In this document: one piece after another, positions 1-64,000 of the stretch
How positions within the stretch are numbered: position 1 is the first letter of the stretch
Layout: each line of letters opens with the position of its first letter
DNA from: Pseudomonadota bacterium
GTDB lineage: Bacteria > Pseudomonadota > Alphaproteobacteria > Rhodobacterales > Rhodobacteraceae
Reading direction: 5' to 3'
DNA length: 64,000 bases
Assembly: GCA_963205235.1 (NCBI GenBank)
Contig: CAUJIP010000116.1
Location: 62,001 to 126,000 of the forward strand
Notes under the pieces: generated by a model
What the model was told of the DNA's origin: nothing
Databases searched by the model: none
What the model saw: only the letters and a program-made list of their open reading frames with translations
Program-made: the position numbers and the translations under genes

Positions 1-453
1 CAGGACCTTGCAGCCATCGGGATCACAGCGACCATCCAGAACCTTGCATCAGCCAACGTGATCGAGGCGGGCGGCGCAGGCACGGCTCCGATGATCTGGT
101 CGGGCGGCATGGGCTGGATCGCCGACTTCCCCGATCCGTCCAACTTCTACGGCCCGATCCTGGGCTGCGCCGGGGCGGCCCCCGGTGGGTGGAACTGGTC
201 CAAGTTCTGCGACGAGGGCCTGGATGCCAAGGCGGTCGCCGCCGACAGCATGTTCGACCCGACGAAATCCGCCGAACGGCTGGCTGCTTGGTCCGATGTC
301 TATATGGGCGTGATGGAACAGGCGCCCTGGGTCCCGGTCTTCAACGAAGAACGCTATACGATGAAATCGGAACGGATGGGCGGTGAGGACGCGCTTTACG
401 TCGATCCGGTCTCGATCCCGGTCAACTATGACTACGTCTGGGTCAAACAGTAA
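1..453 (+). CDS. ABC transporter substrate-binding protein, C-terminal part (peptide/opine SBP family 5)
   Basis: Only the last 150 codons are present; the frame is open from base 1, so the gene starts left of the window. The C-terminal pattern (an IADFPDPSNFYGP stretch, then an EQAPWVPVFNEERY-like end) is typical of periplasmic SBP_bac_5 proteins, which bind peptides, opines or similar solutes and deliver them to an ABC importer. Its stop overlaps the next start as TAATG, so it is translationally coupled to an acetamidase/formamidase and then to a dual ABC ATPase. The cognate permeases must lie upstream, outside the window. The substrate cannot be read from this fragment; the amidase neighbour hints at an amide or small peptide. 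Confidence 0.85.
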   Translation, partial: QDLAAIGITATIQNLASANVIEAGGAGTAPMIWSGGMGWIADFPDPSNFYGPILGCAGAAPGGWNWSKFCDEGLDAKAVAADSMFDPTKSAERLAAWSDVYMGVMEQAPWVPVFNEERYTMKSERMGGEDALYVDPVSIPVNYDYVWVKQ

Positions 454-1408
454 TGTGCAAGGCCTGCGACTATACGATCCACGGCGCGCAGCACCATTTC
501 GGCTGGGACAATTCCCTGCCGCCCGCGCTGCGCGTCGCTCCGGGCTCGACCATCGAGTTCCATTGCCATGATTCCTCGGCGGGCCAGCTTGGCCCGTCGT
601 CGACCCTGCAAAGCGTGGTCGACCTCGACTTCGGCAAGATCAACCCGGTGTCTGGGCCAATCTACGTTGACGGGGCAAAGCCGGGCGACGTGCTGAAGGT
701 GACGCTGGAAGGCTTCGCGCCCAAGGTGTTCGACGGCAAGGGCTTTGGCTGGACGGCGAACATCCCCGGCTTTGGCCTTCTTGCCGACCAGTTCACTGAC
801 CCGGCTTTGTGCCTGTGGTCCTATGACCCTGGCAGCATGGAGCCAGCACTTTGGGGCAAATCGGCAAAGGTGCCGTTGAAGCCCTTCTCCGGCACCATCG
901 GCAACGCCCCGGCTGAGGCTGGCCTGCACTCCGTCGTCCCACCGCGTCGGGTGGGCGGTAACCTCGATATCCGCGACTTGACCGCCGGCGTGACCCTCTA
1001 CCTGCCGGTGGAGGTGGAGGGGGCCCTCTTCAGCGTGGGTGATACCCATGCCGCGCAGGGGGATGGCGAGGTGTGCGGTACGGCGATTGAATCGCCGATG
1101 AACGTCGTCCTGACGCTGGATCTGGTCAAGAACCAGCCCCTGAAGACCCCGCGCTTCACCACGCCGGGGCCAGTGACGCGGCATCTGGATGCCAAGGGGT
1201 ACGAGGCGACGACGGGGATCGGACCCGACCTGATGACCGCCGCGCGCGACGCGGTGGCGGGCATGGTCGATCTTCTGACCCGTCAGCAGGGCATCTCGGC
1301 AGTTGACGCCTACATGCTGTGTTCGGTCTGCGGCGACCTGCGCATCTCGGAAATCGTCGACATGCCGAACTGGGTCGTCAGCTTCTACTTCCCCAGGGTC
1401 GTCTTCGA

Positions 1409-1412
<4 letters not shown>
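453..1412 (+). CDS. acetamidase/formamidase family amidohydrolase
   Basis: This 319-aa protein has the FmdA/AmdA fold throughout: an N-terminal H-x-GWD segment, an EFHCHDSS motif and a GDTHAAQGDGE motif, the last very characteristic of formamidase/acetamidase. The family hydrolyses short amides to ammonia plus the acid. Length is normal (about 310-410 aa). The start is fixed by TAATG coupling to the upstream binding protein, and its own stop overlaps the next ATG (ATGA). No signal peptide is visible, so it should be cytoplasmic. Its position inside an ABC operon suggests that imported amide or formylated compounds are hydrolysed at once. The exact substrate is not predictable. Confidence 0.9.
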
Positions 1413-3187
<1,775 letters not shown>

Positions 3188-3357
3188 CGGACGGATAACC
3201 GCACGCTCGTTGCGCAGTTGGTCTGATAATGCAGTCCCCCTGCTATCCGGAAAGTCCTATCCAGCGGGGTGGATCGATTGTCGCCGCCCGCTCGGCAAGT
3301 GCAGCGTGGCAGGCGCAGTGATAGACCGGCATTCGCCTGAGGCCCGGCTTCGCTGGC

Positions 3358-4440
3358 CTAGCCCTGCGACGGGGTCCCGGCGGCAAAGATGTCGCGCAGT
3401 CGCGCTGTATCGATGGCTTGGCATTTCCGCCCTGGGGGCTTGACTGTATCGACGGTCTCACCCGCGACAAGGGCGTTGATCACCGCTTCCTCGATGGCCT
3501 CGACAGCGGCAAGGTACATCGGGTCAAGACGGTCCATGTTCAATTCCTGCCGTGTCAGGACCGCAGCACCAAATTGCGGCATCGGGCTTTCGTTCGCGGT
3601 CGAAAAGGCAAGGAAGATATCGCCCGAATTGTTCCCGCCCGGCGTGCCCCCCCGACCGATGCCGATGGCGGCACGCTTGGCCAGTTGGCGCAGCGACAGG
3701 CACGACAGCGGCGCGTCGGTTGCAAGGATCACGATGATCGATCCCATCTCCGAGGTATAAAGCGCTCCGTCCGGCATCAGCTTGCCAATCGGGCGGCCAA
3801 GAATGGACAGCCAGGGCCGAATGCCGTGATTGGCCTGCACCAGCGCGGCGACGGTATATTCCTGACCGCCGATCGGCAAGCGGCGCGACGATGTCCCGGT
3901 GCCGCCTTTGAACTCATAGGAAATCATGCCGTTGCCGCCGCCGGTCGACCCTTCGGCAACCGGGCCCGAAGCGCGGGCATTCAGCGCTGCTATGGCATGG
4001 TCGGGCTGGACATGCAGCGCGTTGATGTCGTTCAGAACGCCATCATAGGTTTCCGCAACCACGGGCATGGCCCAGGCATGTTCCTTCGCGAAATACTCGG
4101 CGTAGTGATCGATCATCCAGCGGGTCGCCCCCAGATGCGCCGCCCCCACCCCATGAGTGTTGGTGATCAGGATCGGGCCAAGGAAATAGCCTGCGTCGTT
4201 GATCCAGTGCGTGCCCGTCATCTCGCCATTGCCGTTCAGCGCATAGTGCCCGGCCCAGACCGGCTGCGGGGTGGTGCCGGGGCGGGGCAGAATGGCGGTG
4301 ACACCGGTACGCATCTTGCGCGCAGGGTCGGTCAGGGTGCAGAACCCCACCTCGACCCCCGGCACATCGGTAATGGCGTTGAACGGCCCCGGGGTCCCGG
4401 GGAACGGCAGGCCAAGGTCACGGGCGCGTGGTTTTGTCAT
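3358..4440 (-). CDS. P1-family aminopeptidase (DmpA/BapA type, Ntn hydrolase)
   Basis: This 360-aa protein belongs to MEROPS S58. The N-terminal NAITDVPGVEVGF block and the GGNNSGDIFLAFSTAN block are diagnostic. In this family the chain cleaves itself before a serine that becomes the N-terminal nucleophile; here that is the Asn-Ser pair at about residues 271-272. Known members release N-terminal D-amino acids, beta-amino acids or amides from short peptides. The start at 4440 is chosen because the upstream permease stops at 4442; a longer frame would begin at 4476 within that permease. It is the last gene of the polyamine-type ABC operon, so the imported solute may be an N-acylated or peptidic amine (inference). 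Confidence 0.9.
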   Translation of the reverse strand: MTKPRARDLGLPFPGTPGPFNAITDVPGVEVGFCTLTDPARKMRTGVTAILPRPGTTPQPVWAGHYALNGNGEMTGTHWINDAGYFLGPILITNTHGVGAAHLGATRWMIDHYAEYFAKEHAWAMPVVAETYDGVLNDINALHVQPDHAIAALNARASGPVAEGSTGGGNGMISYEFKGGTGTSSRRLPIGGQEYTVAALVQANHGIRPWLSILGRPIGKLMPDGALYTSEMGSIIVILATDAPLSCLSLRQLAKRAAIGIGRGGTPGGNNSGDIFLAFSTANESPMPQFGAAVLTRQELNMDRLDPMYLAAVEAIEEAVINALVAGETVDTVKPPGRKCQAIDTARLRDIFAAGTPSQG

Positions 4441-4441
4441 G

Positions 4442-5278
4442 TCAGTCGGTCTTTCTGGAACGAAGCCAAAGGCCAAGTGCTGCGATTACCACAGAGGCAA
4501 GGATGATCAGCGTGGCGATGGCGTTGATCTCGGGCTTCACGCCGCGACGGATCATGCCGAAGATGAAAATCGGCAAGGTAGTGTCACCCGTGCCCGAGAC
4601 GAAATAGGTGATCACCAGGTCATCCATCGAGATGACAAAGGCCAGAAGCGCGCCGCCCATGATGCCCGGGGCCAGTTGCGGCAACAGCACCTTGCGCAGC
4701 GTCACCCATTCCGAGGCGCCAAGATCGGCGCTTGCCTCTTCCAGCGCCGGGTCCAACCCGGCGATGCGGGCCTGCACGATGATGAAGACGTATGAGGTGA
4801 GGAACGTGCAGTGGCCGATGATGATGGTCAGCATCGACAGGTTCATGCCGACGGTGACGAAAAAGATCAGCAACCCGATGCCCAGCACGATATCGGGCAT
4901 CATCATCGGCAGCATCAGAAACCCGTTGTAAAACCCGCGCAGCCGGAACTTGAAGCGCGCAAGAGCGATGGCTGTGGCTGTGCCGATCACCGTTGAAATC
5001 GTGGTGGTGAAGACCGCAACAGTCAGCGAGGTGCGCAGCGCGGCCAGCATCTGGTCGGTGCTTTCGACATAGGCGGCGCGGTTGCCTACCCCCGTTTCGC
5101 GGTCGGACAGGCCGAAAAGTCCGGTGTACCAGTCAAAGGTGAAATGCTCCCAGATCATCATGTTGACCGGGTTCGAGTTGAACGAATAGCCGATGATCAC
5201 AAACAGGGGCGCATAGATGAACAGAAAGAAGCCCAGCGAAAAGACCGTCAGCGCCGCCCAGCCATAGGGGTTACGCAT
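4442..5278 (-). CDS. ABC transporter permease, spermidine/putrescine type (PotC-like)
   Basis: This 278-aa integral membrane protein has about six hydrophobic helices. It carries the EAA-type loop EEASADLGASEWVTLRKVLLP that docks on the ATPase and an N-terminal MRNPYGWAALTVFSLGF start typical of PotC-type permeases. It overlaps the preceding permease by 8 bp and is followed 1 bp later by the P1 peptidase. With the two genes upstream it forms a binding-protein-dependent importer. Family members move polyamines, polyamine-like amines or opines; the actual substrate is not known. Confidence 0.9.
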   Translation of the reverse strand: MRNPYGWAALTVFSLGFFLFIYAPLFVIIGYSFNSNPVNMMIWEHFTFDWYTGLFGLSDRETGVGNRAAYVESTDQMLAALRTSLTVAVFTTTISTVIGTATAIALARFKFRLRGFYNGFLMLPMMMPDIVLGIGLLIFFVTVGMNLSMLTIIIGHCTFLTSYVFIIVQARIAGLDPALEEASADLGASEWVTLRKVLLPQLAPGIMGGALLAFVISMDDLVITYFVSGTGDTTLPIFIFGMIRRGVKPEINAIATLIILASVVIAALGLWLRSRKTD

Positions 5279-6155
5279 GGCCGCCCACCTTTTTCGCGCG
5301 CCGGACCGAAACCATCAGCACGGTCAGCACGACCGCCATGATGATCATCGAAAGCGCCGATCCGAACGGCCAGTTGCGCGATGACAGGAACTGCTGTTCC
5401 ACCAGATTGCCGATCATCAACCCCTTCGCCCCGCCCAGGACATCCGGCACGACGAAGTTACCGACCGAGGGGATGAACACGATCACCGCCCCGCCAATGA
5501 TGCCGGGCAGGGTCTGCGGCAGGACCACCTTCAGAAAGGTCTGCACCCGGTTTGCGCCAAGATCCAGCGACGCTTCGATCTGCGCGCGGTCAAGTGTGTC
5601 GACCGAGGCATATAGCGGCAGGAACATGAAGGGCACCATGACATAGACCATGCCCAGTACAACGGCTGCGGGGGTGTACAGGATCTCCAGTGGCTCGCTG
5701 ATCAGGCCTATGTTCAGCAGGACGGTGTTCAGCAGGCCTGTGGGTTTCAGGATCAGAAGCCAGGCATAAAGCCGCACGATCAGACTGGAAAAGAACGGCA
5801 GCGTGATCAGGAACAGGAACACCAGCCGCCAGCGGTCCGACAGGCGGCTGACCCAGAAGGCGACCGGGTAGCACAGGATCAGCGTCAGGATCACGGTCAG
5901 AGCGGCAAAGGACAACGACCGCCACAAGATCTGCAGATAGACCGGTTCAAAGATCTCGATGAATCCGTCGGCCCAGCCGAAGATGCGGCCATAGTTCCAG
6001 TGGTAAAACGTCCATTCCACCCCGCCGTAAAGTCCGGGGGTCAGGAAGGAGAAGACCGCGATGATGCACAGTGGCAACAGAAAGAAGATGCCCAGAAACA
6101 ACGTGACTGGGGCCAGAAGCACCCCCAGCACCACCGATTGCCGACGCAGGGCCAT
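5271..6155 (-). CDS. ABC transporter permease, spermidine/putrescine type (PotB-like)
   Basis: This 294-aa protein has six predicted membrane segments and the permease EAA loop (IEASLDLGANRVQTFLKVVLPQ). The long N-terminal periplasmic segment with VEWTFYHWNYGRIFG fits the PotB/PotH type. The start overlaps the ATPase stop by one base (TGATG), which suggests translational coupling. It pairs with the PotC-like permease encoded immediately downstream. Confidence 0.9.
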   Translation of the reverse strand: MALRRQSVVLGVLLAPVTLFLGIFFLLPLCIIAVFSFLTPGLYGGVEWTFYHWNYGRIFGWADGFIEIFEPVYLQILWRSLSFAALTVILTLILCYPVAFWVSRLSDRWRLVFLFLITLPFFSSLIVRLYAWLLILKPTGLLNTVLLNIGLISEPLEILYTPAAVVLGMVYVMVPFMFLPLYASVDTLDRAQIEASLDLGANRVQTFLKVVLPQTLPGIIGGAVIVFIPSVGNFVVPDVLGGAKGLMIGNLVEQQFLSSRNWPFGSALSMIIMAVVLTVLMVSVRRAKKVGGHA

Positions 6156-7222
6156 CAGCCTGCCTCCAGCACATGAACCCGCGCCGGGTCATGCGACAGA
6201 TGCACGGCACTGCCTTCGCGGGCGTCCTGATTGTCGCGGGCGATGACGCGGATTTCGGGGCCCCCGGCCTGCGGCTGGACAAAGAGGTAAAGGTCCGAAC
6301 CAAGGTAGACCGCGCGCGACACCCGGCCCGGAATGCCCGTTGGGCCAAGCGTGAAATCCGCGGGGCGCAGGATGGCCGTCACCTGCTCGCCCGCCTTGCG
6401 CCCAAGGACCGGAAGCCGCAGTTCCACCCCGTCGGCAGTGCGGGCCAACGCGTCGCCGCCCTCGACCCGGTCCACGGTCACCGGGAAAAGGTTGGTCTCG
6501 CCAATGAACTCGGCGACGAAGCGGTTCTTTGGCTGACGGTAAATCTCACGCGGGGTGCCGATCTGTTCGATCTTGCCCGCCCGCATGACAACGATCCAGT
6601 CGGACATCGTCAACGCTTCTTCCTGATCATGCGTCACGAAGATGAAGGCAATGCCAAGCGCATGCTGCAGCGACTTCAGTTCAAGTTGCATCTGCTGGCG
6701 AAGATTGCGATCCAGTGCCGACAGGGGTTCGTCCAAAAGCAGAAGGCGCGGCTTGGCGATGATCGACCGTGCCAGCGCCACCCTTTGCCGCTGCCCGCCC
6801 GACAATTGCCCCGGCCTGCGCGCGCCAAGACCGGCAAGGCCGACCTTCTCCAGCACCTCGGCCACCTGCACCTCACGTTGGGATTTGGCGACCCCCGCCA
6901 CTTCCAGCGCATAGCCGACATTGCGGGCCACGGTCATGTGGCCGAACAGGGCATAGCTTTGAAAGACGGTGTTCACCGGGCGGCGAAAGGGCGGCAGTGC
7001 GGAAAGGTCCGCGCCATCCAGCACCATCGTGCCAGAATCCAGCGCCTCAAAGCCTGAAATCGCGCGCAGCAGTGTGGTCTTGCCGCACCCCGACGGGCCA
7101 AGCAGCGTCACGAACTCATTTGCCTCCACCGAGAGGCTGACGCCATCAAGGGCGGCCAGACGGCCACCCTCGGGGGTTAGAAAGGTCCGCCTTGCGTCGC
7201 GGATCTCCAGCAACGGTGCCAT
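6155..7222 (-). CDS. ABC transporter ATP-binding protein (PotA-like)
   Basis: This 355-aa ATPase has Walker A GPSGCGKTT (about residues 42-50), signature LSGGQRQRVALARS, Walker B LLLLDEPLSALD, the H-loop VTHDQEEA and a C-terminal TOBE-type domain after about residue 240. This is the usual PotA/UgpC layout. It lies directly between the binding protein (1 bp upstream) and the two permeases. It hydrolyses ATP on the cytoplasmic face to drive uptake. Confidence 0.93.
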   Translation of the reverse strand: MAPLLEIRDARRTFLTPEGGRLAALDGVSLSVEANEFVTLLGPSGCGKTTLLRAISGFEALDSGTMVLDGADLSALPPFRRPVNTVFQSYALFGHMTVARNVGYALEVAGVAKSQREVQVAEVLEKVGLAGLGARRPGQLSGGQRQRVALARSIIAKPRLLLLDEPLSALDRNLRQQMQLELKSLQHALGIAFIFVTHDQEEALTMSDWIVVMRAGKIEQIGTPREIYRQPKNRFVAEFIGETNLFPVTVDRVEGGDALARTADGVELRLPVLGRKAGEQVTAILRPADFTLGPTGIPGRVSRAVYLGSDLYLFVQPQAGGPEIRVIARDNQDAREGSAVHLSHDPARVHVLEAG

Positions 7223-8248
7223 TTACTGCGCCGTGCGGATGGTGTTCCAGGCGCGGTCATAAAGCTTTAGCGCAGCACCGATGTCTTCGAATATCTGCAA
7301 CCGGGCCATGGTTTCCGCACCCACGTTGATATTCGGGTTCGACTTGATCGCCTCGGGCGTCAGGTCATTTGCCGGGGTGTTGGGCGTGCCGTTGTACTGC
7401 TGCGCCACGTTCAGGGCGGCGATATCCGGGCGCAGGTAGAACTCCATGAATTTCTTGGCGTTCTCCTTGTTCGGCGCGCTGGCCAGAACGCAGATGTTTT
7501 CCTGATACATCGTGCCGCCTTCGGCCGGGATGATGTATTTGATGTTCGGTGTTTCGGCAAAGAACACGTTGCCACCGACAAAGAAATGGCCCGCCGCAAT
7601 GTCGCCCGAGGCCAGCATTGGCGGCACTTCATAGGTGAAAGCCGAAACGGCGCCCTTGTGGGCCACCACATAGTCCATTGCCGCCTGTACTTCGGCCGGG
7701 TCGGCGCTGTTGACCGAGGTGCCGTTCATGATGTGGCCAATGGCGATCACTTCGCGCATGTCGTCCAGAAGGGTGATCTTGGCCCCGGTCTTTTCCGGAA
7801 TGGCAAAGAAGTCCGCCCAACCCGTGATCGGGCCGGTGATATCCTCGTTGTAGAATATCCCCACCGTCCCCCAGGCATAGGGCAGACAATATTCGCTTGC
7901 CGGGTCCTCTTTCGACCGCAGGAACGCCGGGTTGATGTTCTTGAAATCGGGGCTCTGGTTGATGTCGGTCTTTTCCAGAAGGCCCAGCTTCAACATGATG
8001 TCATTCATGTGGACCGACGGAAAGACGATGTCATATCCCGTCGCCCCAGCCTGAATCTTCGCCAGCATTTCCTCGTTGGAGGAATAGGTGTCCAGCGTCA
8101 CGGCGATGCCGGTCTCTTCGGTGAACTTGGTCAGCACATCCGGGTTGATGTAGTCGCCCCAGTTGTACAGGGCCAGGGTCCCGTCAGCCATGGCCGCGCC
8201 CGAGGTCACACTCAGCGCCAAGGCGAGGCCAGAGATTTGTTTCTTCAT
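7223..8248 (-). CDS. periplasmic polyamine-type substrate-binding protein (PotD/PotF-like)
   Basis: This 341-aa protein has a clear signal peptide (MKKQ, hydrophobic core, cleavage after AMA near residue 21) followed by the LALYNWGDYI signature of PotD/PotF proteins. It is the first gene of the operon SBP-ATPase-permease-permease-peptidase. The start has a GGGAGAGTTGCG ribosome-binding region just upstream. It is probably the solute receptor in the periplasm. The ligand could be putrescine, spermidine or a related cation, but binding residues were not checked. Confidence 0.92.
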   Translation of the reverse strand: MKKQISGLALALSVTSGAAMADGTLALYNWGDYINPDVLTKFTEETGIAVTLDTYSSNEEMLAKIQAGATGYDIVFPSVHMNDIMLKLGLLEKTDINQSPDFKNINPAFLRSKEDPASEYCLPYAWGTVGIFYNEDITGPITGWADFFAIPEKTGAKITLLDDMREVIAIGHIMNGTSVNSADPAEVQAAMDYVVAHKGAVSAFTYEVPPMLASGDIAAGHFFVGGNVFFAETPNIKYIIPAEGGTMYQENICVLASAPNKENAKKFMEFYLRPDIAALNVAQQYNGTPNTPANDLTPEAIKSNPNINVGAETMARLQIFEDIGAALKLYDRAWNTIRTAQ

Positions 8249-8349
8249 CGCAACTCTCCCGGTTGGTGCCTCTTCGCGTCGGCGCGCTGGTTTCGTTTGC
8301 GACCGCGACTCGGGCGTGGTACTAATGACAGGACGCTACCATTCCAATA

Positions 8350-8362
8350 ATTTGATGTAAAT
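8350..8362. promoter_or_regulatory. inverted repeat ATTT-N5-AAAT in the divergent promoter region (possible RpiR-type operator)
   Basis: A short AT-rich inverted repeat, unusual in this GC-rich sequence, lies 7 bp before the RpiR-type start and 102 bp before the divergent polyamine-type operon. Its position would allow autoregulation and control of the transporter. Arms are only 4 bp, so support is weak. Confidence 0.25.
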
Positions 8363-8368
8363 ACTGTC

Positions 8369-9235
8369 ATGGCTCTGCCGCCCCCCGACCCCGCCGACTC
8401 CCCCCTTGCCGCCAGATTGCGGGACGTCGAGGCCAAGCTGACACGATCCGAGGCGATGATCAGCCAGTGGCTTTTGCTGAACGAGGCGACGCTTGCGCTG
8501 GAAACCGGCGCATCCATCGCGTCCAAGACAGGGGTCAGCGAGATCACCGTAAGCCGGTTCCTGCGCCGGATCGGCTTTCGCGGCATCGCCGAGCTTAAGG
8601 CCGAAATCGGCTCACCCGCCGCAAATCTGCACATCAGCGCCGCAGAACGCTACATGCGCCTGCTGGACGGAGAGTTGGGCATCCTTCTCAAGCGCGATGC
8701 CGATGCCATCCTCAGCTTGGGAACCCAGATCGCCCGTCCGGAATGGGACGCGGCCATAACCACCATCGATCAGGCAGACGAGGTCTTCGTGACCGGCTTT
8801 CAGACGGTCCGAGGGCTGGCCGAAGATTTCGCCCGGCGCTTGGGTATCGTCCGCGGATCGGTCCGCTATGTCTCGGCCCATGACAGCGGGCTTGTCGAAT
8901 GGATCCCATCACTCCGCAGGGCCAATGAGGCGCGGGTCCTGGTCCTTGTCGACATGGTCCCCTACGCCCGCGAGGCCGAAACAATTGTGCGCACGGCGCG
9001 GGGCCTTGGGATCAGCGTTGTCGTCGTCACGGACGAGCTGAACACCTGGGCCCAATCGCACACGCCCTTTGTCTTTCATGCCTCAACCAAAGCCGGTGCC
9101 TTTCTTGAAAGCACCGGACCTCTGGCGACCCTGCTGAACCTGGTTACGCATGCCGTGGCCGGGCGCGACCCCGAAAAAGCGCGCAAACGCCTGTCCTCCT
9201 GGCCCGCTTTCCTGCGCGATCTTGGGCTCTACTAG
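8369..9235 (+). CDS. MurR/RpiR family transcriptional regulator
   Basis: This 288-aa protein has an N-terminal helix-turn-helix (about residues 25-80, containing ETGASIASKTGVSEITVSRFLRRIGF) and a C-terminal SIS sugar-isomerase fold (about 120-260). This is the standard RpiR architecture and length. Members sense phosphosugars or other small metabolites. It is divergent from the polyamine-type ABC operon with a 120-bp shared promoter region, so it is the likely regulator of that operon. Other RpiR-type proteins next to amine or opine transporters fit this layout. Confidence 0.9.
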   Translation: MALPPPDPADSPLAARLRDVEAKLTRSEAMISQWLLLNEATLALETGASIASKTGVSEITVSRFLRRIGFRGIAELKAEIGSPAANLHISAAERYMRLLDGELGILLKRDADAILSLGTQIARPEWDAAITTIDQADEVFVTGFQTVRGLAEDFARRLGIVRGSVRYVSAHDSGLVEWIPSLRRANEARVLVLVDMVPYAREAETIVRTARGLGISVVVVTDELNTWAQSHTPFVFHASTKAGAFLESTGPLATLLNLVTHAVAGRDPEKARKRLSSWPAFLRDLGLY

Positions 9236-9538
9236 GCCACCCTCCGGCACAAGATGACGCAAGGATGCAGGATCGAACTGACGTGTGCTGTCCTTGATTT
9301 CCTGCCGCCTCCTCGGTCACAGCGGCAGGTTCTCGACCCGCTCAGGCCGCTTGGCCCCGGCCGCCAAATCGGCCCGCCCCATGCCTTCGCGCCCAATCCG
9401 CATTCCCAGTCCCCCACGAAAGCCCGGCATCCATCGCAATATCGCGGGCCTTGCCGGTTTCAGCCTGGGCGCTAGGCGGCGTGATCGCTGCTCACCTTGG
9501 GTGACCGCTGTTTTCTCTGACAGCACTTTCGGCTTCAC
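9236..9538. other. intergenic stretch without a supported gene
   Basis: About 300 bp between the RpiR-type gene and the promoter of the next operon. A minus-strand open frame (9317-9538, 73 codons) has no recognisable ribosome-binding site. A second frame alongside it could join it through a frameshift, so this could be an eroded gene end, but nothing is recognisable. Confidence 0.4.
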
Positions 9539-9581
9539 TTGACATCTGTCACGCGAGACAGGTAAAAATACTACTGGGTAT
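9539..9581 (+). promoter_or_regulatory. promoter and operator-like site A upstream of the nitronate monooxygenase operon
   Basis: A consensus -35 (TTGACA, 9539-9544) is followed 18 bp later by an A-rich -10-like hexamer (TAAAAA, 9563-9568). Overlapping the end of this -10 is the inverted repeat ATAC-TACTGG-GTAT (9568-9581). Exact ATAC-N6-GTAT copies also occur at 18231 and 18992, with near copies at 27723 and 27803. All are at promoters in this cluster, so a shared repressor site is likely, with the TetR-type protein encoded at 19208 as best candidate. Confidence 0.5.
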
Positions 9582-9624
9582 AAAAAACACCTATCAAGTC
9601 TGATTCGATCACAGGAGGCGAACC

Positions 9625-10737
9625 ATGAAGACAGAGGCCACCCGGATGTTCGGCATCGAGGCCCCGATCTTTGCCTTCAGCCATTGCCGCGATGTCGTTG
9701 TCGCCACCTCGAAGGCCGGTGGCTTCGGCGTGCTGGGGGCCGCCTGGATGACGCCGGAGCATCTTGAGCAGGAACTGAAGTGGATCGACGACCACATCGG
9801 CGGTCGGCCCTATGGCGTGGACATGGTCTTTTCCTCGACCTCCACCACGGTCAACTTCAAGGACAGCCCGCGCGAGGTTCTGCCAAAGGAGAACGTCGAT
9901 TTCATCAACGGCCTTCTCGATGCCGAAGGCATTCCGCCCCTGCCCGAGGACGAGGTGAAGGGCTGGTATGCAGACTACGCCCGCAACCTCAGCTTCAGCC
10001 CCGAAGTCAGCGAGGCTTTGCTGGACGTGGCGCTGAAACACCCGATCAAGCTGGTCGTCAGCGCCCTGGGCGTGGCGCCGGACCATGTGATCCAACGTGT
10101 GAAAGCGCAGGGGATCAAGTATGGCGGCATCGTCGGCAGCGTCCGTCAGGCGCAAAAGCAGGTCGAAGCGGGTGCCGACATCGTCATCGCGCAGGGCAGC
10201 GAGGCTGGCGGGCACACCGGCAAGATCACCTCGATGGTGCTGTGGCCCGAGATCGTCGATGCCGTGGCGCCGGTGCCGGTTCTGGCCGCAGGCGGAATCG
10301 GGCGCGGTCGGCAGGTGGCGGCGGCGCTGGCGCTTGGGACGGAAGGCGTCTGGTGCGGGTCGATCTGGCTGGGCACGACCGAAAGCGAGCTGACCCCGGA
10401 CATGCGCGAGGTGATCTATGCCGCGACGCCCGAGGATGCGGTCATCACGCTGGGCTACACCGGCAAACCCTGCCGCGCCGTCCGCAGCAAGTACACCGAG
10501 GCATGGTTGCGTCCCGATGCGCCCGCCCCGCTGAAACAGGTGCCGATGCAGTCGATCCTGTCGGGCGAACCCTTCCGCCGCGTCGAACGGGCGCGCCGCA
10601 AGGACTGGATGACCTATTCTGCCGGTCAGATCGTCGGTCGGATCAACGAACCCACCACGGTCAAGGCGGTGATCTACGACATGATCATGGAATACACCGA
10701 GACGATGGAGCGGGTTTCCCGCATGGCGGAGGAATAG
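9625..10737 (+). CDS. nitronate monooxygenase family FMN protein (NMO/2-nitropropane dioxygenase-like)
   Basis: This 370-aa TIM-barrel flavoprotein has the phosphate-binding AQGSEAGGHTG and PVLAAGGIGRGRQVAAALALG motifs characteristic of the NMO/FabK-like superfamily. Family members oxidise alkyl nitronates, but many homologues in catabolic clusters have unknown flavin-dependent roles. A strong AGGAGG site lies 8 bp before the ATG. It is the first gene of a four-gene operon with two amine-oxidising-type flavoproteins and a racemase-like protein. That context favours an oxidative step on an N-containing intermediate rather than general nitronate detoxification (inference). Confidence 0.85.
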   Translation: MKTEATRMFGIEAPIFAFSHCRDVVVATSKAGGFGVLGAAWMTPEHLEQELKWIDDHIGGRPYGVDMVFSSTSTTVNFKDSPREVLPKENVDFINGLLDAEGIPPLPEDEVKGWYADYARNLSFSPEVSEALLDVALKHPIKLVVSALGVAPDHVIQRVKAQGIKYGGIVGSVRQAQKQVEAGADIVIAQGSEAGGHTGKITSMVLWPEIVDAVAPVPVLAAGGIGRGRQVAAALALGTEGVWCGSIWLGTTESELTPDMREVIYAATPEDAVITLGYTGKPCRAVRSKYTEAWLRPDAPAPLKQVPMQSILSGEPFRRVERARRKDWMTYSAGQIVGRINEPTTVKAVIYDMIMEYTETMERVSRMAEE

Positions 10738-10742
10738 CCGCA

Positions 10743-12185
10743 ATGTCCGACCAGATACCGCTGCGGGTAACCGTGATCGGGGCCAGCGACGCAGGCTGCG
10801 CCATCGCGCTGAAGGCGCAGGCGGCGGGGCACCGCGTAACCCTGGTGGACGAACATCCTCAGACCATGGGGCAGATGTCGTTCGATGCGCCCTGGTTCTA
10901 TGGCGCGGCCCTTCCCGCCGCGTTGATGAACGCCAATGCCGTCGCCCAGGTGGTGCTGGAGGCCAATCCCGGCATCTTCGCCTGTTCCGAGGCCGGGGTT
11001 GACGTCCGCGTCGGCACCATCGCCTGGGGGGCCTTCCAGAACGGGCCGAACAGTCGCCATATCGGCGTGCCGAAGGTGGGTCTGGTCAGCGCCGAGGGCA
11101 ACGAGCTTCTGGACCATGACGTGCTGATCCTGGCCCCCGGCGTGCGCGACTTCGTGCCCTCATTCCGGGGGGCGGACCTGCCGGGCGTGTTCGGCGTCAA
11201 GGCGGGTGTGGCGTTCCTGGACCTCTACCAGTGCTACGAGGGCAAGCGGACCCTGGTCCTGGGCACCTCAAGCCGCGCCGTGGACTTCGTCAGGCGGGCC
11301 ATCGCGCGCGGGGTCGAGATCGTCGGAATGGTCGAGCCGGGCACCGCCTTTGCGGCTGGCGACGCGGCCCGCGATGAGATGGCGGCCCTTGGTGTGCCGG
11401 TGCACTACGCTTCGGCCCTGTTGGCGGCCGAGGGCAAGGTGGCCGTGACGGCTGCCCGGATCTGTGACCTGTCCGGTGGGGCCGAGATGGCCGTGGACTG
11501 TGACAGTCTTTGCCTGGCCATCGGGGTCCTGCCGAACATCGAGATTCCGGCGGCCATGGGATGCCGGATGCGGTTCGATGCGGGCGTGGGGTCGTGGCTG
11601 CCCAAAACCGACGCGGCCGGGCGTACCAGCCTGGAAAATGTGTTCTGGCTCTCCAGCTTTGCCAATGGCGGCGCGGACCCGAAGGTCGTTCTGGAAGCCA
11701 TGGCCGAGGGTGGCGCGATGGGGGATGTCCAGCCCGCCCCGCAGGCGGCCAGCGATCAGGGGGCCTATCTGCGCAGCTGGATCGACGCGCTGTATGCCTC
11801 CGGCGGTGGCGCGGTGACCTTGTGCAAATGCGAAAGCGTCACCCGCGATGATTTCCTGGGGCTGGCTCCGCCGACCTATCTGCATGGCGGCCTGCGACAC
11901 CCGCAGTCGCCCGTCACCGGACCCGAAGGCACCGGCCCGCGCGTCCATCAGGACCTCTTGAAGCGCATGACCCGGGTGGGCATGGGCCATTGCCAAGGCA
12001 AGCGCTGCCGCGACGAGGCGGCGCTGCTTTTGTCGCTGCGTTTCGGCATCGGACTCGAGGCGATCCGCCCCGGCAGCTATCGCTTTCCGGTCCGGCCCGT
12101 GGACCTGTCACTGATCGCCACTGCCGAGCCCGCCGGACTACGCTGGTCCTACTGGCTGCACGATCCCGAACCGGTGCTGGAATGA
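10743..12185 (+). CDS. FAD/NAD-type oxidoreductase with C-terminal [2Fe-2S]-binding domain (HcnB / opine oxidase subunit A-like)
   Basis: This 480-aa protein resembles the larger subunits of hydrogen cyanide synthase and opine oxidase: two Rossmann-type domains, then a BFD-like cluster-binding region with CKCES near the C-terminus followed by HCQGKRC (C-x-C ... C-x4-C). Both dinucleotide-binding glycine motifs are degenerate: GASDAG near residue 14 where GAGPAG is expected, and GTSSRA in the second. It probably pairs with the DAO-type protein encoded next as a membrane-associated amine or opine dehydrogenase. The third, small [2Fe-2S] subunit usual in such complexes is not seen here. The ATG lies 5 bp after the upstream stop. 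Confidence 0.82.
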   Translation: MSDQIPLRVTVIGASDAGCAIALKAQAAGHRVTLVDEHPQTMGQMSFDAPWFYGAALPAALMNANAVAQVVLEANPGIFACSEAGVDVRVGTIAWGAFQNGPNSRHIGVPKVGLVSAEGNELLDHDVLILAPGVRDFVPSFRGADLPGVFGVKAGVAFLDLYQCYEGKRTLVLGTSSRAVDFVRRAIARGVEIVGMVEPGTAFAAGDAARDEMAALGVPVHYASALLAAEGKVAVTAARICDLSGGAEMAVDCDSLCLAIGVLPNIEIPAAMGCRMRFDAGVGSWLPKTDAAGRTSLENVFWLSSFANGGADPKVVLEAMAEGGAMGDVQPAPQAASDQGAYLRSWIDALYASGGGAVTLCKCESVTRDDFLGLAPPTYLHGGLRHPQSPVTGPEGTGPRVHQDLLKRMTRVGMGHCQGKRCRDEAALLLSLRFGIGLEAIRPGSYRFPVRPVDLSLIATAEPAGLRWSYWLHDPEPVLE

Positions 12186-12212
12186 CTGGGCCCCTGCGCA
12201 AGAGGACATCCG

Positions 12213-13373
12213 ATGGAAACCTTTGACCTCATCGTCGTCGGCGCGGGCATCGTCGGCCTGTCGACTGCCTGGCGCGCGCGCAAGGCCGGGGCACGGGTCC
12301 TGGTGCTGGACAAGGGCGCGACGGCCTATGAGGCCTCCTCCCGCGCGACCGGCCTTCTCAGCCTGTGCGGGGCCTCGCCGCTGGAGGCGCCCTTGGCGCA
12401 AGAGGCCGAAAAGCTGTGGGACCGGCTGGACGAAGACCTCGGCTATCCGACCGAATGGTCGCAGAAGGGCCGCCTTTGGGTCGCCATCACCCCCGCCGAG
12501 CTGGACGAACTGAAGGTGACCTTCCAGACCTTCCAGCGGACCTATGACGACTTTGAACTCGTCGATGCCCAGACCTGCCGGTCGATCGTGCCCCCGCTGA
12601 CGCCGGACACGCTGGGCGGCCTCTACACCCGGCGGTCGGGCAACGCGAACCCGCAGCGCACCTCGCAGGCCTTTGCCTGGGCGTTTCAGGACCTGGGTGG
12701 CGAGATCCGCGAACATACCCCGGTGCTCGAAATCTTGGCCGAGGGCGGCAAGGTCAAGGGCGTGCGAACCCCGCAGGGTGAGGTGCATGCCGCTAGCGTC
12801 GTGGTCTGCGCCGGGGCGCATGCGGCCCCGCTGCTGGCCCCGCTGGGGCTGGAGTTTCCGGTGGCCCCGGTCCGCTTCGATGCCTTCGTGACCACCCCGC
12901 TGCCGCCGCTGTTCGAGGCGGCGCTGGTCGTCCACGGTCTTGCGGTCCGCCAGACCCTGCGCGGCAACATCCACCTGAACGGCGGGCCGCACGAATGGGT
13001 CGAGGCGGGGGTGGCCAACGACATGCCGAAGCCGGTGACGCCGCTGGTCCGCAACATCGCGAAACGCCTGATCGAGGTCTTCCCAAGCCTGCGCAGCGCG
13101 CAGATGCTGCGCAGCTGGTCCGGCATCCTTGATGTCACGCCAGATCAGGCAACGGTCGTTCACCCCTTCGACACGCCCTCGGGGCTGATCGCCTGTTCGT
13201 CCGCAGGGCACGGTTTCGGCATGGCACCGTCGCTGAGTGTCGCCCTGTCGGACCTGGCGTTGCACGGCAAGACCGACATGCCCGTCGCCGCCCTGACGCT
13301 GGACCGCTTTGGCAAGCTGCCAAAGGACTGGCGGCGGGCGTGGAACTGGCAGGCCGGAAACTACAACACCTGA
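12213..13373 (+). CDS. FAD-dependent oxidoreductase, DAO family (HcnC / opine oxidase subunit B-like)
   Basis: This 386-aa glycine/D-amino-acid oxidase-type flavoprotein has an N-terminal FAD motif (IVVGAGIVGLSTAWRA) and a C-terminal GHGFGMAPSLS segment that closes the FAD site. Proteins of this size paired with an HcnB-like partner oxidise secondary amines, D-amino acids or opines to imino acids, passing electrons to the chain. It lies 27 bp after its presumed partner and 18 bp before the racemase-like gene. Racemase plus oxidase would suit a chiral amino-acid-like substrate. Confidence 0.88.
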   Translation: METFDLIVVGAGIVGLSTAWRARKAGARVLVLDKGATAYEASSRATGLLSLCGASPLEAPLAQEAEKLWDRLDEDLGYPTEWSQKGRLWVAITPAELDELKVTFQTFQRTYDDFELVDAQTCRSIVPPLTPDTLGGLYTRRSGNANPQRTSQAFAWAFQDLGGEIREHTPVLEILAEGGKVKGVRTPQGEVHAASVVVCAGAHAAPLLAPLGLEFPVAPVRFDAFVTTPLPPLFEAALVVHGLAVRQTLRGNIHLNGGPHEWVEAGVANDMPKPVTPLVRNIAKRLIEVFPSLRSAQMLRSWSGILDVTPDQATVVHPFDTPSGLIACSSAGHGFGMAPSLSVALSDLALHGKTDMPVAALTLDRFGKLPKDWRRAWNWQAGNYNT

Positions 13374-13391
13374 CCCCGCAGGAGGAGCGTG

Positions 13392-14177
13392 ATGCGCAAG
13401 ATCAACTTCATCAACCCGTTCGGATCGACCGCCTATGACGAGGTTATCCGCAAGACCCTGACGCATTACTGCGCCGAGGGCACCGTGATGGACGTGACCC
13501 ACCTGACGAACTGTCCGCCCGACATCGACTTTTACTACAACAAGCACATGATCGAGCAGTCGCTGTTCGAAGAAGTGCTGCGGTCGGAAGAGGCGGGCTA
13601 TGACGCGGTGATCGTCGGTTGCCTGTATGACCCCGGCGTCCGGGTGGCGCGCGAGCTGGTTGATATCCCGGTCGTCGGGCCGTTGGAGGCCTCGTTCCAG
13701 ATGGCGGCGAACTTCGGTCACTCCACGATGGTGCTGACCGACCACCGCAAGGCCGTGCCTTATATCTACGACGAGGCCCGGCTGAATGCCCAAGGCGCCA
13801 CGATGCGCGGGGTCGATGCCATCGACTGGTTCGTCAAGGACATGATCAACGACCGCGCCGCGGTAGCCCGCGATGTGGTGACGCGGTCGCAAGAGGCGGC
13901 GGCGAAATTCGGGGCCGAGACGGTGATCATGGGCTGCACCATCATCGCCGCGATCTATCAGGAATATCTGATGGAAGGCGGCACCCCGTCGCCGGTGCCG
14001 ATCCTGAACCCGAACCTTCTGGCGCTGAAGATGGCCGAGGGGTTGGCGGACCTGCACCGCAAAGGCGGCTATTTCCTGGCGCGCAGCGGCTATTACATGA
14101 AGCCGACCGGCCATTTCGAGACCGAGTTCCACCGCGCCCGCCGGATCTGGAACGAGACCAAGCCGGATTTCAGCTGA
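13392..14177 (+). CDS. aspartate/glutamate/hydantoin racemase-like protein (copy 1)
   Basis: This 261-aa protein of the Asp/Glu/hydantoin racemase superfamily has two cysteine motifs, VGCLYDPG and MGCTIIAA, in the positions of the two catalytic cysteines that remove and return the alpha proton. ATG at 13392 is preferred because AGGAG lies 7 bp upstream; a GTG directly before it would be too close. It ends one base before a convergent gene. A paralogue sharing the KxNFINPFG-type N-terminus and both Cys motifs is encoded at 27871. Racemisation of a cyclic amide (hydantoin-like) or amino acid is plausible; maleate isomerase-like activity is an alternative. Confidence 0.85.
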   Translation: MRKINFINPFGSTAYDEVIRKTLTHYCAEGTVMDVTHLTNCPPDIDFYYNKHMIEQSLFEEVLRSEEAGYDAVIVGCLYDPGVRVARELVDIPVVGPLEASFQMAANFGHSTMVLTDHRKAVPYIYDEARLNAQGATMRGVDAIDWFVKDMINDRAAVARDVVTRSQEAAAKFGAETVIMGCTIIAAIYQEYLMEGGTPSPVPILNPNLLALKMAEGLADLHRKGGYFLARSGYYMKPTGHFETEFHRARRIWNETKPDFS

Positions 14178-14621
14178 TCACGGGCGACGGCGATGCAGGA
14201 CGGCCACCACGGCCGAAAACAGCGCCGTCCCGTGGCCGTCGAGAAGGCTTGCCTGCCACCGCACGACCCCGTGCGTCGGGCGCCTTGCAGAGGCGCGGGT
14301 CGATAGCACCGTGAAACGCGCGGTGATGGTCGTGTCGGGCACCAGCGGCTGAAGAAAGCGCATCTCGTCCACGCCAAGGCCGATCTCGGATTTCCCACGC
14401 AGCACGTCGGCATCATAGCCCAGACGCATCATCAGCGCGTGCATATGCGTGCCCGAGGCGACAAGCTGGCCAAAGGCGCTGTCCTTGGCGGCCCCGGCAT
14501 CGATGTGAAACGGCTGCGGGTCCCATAGCCGCGCGAAGGCGACGATTTCATCCTCTGTCACCAGGCGCGGCAGACTGGTCACGCTGTATCCGGGGGCAAG
14601 GTCTTCGAACCAGGGCTGCAT
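14178..14621 (-). CDS. MaoC-like hot-dog acyl dehydratase
   Basis: This 147-aa single hot-dog domain protein carries DPQPFHID, a variant of the MaoC hydratase motif, followed by ASGTHMHALMMRL. Such proteins hydrate or dehydrate enoyl-CoA/3-hydroxyacyl-CoA substrates. ATG 14621 lies 2 bp after the stop of the upstream thioesterase; the open frame continues farther upstream inside that gene. It is the last gene of the amino-acid-type ABC operon, and the gene end abuts the convergent racemase-like gene. Together with the thioesterase it suggests CoA-ester processing of the imported compound. Confidence 0.85.
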   Translation of the reverse strand: MQPWFEDLAPGYSVTSLPRLVTEDEIVAFARLWDPQPFHIDAGAAKDSAFGQLVASGTHMHALMMRLGYDADVLRGKSEIGLGVDEMRFLQPLVPDTTITARFTVLSTRASARRPTHGVVRWQASLLDGHGTALFSAVVAVLHRRRP

Positions 14622-14623
14622 GA

Positions 14624-15097
14624 TCAGGGCTTTCTGCGGCAGTTCGCCAGTGGGCGTTTCAGGACGGACCCGGTGCCTTCGGGCAGTGGCTGGTCTGCCA
14701 TGTCGGCATAGAGGTCCGCAATGCGCCCATGCATGAGCGCGTCCGCGCTTGCGACCTTGCCGTGGCAAACGTGGACGGACAGGTGTTCTCCCGTCGCCAG
14801 CAATGTTCCGTCCGTGTCGAACAGCCGGTGCAGCAGATGCAACCGTTTGTCATCATGGCCCAGAATCTCGGTTTCGGTGAAAAGCCCGGTGCCGAGCTGG
14901 CATTCCGCAAGATGGTGGATGTGGGTTTGCAGCGTAAAGAACGCACCTTCGGCGGCCTTGTCGAAATCGACCCCGATCAGGCCGTAAAGCGCGTCGGAGC
15001 TTTCGCCGAAGACCTGCAGATAGCGATGTTCGGTCATGTGGCCGTTGTAGTCCAACCACTCGGGCAGGACCGTGCCCTTCCAAAGCCGCAAGGTCAC
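14624..15097 (-). CDS. hot-dog thioesterase (betainyl-CoA thioesterase-like)
   Basis: This protein of about 157 aa has the thioesterase motif LPEWLDYNGHMTEHRYLQVFG. It resembles the thioesterase domain often fused to L-carnitine dehydrogenase, or its stand-alone form that splits betainyl-CoA. GTG at 15097 is chosen because AAGGAG lies 7 bp upstream; two further in-frame GTG codons (15100, 15103) are closer to that site and the frame is open to 15163. It is encoded between an amino-acid-type binding protein and a MaoC-like protein. Substrate specificity is inferred from resemblance only. Confidence 0.82.
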   Translation of the reverse strand: MTLRLWKGTVLPEWLDYNGHMTEHRYLQVFGESSDALYGLIGVDFDKAAEGAFFTLQTHIHHLAECQLGTGLFTETEILGHDDKRLHLLHRLFDTDGTLLATGEHLSVHVCHGKVASADALMHGRIADLYADMADQPLPEGTGSVLKRPLANCRRKP

Positions 15098-15162
15098 CAC
15101 CACACTCCTTTCAGGATCGTCAGACGTTGGCCCCGGGCATGACTGCCCAGGGCCTTGCTGCA

Positions 15163-15978
15163 TCAGGGGACCAGCCAGGGTTCGCCGGTTTCGGCCACGC
15201 GCGCGTCATAGCCCGCATCGGTGATCGCCTTGGTCAGGGCACCTTCAGCCACCAGACGTGCGATGGTGGCGTCGATTGCCGCCCCCAGCGCGTCATTGCC
15301 CTTGGTGTACAGGATGCCAGCCTGCGGCGCCTTGACCGACGCGGCGACGCGCTCGTCCGGCTGCGCCAGCTTGATCTGGATGCCTTCGTAGCCACCGGCA
15401 TTCGACTGGGCATAGGCGGCGTAGTTGTAGCCGTCAGCCGCAACGTCGATACGCCCGGCTGCCAGATCCTGTGCCAGCGCGACCGCGTCGGGATAGACCG
15501 ACAGGTTGTCACCGAACAGACCCTGCATTTCCTCGACCCACAGATAGCCTGCGACGGTGCCGACCTTCTTGCCGATCATGCCCTCGATGGTGTCGGTCCC
15601 GTCCATCGACAGGATGCCCATCGGGTCAAGGTAGATCGGGGCGCTGATGCCCAGGACTTCCGACCGCTTGGCGGTGCGGTTCCAGCTGCCGACGGCTAGG
15701 TCGGCCTTGCCCGCGATCACTGCCTGCGTCGTGGCGGCCGGGTCCATCACCAGAGCAACCATCTCCAGGCAGTTCTCCTCGGCAACGGCGGCGGCGATGC
15801 TGGGATCGATGCCGCTGACGCTGCCATCGGCTGCGACGATGTTGAAGGGCGGATAGTCATAGACCGCCACGGTCAGCTTGCCGGGATCGACGGTGGTCAA
15901 GGTGGGGGTGCAGTCCTGGGCCAGAACGGGGCTCAGGCTCAGCACAGTGACAGCGACGGAAGCCAGTAGTCTTTTCAT
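15163..15978 (-). CDS. periplasmic amino-acid-type substrate-binding protein (SBP family 3)
   Basis: This 271-aa protein has a signal peptide (MKRLLASVAVTVLSLSPVLAQ, cleavage near residue 20) and the bilobal SBP_bac_3 pattern: LTVAVYDYPPFNIVA start, AGKADLAVGSWNRTAKR, and a second-lobe AAGRIDVAADGYN. Such proteins capture amino acids, betaines or related zwitterions. It lies downstream of its two permeases and ATPase and upstream of the thioesterase gene. The operon start at 18085 carries operator-like site F. Confidence 0.9.
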   Translation of the reverse strand: MKRLLASVAVTVLSLSPVLAQDCTPTLTTVDPGKLTVAVYDYPPFNIVAADGSVSGIDPSIAAAVAEENCLEMVALVMDPAATTQAVIAGKADLAVGSWNRTAKRSEVLGISAPIYLDPMGILSMDGTDTIEGMIGKKVGTVAGYLWVEEMQGLFGDNLSVYPDAVALAQDLAAGRIDVAADGYNYAAYAQSNAGGYEGIQIKLAQPDERVAASVKAPQAGILYTKGNDALGAAIDATIARLVAEGALTKAITDAGYDARVAETGEPWLVP

Positions 15979-16017
15979 TTCAGTTCCCTCTCGGTTGGTG
16001 GTCGTCTTGAAGGCGTG

Positions 16018-16677
16018 TCAGGCTGCGTGCTTGCCGAGCCGCCGCTCGATCGCTGCCACCAGCAGGGTGGCAGGAATGCAGATCGCCGCGTAAAGCAGCG
16101 CCGCCAGAAGAAGGATCTCCATGTAGCGGAAGGTCATGGTGCCAATCAGCTGCGCCTTCGACAGCAGTTCGGGCAGCGCAATGGCAAAGCACAGCGACGA
16201 GGCCTGCAGCATCAGGATGGCAAAGCCCAGAAGCGCGGGCGCGGCGACCCGCATGCCCTGCGGCACGATCACAAAGCGCAGCGCATCCAGCCGGGACAGG
16301 CCCAGCGTCATCGCTGCCTCGCTTTGGCCGCGCGGCACGGCCTGCAGCCCGGCGCGAATGATCTCGCTGGTATAGGCGCAGGTCGTCCAGGACAGCGCCG
16401 CAATGGCCGACCCCATCGAACTGAGCTGCAGGCCCGAGTACGGCAGCCCGTAATAGGCCAGTTGCAGCAGGATCAGGGCCGGTGCGCCGCGACCGATCTC
16501 GACCACGGCCAGCGTCACCCAGCGCAGGGGGCGAACGGTCGATTGCACCAGAAGGGCGGCAACAAGGCCCAGCGGGACACCAATTGCCAGCGCGGCGGCG
16601 GTGACCTCAAGACTGACAACCATGCCAGAGATCAGGCTTGGCAGTGACTCGGCCCAGAAGGAAAGCGTCGCGTTCAT
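16018..16677 (-). CDS. amino-acid ABC transporter permease (HisM/GlnP type), second subunit
   Basis: This 219-aa protein has about five hydrophobic helices and the HisMQ-type cytoplasmic loop (QSEAAMTLGLSRLDALRFVIVPQ). ATG 16677 overlaps the end of the preceding permease by 4 bp. The same frame is open upstream to 17280 but that part is antisense to nothing and shadows the first permease. It forms the membrane channel with the permease at 16674-17321. Confidence 0.9.
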   Translation of the reverse strand: MNATLSFWAESLPSLISGMVVSLEVTAAALAIGVPLGLVAALLVQSTVRPLRWVTLAVVEIGRGAPALILLQLAYYGLPYSGLQLSSMGSAIAALSWTTCAYTSEIIRAGLQAVPRGQSEAAMTLGLSRLDALRFVIVPQGMRVAAPALLGFAILMLQASSLCFAIALPELLSKAQLIGTMTFRYMEILLLAALLYAAICIPATLLVAAIERRLGKHAA

Positions 16678-17321
16678 TGCGCCACCTTCATCCGCAAACG
16701 GGCATCCGCGATCCGGGCGACGGCCGCCAACGGCAGGCTTATCAGAATGTACAGCGCCCCGGCAAAGGCGAAGATCTGCAAGGATGCACCGAACTGCTTG
16801 CTGGCCAGGAACCCGGCAAGATAGGTGATCTCCATCACTCCGATGGTCGAGGCGATGGCGGAATCCTTCAGAAGGCCGATCAGATAGGTGGTGGCCGACG
16901 GCAGCGTGACGCGAAAGATCTGCGGTGCCATCACGTCCCTGAACTCGGACCAGGTCGACAGGCCCAGGGCATGCGACGCGTCCCATTGTCCGGGATGAAT
17001 GCTTTTCAGCGCGCCGCGGTAGATTTCCGCCATGTTCGCCGCCGTGATCACCCCAAGCGCGACTATTGCCGCCGGGACCGGGCCAATCGACAGCCAGCCC
17101 GACCCGATGCCGAAGTACAGAATGAAGATCCAGACGATCGGCGGAACCGACCGCAGGATCACGATCAGCACGACGGCGACCACATGCAAGGCGCGCGACC
17201 GCGACACATGCATCGCGCAGATCGGCACGCCCAGGGCGGCACCCAGCCCGAAGGCACCCAGCGTGACGATGATCGTCCACCAGATCCCACCGGCAATCAG
17301 AAGGGCATTTTCCGGGGTCAT
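16674..17321 (-). CDS. amino-acid ABC transporter permease (HisQ/GlnP type), first subunit
   Basis: This 215-aa integral membrane protein has the family loop [25 protein letters not shown] that contacts the ATPase. Start and stop overlap the neighbouring genes by 4 bp on both sides, showing tight co-translation of ATPase, permease 1 and permease 2. It belongs to the polar-amino-acid uptake family. Confidence 0.9.
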
Positions 17322-18085
17322 CGGTTCAGCACCGCATGAAGGAACTGCTGCGCACGCGCTGTCTTTGGTCGGCGCATGACCTCGGCACTCGGGCCTTCTT
17401 CCAGGATCCTCCCTTCGGCCATCAGGATGACGCGATCCGAAACGGTCTCGGCGAAATGCATCTCGTGCGTGACCACGATCATCGACATTCCGGCCTCTGC
17501 CAGTTCCTGCATCACCGCCAGGACTTCCAGCCCGATTTCCGGATCAAGGGCCGAAGTCGGTTCATCGAACAGCATGATCCTTGGGTCCAGCGCCAATGCC
17601 CGCGCAATCGCGATGCGCTGTTGCTGCCCACCGGAACAGCGCGCCGGATACTGGTCGGCCTTGCCCGCCAGCCCGACCCGTTCCAGCAGCGCCCGTGATC
17701 TTTCATCAGCCTGCGCCCGGCTGCGGCCCAGCACCCGCTCTTGCGGCAGGCTGATGTTGCGCAAGACCGTCATGTGCGGGAAAAGGTTGAAGGATTGGAA
17801 CACCATCCCAGCCGACCGGCGCAGGTCATTCATATCCTTGCGCGGCACCGGCAGGCCCGCCTGCATCCCGATCCCGCAAATCTGGATCAGGCCCTCGTCG
17901 TGCTGTTCCAACTGGTTCAGACAGCGCAGAAGCGTGCTTTTGCCCGATCCGCTGGGTCCGATGACCGCCACGACCTCGCCCGCGCGCATCGAGAAATCGA
18001 CGCCATCCAGAACCTTGTGGGCCCCGAAGGACTTTCCCAGCCCCTTGACCTCGACGATAAGTCTGGCCTCTCCCGTCCGTTCCAT
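17318..18085 (-). CDS. amino-acid ABC transporter ATP-binding protein (GlnQ/HisP type)
   Basis: This 255-aa ATPase has Walker [10 protein letters not shown], signature [14 protein letters not shown] (Cys in place of the usual Leu), Walker [15 protein letters not shown] and the H-loop VTHEM of the GlnQ/HisP group. ATG 18085 is chosen with GGAAGTGAG upstream; the frame stays open to 18238 but the promoter and operator F lie there. First gene of the operon ATPase-permease-permease-SBP-thioesterase-MaoC. Confidence 0.92.
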
Positions 18086-18230
18086 TGGCGAACTCACTTC
18101 CCAAGGCGCTTTCTGCACCCGGCCCGCCGGTGATTGCCTGATCCGGTCGCACCCTGGCCCGCAAGAGATGCGCGACCCGATGCGGTCAGAGGCAGGGCAC
18201 CTGGCGGTCCGAACACTGATTCCGCAGTTC

Positions 18231-18269
18231 ATACCCACGAGTATAAATACAAACCGAAAGAACTGTAAA
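18231..18269 (-). promoter_or_regulatory. promoter with operator-like site F for the amino-acid ABC operon
   Basis: On the minus strand a -35 TTTACA (plus-strand 18264-18269) and a -10 TATACT (18240-18245) are separated by 18 bp. The inverted repeat ATAC-CCACGA-GTAT (18231-18244) overlaps the -10 and start region. This is a classic repressor arrangement. The same ATAC-N6-GTAT motif occurs at 9568 and 18992. Confidence 0.55.
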
Positions 18270-18323
18270 GCTGTATGGATGGTTTAACGGGCCGTGACGA
18301 ATAATTTGCAGACCCTAAAGACA

Positions 18324-18356
18324 AATGCGGGCCGGCCTTGATGGCCGACCCGCATT
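18324..18356 (-). terminator. strong hairpin downstream of the MaoC-like gene, probable terminator
   Basis: Two 14-nt arms (18324-18337 and 18343-18356) pair with one mismatch around a 5-nt loop TTGAT. On the minus strand it is followed by TTTGTCTTT. It lies 63 bp past the stop of the MaoC-like gene at 18419 and separates that gene from the ABC operon promoter. Confidence 0.6.
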
Positions 18357-18418
18357 CCGGTGCCGCGCAGCGAAGAGAGCAAGTCGCCCGCCAGGCAGCC
18401 TAACCCTTCAGATGCCGC

Positions 18419-18913
18419 CTATTCGGTCTGGGTCGAATGGAACATCACCTTCCATTCACCCTGTTGGCAGACCTCGTCGCGCTGGTTGCGCACCTCGACC
18501 CAGAAGTTGACGATCCCGCGTGTCGGGTTCTTGGTGGGGCGCACCGCGTCGACCCGCTGGTAGACGTGGATGGTATCGCCAATCTTGACCGGTGCCTTCA
18601 GGTCCCAGGTCATCCCAAGAAAGGCGATGGCCGTCCCTTCCTTCAGACCCAGGCGGAATTCCAGGCCGGTGGCGATGGCAAAGACCGCCGGCCCGTGCAG
18701 GATGCGGGTGCCGAACGGGGTGCGCTTGGCGAATTCCTCGTCGGTGTGGACAGGGTTGAAGTCGCCGGTCATGCCCGCAAACATGACAATGTCCGTCTCG
18801 GTGATGGTCCGGCGTGGCGAAAGCCAGGATTGTCCGGCTTCGAACTCGTCGAAGAACAATGCGTTCGGGCCGACGCCCCGGGCCGCGCGGTCGGTGGCTT
18901 TTGCGCTGTCCAT
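18419..18913 (-). CDS. MaoC family dehydratase
   Basis: This 164-aa hot-dog protein has the canonical MaoC hydratase motif GDFNPVHTDEEFA and the following GTRILHGPAVFAIATGL. This class acts on enoyl-CoA esters or mesaconyl-like CoA esters. ATG 18913 is chosen because AAGGAG lies 6 bp upstream; two earlier in-frame ATGs lack such spacing. It is transcribed alone, divergent from the TetR-type regulator gene, and ends in a strong hairpin. It may work with the acyl-CoA dehydrogenase and ligase encoded at 21-25 kb. Confidence 0.88.
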   Translation of the reverse strand: MDSAKATDRAARGVGPNALFFDEFEAGQSWLSPRRTITETDIVMFAGMTGDFNPVHTDEEFAKRTPFGTRILHGPAVFAIATGLEFRLGLKEGTAIAFLGMTWDLKAPVKIGDTIHVYQRVDAVRPTKNPTRGIVNFWVEVRNQRDEVCQQGEWKVMFHSTQTE

Positions 18914-18991
18914 CGTGAACTCCTTTTTCATGCTCGTGCAACCCGATGCCCTGGGTCCCGAAGAGTGATTCATACCTGCAAGGCCGCAGAG

Positions 18992-19005
18992 ATACCTTTA
19001 TGTAT
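18992..19005. promoter_or_regulatory. operator-like site B (ATAC-N6-GTAT) between MaoC and TetR-type genes
   Basis: Exact inverted repeat ATAC-CTTTAT-GTAT, 79 bp upstream of the MaoC-like start and about 200 bp before the TetR-type gene. Same motif as sites A and F. A separate promoter for the regulator gene is visible as TTGACT (19096-19101), 18 bp, TACTAG (19120-19125), preceded by the palindrome GAAATATTTC (19110-19119). Confidence 0.45.
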
Positions 19006-19207
19006 ATTTTTCGACCAATGCGTCAGTTCAGTCAATAGGGATTCCGCCCAGAACCCGGTTTTCCCACGCGAATCCAATCCCGGAGAAGGATCGCATTGAC
19101 TCCAAAGTCGAAATATTTCTACTAGTCAGAACGAAAACATACGCAAATCCGTCCGATGGTGTGCCAGCCGATGCGCTGGCTCTGGCCCTTCGGCACAAGA
19201 GGTTGGA

Positions 19208-19813
19208 ATGGCTACGAATCTTCGCGAAGAGCTGAAGGCCAAGAAGCAGGCCTATGTGCAGGACGAGATCATCGCGGCGGCGGCACGGCTGTTTGCCGAA
19301 CGCGGCATCCGGGCGGTGACGATCGACGACATCGCCTCCAGCCTCGGCTACACGAAATCGGTCGTCTACTATTACTTCAAGAACAAGAATCAGGTGTTGT
19401 GGGAGATCTTCAACCGCATCCACGAGGCTTGGCTTTCCGACATGCAGGTCATCGTGGCGCAGGACATCCCGCCCGACCAGAAACTGGCCGCCCTGATCCG
19501 CCAGCATGCGCTGAACGTGATGGACCGGACCGAGTGGACGGCGATCTTCTTCCGCGACCAGTCCGAACTGACCGAGGCGCAGCAGGCCACCGTGGCCGAA
19601 CGCAAGCGGACATTCGACCGCAATTTCCGCGATACCTATATGGCGGGCGTCAAGGCCGGGATGTTCAAGGACATCCCCGCCGCAGTCATCGCCAGCGGCA
19701 TTGTCGGCATGTGCAACCAGACGCATGTCTGGTTCAAGAAGGGCAAGGGGCTGTCGGCCGCCGATATCGCCGACCATTTCACCAGCATCATACTGGACGG
19801 CTGCCGCGCCTAA
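19208..19813 (+). CDS. TetR/AcrR family transcriptional regulator
   Basis: This 201-aa protein has an N-terminal TetR helix-turn-helix (about residues 18-62: AAARLFAERGIRAVTIDDIASSLGYTKSVVYYYF, split here by normal helices) and an all-helical ligand domain with a TetR_C-like pattern. Many relatives repress acyl-CoA catabolism genes and release DNA on binding an acyl-CoA or aromatic ligand. It is central to the cluster and overlaps the convergent amidase gene by 4 bp. It is the best candidate to bind the ATAC-N6-GTAT sites at 9.6, 18.2, 19.0 and 27.7-27.8 kb (inference). Confidence 0.9.
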   Translation: MATNLREELKAKKQAYVQDEIIAAAARLFAERGIRAVTIDDIASSLGYTKSVVYYYFKNKNQVLWEIFNRIHEAWLSDMQVIVAQDIPPDQKLAALIRQHALNVMDRTEWTAIFFRDQSELTEAQQATVAERKRTFDRNFRDTYMAGVKAGMFKDIPAAVIASGIVGMCNQTHVWFKKGKGLSAADIADHFTSIILDGCRA

Positions 19814-21246
19814 GTCGAAAGCTTCGCGTAGCGCTGAACCCAGGGGACGGCGCGTTCGATCTGGGCGGAAAGCCGCAGGATGGTATCCTCGGCGCCGAAC
19901 CGGCCGATCAGCTGCACCCCCACAGGCAACCCCTGCGCCGTCCAGTGCAGCGGCAGGCTGGCGGCGGGCTGGCCCGAGGCGTTGATGATCGCAAGGAACG
20001 CGGTATAGCGGCTTGCCTTGCGGCGGAAGCTTTCGAAATCCCCAGCCATCGACAGGGTGCCCAGCGGGGCTGGCAGCTGCGTCAGCGTGGGTGTCAGGAT
20101 GACGTCGCAATCCTGCATGTACAGCGCCATCTGCCGTGCGATGCCGTGGAACCGGGTGATCGCCAGGGCATAGGCCTCGGCGCCAAGACGGGTGCCCCGG
20201 TGATAGGCGTCAAGGATAGCAGGCTCCAGCAAGTCGCGCAGGTCGGGGGCGGGCTTGTTCAACAGGAAGCCGTTCACCGTCATCGCCACGCTGGCGCACA
20301 TCACGTCGATGATGGCACCGATGAAGGCCGCATACTTGATCGGCGGCGGCGCTTGCCGCACCACCTGATGGCCAAGGCCGACCAGCACCTGTTCGGCGCG
20401 GTCCACGGCGATCAGGCATTCGGGCGCGATCTCGATACCGTCCCAGGCCTCGGTCCAGGCGGCGATGCGCAGCGGGCGGTCGAACGGCAGGTCCAGCCGC
20501 GCCAGATAGGATTCGGGCCGCGAAGGTGCAGCGTAGGGCTGGCCCAGCTCCATCCCGGCGATGCCGTCCATCGCTGCGGCGGTGTCGCGCACGGTGCGGG
20601 TCAAGACCCCGTCCACCGCCAGCCCGCCCCACCCCTCACCACGCTGCGGGCCATAGGGCACCAGCCCGCGTGAGGGTTTCAGCCCATAAACCCCGCAACA
20701 TGCCGCCGGAATGCGGATCGACCCCCCGCCGTCGCTGCCATGGGCAATCGGCACCATCCCGGTCGCCACGGCAACCGCCGCGCCGCCGCTGGATCCGCCG
20801 CTGGATCGTGTCAGGTCCCAGGGGTTGCGCGTCGGGCCGCCGTTCTGCACCGCCTCGGTTGTGGGGGCCATGCAGAATTCCGGCACGGTCGTGCGGCCAA
20901 AGGGCAGGAAGCCATCGGCCAGAAACCGGGTCTGCAAGGTCGCGTCGATGGTCGAGGTCATGGCCCCGAACAGCCGCGATCCAACCGAGGACGGCAGGAA
21001 GGTGGAGGCAAGGCCGGAATCCTTCAACAGGAACGGCAGCGCGCCGAACTGTCCCTTCAGCTCAGCAGTCCGCGCCCGGTCAAGCGCCTCATCGCCCTTC
21101 ATATAGCACAGGGCATTCAACGGTGGATTGCGCGCCTCGGCCAGACGCAGCGCGCAATCCATCAGTTCGACGGCCCGGACTTCGCCTTGCCGCAACAGGT
21201 CAGCCAATGCCAGACCGTCAAGCTTCTCGTATTCGTCGCTGCGCAT
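19810..21246 (-). CDS. amidase (amidase signature family)
   Basis: This 478-aa amidase-signature enzyme has the complete Ser-cisSer-Lys triad: Lys75 in PFLLKDSG, Ser152 in GSSGGAA and Ser176 in GGSIRIP, with the usual 24-residue spacing between the serines. It hydrolyses a C-N amide bond in the cytoplasm. It is the last gene of the RidA operon and follows the acyl-CoA ligase gene by 6 bp. A hydrolase-then-ligase order would release and activate an acid. Glutamyl-tRNA amidotransferase function is unlikely as gatB/gatC are absent. Confidence 0.92.
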
Positions 21247-21252
21247 GGCCGG

Positions 21253-22773
21253 TCAAACCTGCCCTGCCGCAGCAAGCCGACGCGCCAGCGCGGCCTTGTC
21301 GATCTTGCCGGTCTTGCCGATGGGCAGGCTGGTTTCAAACAGATAGCGCCGCGGCACCTTGAAATCCGACAGCACCCGCGCGGCATGTGCTTCCAGCATC
21401 TCGGCAGAAACGGAAGACCCCGCCCGCAGAACCACAAAGGCGACCGGCACCTCGCCAAAGATTCGGTCGGGGCAGCCGACCACGGCCACGTCCTGCACGG
21501 CGGGGTGGCTTGCCAGCGCCTCTTCAACCTCGGCGGGCGAGATGTTGGCACCACCGCGGATGATGATGTCCTTGATGCGGCCAGTGATGAAATAGTTGCC
21601 GTCGGCATCGCGGCGGCCCAGATCGCCGGTGCGGAACAGATCGCCGACAAAGGCACTGGCGGTCTGCTCTGGCGCGTTCAGATAGCCCTGCATGGTGGCG
21701 GCGGCCCGGACCAGGATTTCGCCCTCTTCCCCCGGCGCGCAGTCGGTGCCATCGGGCCGCACGATCCGCACCTTCAGACCCGGCGCGGCCTTGCCCACCG
21801 CGCCTTCGGGCAGCGGGCGCGGATCATTGGCCAAGCGCCCGAAGACCGGGGTGGATTCCGTCATCGCGTAATAGTTCTGCAGGTCGGTCCCGAAGCGGGC
21901 GCTGAACCGTTGCCGGGTTTCCGCAGCCAGTGGCGCGCCCGCGCAGACCATGACCCGCACATGGCCAAGGTCGTAAGTCAGGTCCCGCTGCTCGCAATAG
22001 TCCAGCATCATCGAGAACATCGTCGGCACGCCGTGAAAGACGGTGACTCGATGGGCGACAAAAGCCTCCAGCACATCGCGCGGGTGAAAGCGCGGCAGGA
22101 TGACGACCGTGCCGCCGGATTGCAGACCGACAGCGGCGGCGGTGGACAAGCCATACAGATAGCCCAGCGGCAGCGCGACCAGCGTGATGTCACTTGCGCC
22201 AAGACCCCACATCTCGGCCAGCGCGCGGGGGGCCGCCGTCTGCGCGGCATGGTCCAGCACGATGGCCTTGGGCGTGCCAGTGGTGCCCGACGTGTAGATG
22301 ATCAGAAACCGGTCCTCGGGGCGCACATCGACGACTGGCAGCGGATCAAGGTCAGGGGTCGGTTCGCGCAGTACGTCCAGCGGGATCACCCGGCCATCCG
22401 GCACGGCCTCGGCGGCGACAGCGGCCACCGATTGATCGCAAAGCAGAAGGGCCGCCCCGCTGTGCTGGAAGGTATAGGCCACTTCGGCAGGGGTCAGGTT
22501 CGGGTTGACCGGCACGAAGACAGCCCCGATCCGCGCCGCCGCGTAATAGCACAGCATCAGTTCGGGCCGGTTCGGGCTGTAGGCCGCAAAGACCGAACCC
22601 TGACCCAGACCAAAGCCGCGCAGATGCCGAGCCGTGTCCTCGACCAGGGACATGAGGCGGGCGTAGCTGAGGGTTTCGTCGCCAAAGACGATGGCCGGAT
22701 GATCGGGCCGGATGGCGGCGGATTGCTCCAGCGCGGCAAAGACGGTTCGGGCAGGGTCGGCGGATGCGGTCAT
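21253..22773 (-). CDS. AMP-forming acyl-CoA ligase/synthetase
   Basis: This 506-aa ANL-superfamily enzyme has the P-loop IIYTSGTTGTPKA, the YAMTES motif, the TGDLGRRDADGNYF hinge region and a C-terminal catalytic lysine in LPIGKTGKIDK. It activates a carboxylic acid to its CoA ester through an acyl-adenylate. The acid type cannot be told. It sits between a polysaccharide deacetylase-like gene and the amidase gene, with an acyl-CoA dehydrogenase in the same operon. Confidence 0.92.
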   Translation of the reverse strand: MTASADPARTVFAALEQSAAIRPDHPAIVFGDETLSYARLMSLVEDTARHLRGFGLGQGSVFAAYSPNRPELMLCYYAAARIGAVFVPVNPNLTPAEVAYTFQHSGAALLLCDQSVAAVAAEAVPDGRVIPLDVLREPTPDLDPLPVVDVRPEDRFLIIYTSGTTGTPKAIVLDHAAQTAAPRALAEMWGLGASDITLVALPLGYLYGLSTAAAVGLQSGGTVVILPRFHPRDVLEAFVAHRVTVFHGVPTMFSMMLDYCEQRDLTYDLGHVRVMVCAGAPLAAETRQRFSARFGTDLQNYYAMTESTPVFGRLANDPRPLPEGAVGKAAPGLKVRIVRPDGTDCAPGEEGEILVRAAATMQGYLNAPEQTASAFVGDLFRTGDLGRRDADGNYFITGRIKDIIIRGGANISPAEVEEALASHPAVQDVAVVGCPDRIFGEVPVAFVVLRAGSSVSAEMLEAHAARVLSDFKVPRRYLFETSLPIGKTGKIDKAALARRLAAAGQV

Positions 22774-22789
22774 GTGCTTGGTCCGGGGA

Positions 22790-23629
22790 TCAGAGAGGCG
22801 CGGGCAGCCGGTCGTTCTGGCGCCGCGCCTCGGCCTCCAGCGTGCTGAACTGGACGCCGGGCTGCGTCTGCATGTGGTCGATCAGTCGCGACAGCATCTC
22901 GATGCGGGGTCCGCGACCGATGACCTGCGGGTGCATGGTCAGCGTGAAGACGCCGTCCGCCACATGGCGGTGGCAATAGTCGAACTCGTCCCGCCAGCAG
23001 GTGAAGACATGTTCGGTGCCATGCATCCCGCCGAAAAGGGGCCGGTTGGTGAAGGTGAAATAGGGATAGTCGTCCAGCTCCCAGGAGACCGGCATCTCGA
23101 TCAGCCGGGTGGTCTGCCCGGGGGTGAAAAGCTCTTCGTCGATCCGGTCGCCCTGCCGGGCGCGATACGGGGTGAAGTCATCGGCCATCATGCTGCTGTC
23201 ATAAAGAAAGCCGCGTTCCGTCAAGATGCCGACCGAGGCCGACGACAGATCCCACGCCGGAGAGCGATAGCCGACCGGCCGGAACCCGGACCCCAGCACG
23301 CCCTGCAGCTTGACGATGGATGCATCCAGCAGCCGGGCCTCTTCGGCGGGGTCAACGCCGATGGGGCTTTCGTGACAAAACCCATGCGCGCCGATCTCAT
23401 GCCCCTCGTCCAGAATGCGGCGGGTCTGGTCCGGGTAGGACGCTGCCGTATGGGCCGGCACGAAGAAGGTGGCCTTCACCCCCTTGTCGCGCAACAGGCC
23501 CAGCACCCGGCCCAGCCCCACGTTGGCACCGTATTCCCCGCGCGACACCGGCGTCGCCGAGGTCTGGCGAAACGTGCTGACCCACAAGGAAACGGCATCG
23601 AAATCAAAGGTCAGGCAGACCATGGTCAT
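22790..23629 (-). CDS. polysaccharide deacetylase-like amidohydrolase, cytosolic
   Basis: This 279-aa NodB-fold protein has the metal-binding TFDFD (Asp9/Asp11) and HxxxH (His82, His86 in GAHGFCHES) motifs. No signal peptide or membrane anchor is present, unlike cell-wall deacetylases. It most resembles the PuuE/allantoinase-like branch, which hydrolyses small cyclic or acylated amides. In an operon with an amidase, CoA ligase and acyl-CoA dehydrogenase, a role on a small N-acyl compound is more likely than on a polymer (inference). It overlaps the acyl-CoA dehydrogenase gene by 4 bp. Confidence 0.88.
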   Translation of the reverse strand: MTMVCLTFDFDAVSLWVSTFRQTSATPVSRGEYGANVGLGRVLGLLRDKGVKATFFVPAHTAASYPDQTRRILDEGHEIGAHGFCHESPIGVDPAEEARLLDASIVKLQGVLGSGFRPVGYRSPAWDLSSASVGILTERGFLYDSSMMADDFTPYRARQGDRIDEELFTPGQTTRLIEMPVSWELDDYPYFTFTNRPLFGGMHGTEHVFTCWRDEFDYCHRHVADGVFTLTMHPQVIGRGPRIEMLSRLIDHMQTQPGVQFSTLEAEARRQNDRLPAPL

Positions 23630-24807
23630 GGCAGCAATCCCAGATAGTCCATTTCCTCATCGCCCTGCATCCGGCGCGAGATCACCAGCCGGTTGATGTC
23701 GTTCGTCCCCTCGCCAATGGTGTAAAGCAGGGCCTCGCGGTGCAGGCGCTCCACCGTGTAATCCTGGACATAGCCCGCGCCGCCGTGGACGACGACCGCC
23801 TCATGCGCCACCGCCAGCGCCTCGTCCGAGGCGTGCATCTTGGCCATCGCCGAGATCATGTCGCAGCGACCACCGCTCTGTTTGATGCGGGCCGCCTCGC
23901 GGATGATCAGCCGCGCAGTGACCAGCCGGGTTGCCATGTTGGCCAACTTCAGCTGGATCGCCTGATGCTGGTTGATCGGCACGCCAAAGGCCCGGCGTTC
24001 AGCGGCATAGCGCTTTGCTTCCGACAAGGCATTGGCCGCAAGGCCCACGGCACTTGCTGCAATGGCGATGCGCCCGATTTCCAGCACTTCCATCAACTGC
24101 GCAAAGCCTTTGCCTTCGACCCCGCCCAACAGGTCGGCCATGGTCAGCGGCACCGCGTCCATCTCGATCTGGACGGTATCGACCAGCCCGAAGCCGGTCT
24201 TGTGAAAGGTCGTGGTCTGGCTGATCCCCGACCGCGACCTTTCCACCAGAAACAGCCCGAAACGTGGACGGGTGCCCGGTTCGGCCTGCGGCAGACGGGC
24301 CAGCGTCAGGAACAAGGTCGCCTTTGCTCCATTCGTCACATAAGTCTTCGAGGCGGTCAGCGCATAGCCACCCGCCTGCGCAACCACGGCCCCCCGGATC
24401 GCCTGCAGGTCTGACCCGCCGCTCGGTTCGGTCAGGCAAAGGGAACCGCGATGCTCGCCACTGGCCAGACCCGGCAGGTAACGCGCCTTCTGGTCGTCGG
24501 TGCCATGGGAGGCGATGGCATAGGCCACCGTGCTGTGGCTGTTGACATAGGCCGCCAGCGTCGTCCAGCCGCGCGACAGGACCTCCATCATCGCAGTCAG
24601 CGCCGGCACGCTGAGGCCGAGCCCGCCGAACGGCTCCGGCACGGCCATGCCGAACAGGCCAAGCGCCTTCATTTCCGCCACCAGGGCATCGGGATAGACG
24701 CCCTGGCGTTCCAGATCGCTGACATTGGGGCGCACACGTTCCTCGACAAAGCGCGAAACGGCTTCGACAAGCACCCGTTCGTCCCCGGTCAGGTCCTGCA
24801 GGATCAT
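23626..24807 (-). CDS. acyl-CoA dehydrogenase
   Basis: This 393-aa flavoenzyme has the ACD signatures [10 protein letters not shown] (mid-domain), an [12 protein letters not shown] block, and the C-terminal [20 protein letters not shown]. It introduces an alpha,beta double bond into an acyl-CoA and passes electrons to ETF. ATG 24807 overlaps the SDR gene stop by 4 bp; the open frame extends upstream only inside that gene. The enoyl-CoA formed could feed the MaoC-type hydratases of this cluster. Confidence 0.92.
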
Positions 24808-25592
24808 TTCGCCGTCCACCCGCCGTCGGCGGTAAAACACTCGCCGGTGACATAGCTTGCGTCGCCGCTGAGGAGGAAGGCGATGATCCCGGCCATCTCG
24901 TCCGGCTTGCCCTTGCGCTGCATCGGCACCGCGCGCTTGACCCAGTCGGGGTCGGCCCCGACACCCGCCATCGGCGGCGCATCCTTGCCCAGAAGACGCT
25001 GCGAGTTCGCCCGCACATTGGTCTCGATCGCGCCGGGGCAGATCGCGTTCACGGTCACGCCGTCCTTGGCATAGTAGCAGCCCAGATGCTTGGTCAGCCC
25101 GACCACGGCATGTTTGGACGCGGTATAGGACGCCCCGTCCGCCATCCCGACCAGACCGCCGATCGAGGCGACGTTGACGATGCGGCCCCGTCCTGCGGGC
25201 ACCATGTGGCGCAGCGCGGCGCGACAGGCCAGAAAGGTGCCGCGCGTGTTCACGTCCATGATGTGGTCCCACAGCGCATCGGTGGTGTCGATGCCGCTAG
25301 CAAAGCCGTCGAACACGGCAGCCGAGCAGATCAGCCCATCGATCCGCCCGTGATCACGCACCGCGCCGTCGACCAAAGCGTCGACCTGATCGGTCTTGCG
25401 CACGTCCGTGCGGTGAAACTCGGCCCGGCCCCCCGCATCGCGCACCGCCTTGACGGTTGCGGCACCCTCTTCCTCCAGAATGCCGCCGATGACGACGATT
25501 GCGCCCTGCTCAGCCAGCCGCAGCACTGCCGCCCGGCCGATTCCGGTCTCGCCGCCGGTGATGACGATGACGCGCCCCTTGTGTTCCGACAT
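24804..25592 (-). CDS. short-chain dehydrogenase/reductase (SDR)
   Basis: This 262-aa classical SDR has the cofactor motif TGGETGIG near residue 12, a catalytic [11 protein letters not shown] (Tyr-x3-Lys) and an NVASIGG segment. ATG 25592 has AGGAGAG just upstream. It is fourth-last in the RidA operon, next to the acyl-CoA dehydrogenase gene, which suits oxidation of a 3-hydroxyacyl-CoA or a hydroxy intermediate. The substrate is unknown. Confidence 0.9.
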
Positions 25593-25624
25593 CTTGCTCT
25601 CTCCTGTGTGGTGGCTGACCGGTT

Positions 25625-27235
25625 TCAGCGCAAACGCGCTGCCGGGAATTTTCGCCCAAGATCCGAAAGGATCTCGCGCGCTGCATTGTGGCCGGGAACC
25701 CCGGTGACCCCGCCGCCGGGGTGGCAGGCCGCGCCGCAAAGATACATGTTCCGAACCGGAGTCCGGTAGTCGGCATAATGCGCGATGGGGCGGCGGAAGA
25801 AGACCTGATCCAGGCTCATCTCGCCGTGATGGACATGGCCGCCGGTCATGGCGAACATCGCCTCGATGTCGGGCGGTGTCAGGATCTGCGCCTGCAGCAC
25901 GTCCTTGTCAAAGCCCGGCGCATAGCGGGTGATCTGCGCCAGCACGATGTCCAGCAGTTCCTGCCGGGTTTCGTCGGTCCATTCGCGACCCTTCAGCTTA
26001 TAGGGAACGTGGCCGCCCATGATCTGCACGACATGCTGTCCTTCGGGGGCCACGGTCGGGTCAAAGGCGCTGGGCGTGGTGATCCACAGATAGGGACGCC
26101 GCGACATCTCGCCGCCGCGCGCCATGGCGAAGGCTTCTTCCAACTCGTCCATGTTTTCCGCCAGCGTGACCGAACCGGGGTTCGGCTCGTTCAGGTGGCG
26201 GGCGTCATAGGCGGCCCAGCGCGGCAGCGCCTTGGTCGCAAGGTTGATCTTGAACGCGATGGAATCGGTCCGGTGGCGATCGATCTGTCCCACCACCTCG
26301 TCGGTCAGATGCTCTTTTCCGATCAGGTCAAGATAGGTGATCTTCGCCCCCGTGTTCGAGATCACGACCCCCGCCTCGATCCGGCGACCGTCATCCAGGA
26401 TTACCCCGCAGGCCTTGCCGTCGCGGATATCGACCCGTGCCACCGAATGGCCGGTAATCAACTCGGCCCCGGCCTTGCTGGCGACCCGCCACAGCGCGTC
26501 GGAAATCGCGCCCATGCCGCCCTTGACCAGTCCGCCACCGCCCGCAGCCGTGGTGTTGTCGCGCATCAGCGGCCGCGCCAGCACATAGGCCGATCCCGGC
26601 GACTTCGGGCTGATCACCCCCGCCGCGCCCGAGGCATAGCTGCCAAGGATCGTCAGCATCTGGTCGCTTTCGAACCAGCGGCGCAGATAGTCGTGGGCGC
26701 TGAGCGTCAGCAGATCCCAAAGGTCATAGACCCGCTTGCCGATGTCCTTCATCCGCCAGGCCACGGCCATCGTCTTGGCGATGTCCTTGACGCGCTTGGT
26801 CGTCGGATCGACCGGGGTTTCGAACAGCAAGCGCCGCACGAAGGGAATCAGGTCGGCCATATGGGCCACGAACTTCGGATAGGCCGCCGCATCGCGCTCC
26901 GAGAACTGGGCGACCTCGCGCAGGAACTGCGCCTCGTCGATGAAATAGACCAGGCTGCGCCCGTCCTCGAACGGGTGGAACGACGGGGGCACGGTGATGA
27001 CCTCGACGCCGTTGTTCATCAGATCAAGGTCCAGCATGATCTTGGGCTGCAACAGCGACATCCAGTACGACGCGACCGAGACCTTGAAGCCCGGCCAGAC
27101 CTCGCGGGTGATGGCCGCCCCCCCGACAAAGGGCTGGCGTTCCACCAGGCAGACCTTGACACCGGCCTTGGCCAGATAGGCGGCGCAGACCAGTCCGTTA
27201 TGACCGGCGCCGATGATGACAGCATCGTATTTCAT
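25625..27235 (-). CDS. phytoene-dehydrogenase-like FAD oxidoreductase (PYROXD2-type)
   Basis: This 536-aa protein has an N-terminal FAD motif ([21 protein letters not shown]) and a C-terminal [22 protein letters not shown]-closing segment. This is the layout of the phytoene desaturase/PYROXD2 family, whose bacterial members usually have unknown substrates. No carotenoid genes are nearby, so pigment synthesis is unlikely. It is second in the operon, 16 bp after RidA. An amine or acyl-amide oxidation producing an imine that RidA could remove is possible (inference). Confidence 0.88.
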
Positions 27236-27251
27236 CGCTGGCTTTCCTTGC

Positions 27252-27641
27252 TTACGGCGCGATTGCAATCACTTCGGACTCGACCAGAAGCCGGTCGTCA
27301 TAAAGACCGGCCTGAACCATCACGCTGGCGGGCGGGCAGTCGGCGTTGAAATAGCGCAGCCGCACGGCGCGGAAGGTCGCCATGAACTCGGGGTCGTAAG
27401 ACTTGATGTAGCTGGTCATTCGGGCGACGTGCGCGAAGGTCAGGCCCGCTTCGGCCAGGGTCCGCTTCAGGTTTTCGAACAGGGCGACGACCTGATCCTC
27501 GACCGAACTGGTCACAGGATTACCATCAGGTCCGGTGCCGACATGCCCAGTGCTGACCAGAACGCCGCGCTCGCGGTCGATCACGGCCATCGACACGCCG
27601 GGCCATTTTGCTTCCGGGGGATTCAGAGCGGAAAGGGTCAT
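27252..27641 (-). CDS. RidA/YjgF-like protein without the canonical arginine
   Basis: This 129-aa protein has the RidA fold pattern (GVLVSTGHVGTG, LAEAGLTFAHVARMTSYI). RidA enzymes hydrolyse reactive enamines/imines released by PLP and FAD enzymes. The usual P-A-R-S segment with the catalytic arginine reads P-P-A-S here, so it would belong to the Rid groups lacking imine deaminase activity. ATG 27641 is chosen because the open frame upstream runs through promoter sequence. It is first in a seven-gene operon under site D. Confidence 0.82.
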   Translation of the reverse strand: MTLSALNPPEAKWPGVSMAVIDRERGVLVSTGHVGTGPDGNPVTSSVEDQVVALFENLKRTLAEAGLTFAHVARMTSYIKSYDPEFMATFRAVRLRYFNADCPPASVMVQAGLYDDRLLVESEVIAIAP

Positions 27642-27707
27642 CTGGCCTCCATGCCGTGCTATCGGGTTCCTGGCGCCACGGGATCGGGCGCTGCGGAATA
27701 GAGACTC

Positions 27708-27737
27708 ACGATACAGATAAAAATACTCATTGGTCAA
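27708..27737 (-). promoter_or_regulatory. promoter with operator-like site D for the RidA operon
   Basis: Minus-strand -35 TTGACC (plus 27732-27737) and -10 TATCGT (27708-27713) with 18 bp spacing. Inside it lies ATAC-TCATTG-GTCA (27723-27736), a 6-of-8 match to the ATAC-N6-GTAT repeat of sites A, B and F. Confidence 0.45.
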
Positions 27738-27783
27738 TATTGGGTTTCGACAGTTTTCCGCGCGCCGCCTGGATGGAGAAATG

Positions 27784-27830
27784 TTGACTGCGTCGGTAAA
27801 TTCGACTACTTGGTATGCTTATCAGGTAGT
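27784..27830 (+). promoter_or_regulatory. promoter with operator-like site E for the second racemase operon
   Basis: A -35 TTGACT (27784-27789) is followed 17 bp later by TACTTG (27807-27812). The -10 is embedded in CGAC-TACTTG-GTAT (27803-27816), which closely matches site A. The wider interval 27805-27830 is an imperfect 26-bp palindrome with 10 of 13 positions paired (outer arms ACTAC/GTAGT). Confidence 0.5.
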
Positions 27831-27870
27831 GCCGATCTGGCACCGCCCACCCAGATTCAGGACACAGGCC

Positions 27871-28674
27871 ATGGCGCTCAGGATCAACTTCATCAACCCG
27901 TTCGGCACCACCGCCTATGATGCGCTGATTCACGAAACGCTGTCCTTCTATGCCTCGGAAGGGACCGAACTGGTCATCACCCATCTTGATGCCTGCCCAG
28001 CCGACATGGACTATTTCTACCCCAAGCACTTCGTCGAACTGGCGCTGCTTGACGCGATCAAGTCGGCCGAAGAGCAGGGCTTTGACGCGGTGATCAGCGG
28101 CTGCTGCTATGACCCCGGCGTGATGGTTGCGCGCGAGCTGGTCGACATTCCGGTGATCGGCCCGTTCGAGGCCAGCCTCAACCTTCTGTCTTACTACGGC
28201 CGCACTGCCGTGATCGTCACCGACCACATCAAGGCCGGCAGCCAGATGAAGGACAACGTCAAGCTTTACGGTGCCAGCGACCGGGTGCTGGGCCTTGACG
28301 TCATCAACTGGTATGTCCGCGACATGGTGAACGACACTGCCGCCGTGGCGCGCGACGTGGTCGAGGTGACCGCGCGGTCGATCAAGGCCACCGAGGCCGA
28401 AGCGGTGATCCTGAACTGCACCATCATCGCCGCCTCGTACCAGAAATACCTGATGGAGGGCGGTGCCCCGGCCCCGTTCCCGATCCTGAATCCCAACCTG
28501 ATGGCACTGACCATGGCCGAAAGCATGGCCCGCCTGCGCCAGAAGGGGGCAGCGCAGATCTCGCGGCTGGGCTATTATGGCCAACCGCCGGATGCCCATT
28601 TCCGCGCCGTCACCGAAGGCACTCGCGCCGCCTGGACTGCCGCCCGCCCCACGCTTCTAAAAAGCTTCAAGTAG
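27871..28674 (+). CDS. aspartate/glutamate/hydantoin racemase-like protein (copy 2)
   Basis: This 267-aa paralogue of the protein at 13392 has the same INFINPFG(T)TAYD N-terminus and cysteine motifs SGCCYDPG and LNCTIIAA. ATG 27871 is preferred because the earlier open frame lies in the promoter region. It is followed 33 bp later by the citryl-CoA-lyase-like gene. Two paralogues under the same operator type suggest two related substrates or a heteromeric enzyme. Its direction away from the RidA operon shares a 230-bp divergent control region. Confidence 0.85.
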   Translation: MALRINFINPFGTTAYDALIHETLSFYASEGTELVITHLDACPADMDYFYPKHFVELALLDAIKSAEEQGFDAVISGCCYDPGVMVARELVDIPVIGPFEASLNLLSYYGRTAVIVTDHIKAGSQMKDNVKLYGASDRVLGLDVINWYVRDMVNDTAAVARDVVEVTARSIKATEAEAVILNCTIIAASYQKYLMEGGAPAPFPILNPNLMALTMAESMARLRQKGAAQISRLGYYGQPPDAHFRAVTEGTRAAWTAARPTLLKSFK

Positions 28675-28707
28675 ACCTGTCCGCACCCGGAACCGAAAGG
28701 AAAGACC

Positions 28708-29520
28708 GTGACCAAAAGCACTCCATCGCACTGGGTGTCCTCTGTCAGCGACATCACGCCCGAGGATATCTTCATCCGTGGCTATCCGATGCAGTCGCTG
28801 GTCGGCCGCCTGCCGTTTTCGGCCATTGCCTTCCTGTTGATCCGTGGCCGGATTCCCACGCCCGGACAGGCGAAGATGATAGATGTCATCCTGTCGTCGA
28901 TCCTTGACTATGCCTTGCAGAAATCGGGCACGGTCGCCGCGCGGGCCATCGTCTCGGTCAACCCGAAGATGGCGGCTGGCTTGTCGGCGGCGATGCTGGG
29001 CGCGGGCGAATTTGCCGTCTCGCCCGAAGACACCGGCCGCTTCATCGCCGATGGCGTTGCCGCATGGAAGGCGTCCGGCCTTGATATGGAGACCCACGCA
29101 ACCGCTTTGGTGGCCGACCTGCGCGCCGCCAAGCGCCGGGTTCCCGGCTTTGGCCATCAGGTCTTTCGCGGCATCGACCCCCGGGCCGAACGCCTGAAGT
29201 CGATCGCCATCGAACAGGGCGTCTGGGGGGAGGCGAACGACTGGTACGCCGCCGTTCACCGCGCCTTCCAGGCCGCCGCGAACAAGCCCGACCTTGTGAT
29301 GAACGACGTCGGCATGCTGGCGGGCATCATGACCCAGATGGGTTTCACCCCGGCCGAGATGACGGGCCTTGCCCTCTTGTCCACCTTCCCGGGCCTGATC
29401 GCCCATATCTCCGAGGAAATGCAGTCCGGTGCCATCAACCGCCTCGTGCCCGACGACAACGTGACCTATGCGCGGGATCGCCGGAACCTGGATGAAGACT
29501 GCGCCAGCGCTGGCTGGTGA
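28708..29520 (+). CDS. citryl-CoA lyase-like protein (short citrate synthase family)
   Basis: This 270-aa protein matches the short bacterial citryl-CoA lyase group: VPGFGHQVFRGIDPRA holds the conserved active-site His of citrate synthase-fold enzymes, and the N-terminus SSVSDITPEDIFIRGYP is typical of the group. Full citrate synthases are about 430 aa. The likely reaction is cleavage of a 3-hydroxy-3-carboxyacyl-CoA to acetyl-CoA and a keto acid. GAAAGGAAAG lies 8 bp before the ATG. It ends before a strong hairpin. The native substrate in this cluster is unknown. Confidence 0.85.
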   Translation: MTKSTPSHWVSSVSDITPEDIFIRGYPMQSLVGRLPFSAIAFLLIRGRIPTPGQAKMIDVILSSILDYALQKSGTVAARAIVSVNPKMAAGLSAAMLGAGEFAVSPEDTGRFIADGVAAWKASGLDMETHATALVADLRAAKRRVPGFGHQVFRGIDPRAERLKSIAIEQGVWGEANDWYAAVHRAFQAAANKPDLVMNDVGMLAGIMTQMGFTPAEMTGLALLSTFPGLIAHISEEMQSGAINRLVPDDNVTYARDRRNLDEDCASAGW

Positions 29521-29540
29521 TCTGCCACTGGCACCAATGC

Positions 29541-29576
29541 GGACTCCCCTGACGGCCCCTTCGGGCAGGGGGGTCC
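29541..29576 (+). terminator. GC-rich hairpin after the citryl-CoA-lyase-like gene
   Basis: Arms 29541-29551 and 29566-29576 pair over 11 bp with one G-T wobble, 20 bp after the stop codon. No clear T tract follows, so termination could be only partial. Confidence 0.45.
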
Positions 29577-29593
29577 CTTGGCACAGACCCTTC

Positions 29594-29836
29594 CTAATCA
29601 ATGCCTTGGGCGCAATCCTGATCCATGGCCCGGGAGTGAACGGGAATGGTCCCGAACGGACCGGTCAGGCCCCGAAGGCAGGCGCGCGCGTCGGAACCGA
29701 CAATTTCGATGATGCCGATCATCAGCGCCCCGAAGGCGAAGCACAGTGCAGCGGCAGCGATCACCTGCCGCAGTGAGGGACGCGAGAATTCAACGGTCGC
29801 GACGTCATCGATCCCAGCCATGAGCCCTTCGTCCAT
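29594..29836 (-). CDS. small hypothetical membrane protein
   Basis: An open frame of 80 codons from ATG 29836, or 75 codons from the next ATG with GAAGGG upstream. It contains one strong hydrophobic segment of about 20 residues (VIAAAALCFAFGALMIGIIE), so a single-pass membrane protein is possible. It lies alone in a 530-bp convergent gap. No family is recognised. It may be a chance frame; support is the hydrophobic segment and a plausible start only. Confidence 0.3.
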   Translation of the reverse strand: MDEGLMAGIDDVATVEFSRPSLRQVIAAAALCFAFGALMIGIIEIVGSDARACLRGLTGPFGTIPVHSRAMDQDCAQGID

Positions 29837-30051
29837 CCTGACACCCGCATGAGTCGGCTTCGTGCAACGCAGGTCCACGATATCGGCGGCAAAGAATACT
29901 CACAATTCTTTTTTGTCGACCAAGGTCACTTCTTCCGAAATGCCATGCTACCTTCGGAAAGATCGAAACCGGACTGTCGGGACGCTTTTCCCCGCTTCAA
30001 TCCGGCAAGGTCGCGAACATCTTCGGCGCAAAAGCCATTCGGCTCTGGGCA
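29837..30051. other. intergenic stretch with a perfect 7-bp inverted repeat
   Basis: AT-richer than its surroundings. TTCCGAA (29933-29939) and TTCGGAA (29953-29959) are perfect inverted arms around 13 bases. It could be a hairpin or a protein-binding site; no gene is supported. Confidence 0.35.
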
Positions 30052-30825
30052 CTAGCCGTTGAAGGCAAGCATCCCCGCATCCACAATGGCACCGCCGCCA
30101 TCGACTTCGACATTTGTGCCGGTCATGAATGATGCGGCTGGCGACAGCAGAAAGCGGACGACGGATGCGATCTCGGATGGCTGGGCGGCACGCCGTTGCG
30201 GAACATGTCGGGTGGCTTCCGCATAGCCAGCCTCGGGCGAGCCGCAAAGCGCCTCCATTTCCATGTCTCCCATTTCAGTTCTGACCCAACCCGGAGAAAT
30301 CGCGTTCGCCCGTACACCCGCTTCAGCCGACTCAAAGGCAATGGACTGGATCAGCCGGACCATTCCGGCCTTGGAAACCCCATAGGCGGACAACCCGTTC
30401 CCCGTGTGCCGTGCGGCGGCCGAGGCGATGCCGACAATCGCCCCCTTCCTGCGGGCCAGATGCGGCAGCGCGGCCTGTGCGGTCAGGAAGGGCGAGGTAA
30501 GATTGACCATGATCTGCCGCTGCCAACTGTCCAGCGCCATGTCGGCAAAGGGGGCGGGTTCGACAATGCCTGCGTTCAGCACCAGCGCATCCAGCCGCCC
30601 AAAGCGGTCGATGGTCTGCTCGACAATCGTGATCGAGGCCTCGGACACCGACAGGTCGGCCTGAAGGGCCAGCCCGCCAATTTCATCGGCGATGCTTTGC
30701 AACGGTTCGATCCGGCGTCCACAGATGACCACCCGATGCTCTGTACCAAGCGCGCGGGCGATGGCGGCACCGATCCCGCTTCCTCCGCCCGTCACCAATG
30801 CCACGGGGCGATCCTTCAGGGTCAT
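30052..30825 (-). CDS. short-chain dehydrogenase/reductase (SDR)
   Basis: This 257-aa classical SDR has the NAD(P) motif TGGGSGIGAA, LNAGIVEPAP, and the catalytic SAYGVSKAG (Tyr-x3-Lys). ATG 30825 lies shortly after the preceding gene end and the frame continues upstream only within it. It is the last gene of the 12-kb IclR-linked operon. It probably oxidises an alcohol intermediate of that pathway; substrate unknown. Confidence 0.9.
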   Translation of the reverse strand: MTLKDRPVALVTGGGSGIGAAIARALGTEHRVVICGRRIEPLQSIADEIGGLALQADLSVSEASITIVEQTIDRFGRLDALVLNAGIVEPAPFADMALDSWQRQIMVNLTSPFLTAQAALPHLARRKGAIVGIASAAARHTGNGLSAYGVSKAGMVRLIQSIAFESAEAGVRANAISPGWVRTEMGDMEMEALCGSPEAGYAEATRHVPQRRAAQPSEIASVVRFLLSPAASFMTGTNVEVDGGGAIVDAGMLAFNG

Positions 30826-30862
30826 GTCAGGCTCCTTGCCGTTGCGGGGTCGCAAGAGAACT

Positions 30863-32899
30863 TCACAGGAAAAGCGTCGGTCGTTCGCGTTTGAAGATCC
30901 GGTCGGCGGGTTCGGTCCCAAGGATCTCCCGCGCGTGGCGATGGCCCGAGAAGACAGCACCCTGCATCACGCCGGGGCATTCCGCGTCACCGATGACCCG
31001 ATGCGGCGCTGCCAATTGGTCAAGCTGCTGCGAAAGGGACAGGTGCGGCAGGCGCGTCCCGACCATGACCAAGGTCTTCGCCGCGATATCCGGCAGCTCG
31101 TCTCCGGTATCGGCGCGGACAAGCGAAAGGCGGTCCCCATGCCAGGCCACGGCGGCGGCGTTGGGGGTCATCTTCACCCCTGCCACCCGAAGCTCGCCAA
31201 TCATCCGGGGCTGTTCCAGCGTATGGCCCATCCAGGCGGCGATTGTCGGCTGGGGCGAGACCAAGTGGACCGCATGGCCCTTGGCCGCCAGTTCGGCGGC
31301 CAAGGCATTGGCCATGTAGTAATGGTCGTCATCGTAGATCACCACCGGACCTTCAACCGCCGCCCCAGCCATCAGGTCATCCGGGGTCAGCGCCTGCCCC
31401 GCAAAGCCGGGGATTTCGGAAAGCCGAGTCCGCCCTGCCCCGTCGCCGCGCCACCGGGCGCCGGTTGCAAGCAGGACATGATCCGCGCCGAAGTCTGCGA
31501 TCATCGCCGCGTCCATGTCGCTTTCGGGGTAAAGCTGGACATTTGGCATCCGCTGCAACTGGTGCAGCCGGTAGTCCTTGACCCGCGCCCAGGACGACAG
31601 GCCCTTGATGCGAGATTCCAGACGGCTGCGCCCGCCAAACTCCCGCTCCCGCTCGGCCACAGTGACCTGATGCCCGGCGCGGGCCAGCACAAGGGCGGCT
31701 TCCAGACCGGCGGGACCGGAACCAACGACGAGGACATTTTCGGTCTTGGCGGCAGGCGGGATACGCTCCGGATGCCAGCCGCGCCGCCATTCCTCGGAAA
31801 TCGTCGGGTTCTGGGTGCAACGCAGTTCCACGCCGATGGTTTCCACCGCGACGCAGATGTTGCAGCCGATACATTCGCGGATGTCCTCGATGCGGCCCTC
31901 GGCGATCTTCTGCGGCAGGAACGGATCGGCGATGGACGGCCGCGCCGCGCCGATCAGGTCCAGCACCCCGCGCCGGATCTGGCTGACCATGGCATCGGGC
32001 GAGGTGAAGCGGCCCACGCCCAGCACTGGCTTGCCGGTCACCTGCTTGACGAAGGCGGTGAATTCCTCCTGAAAGCCTTCCGCGTCATAGCGCGCGGTGC
32101 CGCTGTCCCGGCTCCAGCTTGACACGTTCACATCCCAGAGATCGGGAATGTCCGCCAAAGCCTCGATCACCGCACGGCCTTCGCCGGTGTTCAGGATGCG
32201 TTTGGGGCCAGAGAGTTCGTGCACCGCAAAGCGGACGGCAACCGCCATGTCATTGCCCGCTTCCTCCTTGGTCTCCTCCAGCACCTCACGGAACAGGCGC
32301 AGGCGGTTGTCAAAGCTGCCACCGTATTCGTCGGTGCGGCTGTTGTAGGCAGGCGACAGGAAGTGCCACAGGATCGAGGCATCGTGCGAGGCGTAGACAT
32401 AGGCGATGTCATAGCCCGCCTGCTTCGCCCGCCGGGTCGCTGCGCGGAACATCTGCCGCAGCGCGCGGATATCAGCCTTGTCCATCGCCTTGGCCATCAG
32501 CGGCATGTCAGGTTTCAGGATCGGCAGGACCGAAGGCCCCATCGCCGGGAAGCCGTTGGAAATCCCGCGCGAGCGGATGCCGGTATGGCCAAGCTCGATC
32601 GAGGCCAGCGCGCCATGGGCATGGATGCGGTCGACAGACCTTGCATGCACCTGCACATCGCCATCATCCCACAGCCGTTCATAGGGCAGACCCGAAAGGT
32701 CCGAGGTCGGGTCGATCTCGCTGAGTTGCATCGCAACAATGCCCCAGCCGCCTTCGGCCTTGGTCTCACGCATCCCGATGGCCCCGTTGGGCATCAGGTA
32801 ACTGTGCCCGGTGGCATGGGGCATCGAGACAAGGCGGTTTGGCGCGGTGACCGGCCCGATCTTCAGGGGTTCGAACAGGGGGGCATAGCGCGGGTCCAT
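30863..32899 (-). CDS. trimethylamine dehydrogenase-like NADH:flavin oxidoreductase (FMN/4Fe-4S/FAD-type)
   Basis: This 678-aa protein has an old-yellow-enzyme TIM barrel (residues about 1-350) and the cluster motif C-x2-C-x2-C-x11-C (CIGCNIC ... RC) with exactly the spacing of trimethylamine dehydrogenase, followed by RRGWHPERI and a C-terminal dinucleotide-binding domain (VLVVGSGPAGLEAALVLARAG). The family includes TMA/DMA dehydrogenases and N-methylproline or stachydrine demethylases. N-demethylation of a secondary or tertiary amine is therefore the likely reaction, producing formaldehyde. It follows the Tm-1-like gene by 2 bp. Confidence 0.9.
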   Translation of the reverse strand: MDPRYAPLFEPLKIGPVTAPNRLVSMPHATGHSYLMPNGAIGMRETKAEGGWGIVAMQLSEIDPTSDLSGLPYERLWDDGDVQVHARSVDRIHAHGALASIELGHTGIRSRGISNGFPAMGPSVLPILKPDMPLMAKAMDKADIRALRQMFRAATRRAKQAGYDIAYVYASHDASILWHFLSPAYNSRTDEYGGSFDNRLRLFREVLEETKEEAGNDMAVAVRFAVHELSGPKRILNTGEGRAVIEALADIPDLWDVNVSSWSRDSGTARYDAEGFQEEFTAFVKQVTGKPVLGVGRFTSPDAMVSQIRRGVLDLIGAARPSIADPFLPQKIAEGRIEDIRECIGCNICVAVETIGVELRCTQNPTISEEWRRGWHPERIPPAAKTENVLVVGSGPAGLEAALVLARAGHQVTVAEREREFGGRSRLESRIKGLSSWARVKDYRLHQLQRMPNVQLYPESDMDAAMIADFGADHVLLATGARWRGDGAGRTRLSEIPGFAGQALTPDDLMAGAAVEGPVVIYDDDHYYMANALAAELAAKGHAVHLVSPQPTIAAWMGHTLEQPRMIGELRVAGVKMTPNAAAVAWHGDRLSLVRADTGDELPDIAAKTLVMVGTRLPHLSLSQQLDQLAAPHRVIGDAECPGVMQGAVFSGHRHAREILGTEPADRIFKRERPTLFL

Positions 32900-32901
32900 C
32901 T

Positions 32902-34140
32902 TCAGCGCGCGGTCATCTTGATCGTCCCGTCGGCGATCCAGCCGTCGATGATCTCCAGCACGCGGGTTGAGAAAGCCTCGTCGTTGATGTGGCACTCCAG
33001 GACCGAAAGCTGGATCGGATCGGTCATCTCCTGACGGTATCCCGCCACCATCTCGGCCAAGGCTTCCGGATCATGGGCGGGCATGCCTTCGGTATCCCAG
33101 GCATGGACCCCTTGCGTTGGCAGCACGAAATGCACCGGCCCGGTCGAGGCTTTCAGCCGCCGCGCGACCTCTCGCGCCAGCTCGCGGCGTTCCAGGCCGG
33201 TCAAGGAGGCCGAGGCGATCAGCCGGTTATGCGCATGATAGGGCCGGTCGCGGAACCGTTCCGGCACCGGCGCCCAGGTCGGAAAGTCGATCATGTCGCC
33301 AAAGCCGGGGGCCGCGATGATCGGTGTGCCGCGCCGCGCGGCGGCGGTCATCCGGTTCGCCCCGGCATTGACCACGGACCCCACCATGATGTTGCCGATC
33401 TCCGCCACGGCGAGTTCCAGCACGCAGGCGAAATAGCCCTGTTCGGTCAGGCTTTCCATCGCCATGCCACCCATCCCGGTGCCGTGGAACACCGCGACCG
33501 AAAACCCCCGGTCAACCAGCGGCTGGCGCAGATGCACCATGTATTTCAGCGCCGAAGATCCAAAGCTCATCATCCCGATCACCGGCTGCCCCGGTTTCGG
33601 CGGCACCACCGCCAGCGCCGCGCCATAGACGGCACCCGCCGCCTGGCTAAGCGTGGCCATGCAGATGTCGTTCAGCCCGTAAAGGCCCCCGGCCCACAGG
33701 ATCATCTGGATATCCGCCGACAGCCGGTCCGGCGGAATCAGGGGCGAGAAGGCCACGGTCGAGACGACATATTTCGGCACACCCACCGGCAGGGAGCGGG
33801 CGCAGTCCAGCGCAAGGTCGGTGCCCATCGTGCCGCCCAGCGCGATCATGCCGTGGATGCGGCCTGCGGCGTAAAGCTGGGCGGTCAGCTTGGACGCACC
33901 CAAGGCCATGATCTGCATGGCATGGCTTTCATCGCCCGCGTCGATGGCGTCCTGAATGGTCTTGCTCGCCGCCGCCGCGACATCGTGCTTGGAGATGTCC
34001 ACCGGACGAGAGGGGTCGCCCAAAACGCTGACGTCCATCTCCACCACAGCGCCGCCCATCTTGCGGATCGTCTCGGCGACGAAGTTCAGCTCCGGGTCCT
34101 TGGTGTCATAGGTCCCGATGATCAGGATAGTCTTCTGCAT
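32902..34140 (-). CDS. Tm-1-like ATP-binding domain protein (UPF0261 family)
   Basis: This 412-aa protein has the UPF0261/Tm-1 N-terminal signature ILIIGTYDTKDPELNFVAETIR and the GGTMGTDLALDCARSLPVGVPKYVVSTVA block. The family includes the tomato Tm-1 N-terminal domain; bacterial members are of unknown function and often sit in catabolic operons. ATG 34140 is chosen with GGGGGAA 4 bp upstream; another ATG at 34158 is possible. Its place between two demethylating flavoenzyme genes suggests a shared pathway role, but none can be named. Confidence 0.88.
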   Translation of the reverse strand: MQKTILIIGTYDTKDPELNFVAETIRKMGGAVVEMDVSVLGDPSRPVDISKHDVAAAASKTIQDAIDAGDESHAMQIMALGASKLTAQLYAAGRIHGMIALGGTMGTDLALDCARSLPVGVPKYVVSTVAFSPLIPPDRLSADIQMILWAGGLYGLNDICMATLSQAAGAVYGAALAVVPPKPGQPVIGMMSFGSSALKYMVHLRQPLVDRGFSVAVFHGTGMGGMAMESLTEQGYFACVLELAVAEIGNIMVGSVVNAGANRMTAAARRGTPIIAAPGFGDMIDFPTWAPVPERFRDRPYHAHNRLIASASLTGLERRELAREVARRLKASTGPVHFVLPTQGVHAWDTEGMPAHDPEALAEMVAGYRQEMTDPIQLSVLECHINDEAFSTRVLEIIDGWIADGTIKMTAR

Positions 34141-34161
34141 GGTTCCCCCAAGTGTCATGGT

Positions 34162-36645
34162 CTAGCCGCGCATGATCCGGCCTTCCGGGTCATGGAAGGG
34201 CTGAAGCTGCACCTTGATCGGATAGTGCTGGCCCGCGATCTGGGCGGTAAAGCCGCCCTCCTCCAGCCAGGCCTTGCTGACACCTGCGTCGTTGTGCAGC
34301 GACGCGATCCCGACCATCGCCGAAAGCCGCCAGCCCCAGCCGCCCGAGGTGACGTGCCCGATGATCTCCCCTTCGCGCCAGATCGGTTCGTTGTGCATCA
34401 GATAGGGCCCGGCCTCTGCCGTCGCCCCCTCAACAAGCACCGCAACCGTGCGATGATGGGTCGCCGCACCCTGTTCCGCCTTCTGCCGGACCAGCGCCGC
34501 CTTGCCGACGAAATCACCCTTGTCCAGCTTGACCGCAAAGCCAAGCCCGGTCTCATAGGGCGTATCCTCCTCGCCCACGTCGTGGCCAAAGTGGCGGAAG
34601 CCCTTTTCCAGGCGACAAGCCGCCAGGGCGAACATCCCCGCAGGGCGCAGGCCATGCCGCGTACCGGACCGCAGCATCGCCTCATGGACATGGGCCGAGA
34701 ATTCGGTCGGCATCAGCAGTTCATAGCCCAACTCGCCCAGAAACGACCGCCTGATCGCCCAGACCCGGGCATGACCCAGGTCGATCTCGCGCGCCGCGCC
34801 AAAGGGGAAAGCGGCGTTCGACAGGTCATCGCCCGAAATCGCCTGCAGGATCACCCGCGACTTCGGCCCGTGGATCGTCAAAAGCCCATAGGCCGAGGTG
34901 GCGTCAAAGATTTCAAACCGCCAGTCGGGGTTGGCATGGGCCCGGATATGCGCCTGATCGCGGATCTGGCTGGGGTGCCCGGTGACCACCAGGAACTGCT
35001 GCGGCGCAAGGCGGGTCACCGTCACATCCGCCTCGACCCCGCCCCGGTCGTTCAGGAACTGGGTATAGACCGAGGTGCCCACCGTCACATCCATCTCGGC
35101 CCCCGAGACATGGTTCAGCGCGCGAACGGCATCCGGACCCTGGACGAGGATCTTTCCATACATCGACTGGTCGATCAGCACGGCAGCCTCCGCCGCTGCC
35201 TTGGCTTCGGCGGCGACGAAAGGCGACCAGTCCTGCCACCCAAGGCTGGTACGGTCCGGCCAGCCCTTGCCCGAGGGGTCGAAATACATCGGCACTTCCC
35301 AGCCGATCCGTTCCGCCATCACCGCACCTTCCGCAACCAGCCGGTCATGCAACGGCACCCGCCGGATGCCGCGGGCCGAGGCGATCTGACGGCCCGGCCA
35401 TTGCAGCCCGTAGTGGAAGCCGATGGATTCCTCAGCCCGCTCGGCGTTGTAGGCCAGGTTCATCTGGAACGGATGCGCGCGGGCGGTCAGCATCGCGCCT
35501 ACTGATCGCACCGGCATGCCGTCGGTCATCCAGGCCGCCATGGTCAGGCCGAAGCCGCCACCGTTCAGGATGCCGTTGGAATTCATCCCGGCCGCGATGA
35601 ACAGCCCCGGCATTTCCGGCGCAGGGCCAAGATAGGGGCGGCCATCGGGGGTAAAGCTTTCCGGCCCGTTGAAGAAGGTGTGAATGCCAGTGGTTTCCAG
35701 GAAGGGGAACCGCGCGAAGGCGCGTTCCAGCATCGGCGAGACATGCTCCATGTCGAAGGGCAACTCATCGAACTCGAAGCTGTCGGGAATGCCGTCGCGA
35801 CCCCAGGCCTTGCCCTTGGCCTCGAACCCGCCGATCAGAAGCTTGCCCGCGTCTTCCTTGCTGTAAATCCGTTCCTCGGCGACGATCAGGCCGGGGACGT
35901 GGCGCGACAGCCCGGCAAGCGGTTCGGTCACGATGTAGAAATGTTCCGTGGCATGCAGCGGCACCGTCACCCCATGCGCGGCGGCGAAGCGTGAGGTCCA
36001 CATTCCCCCCGCCAGCAGCACCTTTCCGGTTGCAATGACGCCGCGTTCGGTTTCCACACCGCAGACCCTGCCATTGTGCGTCAGAATACGGGTCGCCGCC
36101 GTGTGTTCCAGCACCTGCGCCCCGCGTGCCCTTGCGCCCTTTGCCATGGCCTGCGTCACGTCCAGCGGGTTCACTTGCCCGTTCGAGGGCACGAAGAAGC
36201 CGCCCAGCACGTCATCCATGCGCAGGTGGGGATACCGCTCCAGCACCTGATCGGGGCGCAGGAGATAGCTTTCGATCCCCATCCGGCCCGCGTGATCATG
36301 GTTGCGCCGCAATTGCTCCATCCGCAGGTCGGACAGGGCGACATGCAGGGTCCCGTTCTGCTTGTAGCCGGTGGCTTGCCCCGTCTCGACCTCCAGCTCG
36401 GTGAACAGCCGCGCGGTGTAGCGCGACAGTTCGGTCTGGCCCGAACTTTCCCGCAACTGCCCGACGATCCCCGCCGCGTGCCATGTCGTGCCTGAGGCGA
36501 TGGTCTTGCGTTCCAGCAGTACCGCCGAACTGACCCCCTTCTTGGCCAGGTGATACAGGGTCGAGACCCCGATGATCCCACCGCCGATCACGACGACCTC
36601 GGCCCGGTCTGGCACCTGCGGAAGGGGGGAAGTGGCCTCAGTCAT
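34162..36645 (-). CDS. dimethylglycine/sarcosine dehydrogenase-like FAD protein with GcvT-type domain
   Basis: This 827-aa protein has an N-terminal DAO domain (VVVIGGGIIGVSTLYHLA, then SGTTWHAAG with the His that carries covalent FAD in dimethylglycine dehydrogenase) and a C-terminal aminomethyltransferase (GcvT) domain from about residue 430, with YETGLGFAVKLDKGDFVGKAAL. Such enzymes demethylate N-methyl amino acids and pass the one-carbon unit to tetrahydrofolate. Length matches the family. It overlaps the kinase gene by 4 bp. The second demethylase in the same operon suggests stepwise removal of N-methyl groups. Confidence 0.92.
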   Translation of the reverse strand: MTEATSPLPQVPDRAEVVVIGGGIIGVSTLYHLAKKGVSSAVLLERKTIASGTTWHAAGIVGQLRESSGQTELSRYTARLFTELEVETGQATGYKQNGTLHVALSDLRMEQLRRNHDHAGRMGIESYLLRPDQVLERYPHLRMDDVLGGFFVPSNGQVNPLDVTQAMAKGARARGAQVLEHTAATRILTHNGRVCGVETERGVIATGKVLLAGGMWTSRFAAAHGVTVPLHATEHFYIVTEPLAGLSRHVPGLIVAEERIYSKEDAGKLLIGGFEAKGKAWGRDGIPDSFEFDELPFDMEHVSPMLERAFARFPFLETTGIHTFFNGPESFTPDGRPYLGPAPEMPGLFIAAGMNSNGILNGGGFGLTMAAWMTDGMPVRSVGAMLTARAHPFQMNLAYNAERAEESIGFHYGLQWPGRQIASARGIRRVPLHDRLVAEGAVMAERIGWEVPMYFDPSGKGWPDRTSLGWQDWSPFVAAEAKAAAEAAVLIDQSMYGKILVQGPDAVRALNHVSGAEMDVTVGTSVYTQFLNDRGGVEADVTVTRLAPQQFLVVTGHPSQIRDQAHIRAHANPDWRFEIFDATSAYGLLTIHGPKSRVILQAISGDDLSNAAFPFGAAREIDLGHARVWAIRRSFLGELGYELLMPTEFSAHVHEAMLRSGTRHGLRPAGMFALAACRLEKGFRHFGHDVGEEDTPYETGLGFAVKLDKGDFVGKAALVRQKAEQGAATHHRTVAVLVEGATAEAGPYLMHNEPIWREGEIIGHVTSGGWGWRLSAMVGIASLHNDAGVSKAWLEEGGFTAQIAGQHYPIKVQLQPFHDPEGRIMRG

Positions 36646-37598
36646 GCGTTGGGTCCTTGAACGGGGTCGAGACAGGCGAAGGCGCGGGCTTCGGCCTCGG
36701 CAATGAAACGGGTGCAGCGCGCCGCCGCGCCGGGCTCGTGCAGACGGGTGATGACCCAGCCAACATAGGTCATGGCGCGCAGCGCCCGGAACAGTGGCAG
36801 GTAGGTCAGGTCAAGCGATCGGGCCGCCAGATAGCCCTGAAGGAACGTATCGCTGGCCCCGCCCGTGGGATTGTGCCGGTCCAGCCGGTTGGCGGTGGTC
36901 GCCAGATCGAACAGCCGGAAGCCGAAACCGCCGTCATCGAAGTCGATCAGGAAGACGCCGTCCCCGCCCAGCATCACGTTTTCCGGCACGGCATCGGCAT
37001 GGATCAGGCCATAGTCGAGATCGGGGCCAAGCTTGGCCAAGTCCTGCGCCGCGCGGTCGCGGAAGGTCGTGAACAGCTCTGCCTGCGACGGGGTCAGGAC
37101 CGGGTTTTCCCAGAACCTTCCCCAAAGCGGGGCGGCACCGATCAGGCCAGCCGTATCCCAGTGGGGACGGGCGAAGCCCTCCGGCCTTTGCCAGGCGTCG
37201 GACAGGTCATGCAGCATTGCCAGCGTCGCGCCGATCTGTCCGGCACACCGGGCAAGGTCGGCCTCGGGGGTCAACTGCCCGCCAGTCATCAGCGGTTGGG
37301 CATCAAGAAAGGTCAGCACATCGGCAAGCCGCCCGTTGACCGAAACACATCGCTCCCCGGTCAGGCTTTGGATCGGCTGCGGCACCCGCACCCCGATCCG
37401 CGTCAATTCGGCCATCCAGTCCAGTTCCGAGGTCAGTTCCGCCTGACTACGATAGCCCTTGCGATGCAGGCGCAGGACCAGCGGACCTTGCGGTGCATCC
37501 ACCCGGAACACCGCATTCTCGCGCGCGGCGATCAGGGTGACCGGGCAGTCCTGCAGGCCCCAGGCGGACAGCGCGCCCTGCACGCCGCGGTCAGGCAT
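36642..37598 (-). CDS. APH-type small-molecule kinase (hydroxylysine/ethanolamine kinase-like)
   Basis: This 318-aa aminoglycoside-phosphotransferase-fold protein has the catalytic HADAVPEN (H-x-D-x4-N) and FLIDFDDGGFGF (DFG-like) motifs near residues 200-230. ATG 37598 overlaps the end of the PLP-enzyme gene by 8 bp; an in-frame GTG at 37607 is an alternative. Related kinases phosphorylate hydroxylysine, homoserine, ethanolamine or choline. Direct coupling to a class-III PLP enzyme recalls the pairs hydroxylysine kinase/phospho-lyase and ethanolamine kinase/phosphate lyase (established precedents). Substrate assignment here is inference. Confidence 0.85.
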   Translation of the reverse strand: MPDRGVQGALSAWGLQDCPVTLIAARENAVFRVDAPQGPLVLRLHRKGYRSQAELTSELDWMAELTRIGVRVPQPIQSLTGERCVSVNGRLADVLTFLDAQPLMTGGQLTPEADLARCAGQIGATLAMLHDLSDAWQRPEGFARPHWDTAGLIGAAPLWGRFWENPVLTPSQAELFTTFRDRAAQDLAKLGPDLDYGLIHADAVPENVMLGGDGVFLIDFDDGGFGFRLFDLATTANRLDRHNPTGGASDTFLQGYLAARSLDLTYLPLFRALRAMTYVGWVITRLHEPGAAARCTRFIAEAEARAFACLDPVQGPNA

Positions 37599-38886
37599 CG
37601 GGGGCACCCAGCTCGCCCAGAACCTCGTCCAGAAGGCCCAGCAGGTGATCCGCGTTGGCGATGGAGAACGGCATCGGCGGGCGAATTTTCAGCGTATTGT
37701 AATGGATGCCCAGCCGGTTCAGCAGCACCCCGCGCCGCCGCATTTCATTCGCCACGCGGGAAACATAGGCCGGGGCGGGTGCCTTGGTGGCGCGGTCCGT
37801 CACGATCTCGGCCCCGAAGAACAGGCCATAGCCACGCACGTCGCCGATCCACTCATACTTCTCGGCCAGCTTGGCCAGACCGGCCTTGGCATGGGCCCCG
37901 ACGACCCGGGCGTTTTCCTGCAACCCTTCGGTTTCGATCACATCCAGCACGGCAGAGGCGGCGGCGCAGGACACCGGGTTGCCGCCGAACGTGTTGAAAT
38001 AGCGGAACGACTTGCGGAAAGTCGCCATGATGTCGGGCCGGGTCACCACGGCGGCGACCGGATGACCGTTGCCCATCGGCTTGCCCATCGTCACGACATC
38101 CGGCTGCGCGCCGATGCGCTGGTGACCCCAGAACCGCTCGCCATTCCTCCCGAACCCCGGCTGCACTTCGTCGGCGATGAAGATGCCACCCGCCGCCCGA
38201 ACCTCGGCCAAGGCTGGCTCCAGCCAGCCCGGCTCCAGCATCGGGAAGCCTTCGTTCAGGAAGGCCGGGCACAGGATGATCCCGGCAAAGCCGTGGCCAG
38301 AGGCTTCCAGATCGTCGATGGCCGCGCGAACTGCTGCAGCAAAGGCCTGCGCATGGGCAGCGCCGCCCTCACCGCCCAAGGGGCGATAGCTGTCCGGCGC
38401 AGGCACATGGCGGACATGGCTTCCATCGCCTGTTGCCGGGATATTGGTGCGCGACAGATGCGACACGGCGGTGGTGTTGCCGTGATAGGTGTGATCCGTC
38501 GCGATGATCCCGCGCTTGCCCGTCACCGCCTCGGCCATCCGCAAGGCGATGTCATTCGCCTCGGACCCGGTGCAGACCATGATCGCGGTCTTGAGGTCAT
38601 GCTCGAACGTCGCCGTCAGCCGCTCGACATAGTTAAGGATGCCTTCGTGCAGATAGCGGGTGTGGGTGTTCAGGGTCGATGCCTGACGGCAGATCGCCTC
38701 GACCACATGCGGGTGGCAATGGCCGACATGCGGGACGTTGTTGTAGCAGTCCAGATACTTTTTCCCCTCCGCGTCCCAGACCCAGACGCCCTCTCCGCGC
38801 ACCAGATGCACCGGGTCGTCGTAGAAGGTCGACATCGGCCCCAACAGGCGGGCGCGGCGGGCGATGATTTCGGCGGTCGTGGTCAC
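37591..38886 (-). CDS. class-III PLP enzyme (aminotransferase or amino-alcohol-phosphate phospho-lyase)
   Basis: This 431-aa fold-type I PLP enzyme has DEVQPGFGR (Asp for the pyridine N) and the PLP-lysine motif [16 protein letters not shown], which is shared by AGXT2 and by the AGXT2L phospho-lyases of mammals. GTG 38886 is chosen since AGAGG lies 7 bp upstream; the frame continues to 38934 without a better site. The adjacent kinase makes a phospho-lyase plausible: elimination of phosphate and ammonia to give an aldehyde. Ordinary transamination remains possible. Confidence 0.88.
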
Positions 38887-38911
38887 TTTGGTACCTCTTG
38901 CGGGAATGGAA

Positions 38912-40402
38912 TCAGGCCTGACGGGACCGGCCATGGCGGATGTGGTTCCAGGAAAACACCACCACAGCGGTCACGGCCAGAGCGAGGAAGGCCGCCGCGA
39001 TCGGGCGGGTCAGGAAGATCGTCGGATCACCCGACGAAATGCTCAGTGCCTGTTTCATCCGGCCTTCCAGCATCGGCCCAAGGACAAGGCCAACGACCAT
39101 CGGAAAGGCCGGGATGCCGTTCTTCAGCATGAACCGCCCGACCACGGCGAAGACCAGCGTGAACAGGCCATCCGTCACCCGGAAGTTCTGCGTATAGGTG
39201 CCGATGAAGCCCAGGATCATGATCGTCGCCCCAATGACCCGTGGCGTGATCGACGACAGCTTCACCACGTATTTCGTGAAGGTCAGAAGCAGGATCATCA
39301 CGAAGATGTTCAGCAGGAACAACGAGATATAGAGGCCGGAAATGAAATCCGCATGTTCGACGAACAGCTGAGGGCCGGGGATGATGTTGTGGATCATGAA
39401 CACCGCCAGCAGCATCGCCATCAACGGGTCTGCCGGGATGCCCAGCGCCAGAAGCGGCACCAGCACGGTGGATGTGCAGGCGTTGATCGAAACCTCTGAC
39501 GCAACCAGCCCTTCGGGCGAACCCTTGCCGAATTCCTCCGGCTTCTTCGAAAACTTGCGCGCCAGCGAATAGGACAGGAACTGCGCGCCGAACTCTCCCA
39601 CACCCGGCAGCAGACCCATGACAAGCCCAAGCAAGCTGGAGCGGATCACCGTCGCCCGATACTTGAACACCTCGAACAGGCCGGTGAAGCGACCCACGCT
39701 GCTCAGGTCCTTCGGCACCTTGGGCGGCGACTTGGTTTCAAGCAGCACAAAGGCCTGACTGATCGCGAACAGGCCGATCACCATCGGCACCATGGGAATG
39801 CCGCCGGTCAGCCAGTCCTGACCAAAGGTATAGCGCAGCGTGTGGTGCGGGCTTTCAAAGCCGACGGTGCCAAGAAAGGCCCCGATGGCAAAGGTCAGGA
39901 TCGCGCCCTTGATGTTCTGATGATGCGCCAGAATGACCGAAATGGCAGCCAGCAGCATGACCATGGCGAACTCGGGCGGGCCGAAATGTGACGCCACCCC
40001 GGCCATGAAGGGCGCAAGGAACACCAGCGCCAGCACCGACAGGATGCCCCCCACGAAGGACGAGGAATAGGCCAGCGACAAGGCCCGCATCGGCTGGCCC
40101 TTCTGGCCCAGCGGATAGCCGTCATAGGTGGTCAGCACGTTGACCGGCGTCCCCGGCACCCTGATCAGGATCGCCGGAATCGCCCCGCCATACCAGGCCC
40201 CGCCATAGCAGCCGAGCAGCAGGATGATCCCCGGCAAGGGCTGCATCGTCAGCGAGAACGGCAACGCGATGGCCATGGCCCCCGCCGGTTCCATCCCCGG
40301 AATGGCGCCGACAAGGATGCCCGCCATCGCCCCAAGCAAAAGCGCGGCAATCACCTGCCAATGCGCGACTTCCTGAAAACCCAGAAGAACGGAATCGATC
40401 AC
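38912..40402 (-). CDS. tctA: tripartite tricarboxylate transporter large membrane subunit TctA
   Basis: This 496-aa protein has about 11-12 membrane segments and the TctA signatures GAIPGMEPAGAMAIALPFS near the N-terminus and ALGIPADPLMAMLLA in the second half. It overlaps tctB by 4 bp. Together with TctB and the periplasmic TctC it forms a secondary, ion-driven importer. The family takes up citrate and many other carboxylates; in this operon it may import the pathway substrate. Confidence 0.94.
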   Translation of the reverse strand: MIDSVLLGFQEVAHWQVIAALLLGAMAGILVGAIPGMEPAGAMAIALPFSLTMQPLPGIILLLGCYGGAWYGGAIPAILIRVPGTPVNVLTTYDGYPLGQKGQPMRALSLAYSSSFVGGILSVLALVFLAPFMAGVASHFGPPEFAMVMLLAAISVILAHHQNIKGAILTFAIGAFLGTVGFESPHHTLRYTFGQDWLTGGIPMVPMVIGLFAISQAFVLLETKSPPKVPKDLSSVGRFTGLFEVFKYRATVIRSSLLGLVMGLLPGVGEFGAQFLSYSLARKFSKKPEEFGKGSPEGLVASEVSINACTSTVLVPLLALGIPADPLMAMLLAVFMIHNIIPGPQLFVEHADFISGLYISLFLLNIFVMILLLTFTKYVVKLSSITPRVIGATIMILGFIGTYTQNFRVTDGLFTLVFAVVGRFMLKNGIPAFPMVVGLVLGPMLEGRMKQALSISSGDPTIFLTRPIAAAFLALAVTAVVVFSWNHIRHGRSRQA

Positions 40403-40980
40403 AGGTATTCTCCCAGGCTATTTCCGACCCAGTCGGGGAAAAGCTGCATCACCGGGGGCAGCGGGAACCAGATGCCAAGGCCGACCCGGAAGGCCAGAAC
40501 GATTGCGATGACGATAGCCAGACCGATCAGCACCCAGCGCGTGCCGCGCAGACCCGACACGAAAAGCAGCGCCTGCATGAAGATCGCCGAGGCAATGGTG
40601 AAGCCCAGGACCGACACGCCGCCGATATAAAGGAGGAACCCGAAGGCATAGACCATCGCCCGACCCATGCCCTCGAAGGCAAGGTTCGCCTTCTGTGCAA
40701 ACTCCGGTTTCCGGCGTTCGACCAGATAGGCGCGCAGCGGGCCAAAGCCCCCGATCAGGCCGGTTGCAAGGCAGATGAACGGCCAGGACCAGGGCTCCTG
40801 CACCCAGCCAAGATCGCGCTTGCCCGGAGCGGTCGCCAAAGGCAGCACCGCCAGCGCCAGCAGCGCAAAGCCCCAGAACAGGGCGGTGGCCAGATGGCTG
40901 GCTTCGGGGATCACTTCATCCTCGAACGCCTCGGAATCCGCGTCGGCAATCGTTGCGATATGGTCGATGTGATCGGGCAT
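40399..40980 (-). CDS. tctB: tripartite tricarboxylate transporter small subunit TctB
   Basis: This 193-aa protein has an acidic N-terminal tail and four hydrophobic segments (for example ALFWGFALLALAVLPL and FGFLLYIGGVSVLGFTIAS). It has the TctB size and sits between tctC and tctA, as usual. Its sequence is poorly conserved across the family, so the call leans on position. Confidence 0.88.
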   Translation of the reverse strand: MPDHIDHIATIADADSEAFEDEVIPEASHLATALFWGFALLALAVLPLATAPGKRDLGWVQEPWSWPFICLATGLIGGFGPLRAYLVERRKPEFAQKANLAFEGMGRAMVYAFGFLLYIGGVSVLGFTIASAIFMQALLFVSGLRGTRWVLIGLAIVIAIVLAFRVGLGIWFPLPPVMQLFPDWVGNSLGEYL

Positions 40981-41005
40981 CTGCTTGTCTCCAGCCTGCA
41001 GGAAA

Positions 41006-41025
41006 CCGCCTGCGGCCCCAGGCGG
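41006..41025 (-). terminator. tctC-tctB intercistronic hairpin
   Basis: CCGCCTG (41006-41012) and CAGGCGG (41019-41025) are perfect 7-bp arms around a 6-nt loop, in the 78-bp gap between tctC and tctB. On the minus strand it is followed by TTT only. It may act as a partial terminator or mRNA-stabilising stem that gives excess binding protein. Confidence 0.4.
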
Positions 41026-41058
41026 GCCGCACCATTTTCGCTCAACCCCCTTCCGGGT

Positions 41059-41994
41059 TTACTTCTGCATCTTGGCGAAAAGTTCTTTCACCGCCTCAAA
41101 GTCGGCGTCGATCCGGGCCTGCGCCTCGCCCGCCGGCTGCCAATAGATCTCGGCCCCGGTGGTTTCGGCGATCTGCTTGGCTTGATCGGACTCCATCGCA
41201 CGCTGGATGATGCCAGCCAGCTTGTCCTTCACCTCTTGCGGGGTGCCTTTCGGAACGAAGATGCCCGACCACAGCGTAAAGGTCGGCCCGGTGATCTGGT
41301 CGCGCAACAGCGGCGCGTCGGGGAACACGGACAGCGGCTTTTCGGTATAGGCCGCGATGACCTTGATGTCGTCCTTGCAGGCCAGGATCAGCGCGACGGT
41401 CGTGTTGATCACGTCGGCATCGCCATTGCTGAGCGTCGTGCAATCCGTCGCATCATAGCCGGTTTCGGTGCTGAACTCGAACCCCAACTGCCGCGCCGCC
41501 TCGAAGGTCTGCTGCGCCGGGATCGTCTCAAACCCGAAGTGGCCAAAGCTGACCGGGTTTTCCTTCGCATAGGCCGCAAGTTCGGCCAGGTTGTTGTAGG
41601 GGGCGTCTTTGAGCGCAGCCAGCATGAAGGGGAAGTTCATGTTCAGCCCGATCACTTCCATATCCTCACGCGCATAGGGCGCGATGCCAAGGATCGGATA
41701 GCTGGTCGGAATGTCGATCAGAAAGCTGCCGATGGTATAGCCATCCGCGGGCGAGGTCAGGACCGAAGCCGCCCCTTCCAGCCCGTAACCGCCGGGGCGG
41801 TTGACGACCTTGGCCGGAACCCCGGTTTCCGTGGTGAACTGTTCGGCGATGACGCGCAGCAACTGGTCATCCACATCGCCCGGCGGCCAGGGCTCGATGA
41901 TCGACACCGGACGCTCCGGGTATTCCGCCAATGCCATTGTGGCGGCGCTGACAGTGGCCATCAGGGCGACGGCGGTGCCCACAATCCTTTTCAT
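41059..41994 (-). CDS. tctC: tripartite tricarboxylate transporter substrate-binding protein TctC
   Basis: This 311-aa periplasmic protein has a signal peptide cleaved after ALA near residue 23. The mature start EYPERPVSIIEPWPPGDVDDQLLR differs from the usual PfaaGG-type loop by having PPGDVDD; Bug-family proteins bind carboxylates through this loop. First gene of the 12-kb operon running down to 30052, and divergent from the IclR-type regulator. An acidic DVDD in the binding loop could favour a zwitterionic or cationic ligand (inference). Confidence 0.92.
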   Translation of the reverse strand: MKRIVGTAVALMATVSAATMALAEYPERPVSIIEPWPPGDVDDQLLRVIAEQFTTETGVPAKVVNRPGGYGLEGAASVLTSPADGYTIGSFLIDIPTSYPILGIAPYAREDMEVIGLNMNFPFMLAALKDAPYNNLAELAAYAKENPVSFGHFGFETIPAQQTFEAARQLGFEFSTETGYDATDCTTLSNGDADVINTTVALILACKDDIKVIAAYTEKPLSVFPDAPLLRDQITGPTFTLWSGIFVPKGTPQEVKDKLAGIIQRAMESDQAKQIAETTGAEIYWQPAGEAQARIDADFEAVKELFAKMQK

Positions 41995-42018
41995 CTTTCT
42001 CTCCCGTGTTGTTTCATT

Positions 42019-42045
42019 ATTATCAACTGTATTGACTATATTGTT
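42019..42045. promoter_or_regulatory. tctC promoter with 21-bp imperfect palindrome (candidate IclR operator)
   Basis: Minus-strand -10 GATAAT (plus 42019-42024) with GTAACA 17 bp upstream as -35. In the spacer, 42025-42045 is a 21-bp imperfect palindrome with 7 of 10 base pairs matching (AAC..TAT.G outward). The plus strand also carries TTGACT (42032-42037), 18 bp, TATGCT (42056-42061) as a possible promoter for the regulator gene. Confidence 0.4.
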
Positions 42046-42095
42046 ACTCTCGCGCTATGCTCTGTCAAGAATTCATTCCAACCTGGGCCAAAGCC

Positions 42096-42899
42096 ATGGA
42101 AACCCCCGAACCAAAGCGCGCGCAGTCGATGAAGACCATCGACAAGGCCATGGGATTGCTTAACCTTTTCACGACCGAGACACCCGAGTTCCGCCTTGTC
42201 GACGTGGCAAAGGCCTCTGGCCTGGACAAGGTCACGGCAATGAGGGTGCTGAACTCGCTTGTCGCCGGGGGGCTTCTTGAACAGCATCCCGAGACGCGGA
42301 AATACCGCTTGGGAACGGCGATTCTCCGCCTTGCCCGCATCCGCGAGACGTCCTTCCCGATGATCTCGGTCCTGCAACCCATCGTCGACCGCCTGTCCGA
42401 AGAGACCGGCGAATCCGGCCACGCCTCGCTGGCCTCGGATGCCGGACTGACAACAATCGCGCTGTGTGAACCGAACCGGTCAACCCGCGTCTGGATCGAC
42501 CCGACACAGATTCTACCGTTCCACGCCACGGCTTCCGGGATCGCCTACCTTGCGCATCTGCCCAAGCCCGAGGCGGATGCCCTCCTCGCCCGGACTTCGG
42601 ACAAACGCTACACTGCAGAAACCGCCACCCGCGACCAACTGCAAGACCGCATGTCCAAGGCGCGACGCCTTGGTTACGCCCATTCCATCGGCGGGTTCGA
42701 GATCGACACCGCAGGCTTTGCCGCCCCCGTGTTCGACTGGCATGGCAAGGTGATTGCCACGATGGGCTTGGCCTGCGTCCGCAGCCGCCTGGACGAGGCG
42801 AACCACGACCCGCTGATCCGCGCCGTCCTTCATGCCGCAAACGCCGCCACACGCGCCTTCGGCGGCAAGATCCCCGACTCTTCCGCCGGATTGCCCTGA
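42096..42899 (+). CDS. IclR family transcriptional regulator
   Basis: This protein of about 267 aa has an N-terminal winged helix (TPEFRLVDVAKASGLDKVTAMRVLNSLV) and the C-terminal IclR effector domain (LPFHATASGIAYLA ... SIGGFEIDTAGFAAPVFDW). The frame is open from ATG 42057, but a promoter-like -10 covers that codon, so ATG 42096 is preferred; neither has a strong ribosome-binding site. Divergent from tctC with a shared control region, it most likely regulates the 12-kb operon. Ligands of such regulators are usually pathway acids. Confidence 0.88.
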   Translation: METPEPKRAQSMKTIDKAMGLLNLFTTETPEFRLVDVAKASGLDKVTAMRVLNSLVAGGLLEQHPETRKYRLGTAILRLARIRETSFPMISVLQPIVDRLSEETGESGHASLASDAGLTTIALCEPNRSTRVWIDPTQILPFHATASGIAYLAHLPKPEADALLARTSDKRYTAETATRDQLQDRMSKARRLGYAHSIGGFEIDTAGFAAPVFDWHGKVIATMGLACVRSRLDEANHDPLIRAVLHAANAATRAFGGKIPDSSAGLP

Positions 42900-43056
42900 C
42901 TGGACAGGGCGGGCCCCCAATCACCATGTCCGCAAATCCCGGACTTGCCCGACGCGGCCTGCAAGCACCGCACCGCCCGCCTGACCGCGCAACCCCCGGA
43001 AATGACGCCAACAGCCGGTCCCATATCAACCATGCGCAATCTGAAAGGGATAGGTG

Positions 43057-43276
43057 GCGGAGGAGCCAGTCTGGAGCTATCCCGTCTCCGCAAAATTCCC
43101 TGCAAACAGGGAAAAGAACAACGAATTTCTGTTGTTCTCGGGCGTCTAACACCGTTCTCAGTGTGAATCTCCGAGCAGATTCAAGGCCTTGCTCGGAGTT
43201 TCCCTACTGACCGGAACAGGGAACTTTTCGAGCCGAACAAGGTAGTTTTCCGTTCTAGCAGGGAAGTTAATTTCGG
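43057..43276. repeat. chain of inverted repeats followed by three 21-bp tandem repeats upstream of the recombinase
   Basis: Consecutive inverted repeats: GCGGAG/CTCCGC (43057-43062 and 43086-43091), TTCCCTG-CAAA-CAGGGAA (43096-43113), GAACAAC/GTTGTTC (43116-43122 and 43131-43137), ACAC/GTGT (43149-43164), CTCCGAGCA/TGCTCGGAG (43169-43177 and 43190-43198) and TTCCCT/AGGGAA (43200-43205 and 43218-43223). Then three imperfect 21-bp direct repeats begin near 43213, 43234 and 43255, with core AACAGGGAA-GTTTT. No gene is supported here. It could be a structured RNA, an iteron-like site or a recombination site. Confidence 0.6.
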
Positions 43277-43446
43277 TGGCGTTATCCTGCCGATGCAGAC
43301 CTTCAGTGACATTTGAGCGGCCCCGCAGGCGGCGGAATCTGCTATGGTCAAGGGGACTCATAGCATGCCGAACGATGCTATCCGGGCCTCTGTGGCGCCG
43401 GCGTTGGATGATTTTGTGGTGGCGCAAGTGGAGGCCGAACCCGGTG

Positions 43447-44628
43447 GTGGATGCTGAGGTCTCAGACAGAGCAGGTGAAGGTCCGTCTCTTCTCCGGGCG
43501 GACGAGTACGTGCGCATGTCCACCGATCATCAGCGCTACTCGACTGAAAACCAGGCGGCAGCAATCCAGGCCTACGCTGCACGGCGCGGCATGGAGATCG
43601 TCCGCACTTACGCCGATGAAGGAAAGAGCGGGCTGCGGATCGAAGGCCGGGAAGCCCTGAAACAGCTGATTGAAACGGTCACGTCTGGACGGGCGGATTT
43701 CGACGTCATTCTTGTCTACGACATCAGCCGATGGGGCCGCTTCCAGGACGCAGATGAAAGCGCCTACTACGAGTACATCTGCCGGCGCGCAGGGATCGAC
43801 GTCCACTATTGCGCCGAACAGTTTGAAAACGACGGCAGCCCCATGGCCACGATGTTCAAGGGGTTCAAGCGCGCCATGGCTGGCGAATACAGCCGGGAGC
43901 TGTCCAGCAAGGTCTTCGCCGGGCAATGCCGCCTGATCGAGAAGGGCTTTCGCCAGGGCGGCCCAGCCGGGTTTGGTTTGCGGCGTCTTCTCATCGATCA
44001 GCACGGACTTCCTAAGGCAACGCTAACCCAGGGTGAACACAAGAGCCTGCAAACCGATCGCGCCGTACTTGTGCCGGGGCCCGAGGAAGAAGTTGCCATT
44101 GTCCGTGAGATCTACCGCGCCTTTGTTTCAGAAGGACGAAACGAAGCGCAAATCGCCGATTGCCTGAATGAACGGGGTATCCTGACGGATCTCGGGCGGC
44201 CCTGGACGAGGGGTGCCGTCCATCAGTTGCTGATCAACGAAAAGTACATCGGAACCAATGTTTGGAATCGGGTTTCCTTCAAGCTCAAGAAGAAGCGCGT
44301 CCGCAACGATCCCGACATCTGGATCCGAGCGCCGAACAGCTTTCCGGCAATCGTCGATCTGATGCTCTATGAAGCCGCGAACAAGATTATCGCAGAGCGC
44401 TCGGCCCGGATGTCCGACGAGGAGATGCTCGCTGCCCTGCAGGCTTTGCTGGCAGATCAAGGGGCCCTCTCAGGCCTCATCATCGATGAGGCTGAAGGAA
44501 CCCCATCTAGCAGCGCTTACAGTCATCGCTTTGGAAGCCTGTTGAGGGCCTATCAGCACATGCGGGTTGGCTCGAATGGTTCTGCAGCCTTAATCGTGAT
44601 CTCTGAAGGCCGAAGCTCCTTGGGGAAC
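43447..44628 (+). pseudogene. large serine recombinase, truncated at the 3' end
   Basis: The N-terminal resolvase domain is intact: YVRMSTDHQ with the catalytic Ser, YDISRWGR and GEYSRELSSKVFAG. It is followed by a Recombinase domain (LNERGILTDLGRPWTRGAVHQLLINEKYIGTNVWNRV). After about LLRAYQHM the family pattern stops. The frame then runs on to 44898 across the antisense of the next gene, a meaningless tail, so the C-terminal zinc-ribbon/coiled-coil part is lost. The start is uncertain: GTG 43447 is given, the frame is open to 43276. The gene is probably non-functional. The surroundings are less GC-rich than neighbouring genes, consistent with transfer. Confidence 0.8.
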
Positions 44629-45324
44629 CTAGTTTCTTTCCTCGACCCGAATGATCCGACCATCTTCGAGTGTCAGGATCAAGTCGGCCCGGTCGAGGAT
44701 GCGATTGTCATGGGTGACAAGGAGGGTTGTCGTCCCACGCGACTGCCCCATGCGCTTGAGGAGGTCGACGACCTCCGCTGCGCTGTCCTTGTCAAGCGCG
44801 GCGGTGGGTTCATCGGCCAGAACCAGGGCCGGGCTGGACACCAGTGCGCGGGCCACCGCCACGCGCTGCTTCTGTCCGCCAGACAGGTTGCCCGGTAAAT
44901 AGCTCGTGCGGTCCGCAAGGCCGACAAGACCAAGCGCATGAAGTGCTGCCTGTTCCACCGTCCGGTCGGGCACGCCACCATGCACCTGCACGCCCATCAT
45001 CACGTTCTGCGCGGCGGTCAGGCTTTCGTGCAGGTTATGGGCCTGGAAGATGAAGCCAAGGCGGCGGCGCAGAGCCACAAGTTGCCCTTCACCTGCGCCG
45101 TTCAGCTCCTGGCCGAGTAGCTTCACCGACCCATCCTGCACGGCCCGCAGACACCCGACCAGCGTGAGCACCGTGGTCTTGCCCGAGCCCGACGGTCCCA
45201 TCAGCACGGTGAAGCTGCCGCGTTTCAGCGTCAGATTCACATCGAACAGGGCCTGTTTCTTCATGTCGCCGCTGCCGAACCAGTGGTTCAACCCGCGCAC
45301 ATCGACGACTGCATCGCTGTCCAT
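44629..45324 (-). CDS. DevA-type ABC exporter ATP-binding protein
   Basis: This 231-aa ATPase has Walker A GPSGSGKTT, signature LSGGQKQRVAVARAL, Walker B LVLADEPTAALD and H-loop VTHD. Small size and the FGSGDMKKQALFDV start fit the DevA/LolD/MacB-type exporters. It is encoded last in an Rrf2-methyltransferase-DevB-DevC-DevA operon, 8 bp after DevC. Its stop abuts the recombinase remnant, so any original downstream sequence was replaced. The substrate is unknown; cyanobacterial DevBCA exports glycolipids. Confidence 0.9.
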   Translation of the reverse strand: MDSDAVVDVRGLNHWFGSGDMKKQALFDVNLTLKRGSFTVLMGPSGSGKTTVLTLVGCLRAVQDGSVKLLGQELNGAGEGQLVALRRRLGFIFQAHNLHESLTAAQNVMMGVQVHGGVPDRTVEQAALHALGLVGLADRTSYLPGNLSGGQKQRVAVARALVSSPALVLADEPTAALDKDSAAEVVDLLKRMGQSRGTTTLLVTHDNRILDRADLILTLEDGRIIRVEERN

Positions 45325-45332
45325 CGCATACC

Positions 45333-46505
45333 TCAGAACAGATCGGCGGGATCGGCGGCCGCCAGACGCCGGGTGGCAATCGCCCCGGACAGCGCCGAGA
45401 AGACGATGGTTCCCACGAAGACGCTGGCAGCCATCGACGGCGTCATGGCCAAGGGCAACGTGGTGATGGCCCCCATGATCAGCAGGATGCTCGTGCCGAC
45501 GATCAGCCCGGGGACAAAACCCAGGATGCCAAGGACGAGCGCCTCTTCGAAGACGACGCCTAGGAAGAAACGCGGACCATATCCCATCGCCTTGAACGTC
45601 GCATATTCGCGCAGATGGTCGGCCACGTCGGTCGACAGCACCTGATAGACGATGACCAGCCCGACCAGTACCCCGATCAAGACGCCAAAGCCGAAGATGA
45701 TGCCCGTCGGGCGTCTTGTCTGCTGATAGACCAAATCATCCTCGGCCGCCTGCGCGTAGGTCCGGATGCGCAGGGACGGGTCCGAGATCAGGGTCTTCAG
45801 CCGTGCGATCACTGCCTCGGGCTGTGCCCCGGGACGCAAGGTCAGAAGGATGTGATCGGGCGCGGCGGATCTGCGCGCCGGGAACAATGACAGAAAGGTC
45901 TGGTCGGACACCAGCATGTAGCCATCGCCCCCGAAGCCGCCGCCGCCGGCAAAGGTGGAATAAGCGGTCACCGTGCGGCCTTGTGTTTCGAAGGACAGGG
46001 GCGACTGCGGGCGGATCGCGGCGGCTTCCTCTTTTCCCAGACCGCGCGCAAGTCGATCCAGGATCGCTGCGTCCTGCACTTGCAACAGCGTTAGGTCGGT
46101 GGCGATCTCGGGGGCGAGGAAGGCAGGTTTCACCGGGTCGATGCCGAAGGTCGTCAGGCTGATGTCCTTGTCGCCGCGATCCCAGGGCACATTGGCGATA
46201 AAGAGGCCCATCCCGTCGGTCACGTCCGGATCGGCCATTGCCTGCAACAGCCACTGCCGGGCGACATTTCCACCGTCGGTCAGAGAATTGGCGTCACCTG
46301 CCGAGATCATCACATCGGGCTGAAAGAACGTGTAGGGCCGCAGGGTCGCCGCGCCCATCGAGTTCATGATGCCAAGCTGGACAAAGACTAGCACATTGGC
46401 AAAGGCCACACCGGCCAGGGCGGCGGCAAATCGGGTGCGATTGTGGGTCAGTTGCAACCAGCCGATGGGCAACCGGCCAAACAGCCTTTGCAGCAGGCGG
46501 CTCAT
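45333..46505 (-). CDS. DevC-type ABC exporter permease (FtsX/MacB fold)
   Basis: This 390-aa protein has one N-terminal membrane helix (RFAAALAGVAFANVLVFVQLGIMNSM), a large periplasmic domain, and three C-terminal helices (from about residue 265) in FtsX-type order. This is DevC architecture and length. It overlaps the DevB-like gene by 4 bp. It forms the membrane unit with the DevA-type ATPase and works with the adaptor protein to expel a substrate across the envelope. Confidence 0.9.
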   Translation of the reverse strand: MSRLLQRLFGRLPIGWLQLTHNRTRFAAALAGVAFANVLVFVQLGIMNSMGAATLRPYTFFQPDVMISAGDANSLTDGGNVARQWLLQAMADPDVTDGMGLFIANVPWDRGDKDISLTTFGIDPVKPAFLAPEIATDLTLLQVQDAAILDRLARGLGKEEAAAIRPQSPLSFETQGRTVTAYSTFAGGGGFGGDGYMLVSDQTFLSLFPARRSAAPDHILLTLRPGAQPEAVIARLKTLISDPSLRIRTYAQAAEDDLVYQQTRRPTGIIFGFGVLIGVLVGLVIVYQVLSTDVADHLREYATFKAMGYGPRFFLGVVFEEALVLGILGFVPGLIVGTSILLIMGAITTLPLAMTPSMAASVFVGTIVFSALSGAIATRRLAAADPADLF

Positions 46506-47716
46506 GGCGTCCCTTTCGCCGCGGTGTCGATGCGGGCGATCACTTCGAGGTTGGTAAAACGGGCTGCATGCGCGGACGAGGCCGCATCGAGCGCCACAAG
46601 GACCCGGATCACGCGGGCATCCTTGTTCTCTGCCGCGTCATCCGAGATCAGACCCTGCCGCCCCACCGTCAGACCGATGCTGTCCACCCGGCCTTGCAGC
46701 GTAGTCCCCAGCGAGGCCGCCACCAATTCCACCGGCTGGCCGGGGCTGACGGCGCTGATCCGGTCCTGCCAGACCTCGACTTCGGCCATCATCTGGCCAG
46801 TATCGCCCATGTCCATGATCCCTCCAGCAGGCGGGCGCTGGCCGGGCGTGGCGTGGATATCCAGGATCGTCCCGGCGATCGGGGCGACCACCTCGGACCG
46901 GGCAAGATCAAGCCTTGCCCGGTCCAGATCCGCGCGGGCGGCGTCTACGTTGCGAACGGCGACGATCACGTCAGGCTGGTCCTCCAGGGCCACGGAAGAA
47001 AACCGGGTCAGCGTCGCCTCGGCGCGGGTCACGGCAAGGCGCGCACCCTCGGCGGCGGTGCGGACCGCGTCCAGAGTTGCCTCGGTCGCAACCCCGCGCG
47101 AGAAAAGCTCTTCCGTCCGCGACAAGGTCGCTCCAGCCTCGGCGAGGTTTGCCACCGCCTGGTCAAGGACGGCCTGCGCCTCGTCCCGGCTGGCCTGCAC
47201 GGCGGCGCGTGTCTGGGCCAGGTTGGCCTCGCGCACGGCAAGGTTCGCCTCCGCCATCAGCACTGCGCTTTCCAGGGCCGTGCGATTGTCGAGCCGCGCC
47301 AGGACGGCGCCCTTTGCAACCTGATCGCCTACGGTCACCAGCACTTCGGCCACACGGGCATCCCCAGAGCCATAGGGGGCGGCGACCACCGAGACATCGC
47401 CCCGTGGCATGACCCGGGCCAGCCCCACGACATCGCTGGGCAAGAGCGTCTCGGCCATCTTCGGCGGCAGGTCGATCTCGGGCGGCAGGGCAATCGGCGC
47501 GTCCGATCCGCCGCCCGGTTGCAAGCCGGTCAGCGCGTAGAACTTCTGCAGGCCCGGCGGCTGGAAATACATTCCAAGGACAGCGCCCGTGAACATGAAC
47601 ACCGGCACCAGGAGGACCAGTAGGTAGCGTTTGCGGAACCAGCGGCGTGGGGGCCGCGGCTGATCCGGCGCGAGGTTCAGATCAAGCGGCAAGTCGGACT
47701 TGACGGCGTCGGTCAT
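46502..47716 (-). CDS. HlyD/DevB-type periplasmic adaptor (membrane fusion) protein
   Basis: This 404-aa protein has a single N-terminal membrane anchor (about residues 29-50), two lipoyl-type halves (VAAPYGSGDARVAEVLVTVGDQV and VVAPIAGTILDIHATPGQ) and a long helical hairpin between them rich in Ala/Glu/Arg. This is the classic membrane fusion protein layout. It overlaps neighbours by 4 bp on both sides. It probably links the DevC-like permease to an outer membrane channel encoded elsewhere. Confidence 0.9.
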   Translation of the reverse strand: MTDAVKSDLPLDLNLAPDQPRPPRRWFRKRYLLVLLVPVFMFTGAVLGMYFQPPGLQKFYALTGLQPGGGSDAPIALPPEIDLPPKMAETLLPSDVVGLARVMPRGDVSVVAAPYGSGDARVAEVLVTVGDQVAKGAVLARLDNRTALESAVLMAEANLAVREANLAQTRAAVQASRDEAQAVLDQAVANLAEAGATLSRTEELFSRGVATEATLDAVRTAAEGARLAVTRAEATLTRFSSVALEDQPDVIVAVRNVDAARADLDRARLDLARSEVVAPIAGTILDIHATPGQRPPAGGIMDMGDTGQMMAEVEVWQDRISAVSPGQPVELVAASLGTTLQGRVDSIGLTVGRQGLISDDAAENKDARVIRVLVALDAASSAHAARFTNLEVIARIDTAAKGTP

Positions 47717-48375
47717 GGGCGGGGGCTTTCGGTGGGTGGCGGTGACGCAGCGTCCATCAACGGTTCCGTCGCCCGCGCCACGATGTAGGGGTTCTCAGCG
47801 CGTGCTCCGAAGACACGCGTTGCCTCGATGGTAAAGCCTGCCGCCAAGAGCATCTGATACAAGTCGGCCTGCGTCAAGAACCGGGCGGGCGGAAACAGAC
47901 CCATCAGACGCAGCGCCCGGAACAGAAAGCGGAACCGCAGCGGCAGATCGCCGAAACACCAAGTCTTGCAGATCAGAAAGCCACCGGAGGCAAGCCCGCG
48001 CCGCAACTGCTGCAGAAGGCCCGACAGGTCATCCACCAGATGCAGCACGTTGAAAGCGCAGATCGCGTCGAACGGGCCGCCCTCGGGAAGGGCAGCAGCC
48101 TCGGCCAGCAGGAAGTGCAGGTTGGGCGGCGCTGGTTTGGCCTTGGCGATGCGGATCATCTCGGCCGAGAAGTCGGTCGCGACATACTGCGCCACGCCCT
48201 CGGCCAGCCGGATGGCCGTGCCGCCGGTGCCGCAGCCGATCTCCAGCACCCGGTCTTCGGGCCCAAGCCGCGCGGAGGCGTCGGCCACCAGCGCCTCATA
48301 GGCCGCGACGTCCTTGATCGGTCGCGCCGCGTAACGATCCGCAAAGCGGTCCCAGAAAGCCGCGCCAGAGGTCAT
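47713..48375 (-). CDS. class I SAM-dependent methyltransferase
   Basis: This 220-aa protein has SAM motif I (VLEIGCGTGGTAIRLAEG), the motif II-like VATDFSAEMIRIAKAKP, and FDAICAFNVLHLVDD. The overall pattern is of the UbiE/Methyltransf_11 group. It is coupled by 4-bp overlaps to the Rrf2-type regulator and the DevB-like adaptor genes, suggesting it methylates the exported molecule or its precursor (inference). Substrate unknown. Confidence 0.88.
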   Translation of the reverse strand: MTSGAAFWDRFADRYAARPIKDVAAYEALVADASARLGPEDRVLEIGCGTGGTAIRLAEGVAQYVATDFSAEMIRIAKAKPAPPNLHFLLAEAAALPEGGPFDAICAFNVLHLVDDLSGLLQQLRRGLASGGFLICKTWCFGDLPLRFRFLFRALRLMGLFPPARFLTQADLYQMLLAAGFTIEATRVFGARAENPYIVARATEPLMDAASPPPTESPRP

Positions 48376-48848
48376 GCCTGGGCCATGGGCTGCGGGCAGG
48401 CCTGGGCCAGCGTATCCGGCACGTTCAAGAGCGCCTCAAGCCCGCAGTTTCCCCGCGTCAGGTCGTCAAGCGTTACCATGTCCAACTCGTGGTAGAAGGC
48501 CTCGACCGCGCGGGCGATGTATCCGCGAAGGCGGCACTCGGCGGTCAGGGGACAGGTATTGGCGTCCGCGTCGAAGCATTCGGCGAAAGGATGGCCCGCC
48601 TCGAAGACACGAAAGACCGATCCCATCGCAATCTGCTCGGGCGCGCGGGCCAGTCGCAACCCACCATGCCGTCCGCGCAGGGTCTCGATGAACCCATGCG
48701 CCTGCAGACCGTTTACCACCTGCAGAAGGTGGTTCAACGAGGCGTTGCTCACCTGGGCGATTTCAGAGCTGCGCAAGGTCTTGCCGTGATTGAGGGCGCA
48801 GGCCATCAGCACACGGGCCGCCAGATTGGTCTTTGTGGTCAGGCGCAT
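48372..48848 (-). CDS. Rrf2 family Fe-S regulator, NsrR-like
   Basis: This 158-aa Rrf2 protein has an N-terminal winged helix (SSEIAQVSNASLNHLLQVVNGL, TLRGRHGGLRLA) and three cysteines at 91, 99 and 105 (C-x7-C-x5-C), the ligand pattern of NsrR and RirA [Fe-S] sensors. The C-terminal HELDMVTLDDL resembles NsrR. NsrR-type proteins sense nitric oxide; RirA senses iron. Divergence from cytochrome bd assembly genes favours a NO/redox sensor. It is first gene of the methyltransferase-DevBCA operon and could regulate both directions. Confidence 0.85.
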   Translation of the reverse strand: MRLTTKTNLAARVLMACALNHGKTLRSSEIAQVSNASLNHLLQVVNGLQAHGFIETLRGRHGGLRLARAPEQIAMGSVFRVFEAGHPFAECFDADANTCPLTAECRLRGYIARAVEAFYHELDMVTLDDLTRGNCGLEALLNVPDTLAQACPQPMAQA

Positions 48849-48906
48849 CGAAGTCCCATTCGCGGTGCAAGTTTTTGACCTTTACGCTCGCCGGACATCG
48901 GGGAAC

Positions 48907-48920
48907 TTGATCCAGATCAC
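48907..48920. promoter_or_regulatory. FNR/FnrL-type box upstream of cydDC
   Basis: TTGAT-CCAG-ATCAC matches the FNR consensus TTGAT-N4-ATCAA at 9 of 10 positions. It lies 59 bp before cydD and 59 bp before the divergent Rrf2-type gene, so oxygen-responsive control of one or both is likely. Confidence 0.6.
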
Positions 48921-48978
48921 ATGCGCAGGCTTTTTGGCGCGATAAGTCCATTCACGGAATCAAGTTAGCGGTCTCCTC

Positions 48979-50622
48979 TTGTCGGACAGCACCAGAACGT
49001 CATCGCGTGATTTGCTTGCTCCCGCGCAAAAGGGCAGCAGGCGCGCAGCCGTGCTGTCCATCCTGGCGGGTCTTCTGTGGATTGCGCAGGCCGCCGTGGT
49101 GGCGCAAGCCCTTGGGGACATGCTGCAAGGCCAGCAGGTTCAACCGGCCGTTTCGGCAATCCTGTTCGCCCTTCTCGGTGCCCTGCGCGCAGTCCTGACC
49201 TACCGCGCCGAAACCCTGGCCCAGACTGCAGCCGATGCGGTTATCAGCGGTGCCCGGCGCGCGATCGTCCTGGCCGAGGCGGGGCGGACCGACGACAACC
49301 CGTTTGGCGGGGCCGGGGCCGTCGCTGCCCTGGCCGGTGAGAAGCTGGAGCTTCTCGGCCCTTTTCTCACCCGCTATGCCCTTGCGCGGGCACGGGTGAT
49401 GGTTGTGCCACTAGCGATCCTCGTGCTCGCCTTCTGGCAATCGTGGGCGGTGGGGGCGATCCTTCTGGTCGCAGGGCCCCTGATCCCGGTCTTCATGGCG
49501 CTGATTGGGCTTGCCGCGAAAGAGGCCAGTGCCCGCCAGATGGCCGAGATCGGGACGCTGAATGATTTCCTGGTGGAGCGACTCTCGGCGCTGGTAGACA
49601 TCCGCGTGCTGGGCGCGGGCGACAGGGTCATGGCGGGCTTTGCGGCACAGGCAGGCGATCTGCGGGCGCGGACCATGGCCGTCTTGCGGGTGGCTTTCCT
49701 CTCCTCGACTGTGCTGGAGCTTTTCGCGGCCATCGGCGTGGCGATGGTGGCGGTCTATGTGGGCTTTTCCCTTCTGGGTACGCTGGCGTTCGGCACCTGG
49801 GGCGCACCACTGTCGCCGCAGGCCGGGATCTTCCTTCTGCTTCTAGCGCCCGAGTTCTTTCAGCCCCTGCGCGATCTGGCCGCCGCCTGGCACGACAAGG
49901 CCGCCGCCGATGCCGTGCTCGACGAGGTCGCCACCTTTTCTGCCGACGCAGGTACGCCCCTGCCGGGACGGGGAGCGCGGGTGGAACCGCTGCCGGGACC
50001 GACAAGTGTGAGGTTGCTTGGATGCTGCCTGCCGTCGGGCATGGTCTTGCCCGACCTCACGATCCAGCCGGGAGAGCGCGTGGCCATCGTCGGCGCAAGC
50101 GGGGCGGGCAAGACGACAGTGCTGCGCCTGATCGCCGGATTGACGCTGCCGGATCAGGGCGAAGTGCAGGTCGCGGATCAGCGGCTGAGCGCGGACACTG
50201 CCGATGCCTGGCGGGCGAGGCTGGGATGGATGCCGCAGGCGCCGCATTTCCTGACGGGCAGCCTCAGGGCAAACCTGACGCTTGGGCGGCTCGGGGACCT
50301 GCCCGCAGCCCTGCGGACTGCCGCTGTCGACAACGTGGCCCTGGCCTTGCCGCGCGGCCTCAACACCCGGCTTGGCGAAACCGGCGGCGGTCTGTCGGGC
50401 GGCGAGGCGCGGCGCATGACCCTGGCCCGTGCCATCCTGTCCGCGCCGGACGTGATCCTTGCCGACGAGCCGACGGCCGATCTGGACGCGGCTACCGCTG
50501 ACCTGGTGACCAAGGGCCTCTTGGCCGAAGCCACCCGTGGAGCCACGCTGATCGTGGCCACCCATGATCCGGCACTGGCGGCGCGGATGGACCGGGTGGT
50601 CGACCTCGGTGGCGCGGGATGA
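48979..50622 (+). CDS. cydD: thiol reductant ABC exporter subunit CydD
   Basis: This 547-aa half-transporter has six membrane helices in residues about 20-300, Walker A GASGAGKTT, signature LSGGEARRM and Walker B VILADEPTADLD. CydDC exports glutathione/cysteine to the periplasm and is needed to assemble cytochrome bd. The first possible codon is TTG 48979; no ATG precedes the first helix and the N-terminus then aligns with CydD, so TTG is accepted. It overlaps cydC by 4 bp (ATGA). Confidence 0.93.
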   Translation: MSDSTRTSSRDLLAPAQKGSRRAAVLSILAGLLWIAQAAVVAQALGDMLQGQQVQPAVSAILFALLGALRAVLTYRAETLAQTAADAVISGARRAIVLAEAGRTDDNPFGGAGAVAALAGEKLELLGPFLTRYALARARVMVVPLAILVLAFWQSWAVGAILLVAGPLIPVFMALIGLAAKEASARQMAEIGTLNDFLVERLSALVDIRVLGAGDRVMAGFAAQAGDLRARTMAVLRVAFLSSTVLELFAAIGVAMVAVYVGFSLLGTLAFGTWGAPLSPQAGIFLLLLAPEFFQPLRDLAAAWHDKAAADAVLDEVATFSADAGTPLPGRGARVEPLPGPTSVRLLGCCLPSGMVLPDLTIQPGERVAIVGASGAGKTTVLRLIAGLTLPDQGEVQVADQRLSADTADAWRARLGWMPQAPHFLTGSLRANLTLGRLGDLPAALRTAAVDNVALALPRGLNTRLGETGGGLSGGEARRMTLARAILSAPDVILADEPTADLDAATADLVTKGLLAEATRGATLIVATHDPALAARMDRVVDLGGAG

Positions 50623-52253
50623 AGCACCTTTGGCCGATCCTTGGTCTGATGTGGCGCGACCAGCGCAGTGCTCTGATGCGTGGGGCGGTGTTGATGGCCG
50701 TGGTCCTGGCGATGGGGGCCGCCCTTCTGGGCCTGTCGGGATGGTTTATCACCGCCGCCGCAGCCGCTGGGCTGGCCGGTGCCGGGGCAACCTTCGATGT
50801 CTTTCGGCCCTCGGCCCTTGTGCGGTTCCTCGCACTTGGCCGGGCGGCGGCGCGCTATGGCGAGAGGCTTCTGACCCATGACGCCACCTTACGCGCGCTG
50901 GAAAGCCTGCGGCTGCGGGTGCTGGGTGCGCATCTGGCCGCGTCCCATGATCGAATGCTGCACATCCGCGGCGCACAGGCGCTAAACCGGCTGACTGCCG
51001 ACATCGACGCGCTGGATGGGCTGCCCCTGCGGCTTGCCCTGCCGCTGCTGTCTGGGCTTGCCGTTCTGGCTATAGGACTCGCGGCGTTTTGGGCTTTGGC
51101 CGGACCAATTCTGGCAACATGGATCATCGGGGGCTATGCGCTGGGTGCGCTCTTGATCGCCAGGAACGCAGTGGGCCGCATGCTACCCCTGTCGCGTCGG
51201 GCCGAGATTGCAGCACAGGCTTTCCGGGTGCGGCTGATCGACATGATCCGCGCTCGGGGCGATCTGGCGGTCTACGGCCAGCTTGAGAAGCAGGCGCAGT
51301 CCGTACAATCGGCGGAGGACCGTCGATTGGACCTGCGGACCACATTGAACGAGGCGGAGCGCCGGGCCGGGATGAAGCTGTCCTTTCTGGCAACGCTGGT
51401 CGCCTCGGGCGCTCTCGGCCTAGGGCTCGCCGCCGCTCAGGCGGGGACGCTGCCCCCGGCGCTGGGGGCGATGGCGTTCTTTGTGTCCCTAGCCTTGGCC
51501 GAGGTGCTCGCCCCCCTGCGGCGCGCCCTGTCAGACCTTGGCCGGATGGTCGATGCCGCCCGCCGGGTCGGGCGCGACCTCTCTGCCCGGCCCCCGGCTT
51601 CCGGTGCGGATCACGACGCCCCGGGCGGGCTGATCGTATCCGAGCTCGCGCTGACCCGTCCCGGTGCGCGTGCACCCTTGGTCGTCGACCTGTCGCTCAC
51701 CGTGCAACCGGGCGAGACGGTGGCGCTGACCGGGCCAAGCGGGTCGGGCAAGTCGACCCTCCTCCTCGCCCTCGCCGGCCTTCATGAACCTACCGCCGGC
51801 CGCATCCTTCTGGGTAGAGTGCCGATTGGCGACTGGACCGAAGCAGGCTTGCGCCGCGCGCTGACGCTCCTGCCTCAGCGCAGCACCCTGATGGCCGGAT
51901 CGGTGGCCGAGGCGCTGGCCCTGTCCGGTGCTGATGGCGAGGCTGACCACTGGGCTGCCTTACGGGCTGTTCAGCTGGACAAGGTGATCGAGGCGAAAGG
52001 CGGGCTTACCGCCCGGCTTGGCCCGCGGGGTTCCGGCCTCTCCGGAGGCGAAGCGCAGCGCCTTGCTTTGGCCCGTGCGCTCTTACGCCACCCGAAAGTC
52101 CTGCTTCTGGACGAACCGACCGAGGGCATGGACGACGCAACTGCGCGCGCCGTCCTGACCGGCATCCGCGCCTTCCTTCCCAAGGCCGCCATCCTGATTG
52201 CGGCACACCGACCGGCCGAGATCGACCAGGCCGACCGGATCGTCGCGCTTTAA
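50619..52253 (+). CDS. cydC: thiol reductant ABC exporter subunit CydC
   Basis: This 544-aa protein is the heterodimer partner of CydD: N-terminal six-helix domain, Walker [10 protein letters not shown], signature LSGGEAQRLALARALL and Walker B VLLLDEPTEGMDD. The N-terminal GLSGWFITAAAAAGL and RYGERLLTHDATLRALESLR segments are CydC-specific. Directly followed by the FNR-boxed cydABX operon. Confidence 0.93.
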   Translation: MKHLWPILGLMWRDQRSALMRGAVLMAVVLAMGAALLGLSGWFITAAAAAGLAGAGATFDVFRPSALVRFLALGRAAARYGERLLTHDATLRALESLRLRVLGAHLAASHDRMLHIRGAQALNRLTADIDALDGLPLRLALPLLSGLAVLAIGLAAFWALAGPILATWIIGGYALGALLIARNAVGRMLPLSRRAEIAAQAFRVRLIDMIRARGDLAVYGQLEKQAQSVQSAEDRRLDLRTTLNEAERRAGMKLSFLATLVASGALGLGLAAAQAGTLPPALGAMAFFVSLALAEVLAPLRRALSDLGRMVDAARRVGRDLSARPPASGADHDAPGGLIVSELALTRPGARAPLVVDLSLTVQPGETVALTGPSGSGKSTLLLALAGLHEPTAGRILLGRVPIGDWTEAGLRRALTLLPQRSTLMAGSVAEALALSGADGEADHWAALRAVQLDKVIEAKGGLTARLGPRGSGLSGGEAQRLALARALLRHPKVLLLDEPTEGMDDATARAVLTGIRAFLPKAAILIAAHRPAEIDQADRIVAL

Positions 52254-52275
52254 GTTGTGTCGAAGATACGACTTC

Positions 52276-52289
52276 TTGATCTGGATCAA
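52276..52289 (+). promoter_or_regulatory. perfect FNR/FnrL box upstream of cydA
   Basis: TTGAT-CTGG-ATCAA is an exact, palindromic match to the FNR consensus, 87 bp before the cydA ATG. It predicts activation or control of cytochrome bd synthesis at low oxygen by an FnrL-type regulator encoded elsewhere. Confidence 0.7.
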
Positions 52290-52376
52290 GGCGTGCGGAT
52301 CTATTCACCTAGAAAGCTTTGCATAAGATAATTCTTTGCGGCCGGATTCTCCGACCGATAACTGGAGCACAGAGCG

Positions 52377-53987
52377 ATGGAATTCGGGATCGTCGAGCTG
52401 TCACGGCTGCAATTCGCCATGACGGCCATGTATCACTTCCTCTTCGTGCCGCTGACGCTGGGCCTCTCGATCCTCGTCGCGATCATGGAGACGGTCTACG
52501 TCATGACCAACCGCCCAATCTGGCGGCAGATGACCAAGTTCTGGGGCACCCTGTTCGGGATCAACTTCGTCCTCGGCGTCGCCACCGGGATCACGATGGA
52601 GTTCCAGTTCGGCATGAACTGGAGCTACTACAGCCACTACGTCGGCGACATCTTCGGCGCGCCGCTGGCGATCGAAGGGCTGATGGCCTTCTTTCTTGAG
52701 GCGACCTTCGTCGGCCTCTTCTTCTTCGGCTGGGACAAGCTGTCGAAAGTCGCCCACCTGACCGTGGCCTGGCTGGTCGCCATCGGGTCGAACTTCTCGG
52801 CCCTGTGGATCCTGATCGCGAATGGCTGGATGCAGAACCCGGTCGGCGCGGAATTCAACCCGCAGACCATGCGGATGGAGATGACGGATTTCTTCGCCGT
52901 CCTCTTCAACGAGGTCGCGCAGGCGAAATTCGTCCACACCGTCAGCGCGGGCTACGTCACGGCTGCGGTCTTCGTGATCGGCGTCTCGGCCTGGTATCTC
53001 TTGAAGAACCGCCACATCGAACTGGCCCGGCGGTCGATAACCGTGGCTTCCGCCTTCGGGCTCGCCTCGGCTTTCTCGGTCGTGCTTCTGGGAGATGAAT
53101 CCGGCTATTCCGCCACCCACAGCCAGAAGATGAAGCTCGCCGCGATCGAGGCGATGTGGGAAACCCATCCCGCCCCCGCACCCTTCAACCTGATCGGCTT
53201 CCCCGATCAAGAGGCGCGCGAGACGCACTATGCCATCGAGATCCCCTGGGCCATGGGACTGATCGGCACCCGGTCGCTGACCACGGAAATCCCCGGGATC
53301 AACGATCTGGTGGCGCAGGCCGAAGACCGCATCCGGTCCGGTCTCATCGCGTATGACGCGCTGATGGCGATCCGCGAACAGCGCGAGGCCGTGGACCCCG
53401 CAGTCACCGCGACCTTCGAAGAGCACTCGGCCGACCTTGGCTTTGCCTTCCTCCTGAAGAAATATGTCGATGACCCGCGCCAGGCGACGGAAGAGCAGAT
53501 CGTCGCCGCCTCGAACGATACCGTGCCGCAGGTGGCCCCCCTGTTCTGGGCCTTCCGCCTGATGGTGGCCCTGGGCTTCGGCTTCATCGCGACGATGGCC
53601 TACTTCTTCTGGCGCGCCTCGTTCCGGCAGATGCGCTATCCCCGCTGGGCTTTGCATCTTGCGGTCTGGATGATCCCCGCACCCTGGATCGCGGCCGAGC
53701 TTGGCTGGTTCGTGGCCGAATTCGGTCGCCAGCCCTGGACGGTGGACGGCGTCCTGCCCACGGCGATGTCGGTCAGTGCGCTGTCGATGACCGAAGTCGC
53801 GCTGACGCTGGCCGGGTTCATCACCTTCTACACTGTCCTCTTCATCATCGAGATGGGCCTGATGCTGAAATACATCCGCAAGGGCCCGTTCCAGGACGTC
53901 TCGGAAACCGAGGCCTGGGTTGAACGCCACAATCAACGGCTGGCAGGGCGACGCAATGCCGACGCCATCGCCATGCCTGCGGAGTAA
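52377..53987 (+). CDS. cydA: cytochrome bd ubiquinol oxidase subunit I
   Basis: This 536-aa protein of nine helices has the N-terminal heme-ligand His in MYHFLFVPLTLG, a Q-loop beginning GDESGY with QKMKLAAIEAMWET, a long Q-loop insert (E. coli-like L-type) and the conserved GRQPWTVDGVLPT. It oxidises quinol and reduces O2 to water with hemes b558, b595 and d. Such oxidases resist sulfide, NO and cyanide, fitting the nearby SQR and NsrR-like genes. Confidence 0.96.
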   Translation: MEFGIVELSRLQFAMTAMYHFLFVPLTLGLSILVAIMETVYVMTNRPIWRQMTKFWGTLFGINFVLGVATGITMEFQFGMNWSYYSHYVGDIFGAPLAIEGLMAFFLEATFVGLFFFGWDKLSKVAHLTVAWLVAIGSNFSALWILIANGWMQNPVGAEFNPQTMRMEMTDFFAVLFNEVAQAKFVHTVSAGYVTAAVFVIGVSAWYLLKNRHIELARRSITVASAFGLASAFSVVLLGDESGYSATHSQKMKLAAIEAMWETHPAPAPFNLIGFPDQEARETHYAIEIPWAMGLIGTRSLTTEIPGINDLVAQAEDRIRSGLIAYDALMAIREQREAVDPAVTATFEEHSADLGFAFLLKKYVDDPRQATEEQIVAASNDTVPQVAPLFWAFRLMVALGFGFIATMAYFFWRASFRQMRYPRWALHLAVWMIPAPWIAAELGWFVAEFGRQPWTVDGVLPTAMSVSALSMTEVALTLAGFITFYTVLFIIEMGLMLKYIRKGPFQDVSETEAWVERHNQRLAGRRNADAIAMPAE

Positions 53988-53992
53988 CGGCC

Positions 53993-55156
53993 ATGATCCT
54001 GCATGAACTTCTCAGCTACGAATTTCTCCGCGTCGTCTGGTGGCTGCTCTTGGGCGTCCTGCTGATCGGCTTCGCCCTGACCGACGGATTCGACATGGGC
54101 GTGGGCGCGTTGATCCCCTTCGTCGGCAAGACCGATGTTGAACGCCGCGTGGCGATCAACACGGTCGGCCCGGTCTGGGAGGGCAACCAGGTCTGGTTCA
54201 TTCTGGGCGGTGGCGCGATCTTTGCCGCCTGGCCGCCGCTATATGCGGTCAGCTTCTCGGGCTTCTACCTCGCAATGTTCGTCGTGCTTGCGGCTTTCAT
54301 TGTGCGGCCCGTCGCGTTCAAGTATCGGTCGAAACGCGATGACCCGCGCTGGCGGTCCGCCTGGGACTGGGCGCTGTTCGCGTCCGGCGCCATCCCGGCG
54401 CTCCTTTTCGGCGTGGCGGTCGGCAACGTGATCCAGGGCGTGCCCTTCCACTTCACCGACGATCTGCACACGATCTATGAAGGCGCCTGGTACATCAAGT
54501 TCATCGGCCTTCTGGACCCGTTCTCGATCCTCGCTGGTGTCGTCTCGCTGTCCATGCTGGTCATGCACGGTGGCGCCTGGCTGACGCTGAAGACGGAAGG
54601 CCCGGTGCAGACCCGTGCCCGCGCCATTGGCTCGGTCGCGGCGCTGGTCGCGGTCGGGGCCTACGCGCTGGCAGGGGTCTGGCTGGCCTTCGGGATCGAG
54701 GGCTACCGCATCGTCGGCGATTATGTGACCGGCGGCCCGTCGAACCCCCTGCACTTCGAGGTGGAGCGCACGGCAAGCTGGCTGAGCGCCTACAGCGACC
54801 GCCCCTGGATCGTGATTGCCCCCGTCTTGGGCATCCTCGGTGGCCTTCTCACCTTTCTTGGCCTGCGGGCAGGGCGTGAGGTCTCGACGCTCCTCTTCTC
54901 CAAGTTGGCGATCCTCGGCGTGATCTCGTCCGTGGGCCTGACGATGTTCCCTTTCATCATGCCCTCGTCGTCCGATCCGCGCTCCTCGCTTACGGTCTGG
55001 AACGCGTCCTCCTCGCACCTCACGCTCTTCATCATGCTGGTCGTGACGGTGATCTTCATGCCGCTGATTCTGGCCTACACGACTTGGGTCTACCGTGTCC
55101 TCTGGGGCAAGGTGACCGAGGCAGAGGTGACCGAAAACTCCCACTCCGTCTACTGA
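53993..55156 (+). CDS. cydB: cytochrome bd ubiquinol oxidase subunit II
   Basis: This 387-aa integral membrane protein has the CydB hallmarks LTDGFDMGVGAL and NTVGPVWEGNQVWFILGGGAIFAAWP. It follows cydA by 5 bp. It forms the heterodimer with CydA and scaffolds the complex. Normal length. Confidence 0.96.
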   Translation: MILHELLSYEFLRVVWWLLLGVLLIGFALTDGFDMGVGALIPFVGKTDVERRVAINTVGPVWEGNQVWFILGGGAIFAAWPPLYAVSFSGFYLAMFVVLAAFIVRPVAFKYRSKRDDPRWRSAWDWALFASGAIPALLFGVAVGNVIQGVPFHFTDDLHTIYEGAWYIKFIGLLDPFSILAGVVSLSMLVMHGGAWLTLKTEGPVQTRARAIGSVAALVAVGAYALAGVWLAFGIEGYRIVGDYVTGGPSNPLHFEVERTASWLSAYSDRPWIVIAPVLGILGGLLTFLGLRAGREVSTLLFSKLAILGVISSVGLTMFPFIMPSSSDPRSSLTVWNASSSHLTLFIMLVVTVIFMPLILAYTTWVYRVLWGKVTEAEVTENSHSVY

Positions 55157-55169
55157 AGGGACTGAAATC

Positions 55170-55310
55170 ATGTGGTATTTCGCCTGGCTTCTTGGTCTTC
55201 CGCTGGCCGCCATCTTCGCCGTGATGAACGCGATGTGGCTGGAACTGAAGGAGGACGAGAAACTTCTGAACCGCGACGGCCCCACACCGTCGCGCGCGTC
55301 GCGGGGCTGA
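55170..55310 (+). CDS. cydX: cytochrome bd small subunit CydX
   Basis: A 46-codon frame starting MWYFAWLLGLPLAA, 13 bp after cydB. The aromatic MWYFAW start, a single membrane helix (about residues 4-24), and the charged ELKEDEKL tail match CydX/YbgT, which stabilises the heme region of cytochrome bd. It is short enough to be missed by routine gene calling. GAAGGGACTGAA gives a weak ribosome-binding site. Confidence 0.92.
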   Translation: MWYFAWLLGLPLAAIFAVMNAMWLELKEDEKLLNRDGPTPSRASRG

Positions 55311-55385
55311 TCCCTCGCGGCACCACCGGCAGGGCGGCTTGTCCCGTCGCCCTGCCGGAAAACCCCTCATTCATGGAACGCGCCA

Positions 55386-56375
55386 ATGTCCGCCGCCAAC
55401 CCGATCGCCGAGCCGCATGACGTCCCGACCTCGCGGATCGCACATTATCCGGTGACCTTCTTCGCCATCGGCATGGGGATGATGGGCCTGACCCTTGCCA
55501 CCCGCGCCGCCGAGCGCGCCTTTGAGGTGCCAAATCTCGCCTCGCCCTGGGTGCTGGTGCATTCCGTCGTGATGCTGGCCGCCGTGGCCCTGGGCTACAT
55601 GGTCAAGGCGCTCGCGCATCCGGCCGAGGTCAGCGCGGAGTGGCGCCACCCGGTGCGCATTGCCTTCTTCCCGGCGATCTCGATCTCGCTGCTGCTGCTC
55701 GCCGCCGCGTTGCTGGAGCCGATGCCGCAAGTGGCCCATGTCATCTGGCTTGTGGGCACCACGCTCTAGGGCCTGCTGGCCCTGTCGGTCATCAGTGCCT
55801 GGATCGGGCACAGGTCCTTCCAGACCGGTCAACTGACGCCCGCCTGGTTCATTCCGGCGGTGGGCAACGTGATCGTGCCCTTGGCCGGCGCACGGCTGGG
55901 ATACCTGGAAATCTCGTGGCTGTTCTTTTCCGGCGGGCTGATCTTCTGGGTCGTCCTCCTGACGCTGGTGATGAACCGGCTGATGCTCCACGACCCCCTG
56001 CCGGGCAAGATGGTGCCGACGCTGATGATCCTGGTCGCACCGCCAGCCGTGGCCTTCACCGCCTGGCTGCGCCTCTCGGGAGAGGTCGGGCCCTTCGGCC
56101 ACTTCCTCCTATCCGCGGCCTACGTCTTCGCGCTTCTGGTCGCGACGCAGGTGGCCAAGTTCCGCAACATGCCCTTTGCGCTGTCGTGGTGGGCCCTGTC
56201 CTTCCCACTGGCCGCCCTGACCATCGCCAGCTTCGGCTACGCCGAGGCCGCCGGCTCTTCCGCGCACCTGATGATCGGCTCAGGCCTTCTGGCGCTTCTG
56301 GTCGCGGTGGTCGCAGGTCTGATCCTGCGCACCGGGCTTGCCATCGGCAAAGGCCAGATCTGCCTTCCTGAATAA
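55386..56375 (+). pseudogene. TehA/SLAC1-like (TDT family) transporter interrupted by an in-frame amber codon
   Basis: The frame reads 127 codons, a TAG at 55767-55769, then 201 codons in the same frame to 56375. Both parts form one ten-helix TDT protein (HYPVTFFAIGMGMMGLTLA at the start; WWALSFPLAALTIAS near the end) of the family's usual length. The codon after GTTL is usually Gln in relatives as I recall, so a CAG to TAG change explains it. The family exports sulfite, tellurite or dicarboxylates. It precedes the SQR gene. Readthrough by a suppressor tRNA or a sequencing error are alternatives. Confidence 0.85.
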
Positions 56376-56425
56376 CCCCTAACGCGGACCCGACGGGCCA
56401 GATGACTGTCCCGGAGGAGACCCGA

Positions 56426-57754
56426 ATGAACCCCCTGCAAACGCCCCTCACCCGACGCGGCCTTTTTGGCCTGTCCCTTGCCGGGGCAAGCCTTGCCGCC
56501 CTCGGCCTGCCTGCCCGCGCCACCAAGGCCCGCATCGTCATCATCGGCGCAGGCGCGGCGGGAACAGCTCTGGTCAACCGGCTTGTGCAAAGGCTGGAGG
56601 GCGCAGACATAGCCATCGTCGATGCCCGGGCCGAGCACCTCTACCAGCCTGGCTTCAGCCTGGTGGCGGCGGGGTTGAAGCCCGCCTCCTACACCGTCTC
56701 GCAGACGACCGACTGGTTGCCCGAGGGCATTACGCTGGTGGCCGAGAACGCCGCTGCCATCGATCCGGTGGCGAAGACCGTGGCGACCACCAGCGGTCAA
56801 AGCCTGTCCTATGACTTCCTGATCGTCGCGCCCGGCCTTGTGCTCGACCATGACGCGATCCCTGGCTTCTCGCTGGACATGGTGGGCCAGAACGGCATCG
56901 GCGCACGTTACGCCGGGCCGCAGTATGCGGCGAAAACCTGGGAGGCCGCGCAGAAGTTCACCGAAGAAGGCGGCATCGGCCTTTTCACCCGCCCGGCGAC
57001 CGAGATGAAATGCGCGGGCGCGCCCCTGAAGCACACTTTCCTGATCGACGACATCGCCAGCCGGGGCGGGGCGGCGGGCAAGTATGAAATCCATTACGCC
57101 GCGCCGCAGCCTGCGACCTTCTCTGTTCCCATCGTGGGGGAAAAGGTGCGGATGCTGTTCGAGGAACGCGGCTTCATCCCGCACATGCAGCACAAGCTTT
57201 TGTCCATCGAACCAGGGCAAAAGCGCGCCACTTTCGAGAAGACCGAAAAGGATGCCGCCGGGGTTGAAGTGAGATCCACGGTCGAACTGCCCTACGACTA
57301 CCTCCACGTCATCCCGCCGCAGCGCGCGCCCGAAGTAATCCGCCAGTCGGGCCTGTCCTGGGCCGACAAGTGGACCGATCAGGGCTGGGTCGAGGTCGAC
57401 CAGAAAACGCTGCGCCACCTGCGCTATCCCGAAATCTTCGCTCTCGGTGACGTGGCGGGCGTGCCGAAGGGCAAGACGGCGGCATCGGTGAAATGGATGG
57501 TGCCGGTGGTCGAGGATCACCTTGTCGCCGCCATCGAGGGCCGCGAGGGGACCGAGGTCTATGACGGCTACACCTCCTGCCCGCTCATCACCCGGGTCGG
57601 TCGCGCCATGCTGGTCGAGTTCGACTATCACAACAACCTAGTCCCCTCATTCCCCGGCATGATCGCGCCGCTGGAGGAATTGTGGATTAGCTGGTTGATG
57701 AAGGAGGTGGCGCTGAAGGCCACCTACAATGCAATGCTGCGCGGCAAGGCCTGA
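56426..57754 (+). CDS. sqr: sulfide:quinone oxidoreductase, type II-like, with Tat signal
   Basis: This 442-aa FAD protein has GAGAAG at residues 41-46 and two catalytic-type cysteines, Cys196 (EMKCAGAPLKH) and Cys385 (GYTSCPLIT), in the contexts of mitochondrial-type SQOR. It oxidises sulfide to a persulfide and reduces quinone. A twin-arginine signal (TRRGLFGLSLAGASLAALG) lies at the N-terminus. ATG 56426 has GGAGGAG upstream; ATG 56402 is less likely. It supplies quinol that the bd oxidase can use and persulfide for the dioxygenase at 60492. Confidence 0.92.
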   Translation: MNPLQTPLTRRGLFGLSLAGASLAALGLPARATKARIVIIGAGAAGTALVNRLVQRLEGADIAIVDARAEHLYQPGFSLVAAGLKPASYTVSQTTDWLPEGITLVAENAAAIDPVAKTVATTSGQSLSYDFLIVAPGLVLDHDAIPGFSLDMVGQNGIGARYAGPQYAAKTWEAAQKFTEEGGIGLFTRPATEMKCAGAPLKHTFLIDDIASRGGAAGKYEIHYAAPQPATFSVPIVGEKVRMLFEERGFIPHMQHKLLSIEPGQKRATFEKTEKDAAGVEVRSTVELPYDYLHVIPPQRAPEVIRQSGLSWADKWTDQGWVEVDQKTLRHLRYPEIFALGDVAGVPKGKTAASVKWMVPVVEDHLVAAIEGREGTEVYDGYTSCPLITRVGRAMLVEFDYHNNLVPSFPGMIAPLEELWISWLMKEVALKATYNAMLRGKA

Positions 57755-57764
57755 GGAGGGTCCC

Positions 57765-58115
57765 ATGAAAGAACTGACGCTTGAGACTTTGATCGCCGTC
57801 TTCGAGGAAATCTTCGGCCGCGGCCTGTTCTGGGCCATGGTCGCGGCGGCAGTCGTTGTCACCATGGCCTATCTCTATGTCCTGATCCGCGACCGCGCGA
57901 TGTCGATGCGCAAGTTTCTCTGGGCGCAGCTGTCGATGCCCTTTGGGGCGGTCCCGGCGGTGCTGTTCGTGCAGGAGATGACCCACTCTCATTTCCGCGA
58001 CATCGGCGGGCCGGTGAATGTGATCGTCCTTCTCGGCGTGGCGGCCATGGGCGCGATAGGTGCCGCGATCCTAGTCTATACCGCGCAGTCGCTCTTGCGC
58101 CGCAAGTCGGCATGA
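57765..58115 (+). CDS. small four-helix-type membrane protein (DUF5368-like)
   Basis: This 116-aa protein has three hydrophobic segments (FWAMVAAAVVVTMAYLYVLI, LSMPFGAVPAVLFV, VIVLLGVAAMGAIGAAILVY). It lies between the SQR gene (10 bp) and a methyltransferase gene (4-bp overlap). It resembles the uncharacterised DUF5368 family often seen beside sulfide-oxidation genes in Rhodobacterales. Start ATG 57765 has GAGGAGGG upstream. Function unknown. Confidence 0.8.
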   Translation: MKELTLETLIAVFEEIFGRGLFWAMVAAAVVVTMAYLYVLIRDRAMSMRKFLWAQLSMPFGAVPAVLFVQEMTHSHFRDIGGPVNVIVLLGVAAMGAIGAAILVYTAQSLLRRKSA

Positions 58116-58726
58116 CGCGGCCCGATCTTGACCTCTGGAACCAGCGCTTCGCCGCAGAGGGCTATCTCTTCGGTGAGGCACCCAATCGGTATCTGGCAAC
58201 CCGCGCCACCGCCCTGCAACCCGGTCACGCCCTCTGCGTGGCGGATGGCGAGGGGCGCAATGGGGTCTGGCTGGCCGAGCACGGCTGGCAGGTCGTGTCG
58301 CTCGATTTCTCCGATGTGGCGCAGCGCAAGGCGGCAGACCTTGCCGCGCGGCGGGGCGTGACGCTGGACCTGGTGCAAGCGGATGTCCACGACTGGGACT
58401 ATCCTCCTCAGGCGTTCGATCTGGTGGCCGACATCTTCAGCCAGTTCAGCGCACCGGGTGATCGTGCCCGGAAATGGGCCGGCATGGCCCGCGTGCTTCG
58501 CCCCGGCGGCCATCTGATCCTGCAGGGCTATATGCCCGAACAGTTGCGTCACGGGACCGGCGGGCCGAAGGATCCGACCCATCTTTACACCGAGGACCTG
58601 TTGCGCGGTGCGTTTCCGGGGTTTGACATCCTGCATCTGGAGGCAGCCGAAGCCGTGCTGGACGAAGGCCCCGGCCACAGCGGCCCCTCTGCCGTCATCG
58701 GAATGGTCGCCCGCCGCCCGGCCTGA
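58112..58726 (+). CDS. TehB/TPMT-like SAM-dependent methyltransferase
   Basis: This 204-aa protein has WNQRFAAEGYLFGEAPNRYLA at the start and LCVADGEGRNGVWLAEHGW as SAM motif I, a pattern of the TehB/thiopurine methyltransferase-like group that methylates tellurite, selenite or small thiols. It is encoded 4 bp overlapping the DUF5368-like gene. Together with the broken TehA-like gene upstream it forms a TehA/TehB-type pair. Methylation of sulfide or another thiol is a reasonable guess. Confidence 0.88.
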   Translation: MTRPDLDLWNQRFAAEGYLFGEAPNRYLATRATALQPGHALCVADGEGRNGVWLAEHGWQVVSLDFSDVAQRKAADLAARRGVTLDLVQADVHDWDYPPQAFDLVADIFSQFSAPGDRARKWAGMARVLRPGGHLILQGYMPEQLRHGTGGPKDPTHLYTEDLLRGAFPGFDILHLEAAEAVLDEGPGHSGPSAVIGMVARRPA

Positions 58727-58729
58727 CCC

Positions 58730-60481
58730 TTACCCCTTCGCGTGCGGCCCCAAGGGCTGCGACGCGCAGCGTCCGGTCAGCTTGCAGAACGCCTCGAACT
58801 GCGACACGAAGACCTGCCCTGACAGATGGTCCAGGAAGGTGGTCCGGCGCAACCGGTCCATCACCGGCCCCTTCACTTCGGACAGGTGCAGCGTCACGCC
58901 CATGTCGCGCAGGCGGTGGTCCAGCGTCTCAAGCGTTTCCAGCGCGCTGAGGTCGATTTCGTTCACTGCCGAACACATCAGGATCACATGCCGCAGACCG
59001 GTGTCGCCCGAGATGCGGGCCAGGATCAGGTCCTCAAGGTAGCGCGTGTTAGCGAAATAGAGGCTTTCATCCACCCGCAGGGTCAGCACTGTGGGGTCAG
59101 TCTCGACCGTGAAGCGGTGGATGTTGCGGAAATGCTCGGTGCCCGGCACCAGTCCCACTTCGGCCACATGCGGGCGCGAGGTGCGGTAAAGGTGGAGGAC
59201 CAGCGACAGGAGAACCCCGGCCGAGACCCCCGCCTCGACGCCCATACCCAGCGTCACCGCCATCGTCGCGGCCACGGCGGCGAAATCGGCGCGGGAATAG
59301 CCCCAGGCGCGCTTCAGGATCGACAGGTCCACGAGGCTCAGGACGGCCACCACGATGGTCGCGGCCAGCGTCGCCTTGGGCAGGAAGGCGATCAGCGGGG
59401 TCAGGAACAGTGCGGCCAGTGCCAGTCCAACGGCGGTAAAGGCCCCGGCGGCGGGCGTCTCGGCCCCGGCGTCGAAGTTGACAACCGACCGGGCAAAACC
59501 GCCCGTCACCGGGAAGCCGCCGGTGAAGGATGCGCCCAGGTTTGCGGCACCCAGCGCGACAAGCTCCTGGTTCGGCACGATCCGCTGGCGCCGCTTGGCC
59601 GCGAGGGTCTGGCCGACCGAGACGGATTCGACGAACCCGATCAGGGAAATCAGCGCCGCAGGCAGTGCCAGATCACGCAGCAGGGCAAGGTCGAAGGACG
59701 GCAGCGTGAAAGGCGGCAGGCTTTGCGGCACCGCCCCCACCACCGCAACCCCGGCCCCGTCCAGCGACAGGCCCCAGACGGCGAGGGTCGAGGCCGCGAT
59801 GGCTACCACCGGCCCCGCCTTCGCCAGCATGTCCGCCGGGCGCGGCGGCAGGCCCGCGCGCAGCAGAAGCGGCTTCAACCCCCGCCGTACCCAGAACAGG
59901 AACCCGAGACTCGCCCCGCCGATCAGAACCGTCGGCAGGTTGATCGCCGTCACCTGGACCGCCAGCGACCCAAGCTGCGCCAGAAGGCTGTGCCCTTCGG
60001 CCTTCAGGCCCGTCAGGGGCCCGATCTGGCTGGCCGCAATCAAGAGGCCCGAGGCCGAGATGAAGCCCGCAACCACCGGATGTGACAGGAAATTCGCCAG
60101 GAACCCCAGCCGGAAGACACCCATCAGCAGAAGAATCCCGCCCGACAGGAAGGCCAACGTCAGCGCCGCCACCGCATAACCCGCGGTCCCCGCCTCGGCC
60201 ACCTGCCCGATGGTCGCGGCCGTCATCAGCGACACCACCGCGACAGGACCTACGGCCAACACGCGCGAGGTGCCGAAGACCGTGTAGAGGAAGATCGGCA
60301 CGATCGAGGCATAAAGCCCCGCCTCGGGCGGCAGGCCCGCCAAGAGCGCATAGGCCAGCGACTGAGGGATTAGCATGATCGTCACGATCACCGCCGCCAA
60401 AAGGTCGCTTGCCAAAGTGGCCCGGCGATAGTCCCGCGCCCAACCCAGGATGGGCAGCCAGCGCCCGATCTGCCCGGTCAT
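58730..60481 (-). CDS. SulP family anion transporter with STAS domain
   Basis: This 583-aa protein has about 12-14 helices with the SulP signature PQSLAYALLAGLPPEAGLYASIVPI and GAANLGASFTGGFPVTGGFARS, and a C-terminal STAS domain (from about residue 450, NEIDLSALETLE). Family members exchange or import sulfate, bicarbonate or dicarboxylates. Its place between sulfide-oxidation genes suggests sulfate or a sulfur oxyanion. It is encoded after the persulfide dioxygenase, 10 bp apart, in one operon. Confidence 0.93.
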   Translation of the reverse strand: MTGQIGRWLPILGWARDYRRATLASDLLAAVIVTIMLIPQSLAYALLAGLPPEAGLYASIVPIFLYTVFGTSRVLAVGPVAVVSLMTAATIGQVAEAGTAGYAVAALTLAFLSGGILLLMGVFRLGFLANFLSHPVVAGFISASGLLIAASQIGPLTGLKAEGHSLLAQLGSLAVQVTAINLPTVLIGGASLGFLFWVRRGLKPLLLRAGLPPRPADMLAKAGPVVAIAASTLAVWGLSLDGAGVAVVGAVPQSLPPFTLPSFDLALLRDLALPAALISLIGFVESVSVGQTLAAKRRQRIVPNQELVALGAANLGASFTGGFPVTGGFARSVVNFDAGAETPAAGAFTAVGLALAALFLTPLIAFLPKATLAATIVVAVLSLVDLSILKRAWGYSRADFAAVAATMAVTLGMGVEAGVSAGVLLSLVLHLYRTSRPHVAEVGLVPGTEHFRNIHRFTVETDPTVLTLRVDESLYFANTRYLEDLILARISGDTGLRHVILMCSAVNEIDLSALETLETLDHRLRDMGVTLHLSEVKGPVMDRLRRTTFLDHLSGQVFVSQFEAFCKLTGRCASQPLGPHAKG

Positions 60482-60491
60482 TTCCGTCCCC

Positions 60492-61373
60492 CTAAAGCCC
60501 GTTCACCGGCACCTTCAACATCGGTCGCCCCGAGGCATCGGTCGGAATCTCGCCCGCCCGCATGTTCACCTGCAGCGAAGGCAGGATCAGCCTCGGCATC
60601 GCCAAGGTCGCGTCGCGGTCAGTGCGGAACTTCACGAACTCCTCCTTCGTGGCACCGCGCCCGACGTGGATGTTATGCGCCTTTTCCTCGGCCACGGTGG
60701 TTTCCCAACGGATATCGCGGCCATTCGGGCCGTAGTCGTGGCACATGTAAAGCCGGGTTTCGTCCGGCAGGGCAAGCACCTTCTGGATGCTGTCATAGAG
60801 AACCCCCGCATCGCCCCCCGGGAAGTCCGCCCGGGCCGAGCCGCCATCGGGCATGAAGAGCGTGTCACCGACAAAGGCCGCATCTCCAATGACATGGGTC
60901 ATGCAGGCGGGCGTATGGCCGGGGGTGTGGAGCGCCGTTGCCGTCAGCCCGCCGATGGCATAGGCATCACCATCCTTGAACAGCGCGTCGAACTGCGACC
61001 CGTCGCGCTGGAACTCGGTGCCTTCGTTGAAGACCTTGCCGAAGGTGTCCTGCACGACGGTGATCTTCTCGCCGATGCCGATCTTGCCGCCCAGATGCTG
61101 CTGGATATAGGGCGCGGCGGACAGGTGGTCGGCGTGGACATGGGTCTCAATCAGCCAGTCCAGCCGCCAGCCCTTGGCGCGGATGAAGGCGATGATCTCG
61201 TCCGCATGGTCATAGGTGATCCGCCCCGCCGCATAGTCGATGTCCATCACGGAATCGATCACCGCGCAGGCCTGTGATCCTGGGTCGCGGACGACATAGC
61301 TGATCGTGTTGGTGGCGGGATCGAAGAAGCCGTGAACTTCGGGGCGAACCGGCGTCGTGGGGGACGATGACAT
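60492..61373 (-). CDS. metallo-beta-lactamase-fold persulfide dioxygenase (ETHE1/Blh-like)
   Basis: This 293-aa protein has HxHxDH at residues 78-83 (THVHADHLSAAPY), HTPGHTPACMTH and MCHDYGPNGRDIRWETTVAEEK, matching the persulfide dioxygenase Blh/PDO group with a mononuclear iron site. It converts glutathione persulfide and O2 to sulfite. ATG 61373 has AGGAG 7 bp upstream; the frame extends to 61508 without support. It consumes the product of SQR; the resulting sulfite would need export or oxidation. Confidence 0.92.
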   Translation of the reverse strand: MSSSPTTPVRPEVHGFFDPATNTISYVVRDPGSQACAVIDSVMDIDYAAGRITYDHADEIIAFIRAKGWRLDWLIETHVHADHLSAAPYIQQHLGGKIGIGEKITVVQDTFGKVFNEGTEFQRDGSQFDALFKDGDAYAIGGLTATALHTPGHTPACMTHVIGDAAFVGDTLFMPDGGSARADFPGGDAGVLYDSIQKVLALPDETRLYMCHDYGPNGRDIRWETTVAEEKAHNIHVGRGATKEEFVKFRTDRDATLAMPRLILPSLQVNMRAGEIPTDASGRPMLKVPVNGL

Positions 61374-61437
61374 TGCACTACTCCTTTGGCGTGATGGACC
61401 GGCCCTGCGGCTTGCGCTCTGCCGCGGGACCAGGGTT

Positions 61438-62103
61438 TCAGAGCGTCCGGGTGGTGAAGTACCAGTCCACCGTATCCAGCCCCTCGGCCATCCGGGCCTC
61501 GGCGGCATCGGTGGTCTGCGGGGTCGGCACGATGACGGGCTGGCCCGGACGCCAGTTCTCGGGCGTCGCCACCTTGTGCTCGACCGAGGTTTGAAGCGCC
61601 ACGATCAGTCGGTAGATCTCGTCCACGCATCGACCGTTGGTCATCGGATAGTAGACCATCGCCCGCAGCTTGCCTTCGGGGTCGATCACGAACGTCGCCC
61701 GCACCGCCTGGGTATCCGATGCGCCCGGCATGATCATCCCGTAGGCTTGCGCCACTTTCATGTCGAGGTCCGCGATGATCGGGAAAGTGATATCCACGCC
61801 AAAGCTTTGCTTGATCGACCGGACCCAGGCGATATGGGCGTAATGGCTGTCGATCGACAGGCCCAGAAGCTCGGTGTTCAGCTTGGCAAAATCGGCGGAC
61901 CGGGCGGCGAAGACGGTGAACTCGGTGGTGCAGACCGGGGTGAAATCCGCCGGATGCGAGAAGAGGATTAGCCACTTGCCCGCATAGTCCGACAGCGACT
62001 TCACGCCGTGCGTGGTCAGCGCAGAGAAATCGGGCGCGGGCTCGTTCATGCGGGGAAGACCTGCAGGCGCTTGCGCGGCGGCGATGGGAGAAATGACGTT
62101 CAT
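61438..62103 (-). CDS. peroxiredoxin, 1-Cys (Prx6-like) type
   Basis: This 221-aa protein has the peroxidatic motif PADFTPVCTTEF with Cys58 and a C-terminal Prx6-type extension. A second Cys lies in GRCVDEIY, where Prx6 proteins usually have GRNxDEI. It reduces H2O2 and organic peroxides. ATG 62103 is the first good start. Divergent from an OxyR-like regulator gene with a 99-bp gap, it is a likely target. It shares the direction of the persulfide dioxygenase operon (64 bp gap). Confidence 0.92.
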   Translation of the reverse strand: MNVISPIAAAQAPAGLPRMNEPAPDFSALTTHGVKSLSDYAGKWLILFSHPADFTPVCTTEFTVFAARSADFAKLNTELLGLSIDSHYAHIAWVRSIKQSFGVDITFPIIADLDMKVAQAYGMIMPGASDTQAVRATFVIDPEGKLRAMVYYPMTNGRCVDEIYRLIVALQTSVEHKVATPENWRPGQPVIVPTPQTTDAAEARMAEGLDTVDWYFTTRTL

Positions 62104-62189
62104 TCTGGTCCTCACGGGGCTGATGATGCGATGCCACAGAGGTAGGCCCAGCCGAAGGCTTAGGGAAATTGATTGTAAGACTGATAGTA

Positions 62190-62204
62190 ATAGAGCTTAT
62201 CTAT
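62190..62204. promoter_or_regulatory. OxyR-type element ATAG-N7-CTAT at the regulator start
   Basis: ATAG-AGCTTAT-CTAT matches the elementary OxyR motif (ATAG-N7-CTAT). It overlaps the ATG of the OxyR-like gene and lies 87 bp before the divergent peroxiredoxin. The tandem second element 7 bp away is degenerate. Confidence 0.4.
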
Positions 62205-63111
62205 GACTACCATGACAACACTCCGCCAGTTCCGCTTTCTTGTCGCCGTGGCCGACACGCTGAACTTTACCCGCGCGGCAGAACTCTGCCACGTTACGCA
62301 GCCCACGCTGTCGGCCGGGCTGAAGGAACTGGAGGGCCAACTTGGTGTCTCGCTTGCTGAACGCTCCAAGCGCCGGGTGATGCTGACCCCGGTGGGGGAA
62401 GAACTGGCGCGTCGGGCAAGGGTCGTGTTGACCGAAGTGACAGACATGGAAGCCGTCGCACGGGCCCAGTCCGGCATCGGACAGGGCGATCTGCGGCTTG
62501 GCGTGATCCCCACAGTGGGGCCGTTCCTCGTGCCCCGCGTGATGCCGATGCTGCGCGCGACCTGGCCAGAGCTTCGCCTGTTCCTGCGAGAGGAACTGAC
62601 CGAGCAGTTGCTGGAGGGGCTGGCCGAGGGCAGGCTGGATCTGGTCATAATCGCGCTGCCCCATGACATCGGCAACATCGAGACCGAGCTTCTCTTCGAG
62701 GACGGTTACCAACTGGCCACGCCTGTCGGCCACGGCCTTGCGGGCCGCGCAGACCTCACGGGCGCGCTTCTGACGGGCGCGTCCCTTCTTCTGTTGGAGA
62801 AGGGCCACTGCCTGCAGCGCCACGCGCTTGAGGCTTTCGCGGACCTGCGTAGCCCGCCCGGCGACGCCTTCGCCGCCACCAGCCTGCCCACGCTTCTGTC
62901 GATGGTCGAGGAAGGGCTCGGCATAACGCTTCTGCCGCAGCTTGCCATCGACGCGGGCATCGCGCGCGGTCACTCGATTGACCTGACGCCCCTACCGCAG
63001 GCCTGTCCCCGCCGCGTCGTCCTTGGGTGGCGGCCCACTTCGCCACACGCCGCTCGGTTCCATCGAATAGCCGAGTTGCTCCGCGCTGCAAGTGCCAGCT
63101 TGAAGGCATGA
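62203..63111 (+). CDS. OxyR-like LysR family regulator lacking the resolving cysteine
   Basis: This 302-aa LysR protein has an N-terminal winged helix (FTRAAELCHVTQPTLSAGLKELEGQLGV) and an OxyR-like effector domain. The sensing segment LLLLEKGHCLQRHALEAF holds Cys203, matching E. coli Cys199, but the position of Cys208 is Phe212. Other cysteines are Cys29 and Cys268. Start could also be ATG 62212. Divergence from a peroxiredoxin gene supports peroxide or persulfide sensing, but by single-Cys modification rather than the classic disulfide. Confidence 0.87.
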   Translation: MTTMTTLRQFRFLVAVADTLNFTRAAELCHVTQPTLSAGLKELEGQLGVSLAERSKRRVMLTPVGEELARRARVVLTEVTDMEAVARAQSGIGQGDLRLGVIPTVGPFLVPRVMPMLRATWPELRLFLREELTEQLLEGLAEGRLDLVIIALPHDIGNIETELLFEDGYQLATPVGHGLAGRADLTGALLTGASLLLLEKGHCLQRHALEAFADLRSPPGDAFAATSLPTLLSMVEEGLGITLLPQLAIDAGIARGHSIDLTPLPQACPRRVVLGWRPTSPHAARFHRIAELLRAASASLKA

Positions 63112-63337
63112 AAGCTCAATGTTCTTGTCTCGGCAATGCCATTGCGTCAATTCCGAACGACCGCTCTCCGCCCTTTGTGTAACATGCCCTGCCGCTTCCC
63201 GCTGGACTTCGCTGGCCGTGCAAGCAGTAGTCGTGTTGTGCCGACACGTTGAGAAGGCACATCGCCGCCGCCCGGATGTCCGGGCTTTGCCTGGTACAAG
63301 GGCCGGGATGGATCCGGTCCCAACCCAGGAGACCGAC

Positions 63338-63624
63338 ATGGCAAAGAAATCCGCGACCAGACTGGATGCCATCGAAACCACCAGCACGCCGTCAGTTGAG
63401 GTGCCTCGACGAAAGCGGCAAGCAAGAAGGCCCGGCTGATCGGGATGCAGCGCCAGCCGGCCGGCAGCACGATCGTCGAGATCAGTGCGGCGCTCGGCTG
63501 GCAGGCCCATACGACGCGGGCGGCGATAACTGGGCTGCGTAAGGCGGGTCACGGCGTTCAGACGATCAAACCAGCGGATGGGGGTGCCGGGTTGACCTAC
63601 CGCATCGTCTCCAAGCCGCAATGA
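63338..63624 (+). pseudogene. DUF3489 gene with a frameshift
   Basis: From ATG 63338 (CCAGGAGA upstream) the frame gives MAKKSATRLDAIETTSTPSV, then stops at 63439. In another frame from about 63400 it continues as ASTKAASKKARLIG to STIVEISAALGWQAHTTRAA and ends at 63624, a clear DUF3489 domain (small, helix-turn-helix-like). A one-base deletion (or two-base insertion) near 63400 explains the break. DUF3489 genes commonly precede DUF2924 and recombinase genes in alphaproteobacteria, as far as I recall. Probably inactive unless the frame change is a sequencing error. Confidence 0.75.
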
Positions 63625-63659
63625 GAGCCTGATCGCGCCATCAGCACAGAGGCCTCGCA

Positions 63660-64000
63660 ATGAACGGGGGAACGACCGCGCTCGTCCCTCCGGTTACCGC
63701 AAAAGACTTGCCCACGGCGTTGGCTGCACTGGAGAGCGCCGACCGCAGGGATCTGCTCGATCTCTGGGGCAATCTGATCGGATCACCGGCCCCGAAGAAC
63801 CTCTCGGTACCCTTTCTGCGCAAGGCGCTGGCATTTGAATTGCAATGTCAGGTCCATAGCGGTCCCAAATCCCGAACGCTCGAGGATCTCGGCCGCATCG
63901 CAGCAGGCGGCGCGTCACATGCGTCGGTCGGTGCCCGTCTGCGGCCCGGCGCTAAGCTGGTGCGGGAATGGCAGGGCCGCACCTGGACCGTCGAGGTGAT
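63660..64000 (+). CDS. DUF2924 protein, N-terminal part
   Basis: The frame is open from ATG 63660 to the window end (113 codons). It contains the DUF2924 pattern: LLDLWGNLIGSPAPKNLS, then FLRKALAFELQCQ and RPGAKLVREWQGRTWTVEV. Function unknown; it is typically found with serine recombinases in alphaproteobacterial mobile regions. A recombinase gene may follow beyond the right edge. Confidence 0.8.
   Translation, partial: MNGGTTALVPPVTAKDLPTALAALESADRRDLLDLWGNLIGSPAPKNLSVPFLRKALAFELQCQVHSGPKSRTLEDLGRIAAGGASHASVGARLRPGAKLVREWQGRTWTVEV

Follow-up and report, generated by a model that had tools for sequence, protein, structure and literature searches.

Does a single TetR-family protein command the catabolic genes that surround it? 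The window analysed here, a 64-kb stretch of DNA, contains a ~20-kb, previously unannotated catabolic region, and the initial annotation proposed that a shared palindrome, ATAC-N6-GTAT, ties its operons into one candidate TetR regulon. Our results support this proposal with corrections, in that orthologous loci keep the sites and the half-site appears to follow the recognition helix of the regulator. We assign a probability of about 0.87 to the reading that the TetR protein (Table 1) is a local repressor of its own gene and of the neighbouring catabolic operons, acting through a 14-bp palindrome. The region can thus be presented as a candidate regulon: its regulator is named, its operons are listed, and the operator consensus has been put to the test on held-out sequence. 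An RpiR-type HTH gene (8369-9235, Pfam) adjoins operon 1.

Table 1. Genes, operons and candidate operator sites in the window, with scores and ranks in 64 kb from a matrix to which the window was unseen.
Feature	Position	Strand	Held-out score (rank)	Remarks
Operator A, ATACTACTGGGTAT	9568..9581	.	23.4 (2)	Exact copy; centre 50 bp before NMO-like gene
Operon 1: NMO-like, pyridine-nucleotide-disulphide oxidoreductase (taken to be HcnB-like), FAD-dependent DAO-family oxidase, Asp/Glu/hydantoin racemase family	9625..14177	+		Pfam; limits inferred from gene order
Operon 2: ABC ATPase, two permeases, family-3 solute-binding protein (SBP), 4HBT thioesterase, MaoC-like	14178..18085	-		Pfam; start ATG at 18085, read off the sequence
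Operator B, ATACCCACGAGTAT	18231..18244	.	20.2 (3)	Exact copy; overlaps promoter-like -10 of ABC-transporter operon (TTTACA-N18-TATACT, minus strand, 18269-18240)
MaoC-like hydratase gene	18419..18913	-		Pfam; divergent from TetR; start codon with ribosome-binding site, read off the sequence
Operator C, ATACCTTTATGTAT	18992..19005	.	13.4 (below the five best)	Exact copy; MaoC/TetR divergent gap; abuts promoter-like TTGACT-N18-AAAAAT (minus strand, 19035-19006)
Weaker partner C'	19012..19025	.	14.2	20 bp from C; counterparts at L041:5323 and at 18433 of the joined L086+L087 stretch
Weak TetR-proximal site	19115..19132	.	14.6, 13.4	Overlapping registers 19115 and 19119; scores owed partly to A/T-rich flanks
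TetR-family regulator, 201 aa	19208..19813	+		Pfam TetR_N (60.8 bits) and TetR_C_24 (91.5 bits), both above gathering scores
Operon 3: RidA (first), Crt-like FAD oxidoreductase, SDR, acyl-CoA dehydrogenase; PuuE-like polysaccharide-deacetylase-fold hydrolase, AMP-dependent acyl-CoA ligase, amidase	19810..27641	-		Pfam; gene order
Weaker partner E'	27702..27715	.	13.5	21 bp from E; over -10-like hexamer of RidA operon
Operator E, ATACTCATTGGTCA	27723..27736	.	28.0 (1)	Over -35-like hexamer of RidA operon; E/E' promoter-like element TTGACC-N18-TATCGT (minus strand, 27737-27708)
Operator F, CGACTACTTGGTAT	27803..27816	.	18.0 (5)	Upstream of second Asp/Glu racemase-family gene
Operon 4: Asp/Glu racemase-family gene, citryl-CoA-lyase-like gene	27871..29520	+		Pfam; lyase-like product vs PDB citryl-CoA lyase 6hxp, E 1.4e-30
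Additional site, ATACTCACAATTCT	29896..29909	.	19.3 (4)	Absent from initial annotation

All three exact copies claimed earlier, at 9568, 18231 and 18992, were found, and the window holds no further one. One hundred dinucleotide shuffles of the window gave a mean of 0.05 copies and at most 1; the earlier estimate was fewer than one by chance in 64 kb. The variants described at 27723 and 27803 are likewise present in the sequence; because each is two mismatches away from ATAC-N6-GTAT, they escape a one-mismatch scan, which found 4 sites against 2.8 expected. The site at 18231 had been placed in the MaoC/TetR divergent gap, but it actually lies upstream of the ABC-transporter operon, and the gap is occupied by 18992 and the weaker 19012. 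Predicted promoter hexamers had also been described at or beside several of the sites. Promoter-like hexamers are indeed overlapped or abutted by 18231, 18992/19012 and 27723/27702. At 9568 the promoter scanner gives a minus-strand match only; a plus-strand TTGACA (9539-9544) was recognized by eye, together with an A-rich -10 that directly adjoins the site.

On the scale of the genome, the bare palindrome is close to background. The 3.79-Mb genome contains 8 exact copies versus 5 for the reversed control, and 31 other genomes of the same genus contain 2-10 each, meaning that the signal is one of local clustering and not of genome-wide enrichment, an idea that we dropped. Three of the 8 copies fall within 9.4 kb, and this clustering is exceptional (3 copies in the 64-kb window versus 0.05 expected); four of the other five lie inside coding frames according to a simple gene caller. 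A wider pattern occurs 12 times in the same genome (3 in the cluster) versus 18 for the reversed control, and the tighter ATACY-N4-RGTAT, counted over 17 genomes of TetR carriers, 78 times versus 40 for its reversed control.

Judging from the sequences, the candidate operator is better written as WKACY-N4-RGTMW (14 bp) with A/T-rich flanks, ATAC-N6-GTAT being one form of it; the second base of the half-site is about as often T as G, giving both ATACY and TGACY. We took the palindrome of the initial annotation as the seed of a matrix, trained this matrix on 16 loci, all non-Rhodobacteraceae, and then applied it to the window, which had played no part in the training. The best five matches were at 27723, 9568, 18231, 29896 and 27803, and all 11 positions that scored above 12 bits (one site accounts for two, in overlapping registers) lay between 9.5 and 29.9 kb. 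Sixty first-order Markov sequences averaged 0.4 such positions, and 300 column-permuted matrices averaged 0.9, with at most 6. Single chance matches can nevertheless be strong (19.6 for the best of the Markov sequences, 22.5 for the best permuted matrix). With the 14-bp core alone, 27723, 18231, 9568 and 29896 took ranks 1-4; ranks 5 and 8 went to two places far outside the cluster, and 19012, 19115 and 27702, which lean on their A/T-rich flanks, fell to ranks 12, 13 and 15. The wider consensus, the paired arrangement described below and the strong site at 29896 are additions to the initial annotation.

The same data bear on the possibility that TetR binds the sites but governs a split regulon, with only some operons responding or with TetR serving as an activator or co-regulator at some of them. 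Site strength in the window is uneven (12 to 28 bits), 18231 is about 150 bp from the ABC ATG, and 29896 has no obvious target, no conserved gene start having been found adjoining it. Still, several sites overlap or abut promoter-like elements, as repressor sites would, and we consider a split regulon unlikely.

TetR orthologues (48-97% identity in loci L041-L056) were found in related catabolic clusters of Rhodobacteraceae, Rhizobiales, Burkholderiales and Pseudomonas. We asked how often a site stands within 400 bp upstream of each gene in 20 loci (the window included), counting only loci where the gene was found; genes were counted by tblastn hit, and several loci end inside the cluster. Sites are kept at the operon heads: they precede RidA in 16/16 loci, the second racemase in 6/6, NMO in 5/6, the ABC operon in 10/16, TetR in 13/20, MaoC in 9/14 and the citryl-CoA lyase in 9/13. 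Within the same distance, none precedes the genes for the amidase (0/13), AMP ligase (0/16), acyl-CoA dehydrogenase (0/10), SBP (0/11), DAO (0/7), HcnB-like protein (0/6) or Crt-like oxidase (0/9), so that the sites mark operon heads and are absent before most inner genes. Across the 20 loci, 107 of 138 matrix sites are intergenic, where intergenic DNA makes up 12.2% of the total, a statistic that, like the others on the 138 sites, takes in the training loci of the matrix. Kin loci were counted singly throughout (e.g., L045-L048 with L083, L055 with L056, L084 with L085), and L042 and G009 C61, which have the same length, are one contig. The gene tables of L083-L085 show a single LysR gene, in L084, and, at the edge of L083, a single FCD-domain gene.

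The spacer is equally characteristic. In 16 TetR-orthologue loci, ATAC ranks first among the 256 half-sites at spacer 6 (16 sites versus 1.4 expected), and with each of the remaining 14 spacers (range 0 to 14) it gives 0-4 sites. In 26 other loci, among them L058 (Rhizobium tropici; possibly a fragment of an orthologue, 56% over 86 residues), its rank at spacer 6 is 114/256. An unseeded scan of 5376 half-site/spacer pairs placed ATAC-N6 third in 16 distant loci, behind TCGA-N17-TCGA and TCGT-N5-ACGA, which may reflect codon effects, and only 36th in four Rhodobacteraceae stretches. The controls by spacer, by shuffling and by permuted columns rule out chance or base composition as the sole cause. 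Sites of 15-22 bits also occur in some loci that do not belong to the orthologues (e.g., L070, L077, L094, L064 and L015); in three loci picked via the PuuE-like hydrolase and not via TetR (L091-L093), no site exceeds 10 bits, and more distant TetR homologues (30-37% identity) come with weak sites, different palindromes or none.

Many sites are doubled. Pairs 20-21 bp apart number 27 in the 20 loci, versus a mean of 1.1 and a maximum of 6 in 2000 jittered sets, and they take in 53 of the 138 sites and 16 of the loci; the window holds two, 18992/19012 and 27723/27702. The half-site, moreover, changes in the two loci with an altered predicted recognition helix: the helix reads GFTKSI(V/I)YYYM in L084/L085 and (G/D)YTK(S/A)VVYYYF in the other 18, and GAC half-sites number 1/28 in the former versus 126/248 in the rest (Fisher p 3e-7, uncorrected for kinship).

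It could be argued that the palindromes are operators of another regulator in or near the cluster, such as the product of the RpiR-type gene beside operon 1, with TetR a bystander. All orthologue loci were selected by TetR similarity, which leaves room for a second cluster-linked regulator and keeps cluster linkage and TetR linkage from being fully separated. However, sites stand before TetR itself in most loci, loci with a different TetR recognition helix also have a different half-site, and the (incomplete) gene tables of L083-L085 contain no RpiR gene, so we rate this explanation as quite improbable. We give hardly any credence to the idea that the sites are mere promoter elements (TTGACY-like -35 and TATACT-like -10) with A/T-rich gaps, palindromic by chance: TGAC and ATAC do resemble parts of those hexamers, and promoter-like hexamers overlap several sites, but the spacer is strictly 6, none of the 300 column-permuted matrices reached the observed count, the four leading sites keep ranks 1-4 on the core alone, and the exact-palindrome excess is missing in the 26 other loci.

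The regulator and its operator appear to add a new case to a well-known type of regulation, to be compared with Thermus SbtR and Azoarcus MbdR. Among the named NCBIfam TetR equivalogs listed (SACE_7040, MftR, FadR and others), none of 19 families reaches its cut-off (best, 68.2 bits versus 250). CoA-linked TetR repressors, such as KstR2 and MbdR, occur among the sequence relatives in the PDB. KstR2 (4w97, E 4.5e-12) is a mycobacterial TetR regulator of CoA-linked metabolism, and the genes that it controls, those for steroids, are others. PDB entry 3vpr (E 7e-17) is presumably PfmR (TTHB023) of Thermus thermophilus. According to one study, PfmR likewise regulates CoA-linked metabolism but, unlike the regulator here, controls fatty-acid genes, and in many PfmR sites the consensus of SbtR (TTHA0167, a TetR-family protein of T. 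thermophilus HB8), the 14-mer TGACYrnnyRGTCA, falls inside the 14 central bases (PMC7022988). Compared by operator alone, the SbtR consensus agrees with ours in length and in its four-base centre, and its (T)GACY/RGTC(A) half-sites are one form of those seen here; our sites differ in showing ATACY beside TGACY, frequent 20-21 bp pairs and one catabolic cluster. TGAC-N6-GTCA is itself enriched in the 16 distant loci (19 versus 6.0 expected, rank 11/5376), where the ATAC form is stronger, and ranks 4751 in the four Rhodobacteraceae stretches.

Another sequence relative in the PDB (4uds, E 3.5e-9) is MbdR, the 3-methylbenzoate regulator of Azoarcus sp. CIB. As described in its report (PMC4424350), it represses a cluster whose genes include those for an ABC transporter and a CoA ligase, is induced by the CoA ester of the substrate, and has ATAC/GTAT half-sites, with several predicted operators in its own promoter and operators over -10 and -35. 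The family, half-sites, transporter, ligase and predicted operator placement are all shared with our cluster; its spacer is N10 and not N6, and its enzymes and substrate are others. Orthology to MbdR is ruled out by the spacing, since the same 16 loci hold 16 sites at N6 versus 2 at N10. Two dimers can bind one operator region in the TetR-family proteins FadR (Sulfolobus acidocaldarius) and QacR, where the second dimer lies beside or over the same inverted repeat (PMC6449355), whereas each of our pairs consists of distinct 14-bp palindromes at a distance of 20-21 bp.

Established at the sequence level are the motif and where it lies, the fact that it is conserved together with TetR, the doubling of sites and the change in half-site; from these we infer binding by TetR, repression by promoter occlusion, cooperativity and an acyl-CoA inducer. 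A TetR dimer would recognize the WKACY-N4-RGTMW palindrome at sites over or next to the putative promoters of TetR, NMO/oxidase, ABC transporter, MaoC, RidA-to-amidase and racemase/citryl-CoA lyase; the putative promoter region of TetR itself contains palindromic sites (18992, 19012 and 19115), as for autoregulation. Since 20-21 bp is about two helical turns, two dimers could share one DNA face, and at 27723/27702 they would cover both -35 and -10. On entry of the substrate, the AMP-dependent ligase encoded within the putatively regulated cluster (Pfam) would make its CoA ester, which, by analogy with MbdR (like PaaR and KstR2 an acyl-CoA-responsive TetR repressor), may release the repressor and open the operons together. 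The TetR gene and its palindromes thus seem to make up a small genetic switch, complete in itself, that recurs sporadically among distantly related bacteria. The doubled operators, with a half-site that varies with the helix, provide natural material for studying how TetR proteins recognize DNA in alpha-, beta- and gammaproteobacteria.

In the available portion of a regulon survey of Proteobacteria (PMC5343134), we found no regulator of this cluster, and the titles and abstract openings among the open-licence literature matches listed do not describe the gene cluster or regulon. Mimosine degradation, considered on account of a copy on a plasmid of Rhizobium etli Mim1, was set aside, as the genome paper reports no mid or pyd genes (PMC4125696). 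The PuuE-like ring-amide hydrolase, amidase, acyl-CoA ligase, dehydrogenase, hydratase and lyase suggest that a nitrogen heterocycle or cyclic imide is degraded via a CoA ester. In a bolder reading, which we consider less likely than not, the cluster would be an undescribed mobile module for such a compound, plasmid-borne in some rhizobia (once on a symbiosis plasmid) and scattered over alpha-, beta- and gammaproteobacteria, in which one TetR would command through palindromes doubled at 20-21 bp, with two dimers on one DNA face and the TGAC half-site doubling as part of the -35 hexamer. The candidate regulon makes it possible to search for the substrate by means of a reporter built on 27723 or 9568. 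As a lead, the PuuE-like hydrolase may act on a cyclic imide or hydantoin; a homologue (about 45% identity) is found on a plasmid of Paenarthrobacter sp. YJN-5, a strain that degrades iprodione.

The exact palindrome ATAC-N6-GTAT occurs at 9568, 18231 and 18992 of the 64-kb window (three copies, with 0.05 expected), in agreement with the initial annotation, which had put chance occurrence below one; the variants that it placed at 27723 and 27803 also read as claimed. What stands out is the clustering of the copies rather than their genome total, because the whole 3.79 Mb genome holds 8 exact copies versus 5 of the reversed control pattern, and 31 other genomes of the genus hold 2–10 each. Thus, the motif exceeds random frequency locally but not genome-wide. 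Four of the five copies outside the cluster fall within coding frames, as delimited by a simple gene caller. Among the 61 genomes compared, the largest excess was that of G037, from the same class (64 exact copies versus 12 in the reversed control), which may come from a repeat or from a distinct regulator of broad scope.

Gene identities were taken from Pfam, and operon limits are deduced from gene order and spacing (table below). The citryl-CoA-lyase-like protein of operon 4 has a PDB relative, 6hxp.

Genes of the cluster, neighboring genes and predicted operator sites (start positions), with matrix scores
Feature	Position	Strand	Score (bits)
ABC-transporter and peptidase-S58-family genes, separate group beside RpiR-type gene	3358-8248
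RpiR-type HTH gene, directly upstream of operon 1	8369-9235
Operon 1: nitronate-monooxygenase-like (NMO), two flavin/nucleotide oxidoreductases, Asp/Glu/hydantoin racemase family	9625-14177	+
Operon 2: ABC transporter with family-3 binding protein, thioesterase, MaoC-like	18085-14178	-
Separate MaoC gene	18913-18419	-
TetR gene	19208-19813	+
Operon 3: RidA, Crt-like flavin oxidoreductase, SDR, acyl-CoA dehydrogenase, PuuE-like deacetylase-fold hydrolase, AMP ligase, amidase	27641-19810	-
Operon 4: racemase family, citryl-CoA-lyase-like	27871-29520	+
94-aa ORF	29594-29878	-
Site	9568		23.4
Site	18231		20.2
Site	18310		12.1
Site	18992		13.4
Site	19012		14.2
Site	19115		14.6
Site (overlaps 19115)	19119		13.4
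Site	27702		13.5
Site	27723		28.0
Site	27803		18.0
Site	29896-29909		19.3

A homologue scan of genome contigs yielded 42 loci, 16 of which (L041-L056) encode TetR at 48–97% identity. Their hosts are Rhodobacteraceae, Shinella, Rhizobium and other Rhizobiales, Mesorhizobium, Paraburkholderia, Ralstonia, Pseudomonas and a proteobacterial MAG without placement; by tblastn with the window proteins, much of the same cluster surrounds most of these genes, least in L054. Three plasmid loci were added (TetR identity 66% in L083, 43% in L084 and 37% in L085). The TetR gene is rare: at E 1e-45, the own genome was the sole match in even draws of 394 genomes from the family and 398 from the phylum, although among 31 further genomes of the genus G009 carries it, at 89% identity. 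L085 is Rhizobium etli Mim1 plasmid pRetMIM1e, termed the symbiosis plasmid in the genome paper (PMC4125696); there the cluster comes with genes for ETF, GABA transaminase and succinate-semialdehyde dehydrogenase.

At spacer 6, none of the 256 half-sites outranked ATAC across the 16 orthologue loci (16 sites versus 1.4 expected), and each of the remaining 14 spacers (0 to 14) had 0–4 sites; in the 26 other loci, its rank was 114. When 5376 half-site/spacer pairs were scanned unseeded, ATAC-N6 ranked 3 in 16 distant loci and 36 in four Rhodobacteraceae stretches.

Starting from 16 exact copies as seeds, a palindromic matrix was built on 16 non-Rhodobacteraceae loci and ended with 102 sites, the window being unseen. 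Its best matches in the window, 11 positions above 12 bits, are tabulated; outside the cluster, the top score was 9.1 bits. In 60 first-order Markov sequences, 0.4 positions on average exceeded 12 bits, and 300 column-permuted matrices gave a mean of 0.9 and a maximum of 6 matches. Since single scores in these controls reached 19.6 and 22.5, respectively, lone matches can be chance; their number and clustering are not. By the 14-bp core alone, the order was 27723, 18231, 9568, 29896, 62178 (outside the cluster) and 27803, with 18992 tenth. The strong site at 29896 adjoins no conserved gene start; next to it is only the 94-aa ORF, for which the fetched loci held no homologue except the own genome's copy in L010.

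We surveyed site positions (score >11) in 20 loci, the window included, 16 of the 20 being training loci. Intergenic DNA, 12.2% of the total, contained 107 of the 138 sites. Conservation upstream of orthologous operons was borne out: counting sites ≤400 bp upstream, per locus having the gene, we found them before RidA (16/16), the second racemase (6/6), NMO (5/6), ABC (10/16), TetR (13/20), MaoC (9/14), citryl-CoA lyase (9/13), SDR (5/13) and the deacetylase-fold hydrolase (4/16), and seldom before permease 1 (2/15), the first racemase (1/8) and the thioesterase (1/6). None preceded the amidase (0/13), ligase (0/16), acyl-CoA dehydrogenase (0/10), Crt-like (0/9), HcnB-like (0/6), FAD-dependent DAO-family oxidase (0/7), solute-binding protein (0/11), permease 2 (0/14), second MaoC (0/3), SDR2 (0/5) or OYE (0/2) genes. 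The misses are partly due to contig ends, which cut several loci short.

The sites are often paired: 27 pairs lie 20–21 bp apart, involving 53 of the 138 sites in 16 of the 20 loci, versus a mean of 1.1 (maximum 6) in 2000 runs with sites jittered by ≤60 bp. The window pairs are 18992/19012 and 27702/27723; the latter covers the -10 and -35 of a promoter-like sequence of the RidA operon, and site 18231 overlaps a -10-like TATACT.

The recognition-helix stretch YTK(S/A)VVYYYF is common to 18 of the 20 TetR proteins, and those of L084 and L085 have FTKSI(V/I)YYYM. GAC half-sites number 1 of 28 in these two loci versus 126 of 248 elsewhere. This joint change of helix and half-site points, at the sequence level, to TetR as the candidate binder; L084 and L085 are related, so that the change may be one evolutionary event.

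Judging from site position, TetR most likely represses the cluster operons by occluding their promoters, and by analogy with MbdR, a CoA ester from the cluster's ligase would most likely relieve repression. For MbdR, operators, its own promoter and a CoA-ester inducer have been described (PMC4424350); its half-site is close to the one here, although its spacer is N10. The 14-mer itself is close to that given for Thermus SbtR, TGACYrnnyRGTCA (PMC7022988). No NCBIfam regulator family scored above cut-off for TetR among the 19 matches listed, and none of the papers listed in our searches of the open-licence literature described this cluster.

Among more distant homologues, L088 has a weaker site (12.4 bits) before its TetR gene, L070 and L094 have other palindromes, and L089 has no site above 10 bits; neither do L091-L093, picked by the related hydrolase and not by TetR. 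The matrix alone is no proof of a site, because L064, L077 and L015, outside the orthologue set, score 15–18 bits. The operator may vary regularly across the wider TetR family. Palindromes of the form TTACCGGTAAGTAA or TTACCGTTAGGTAA lie at L070:9954, L075:7804 and L064:2469, about 60 bp or less before the matched TetR homologues.
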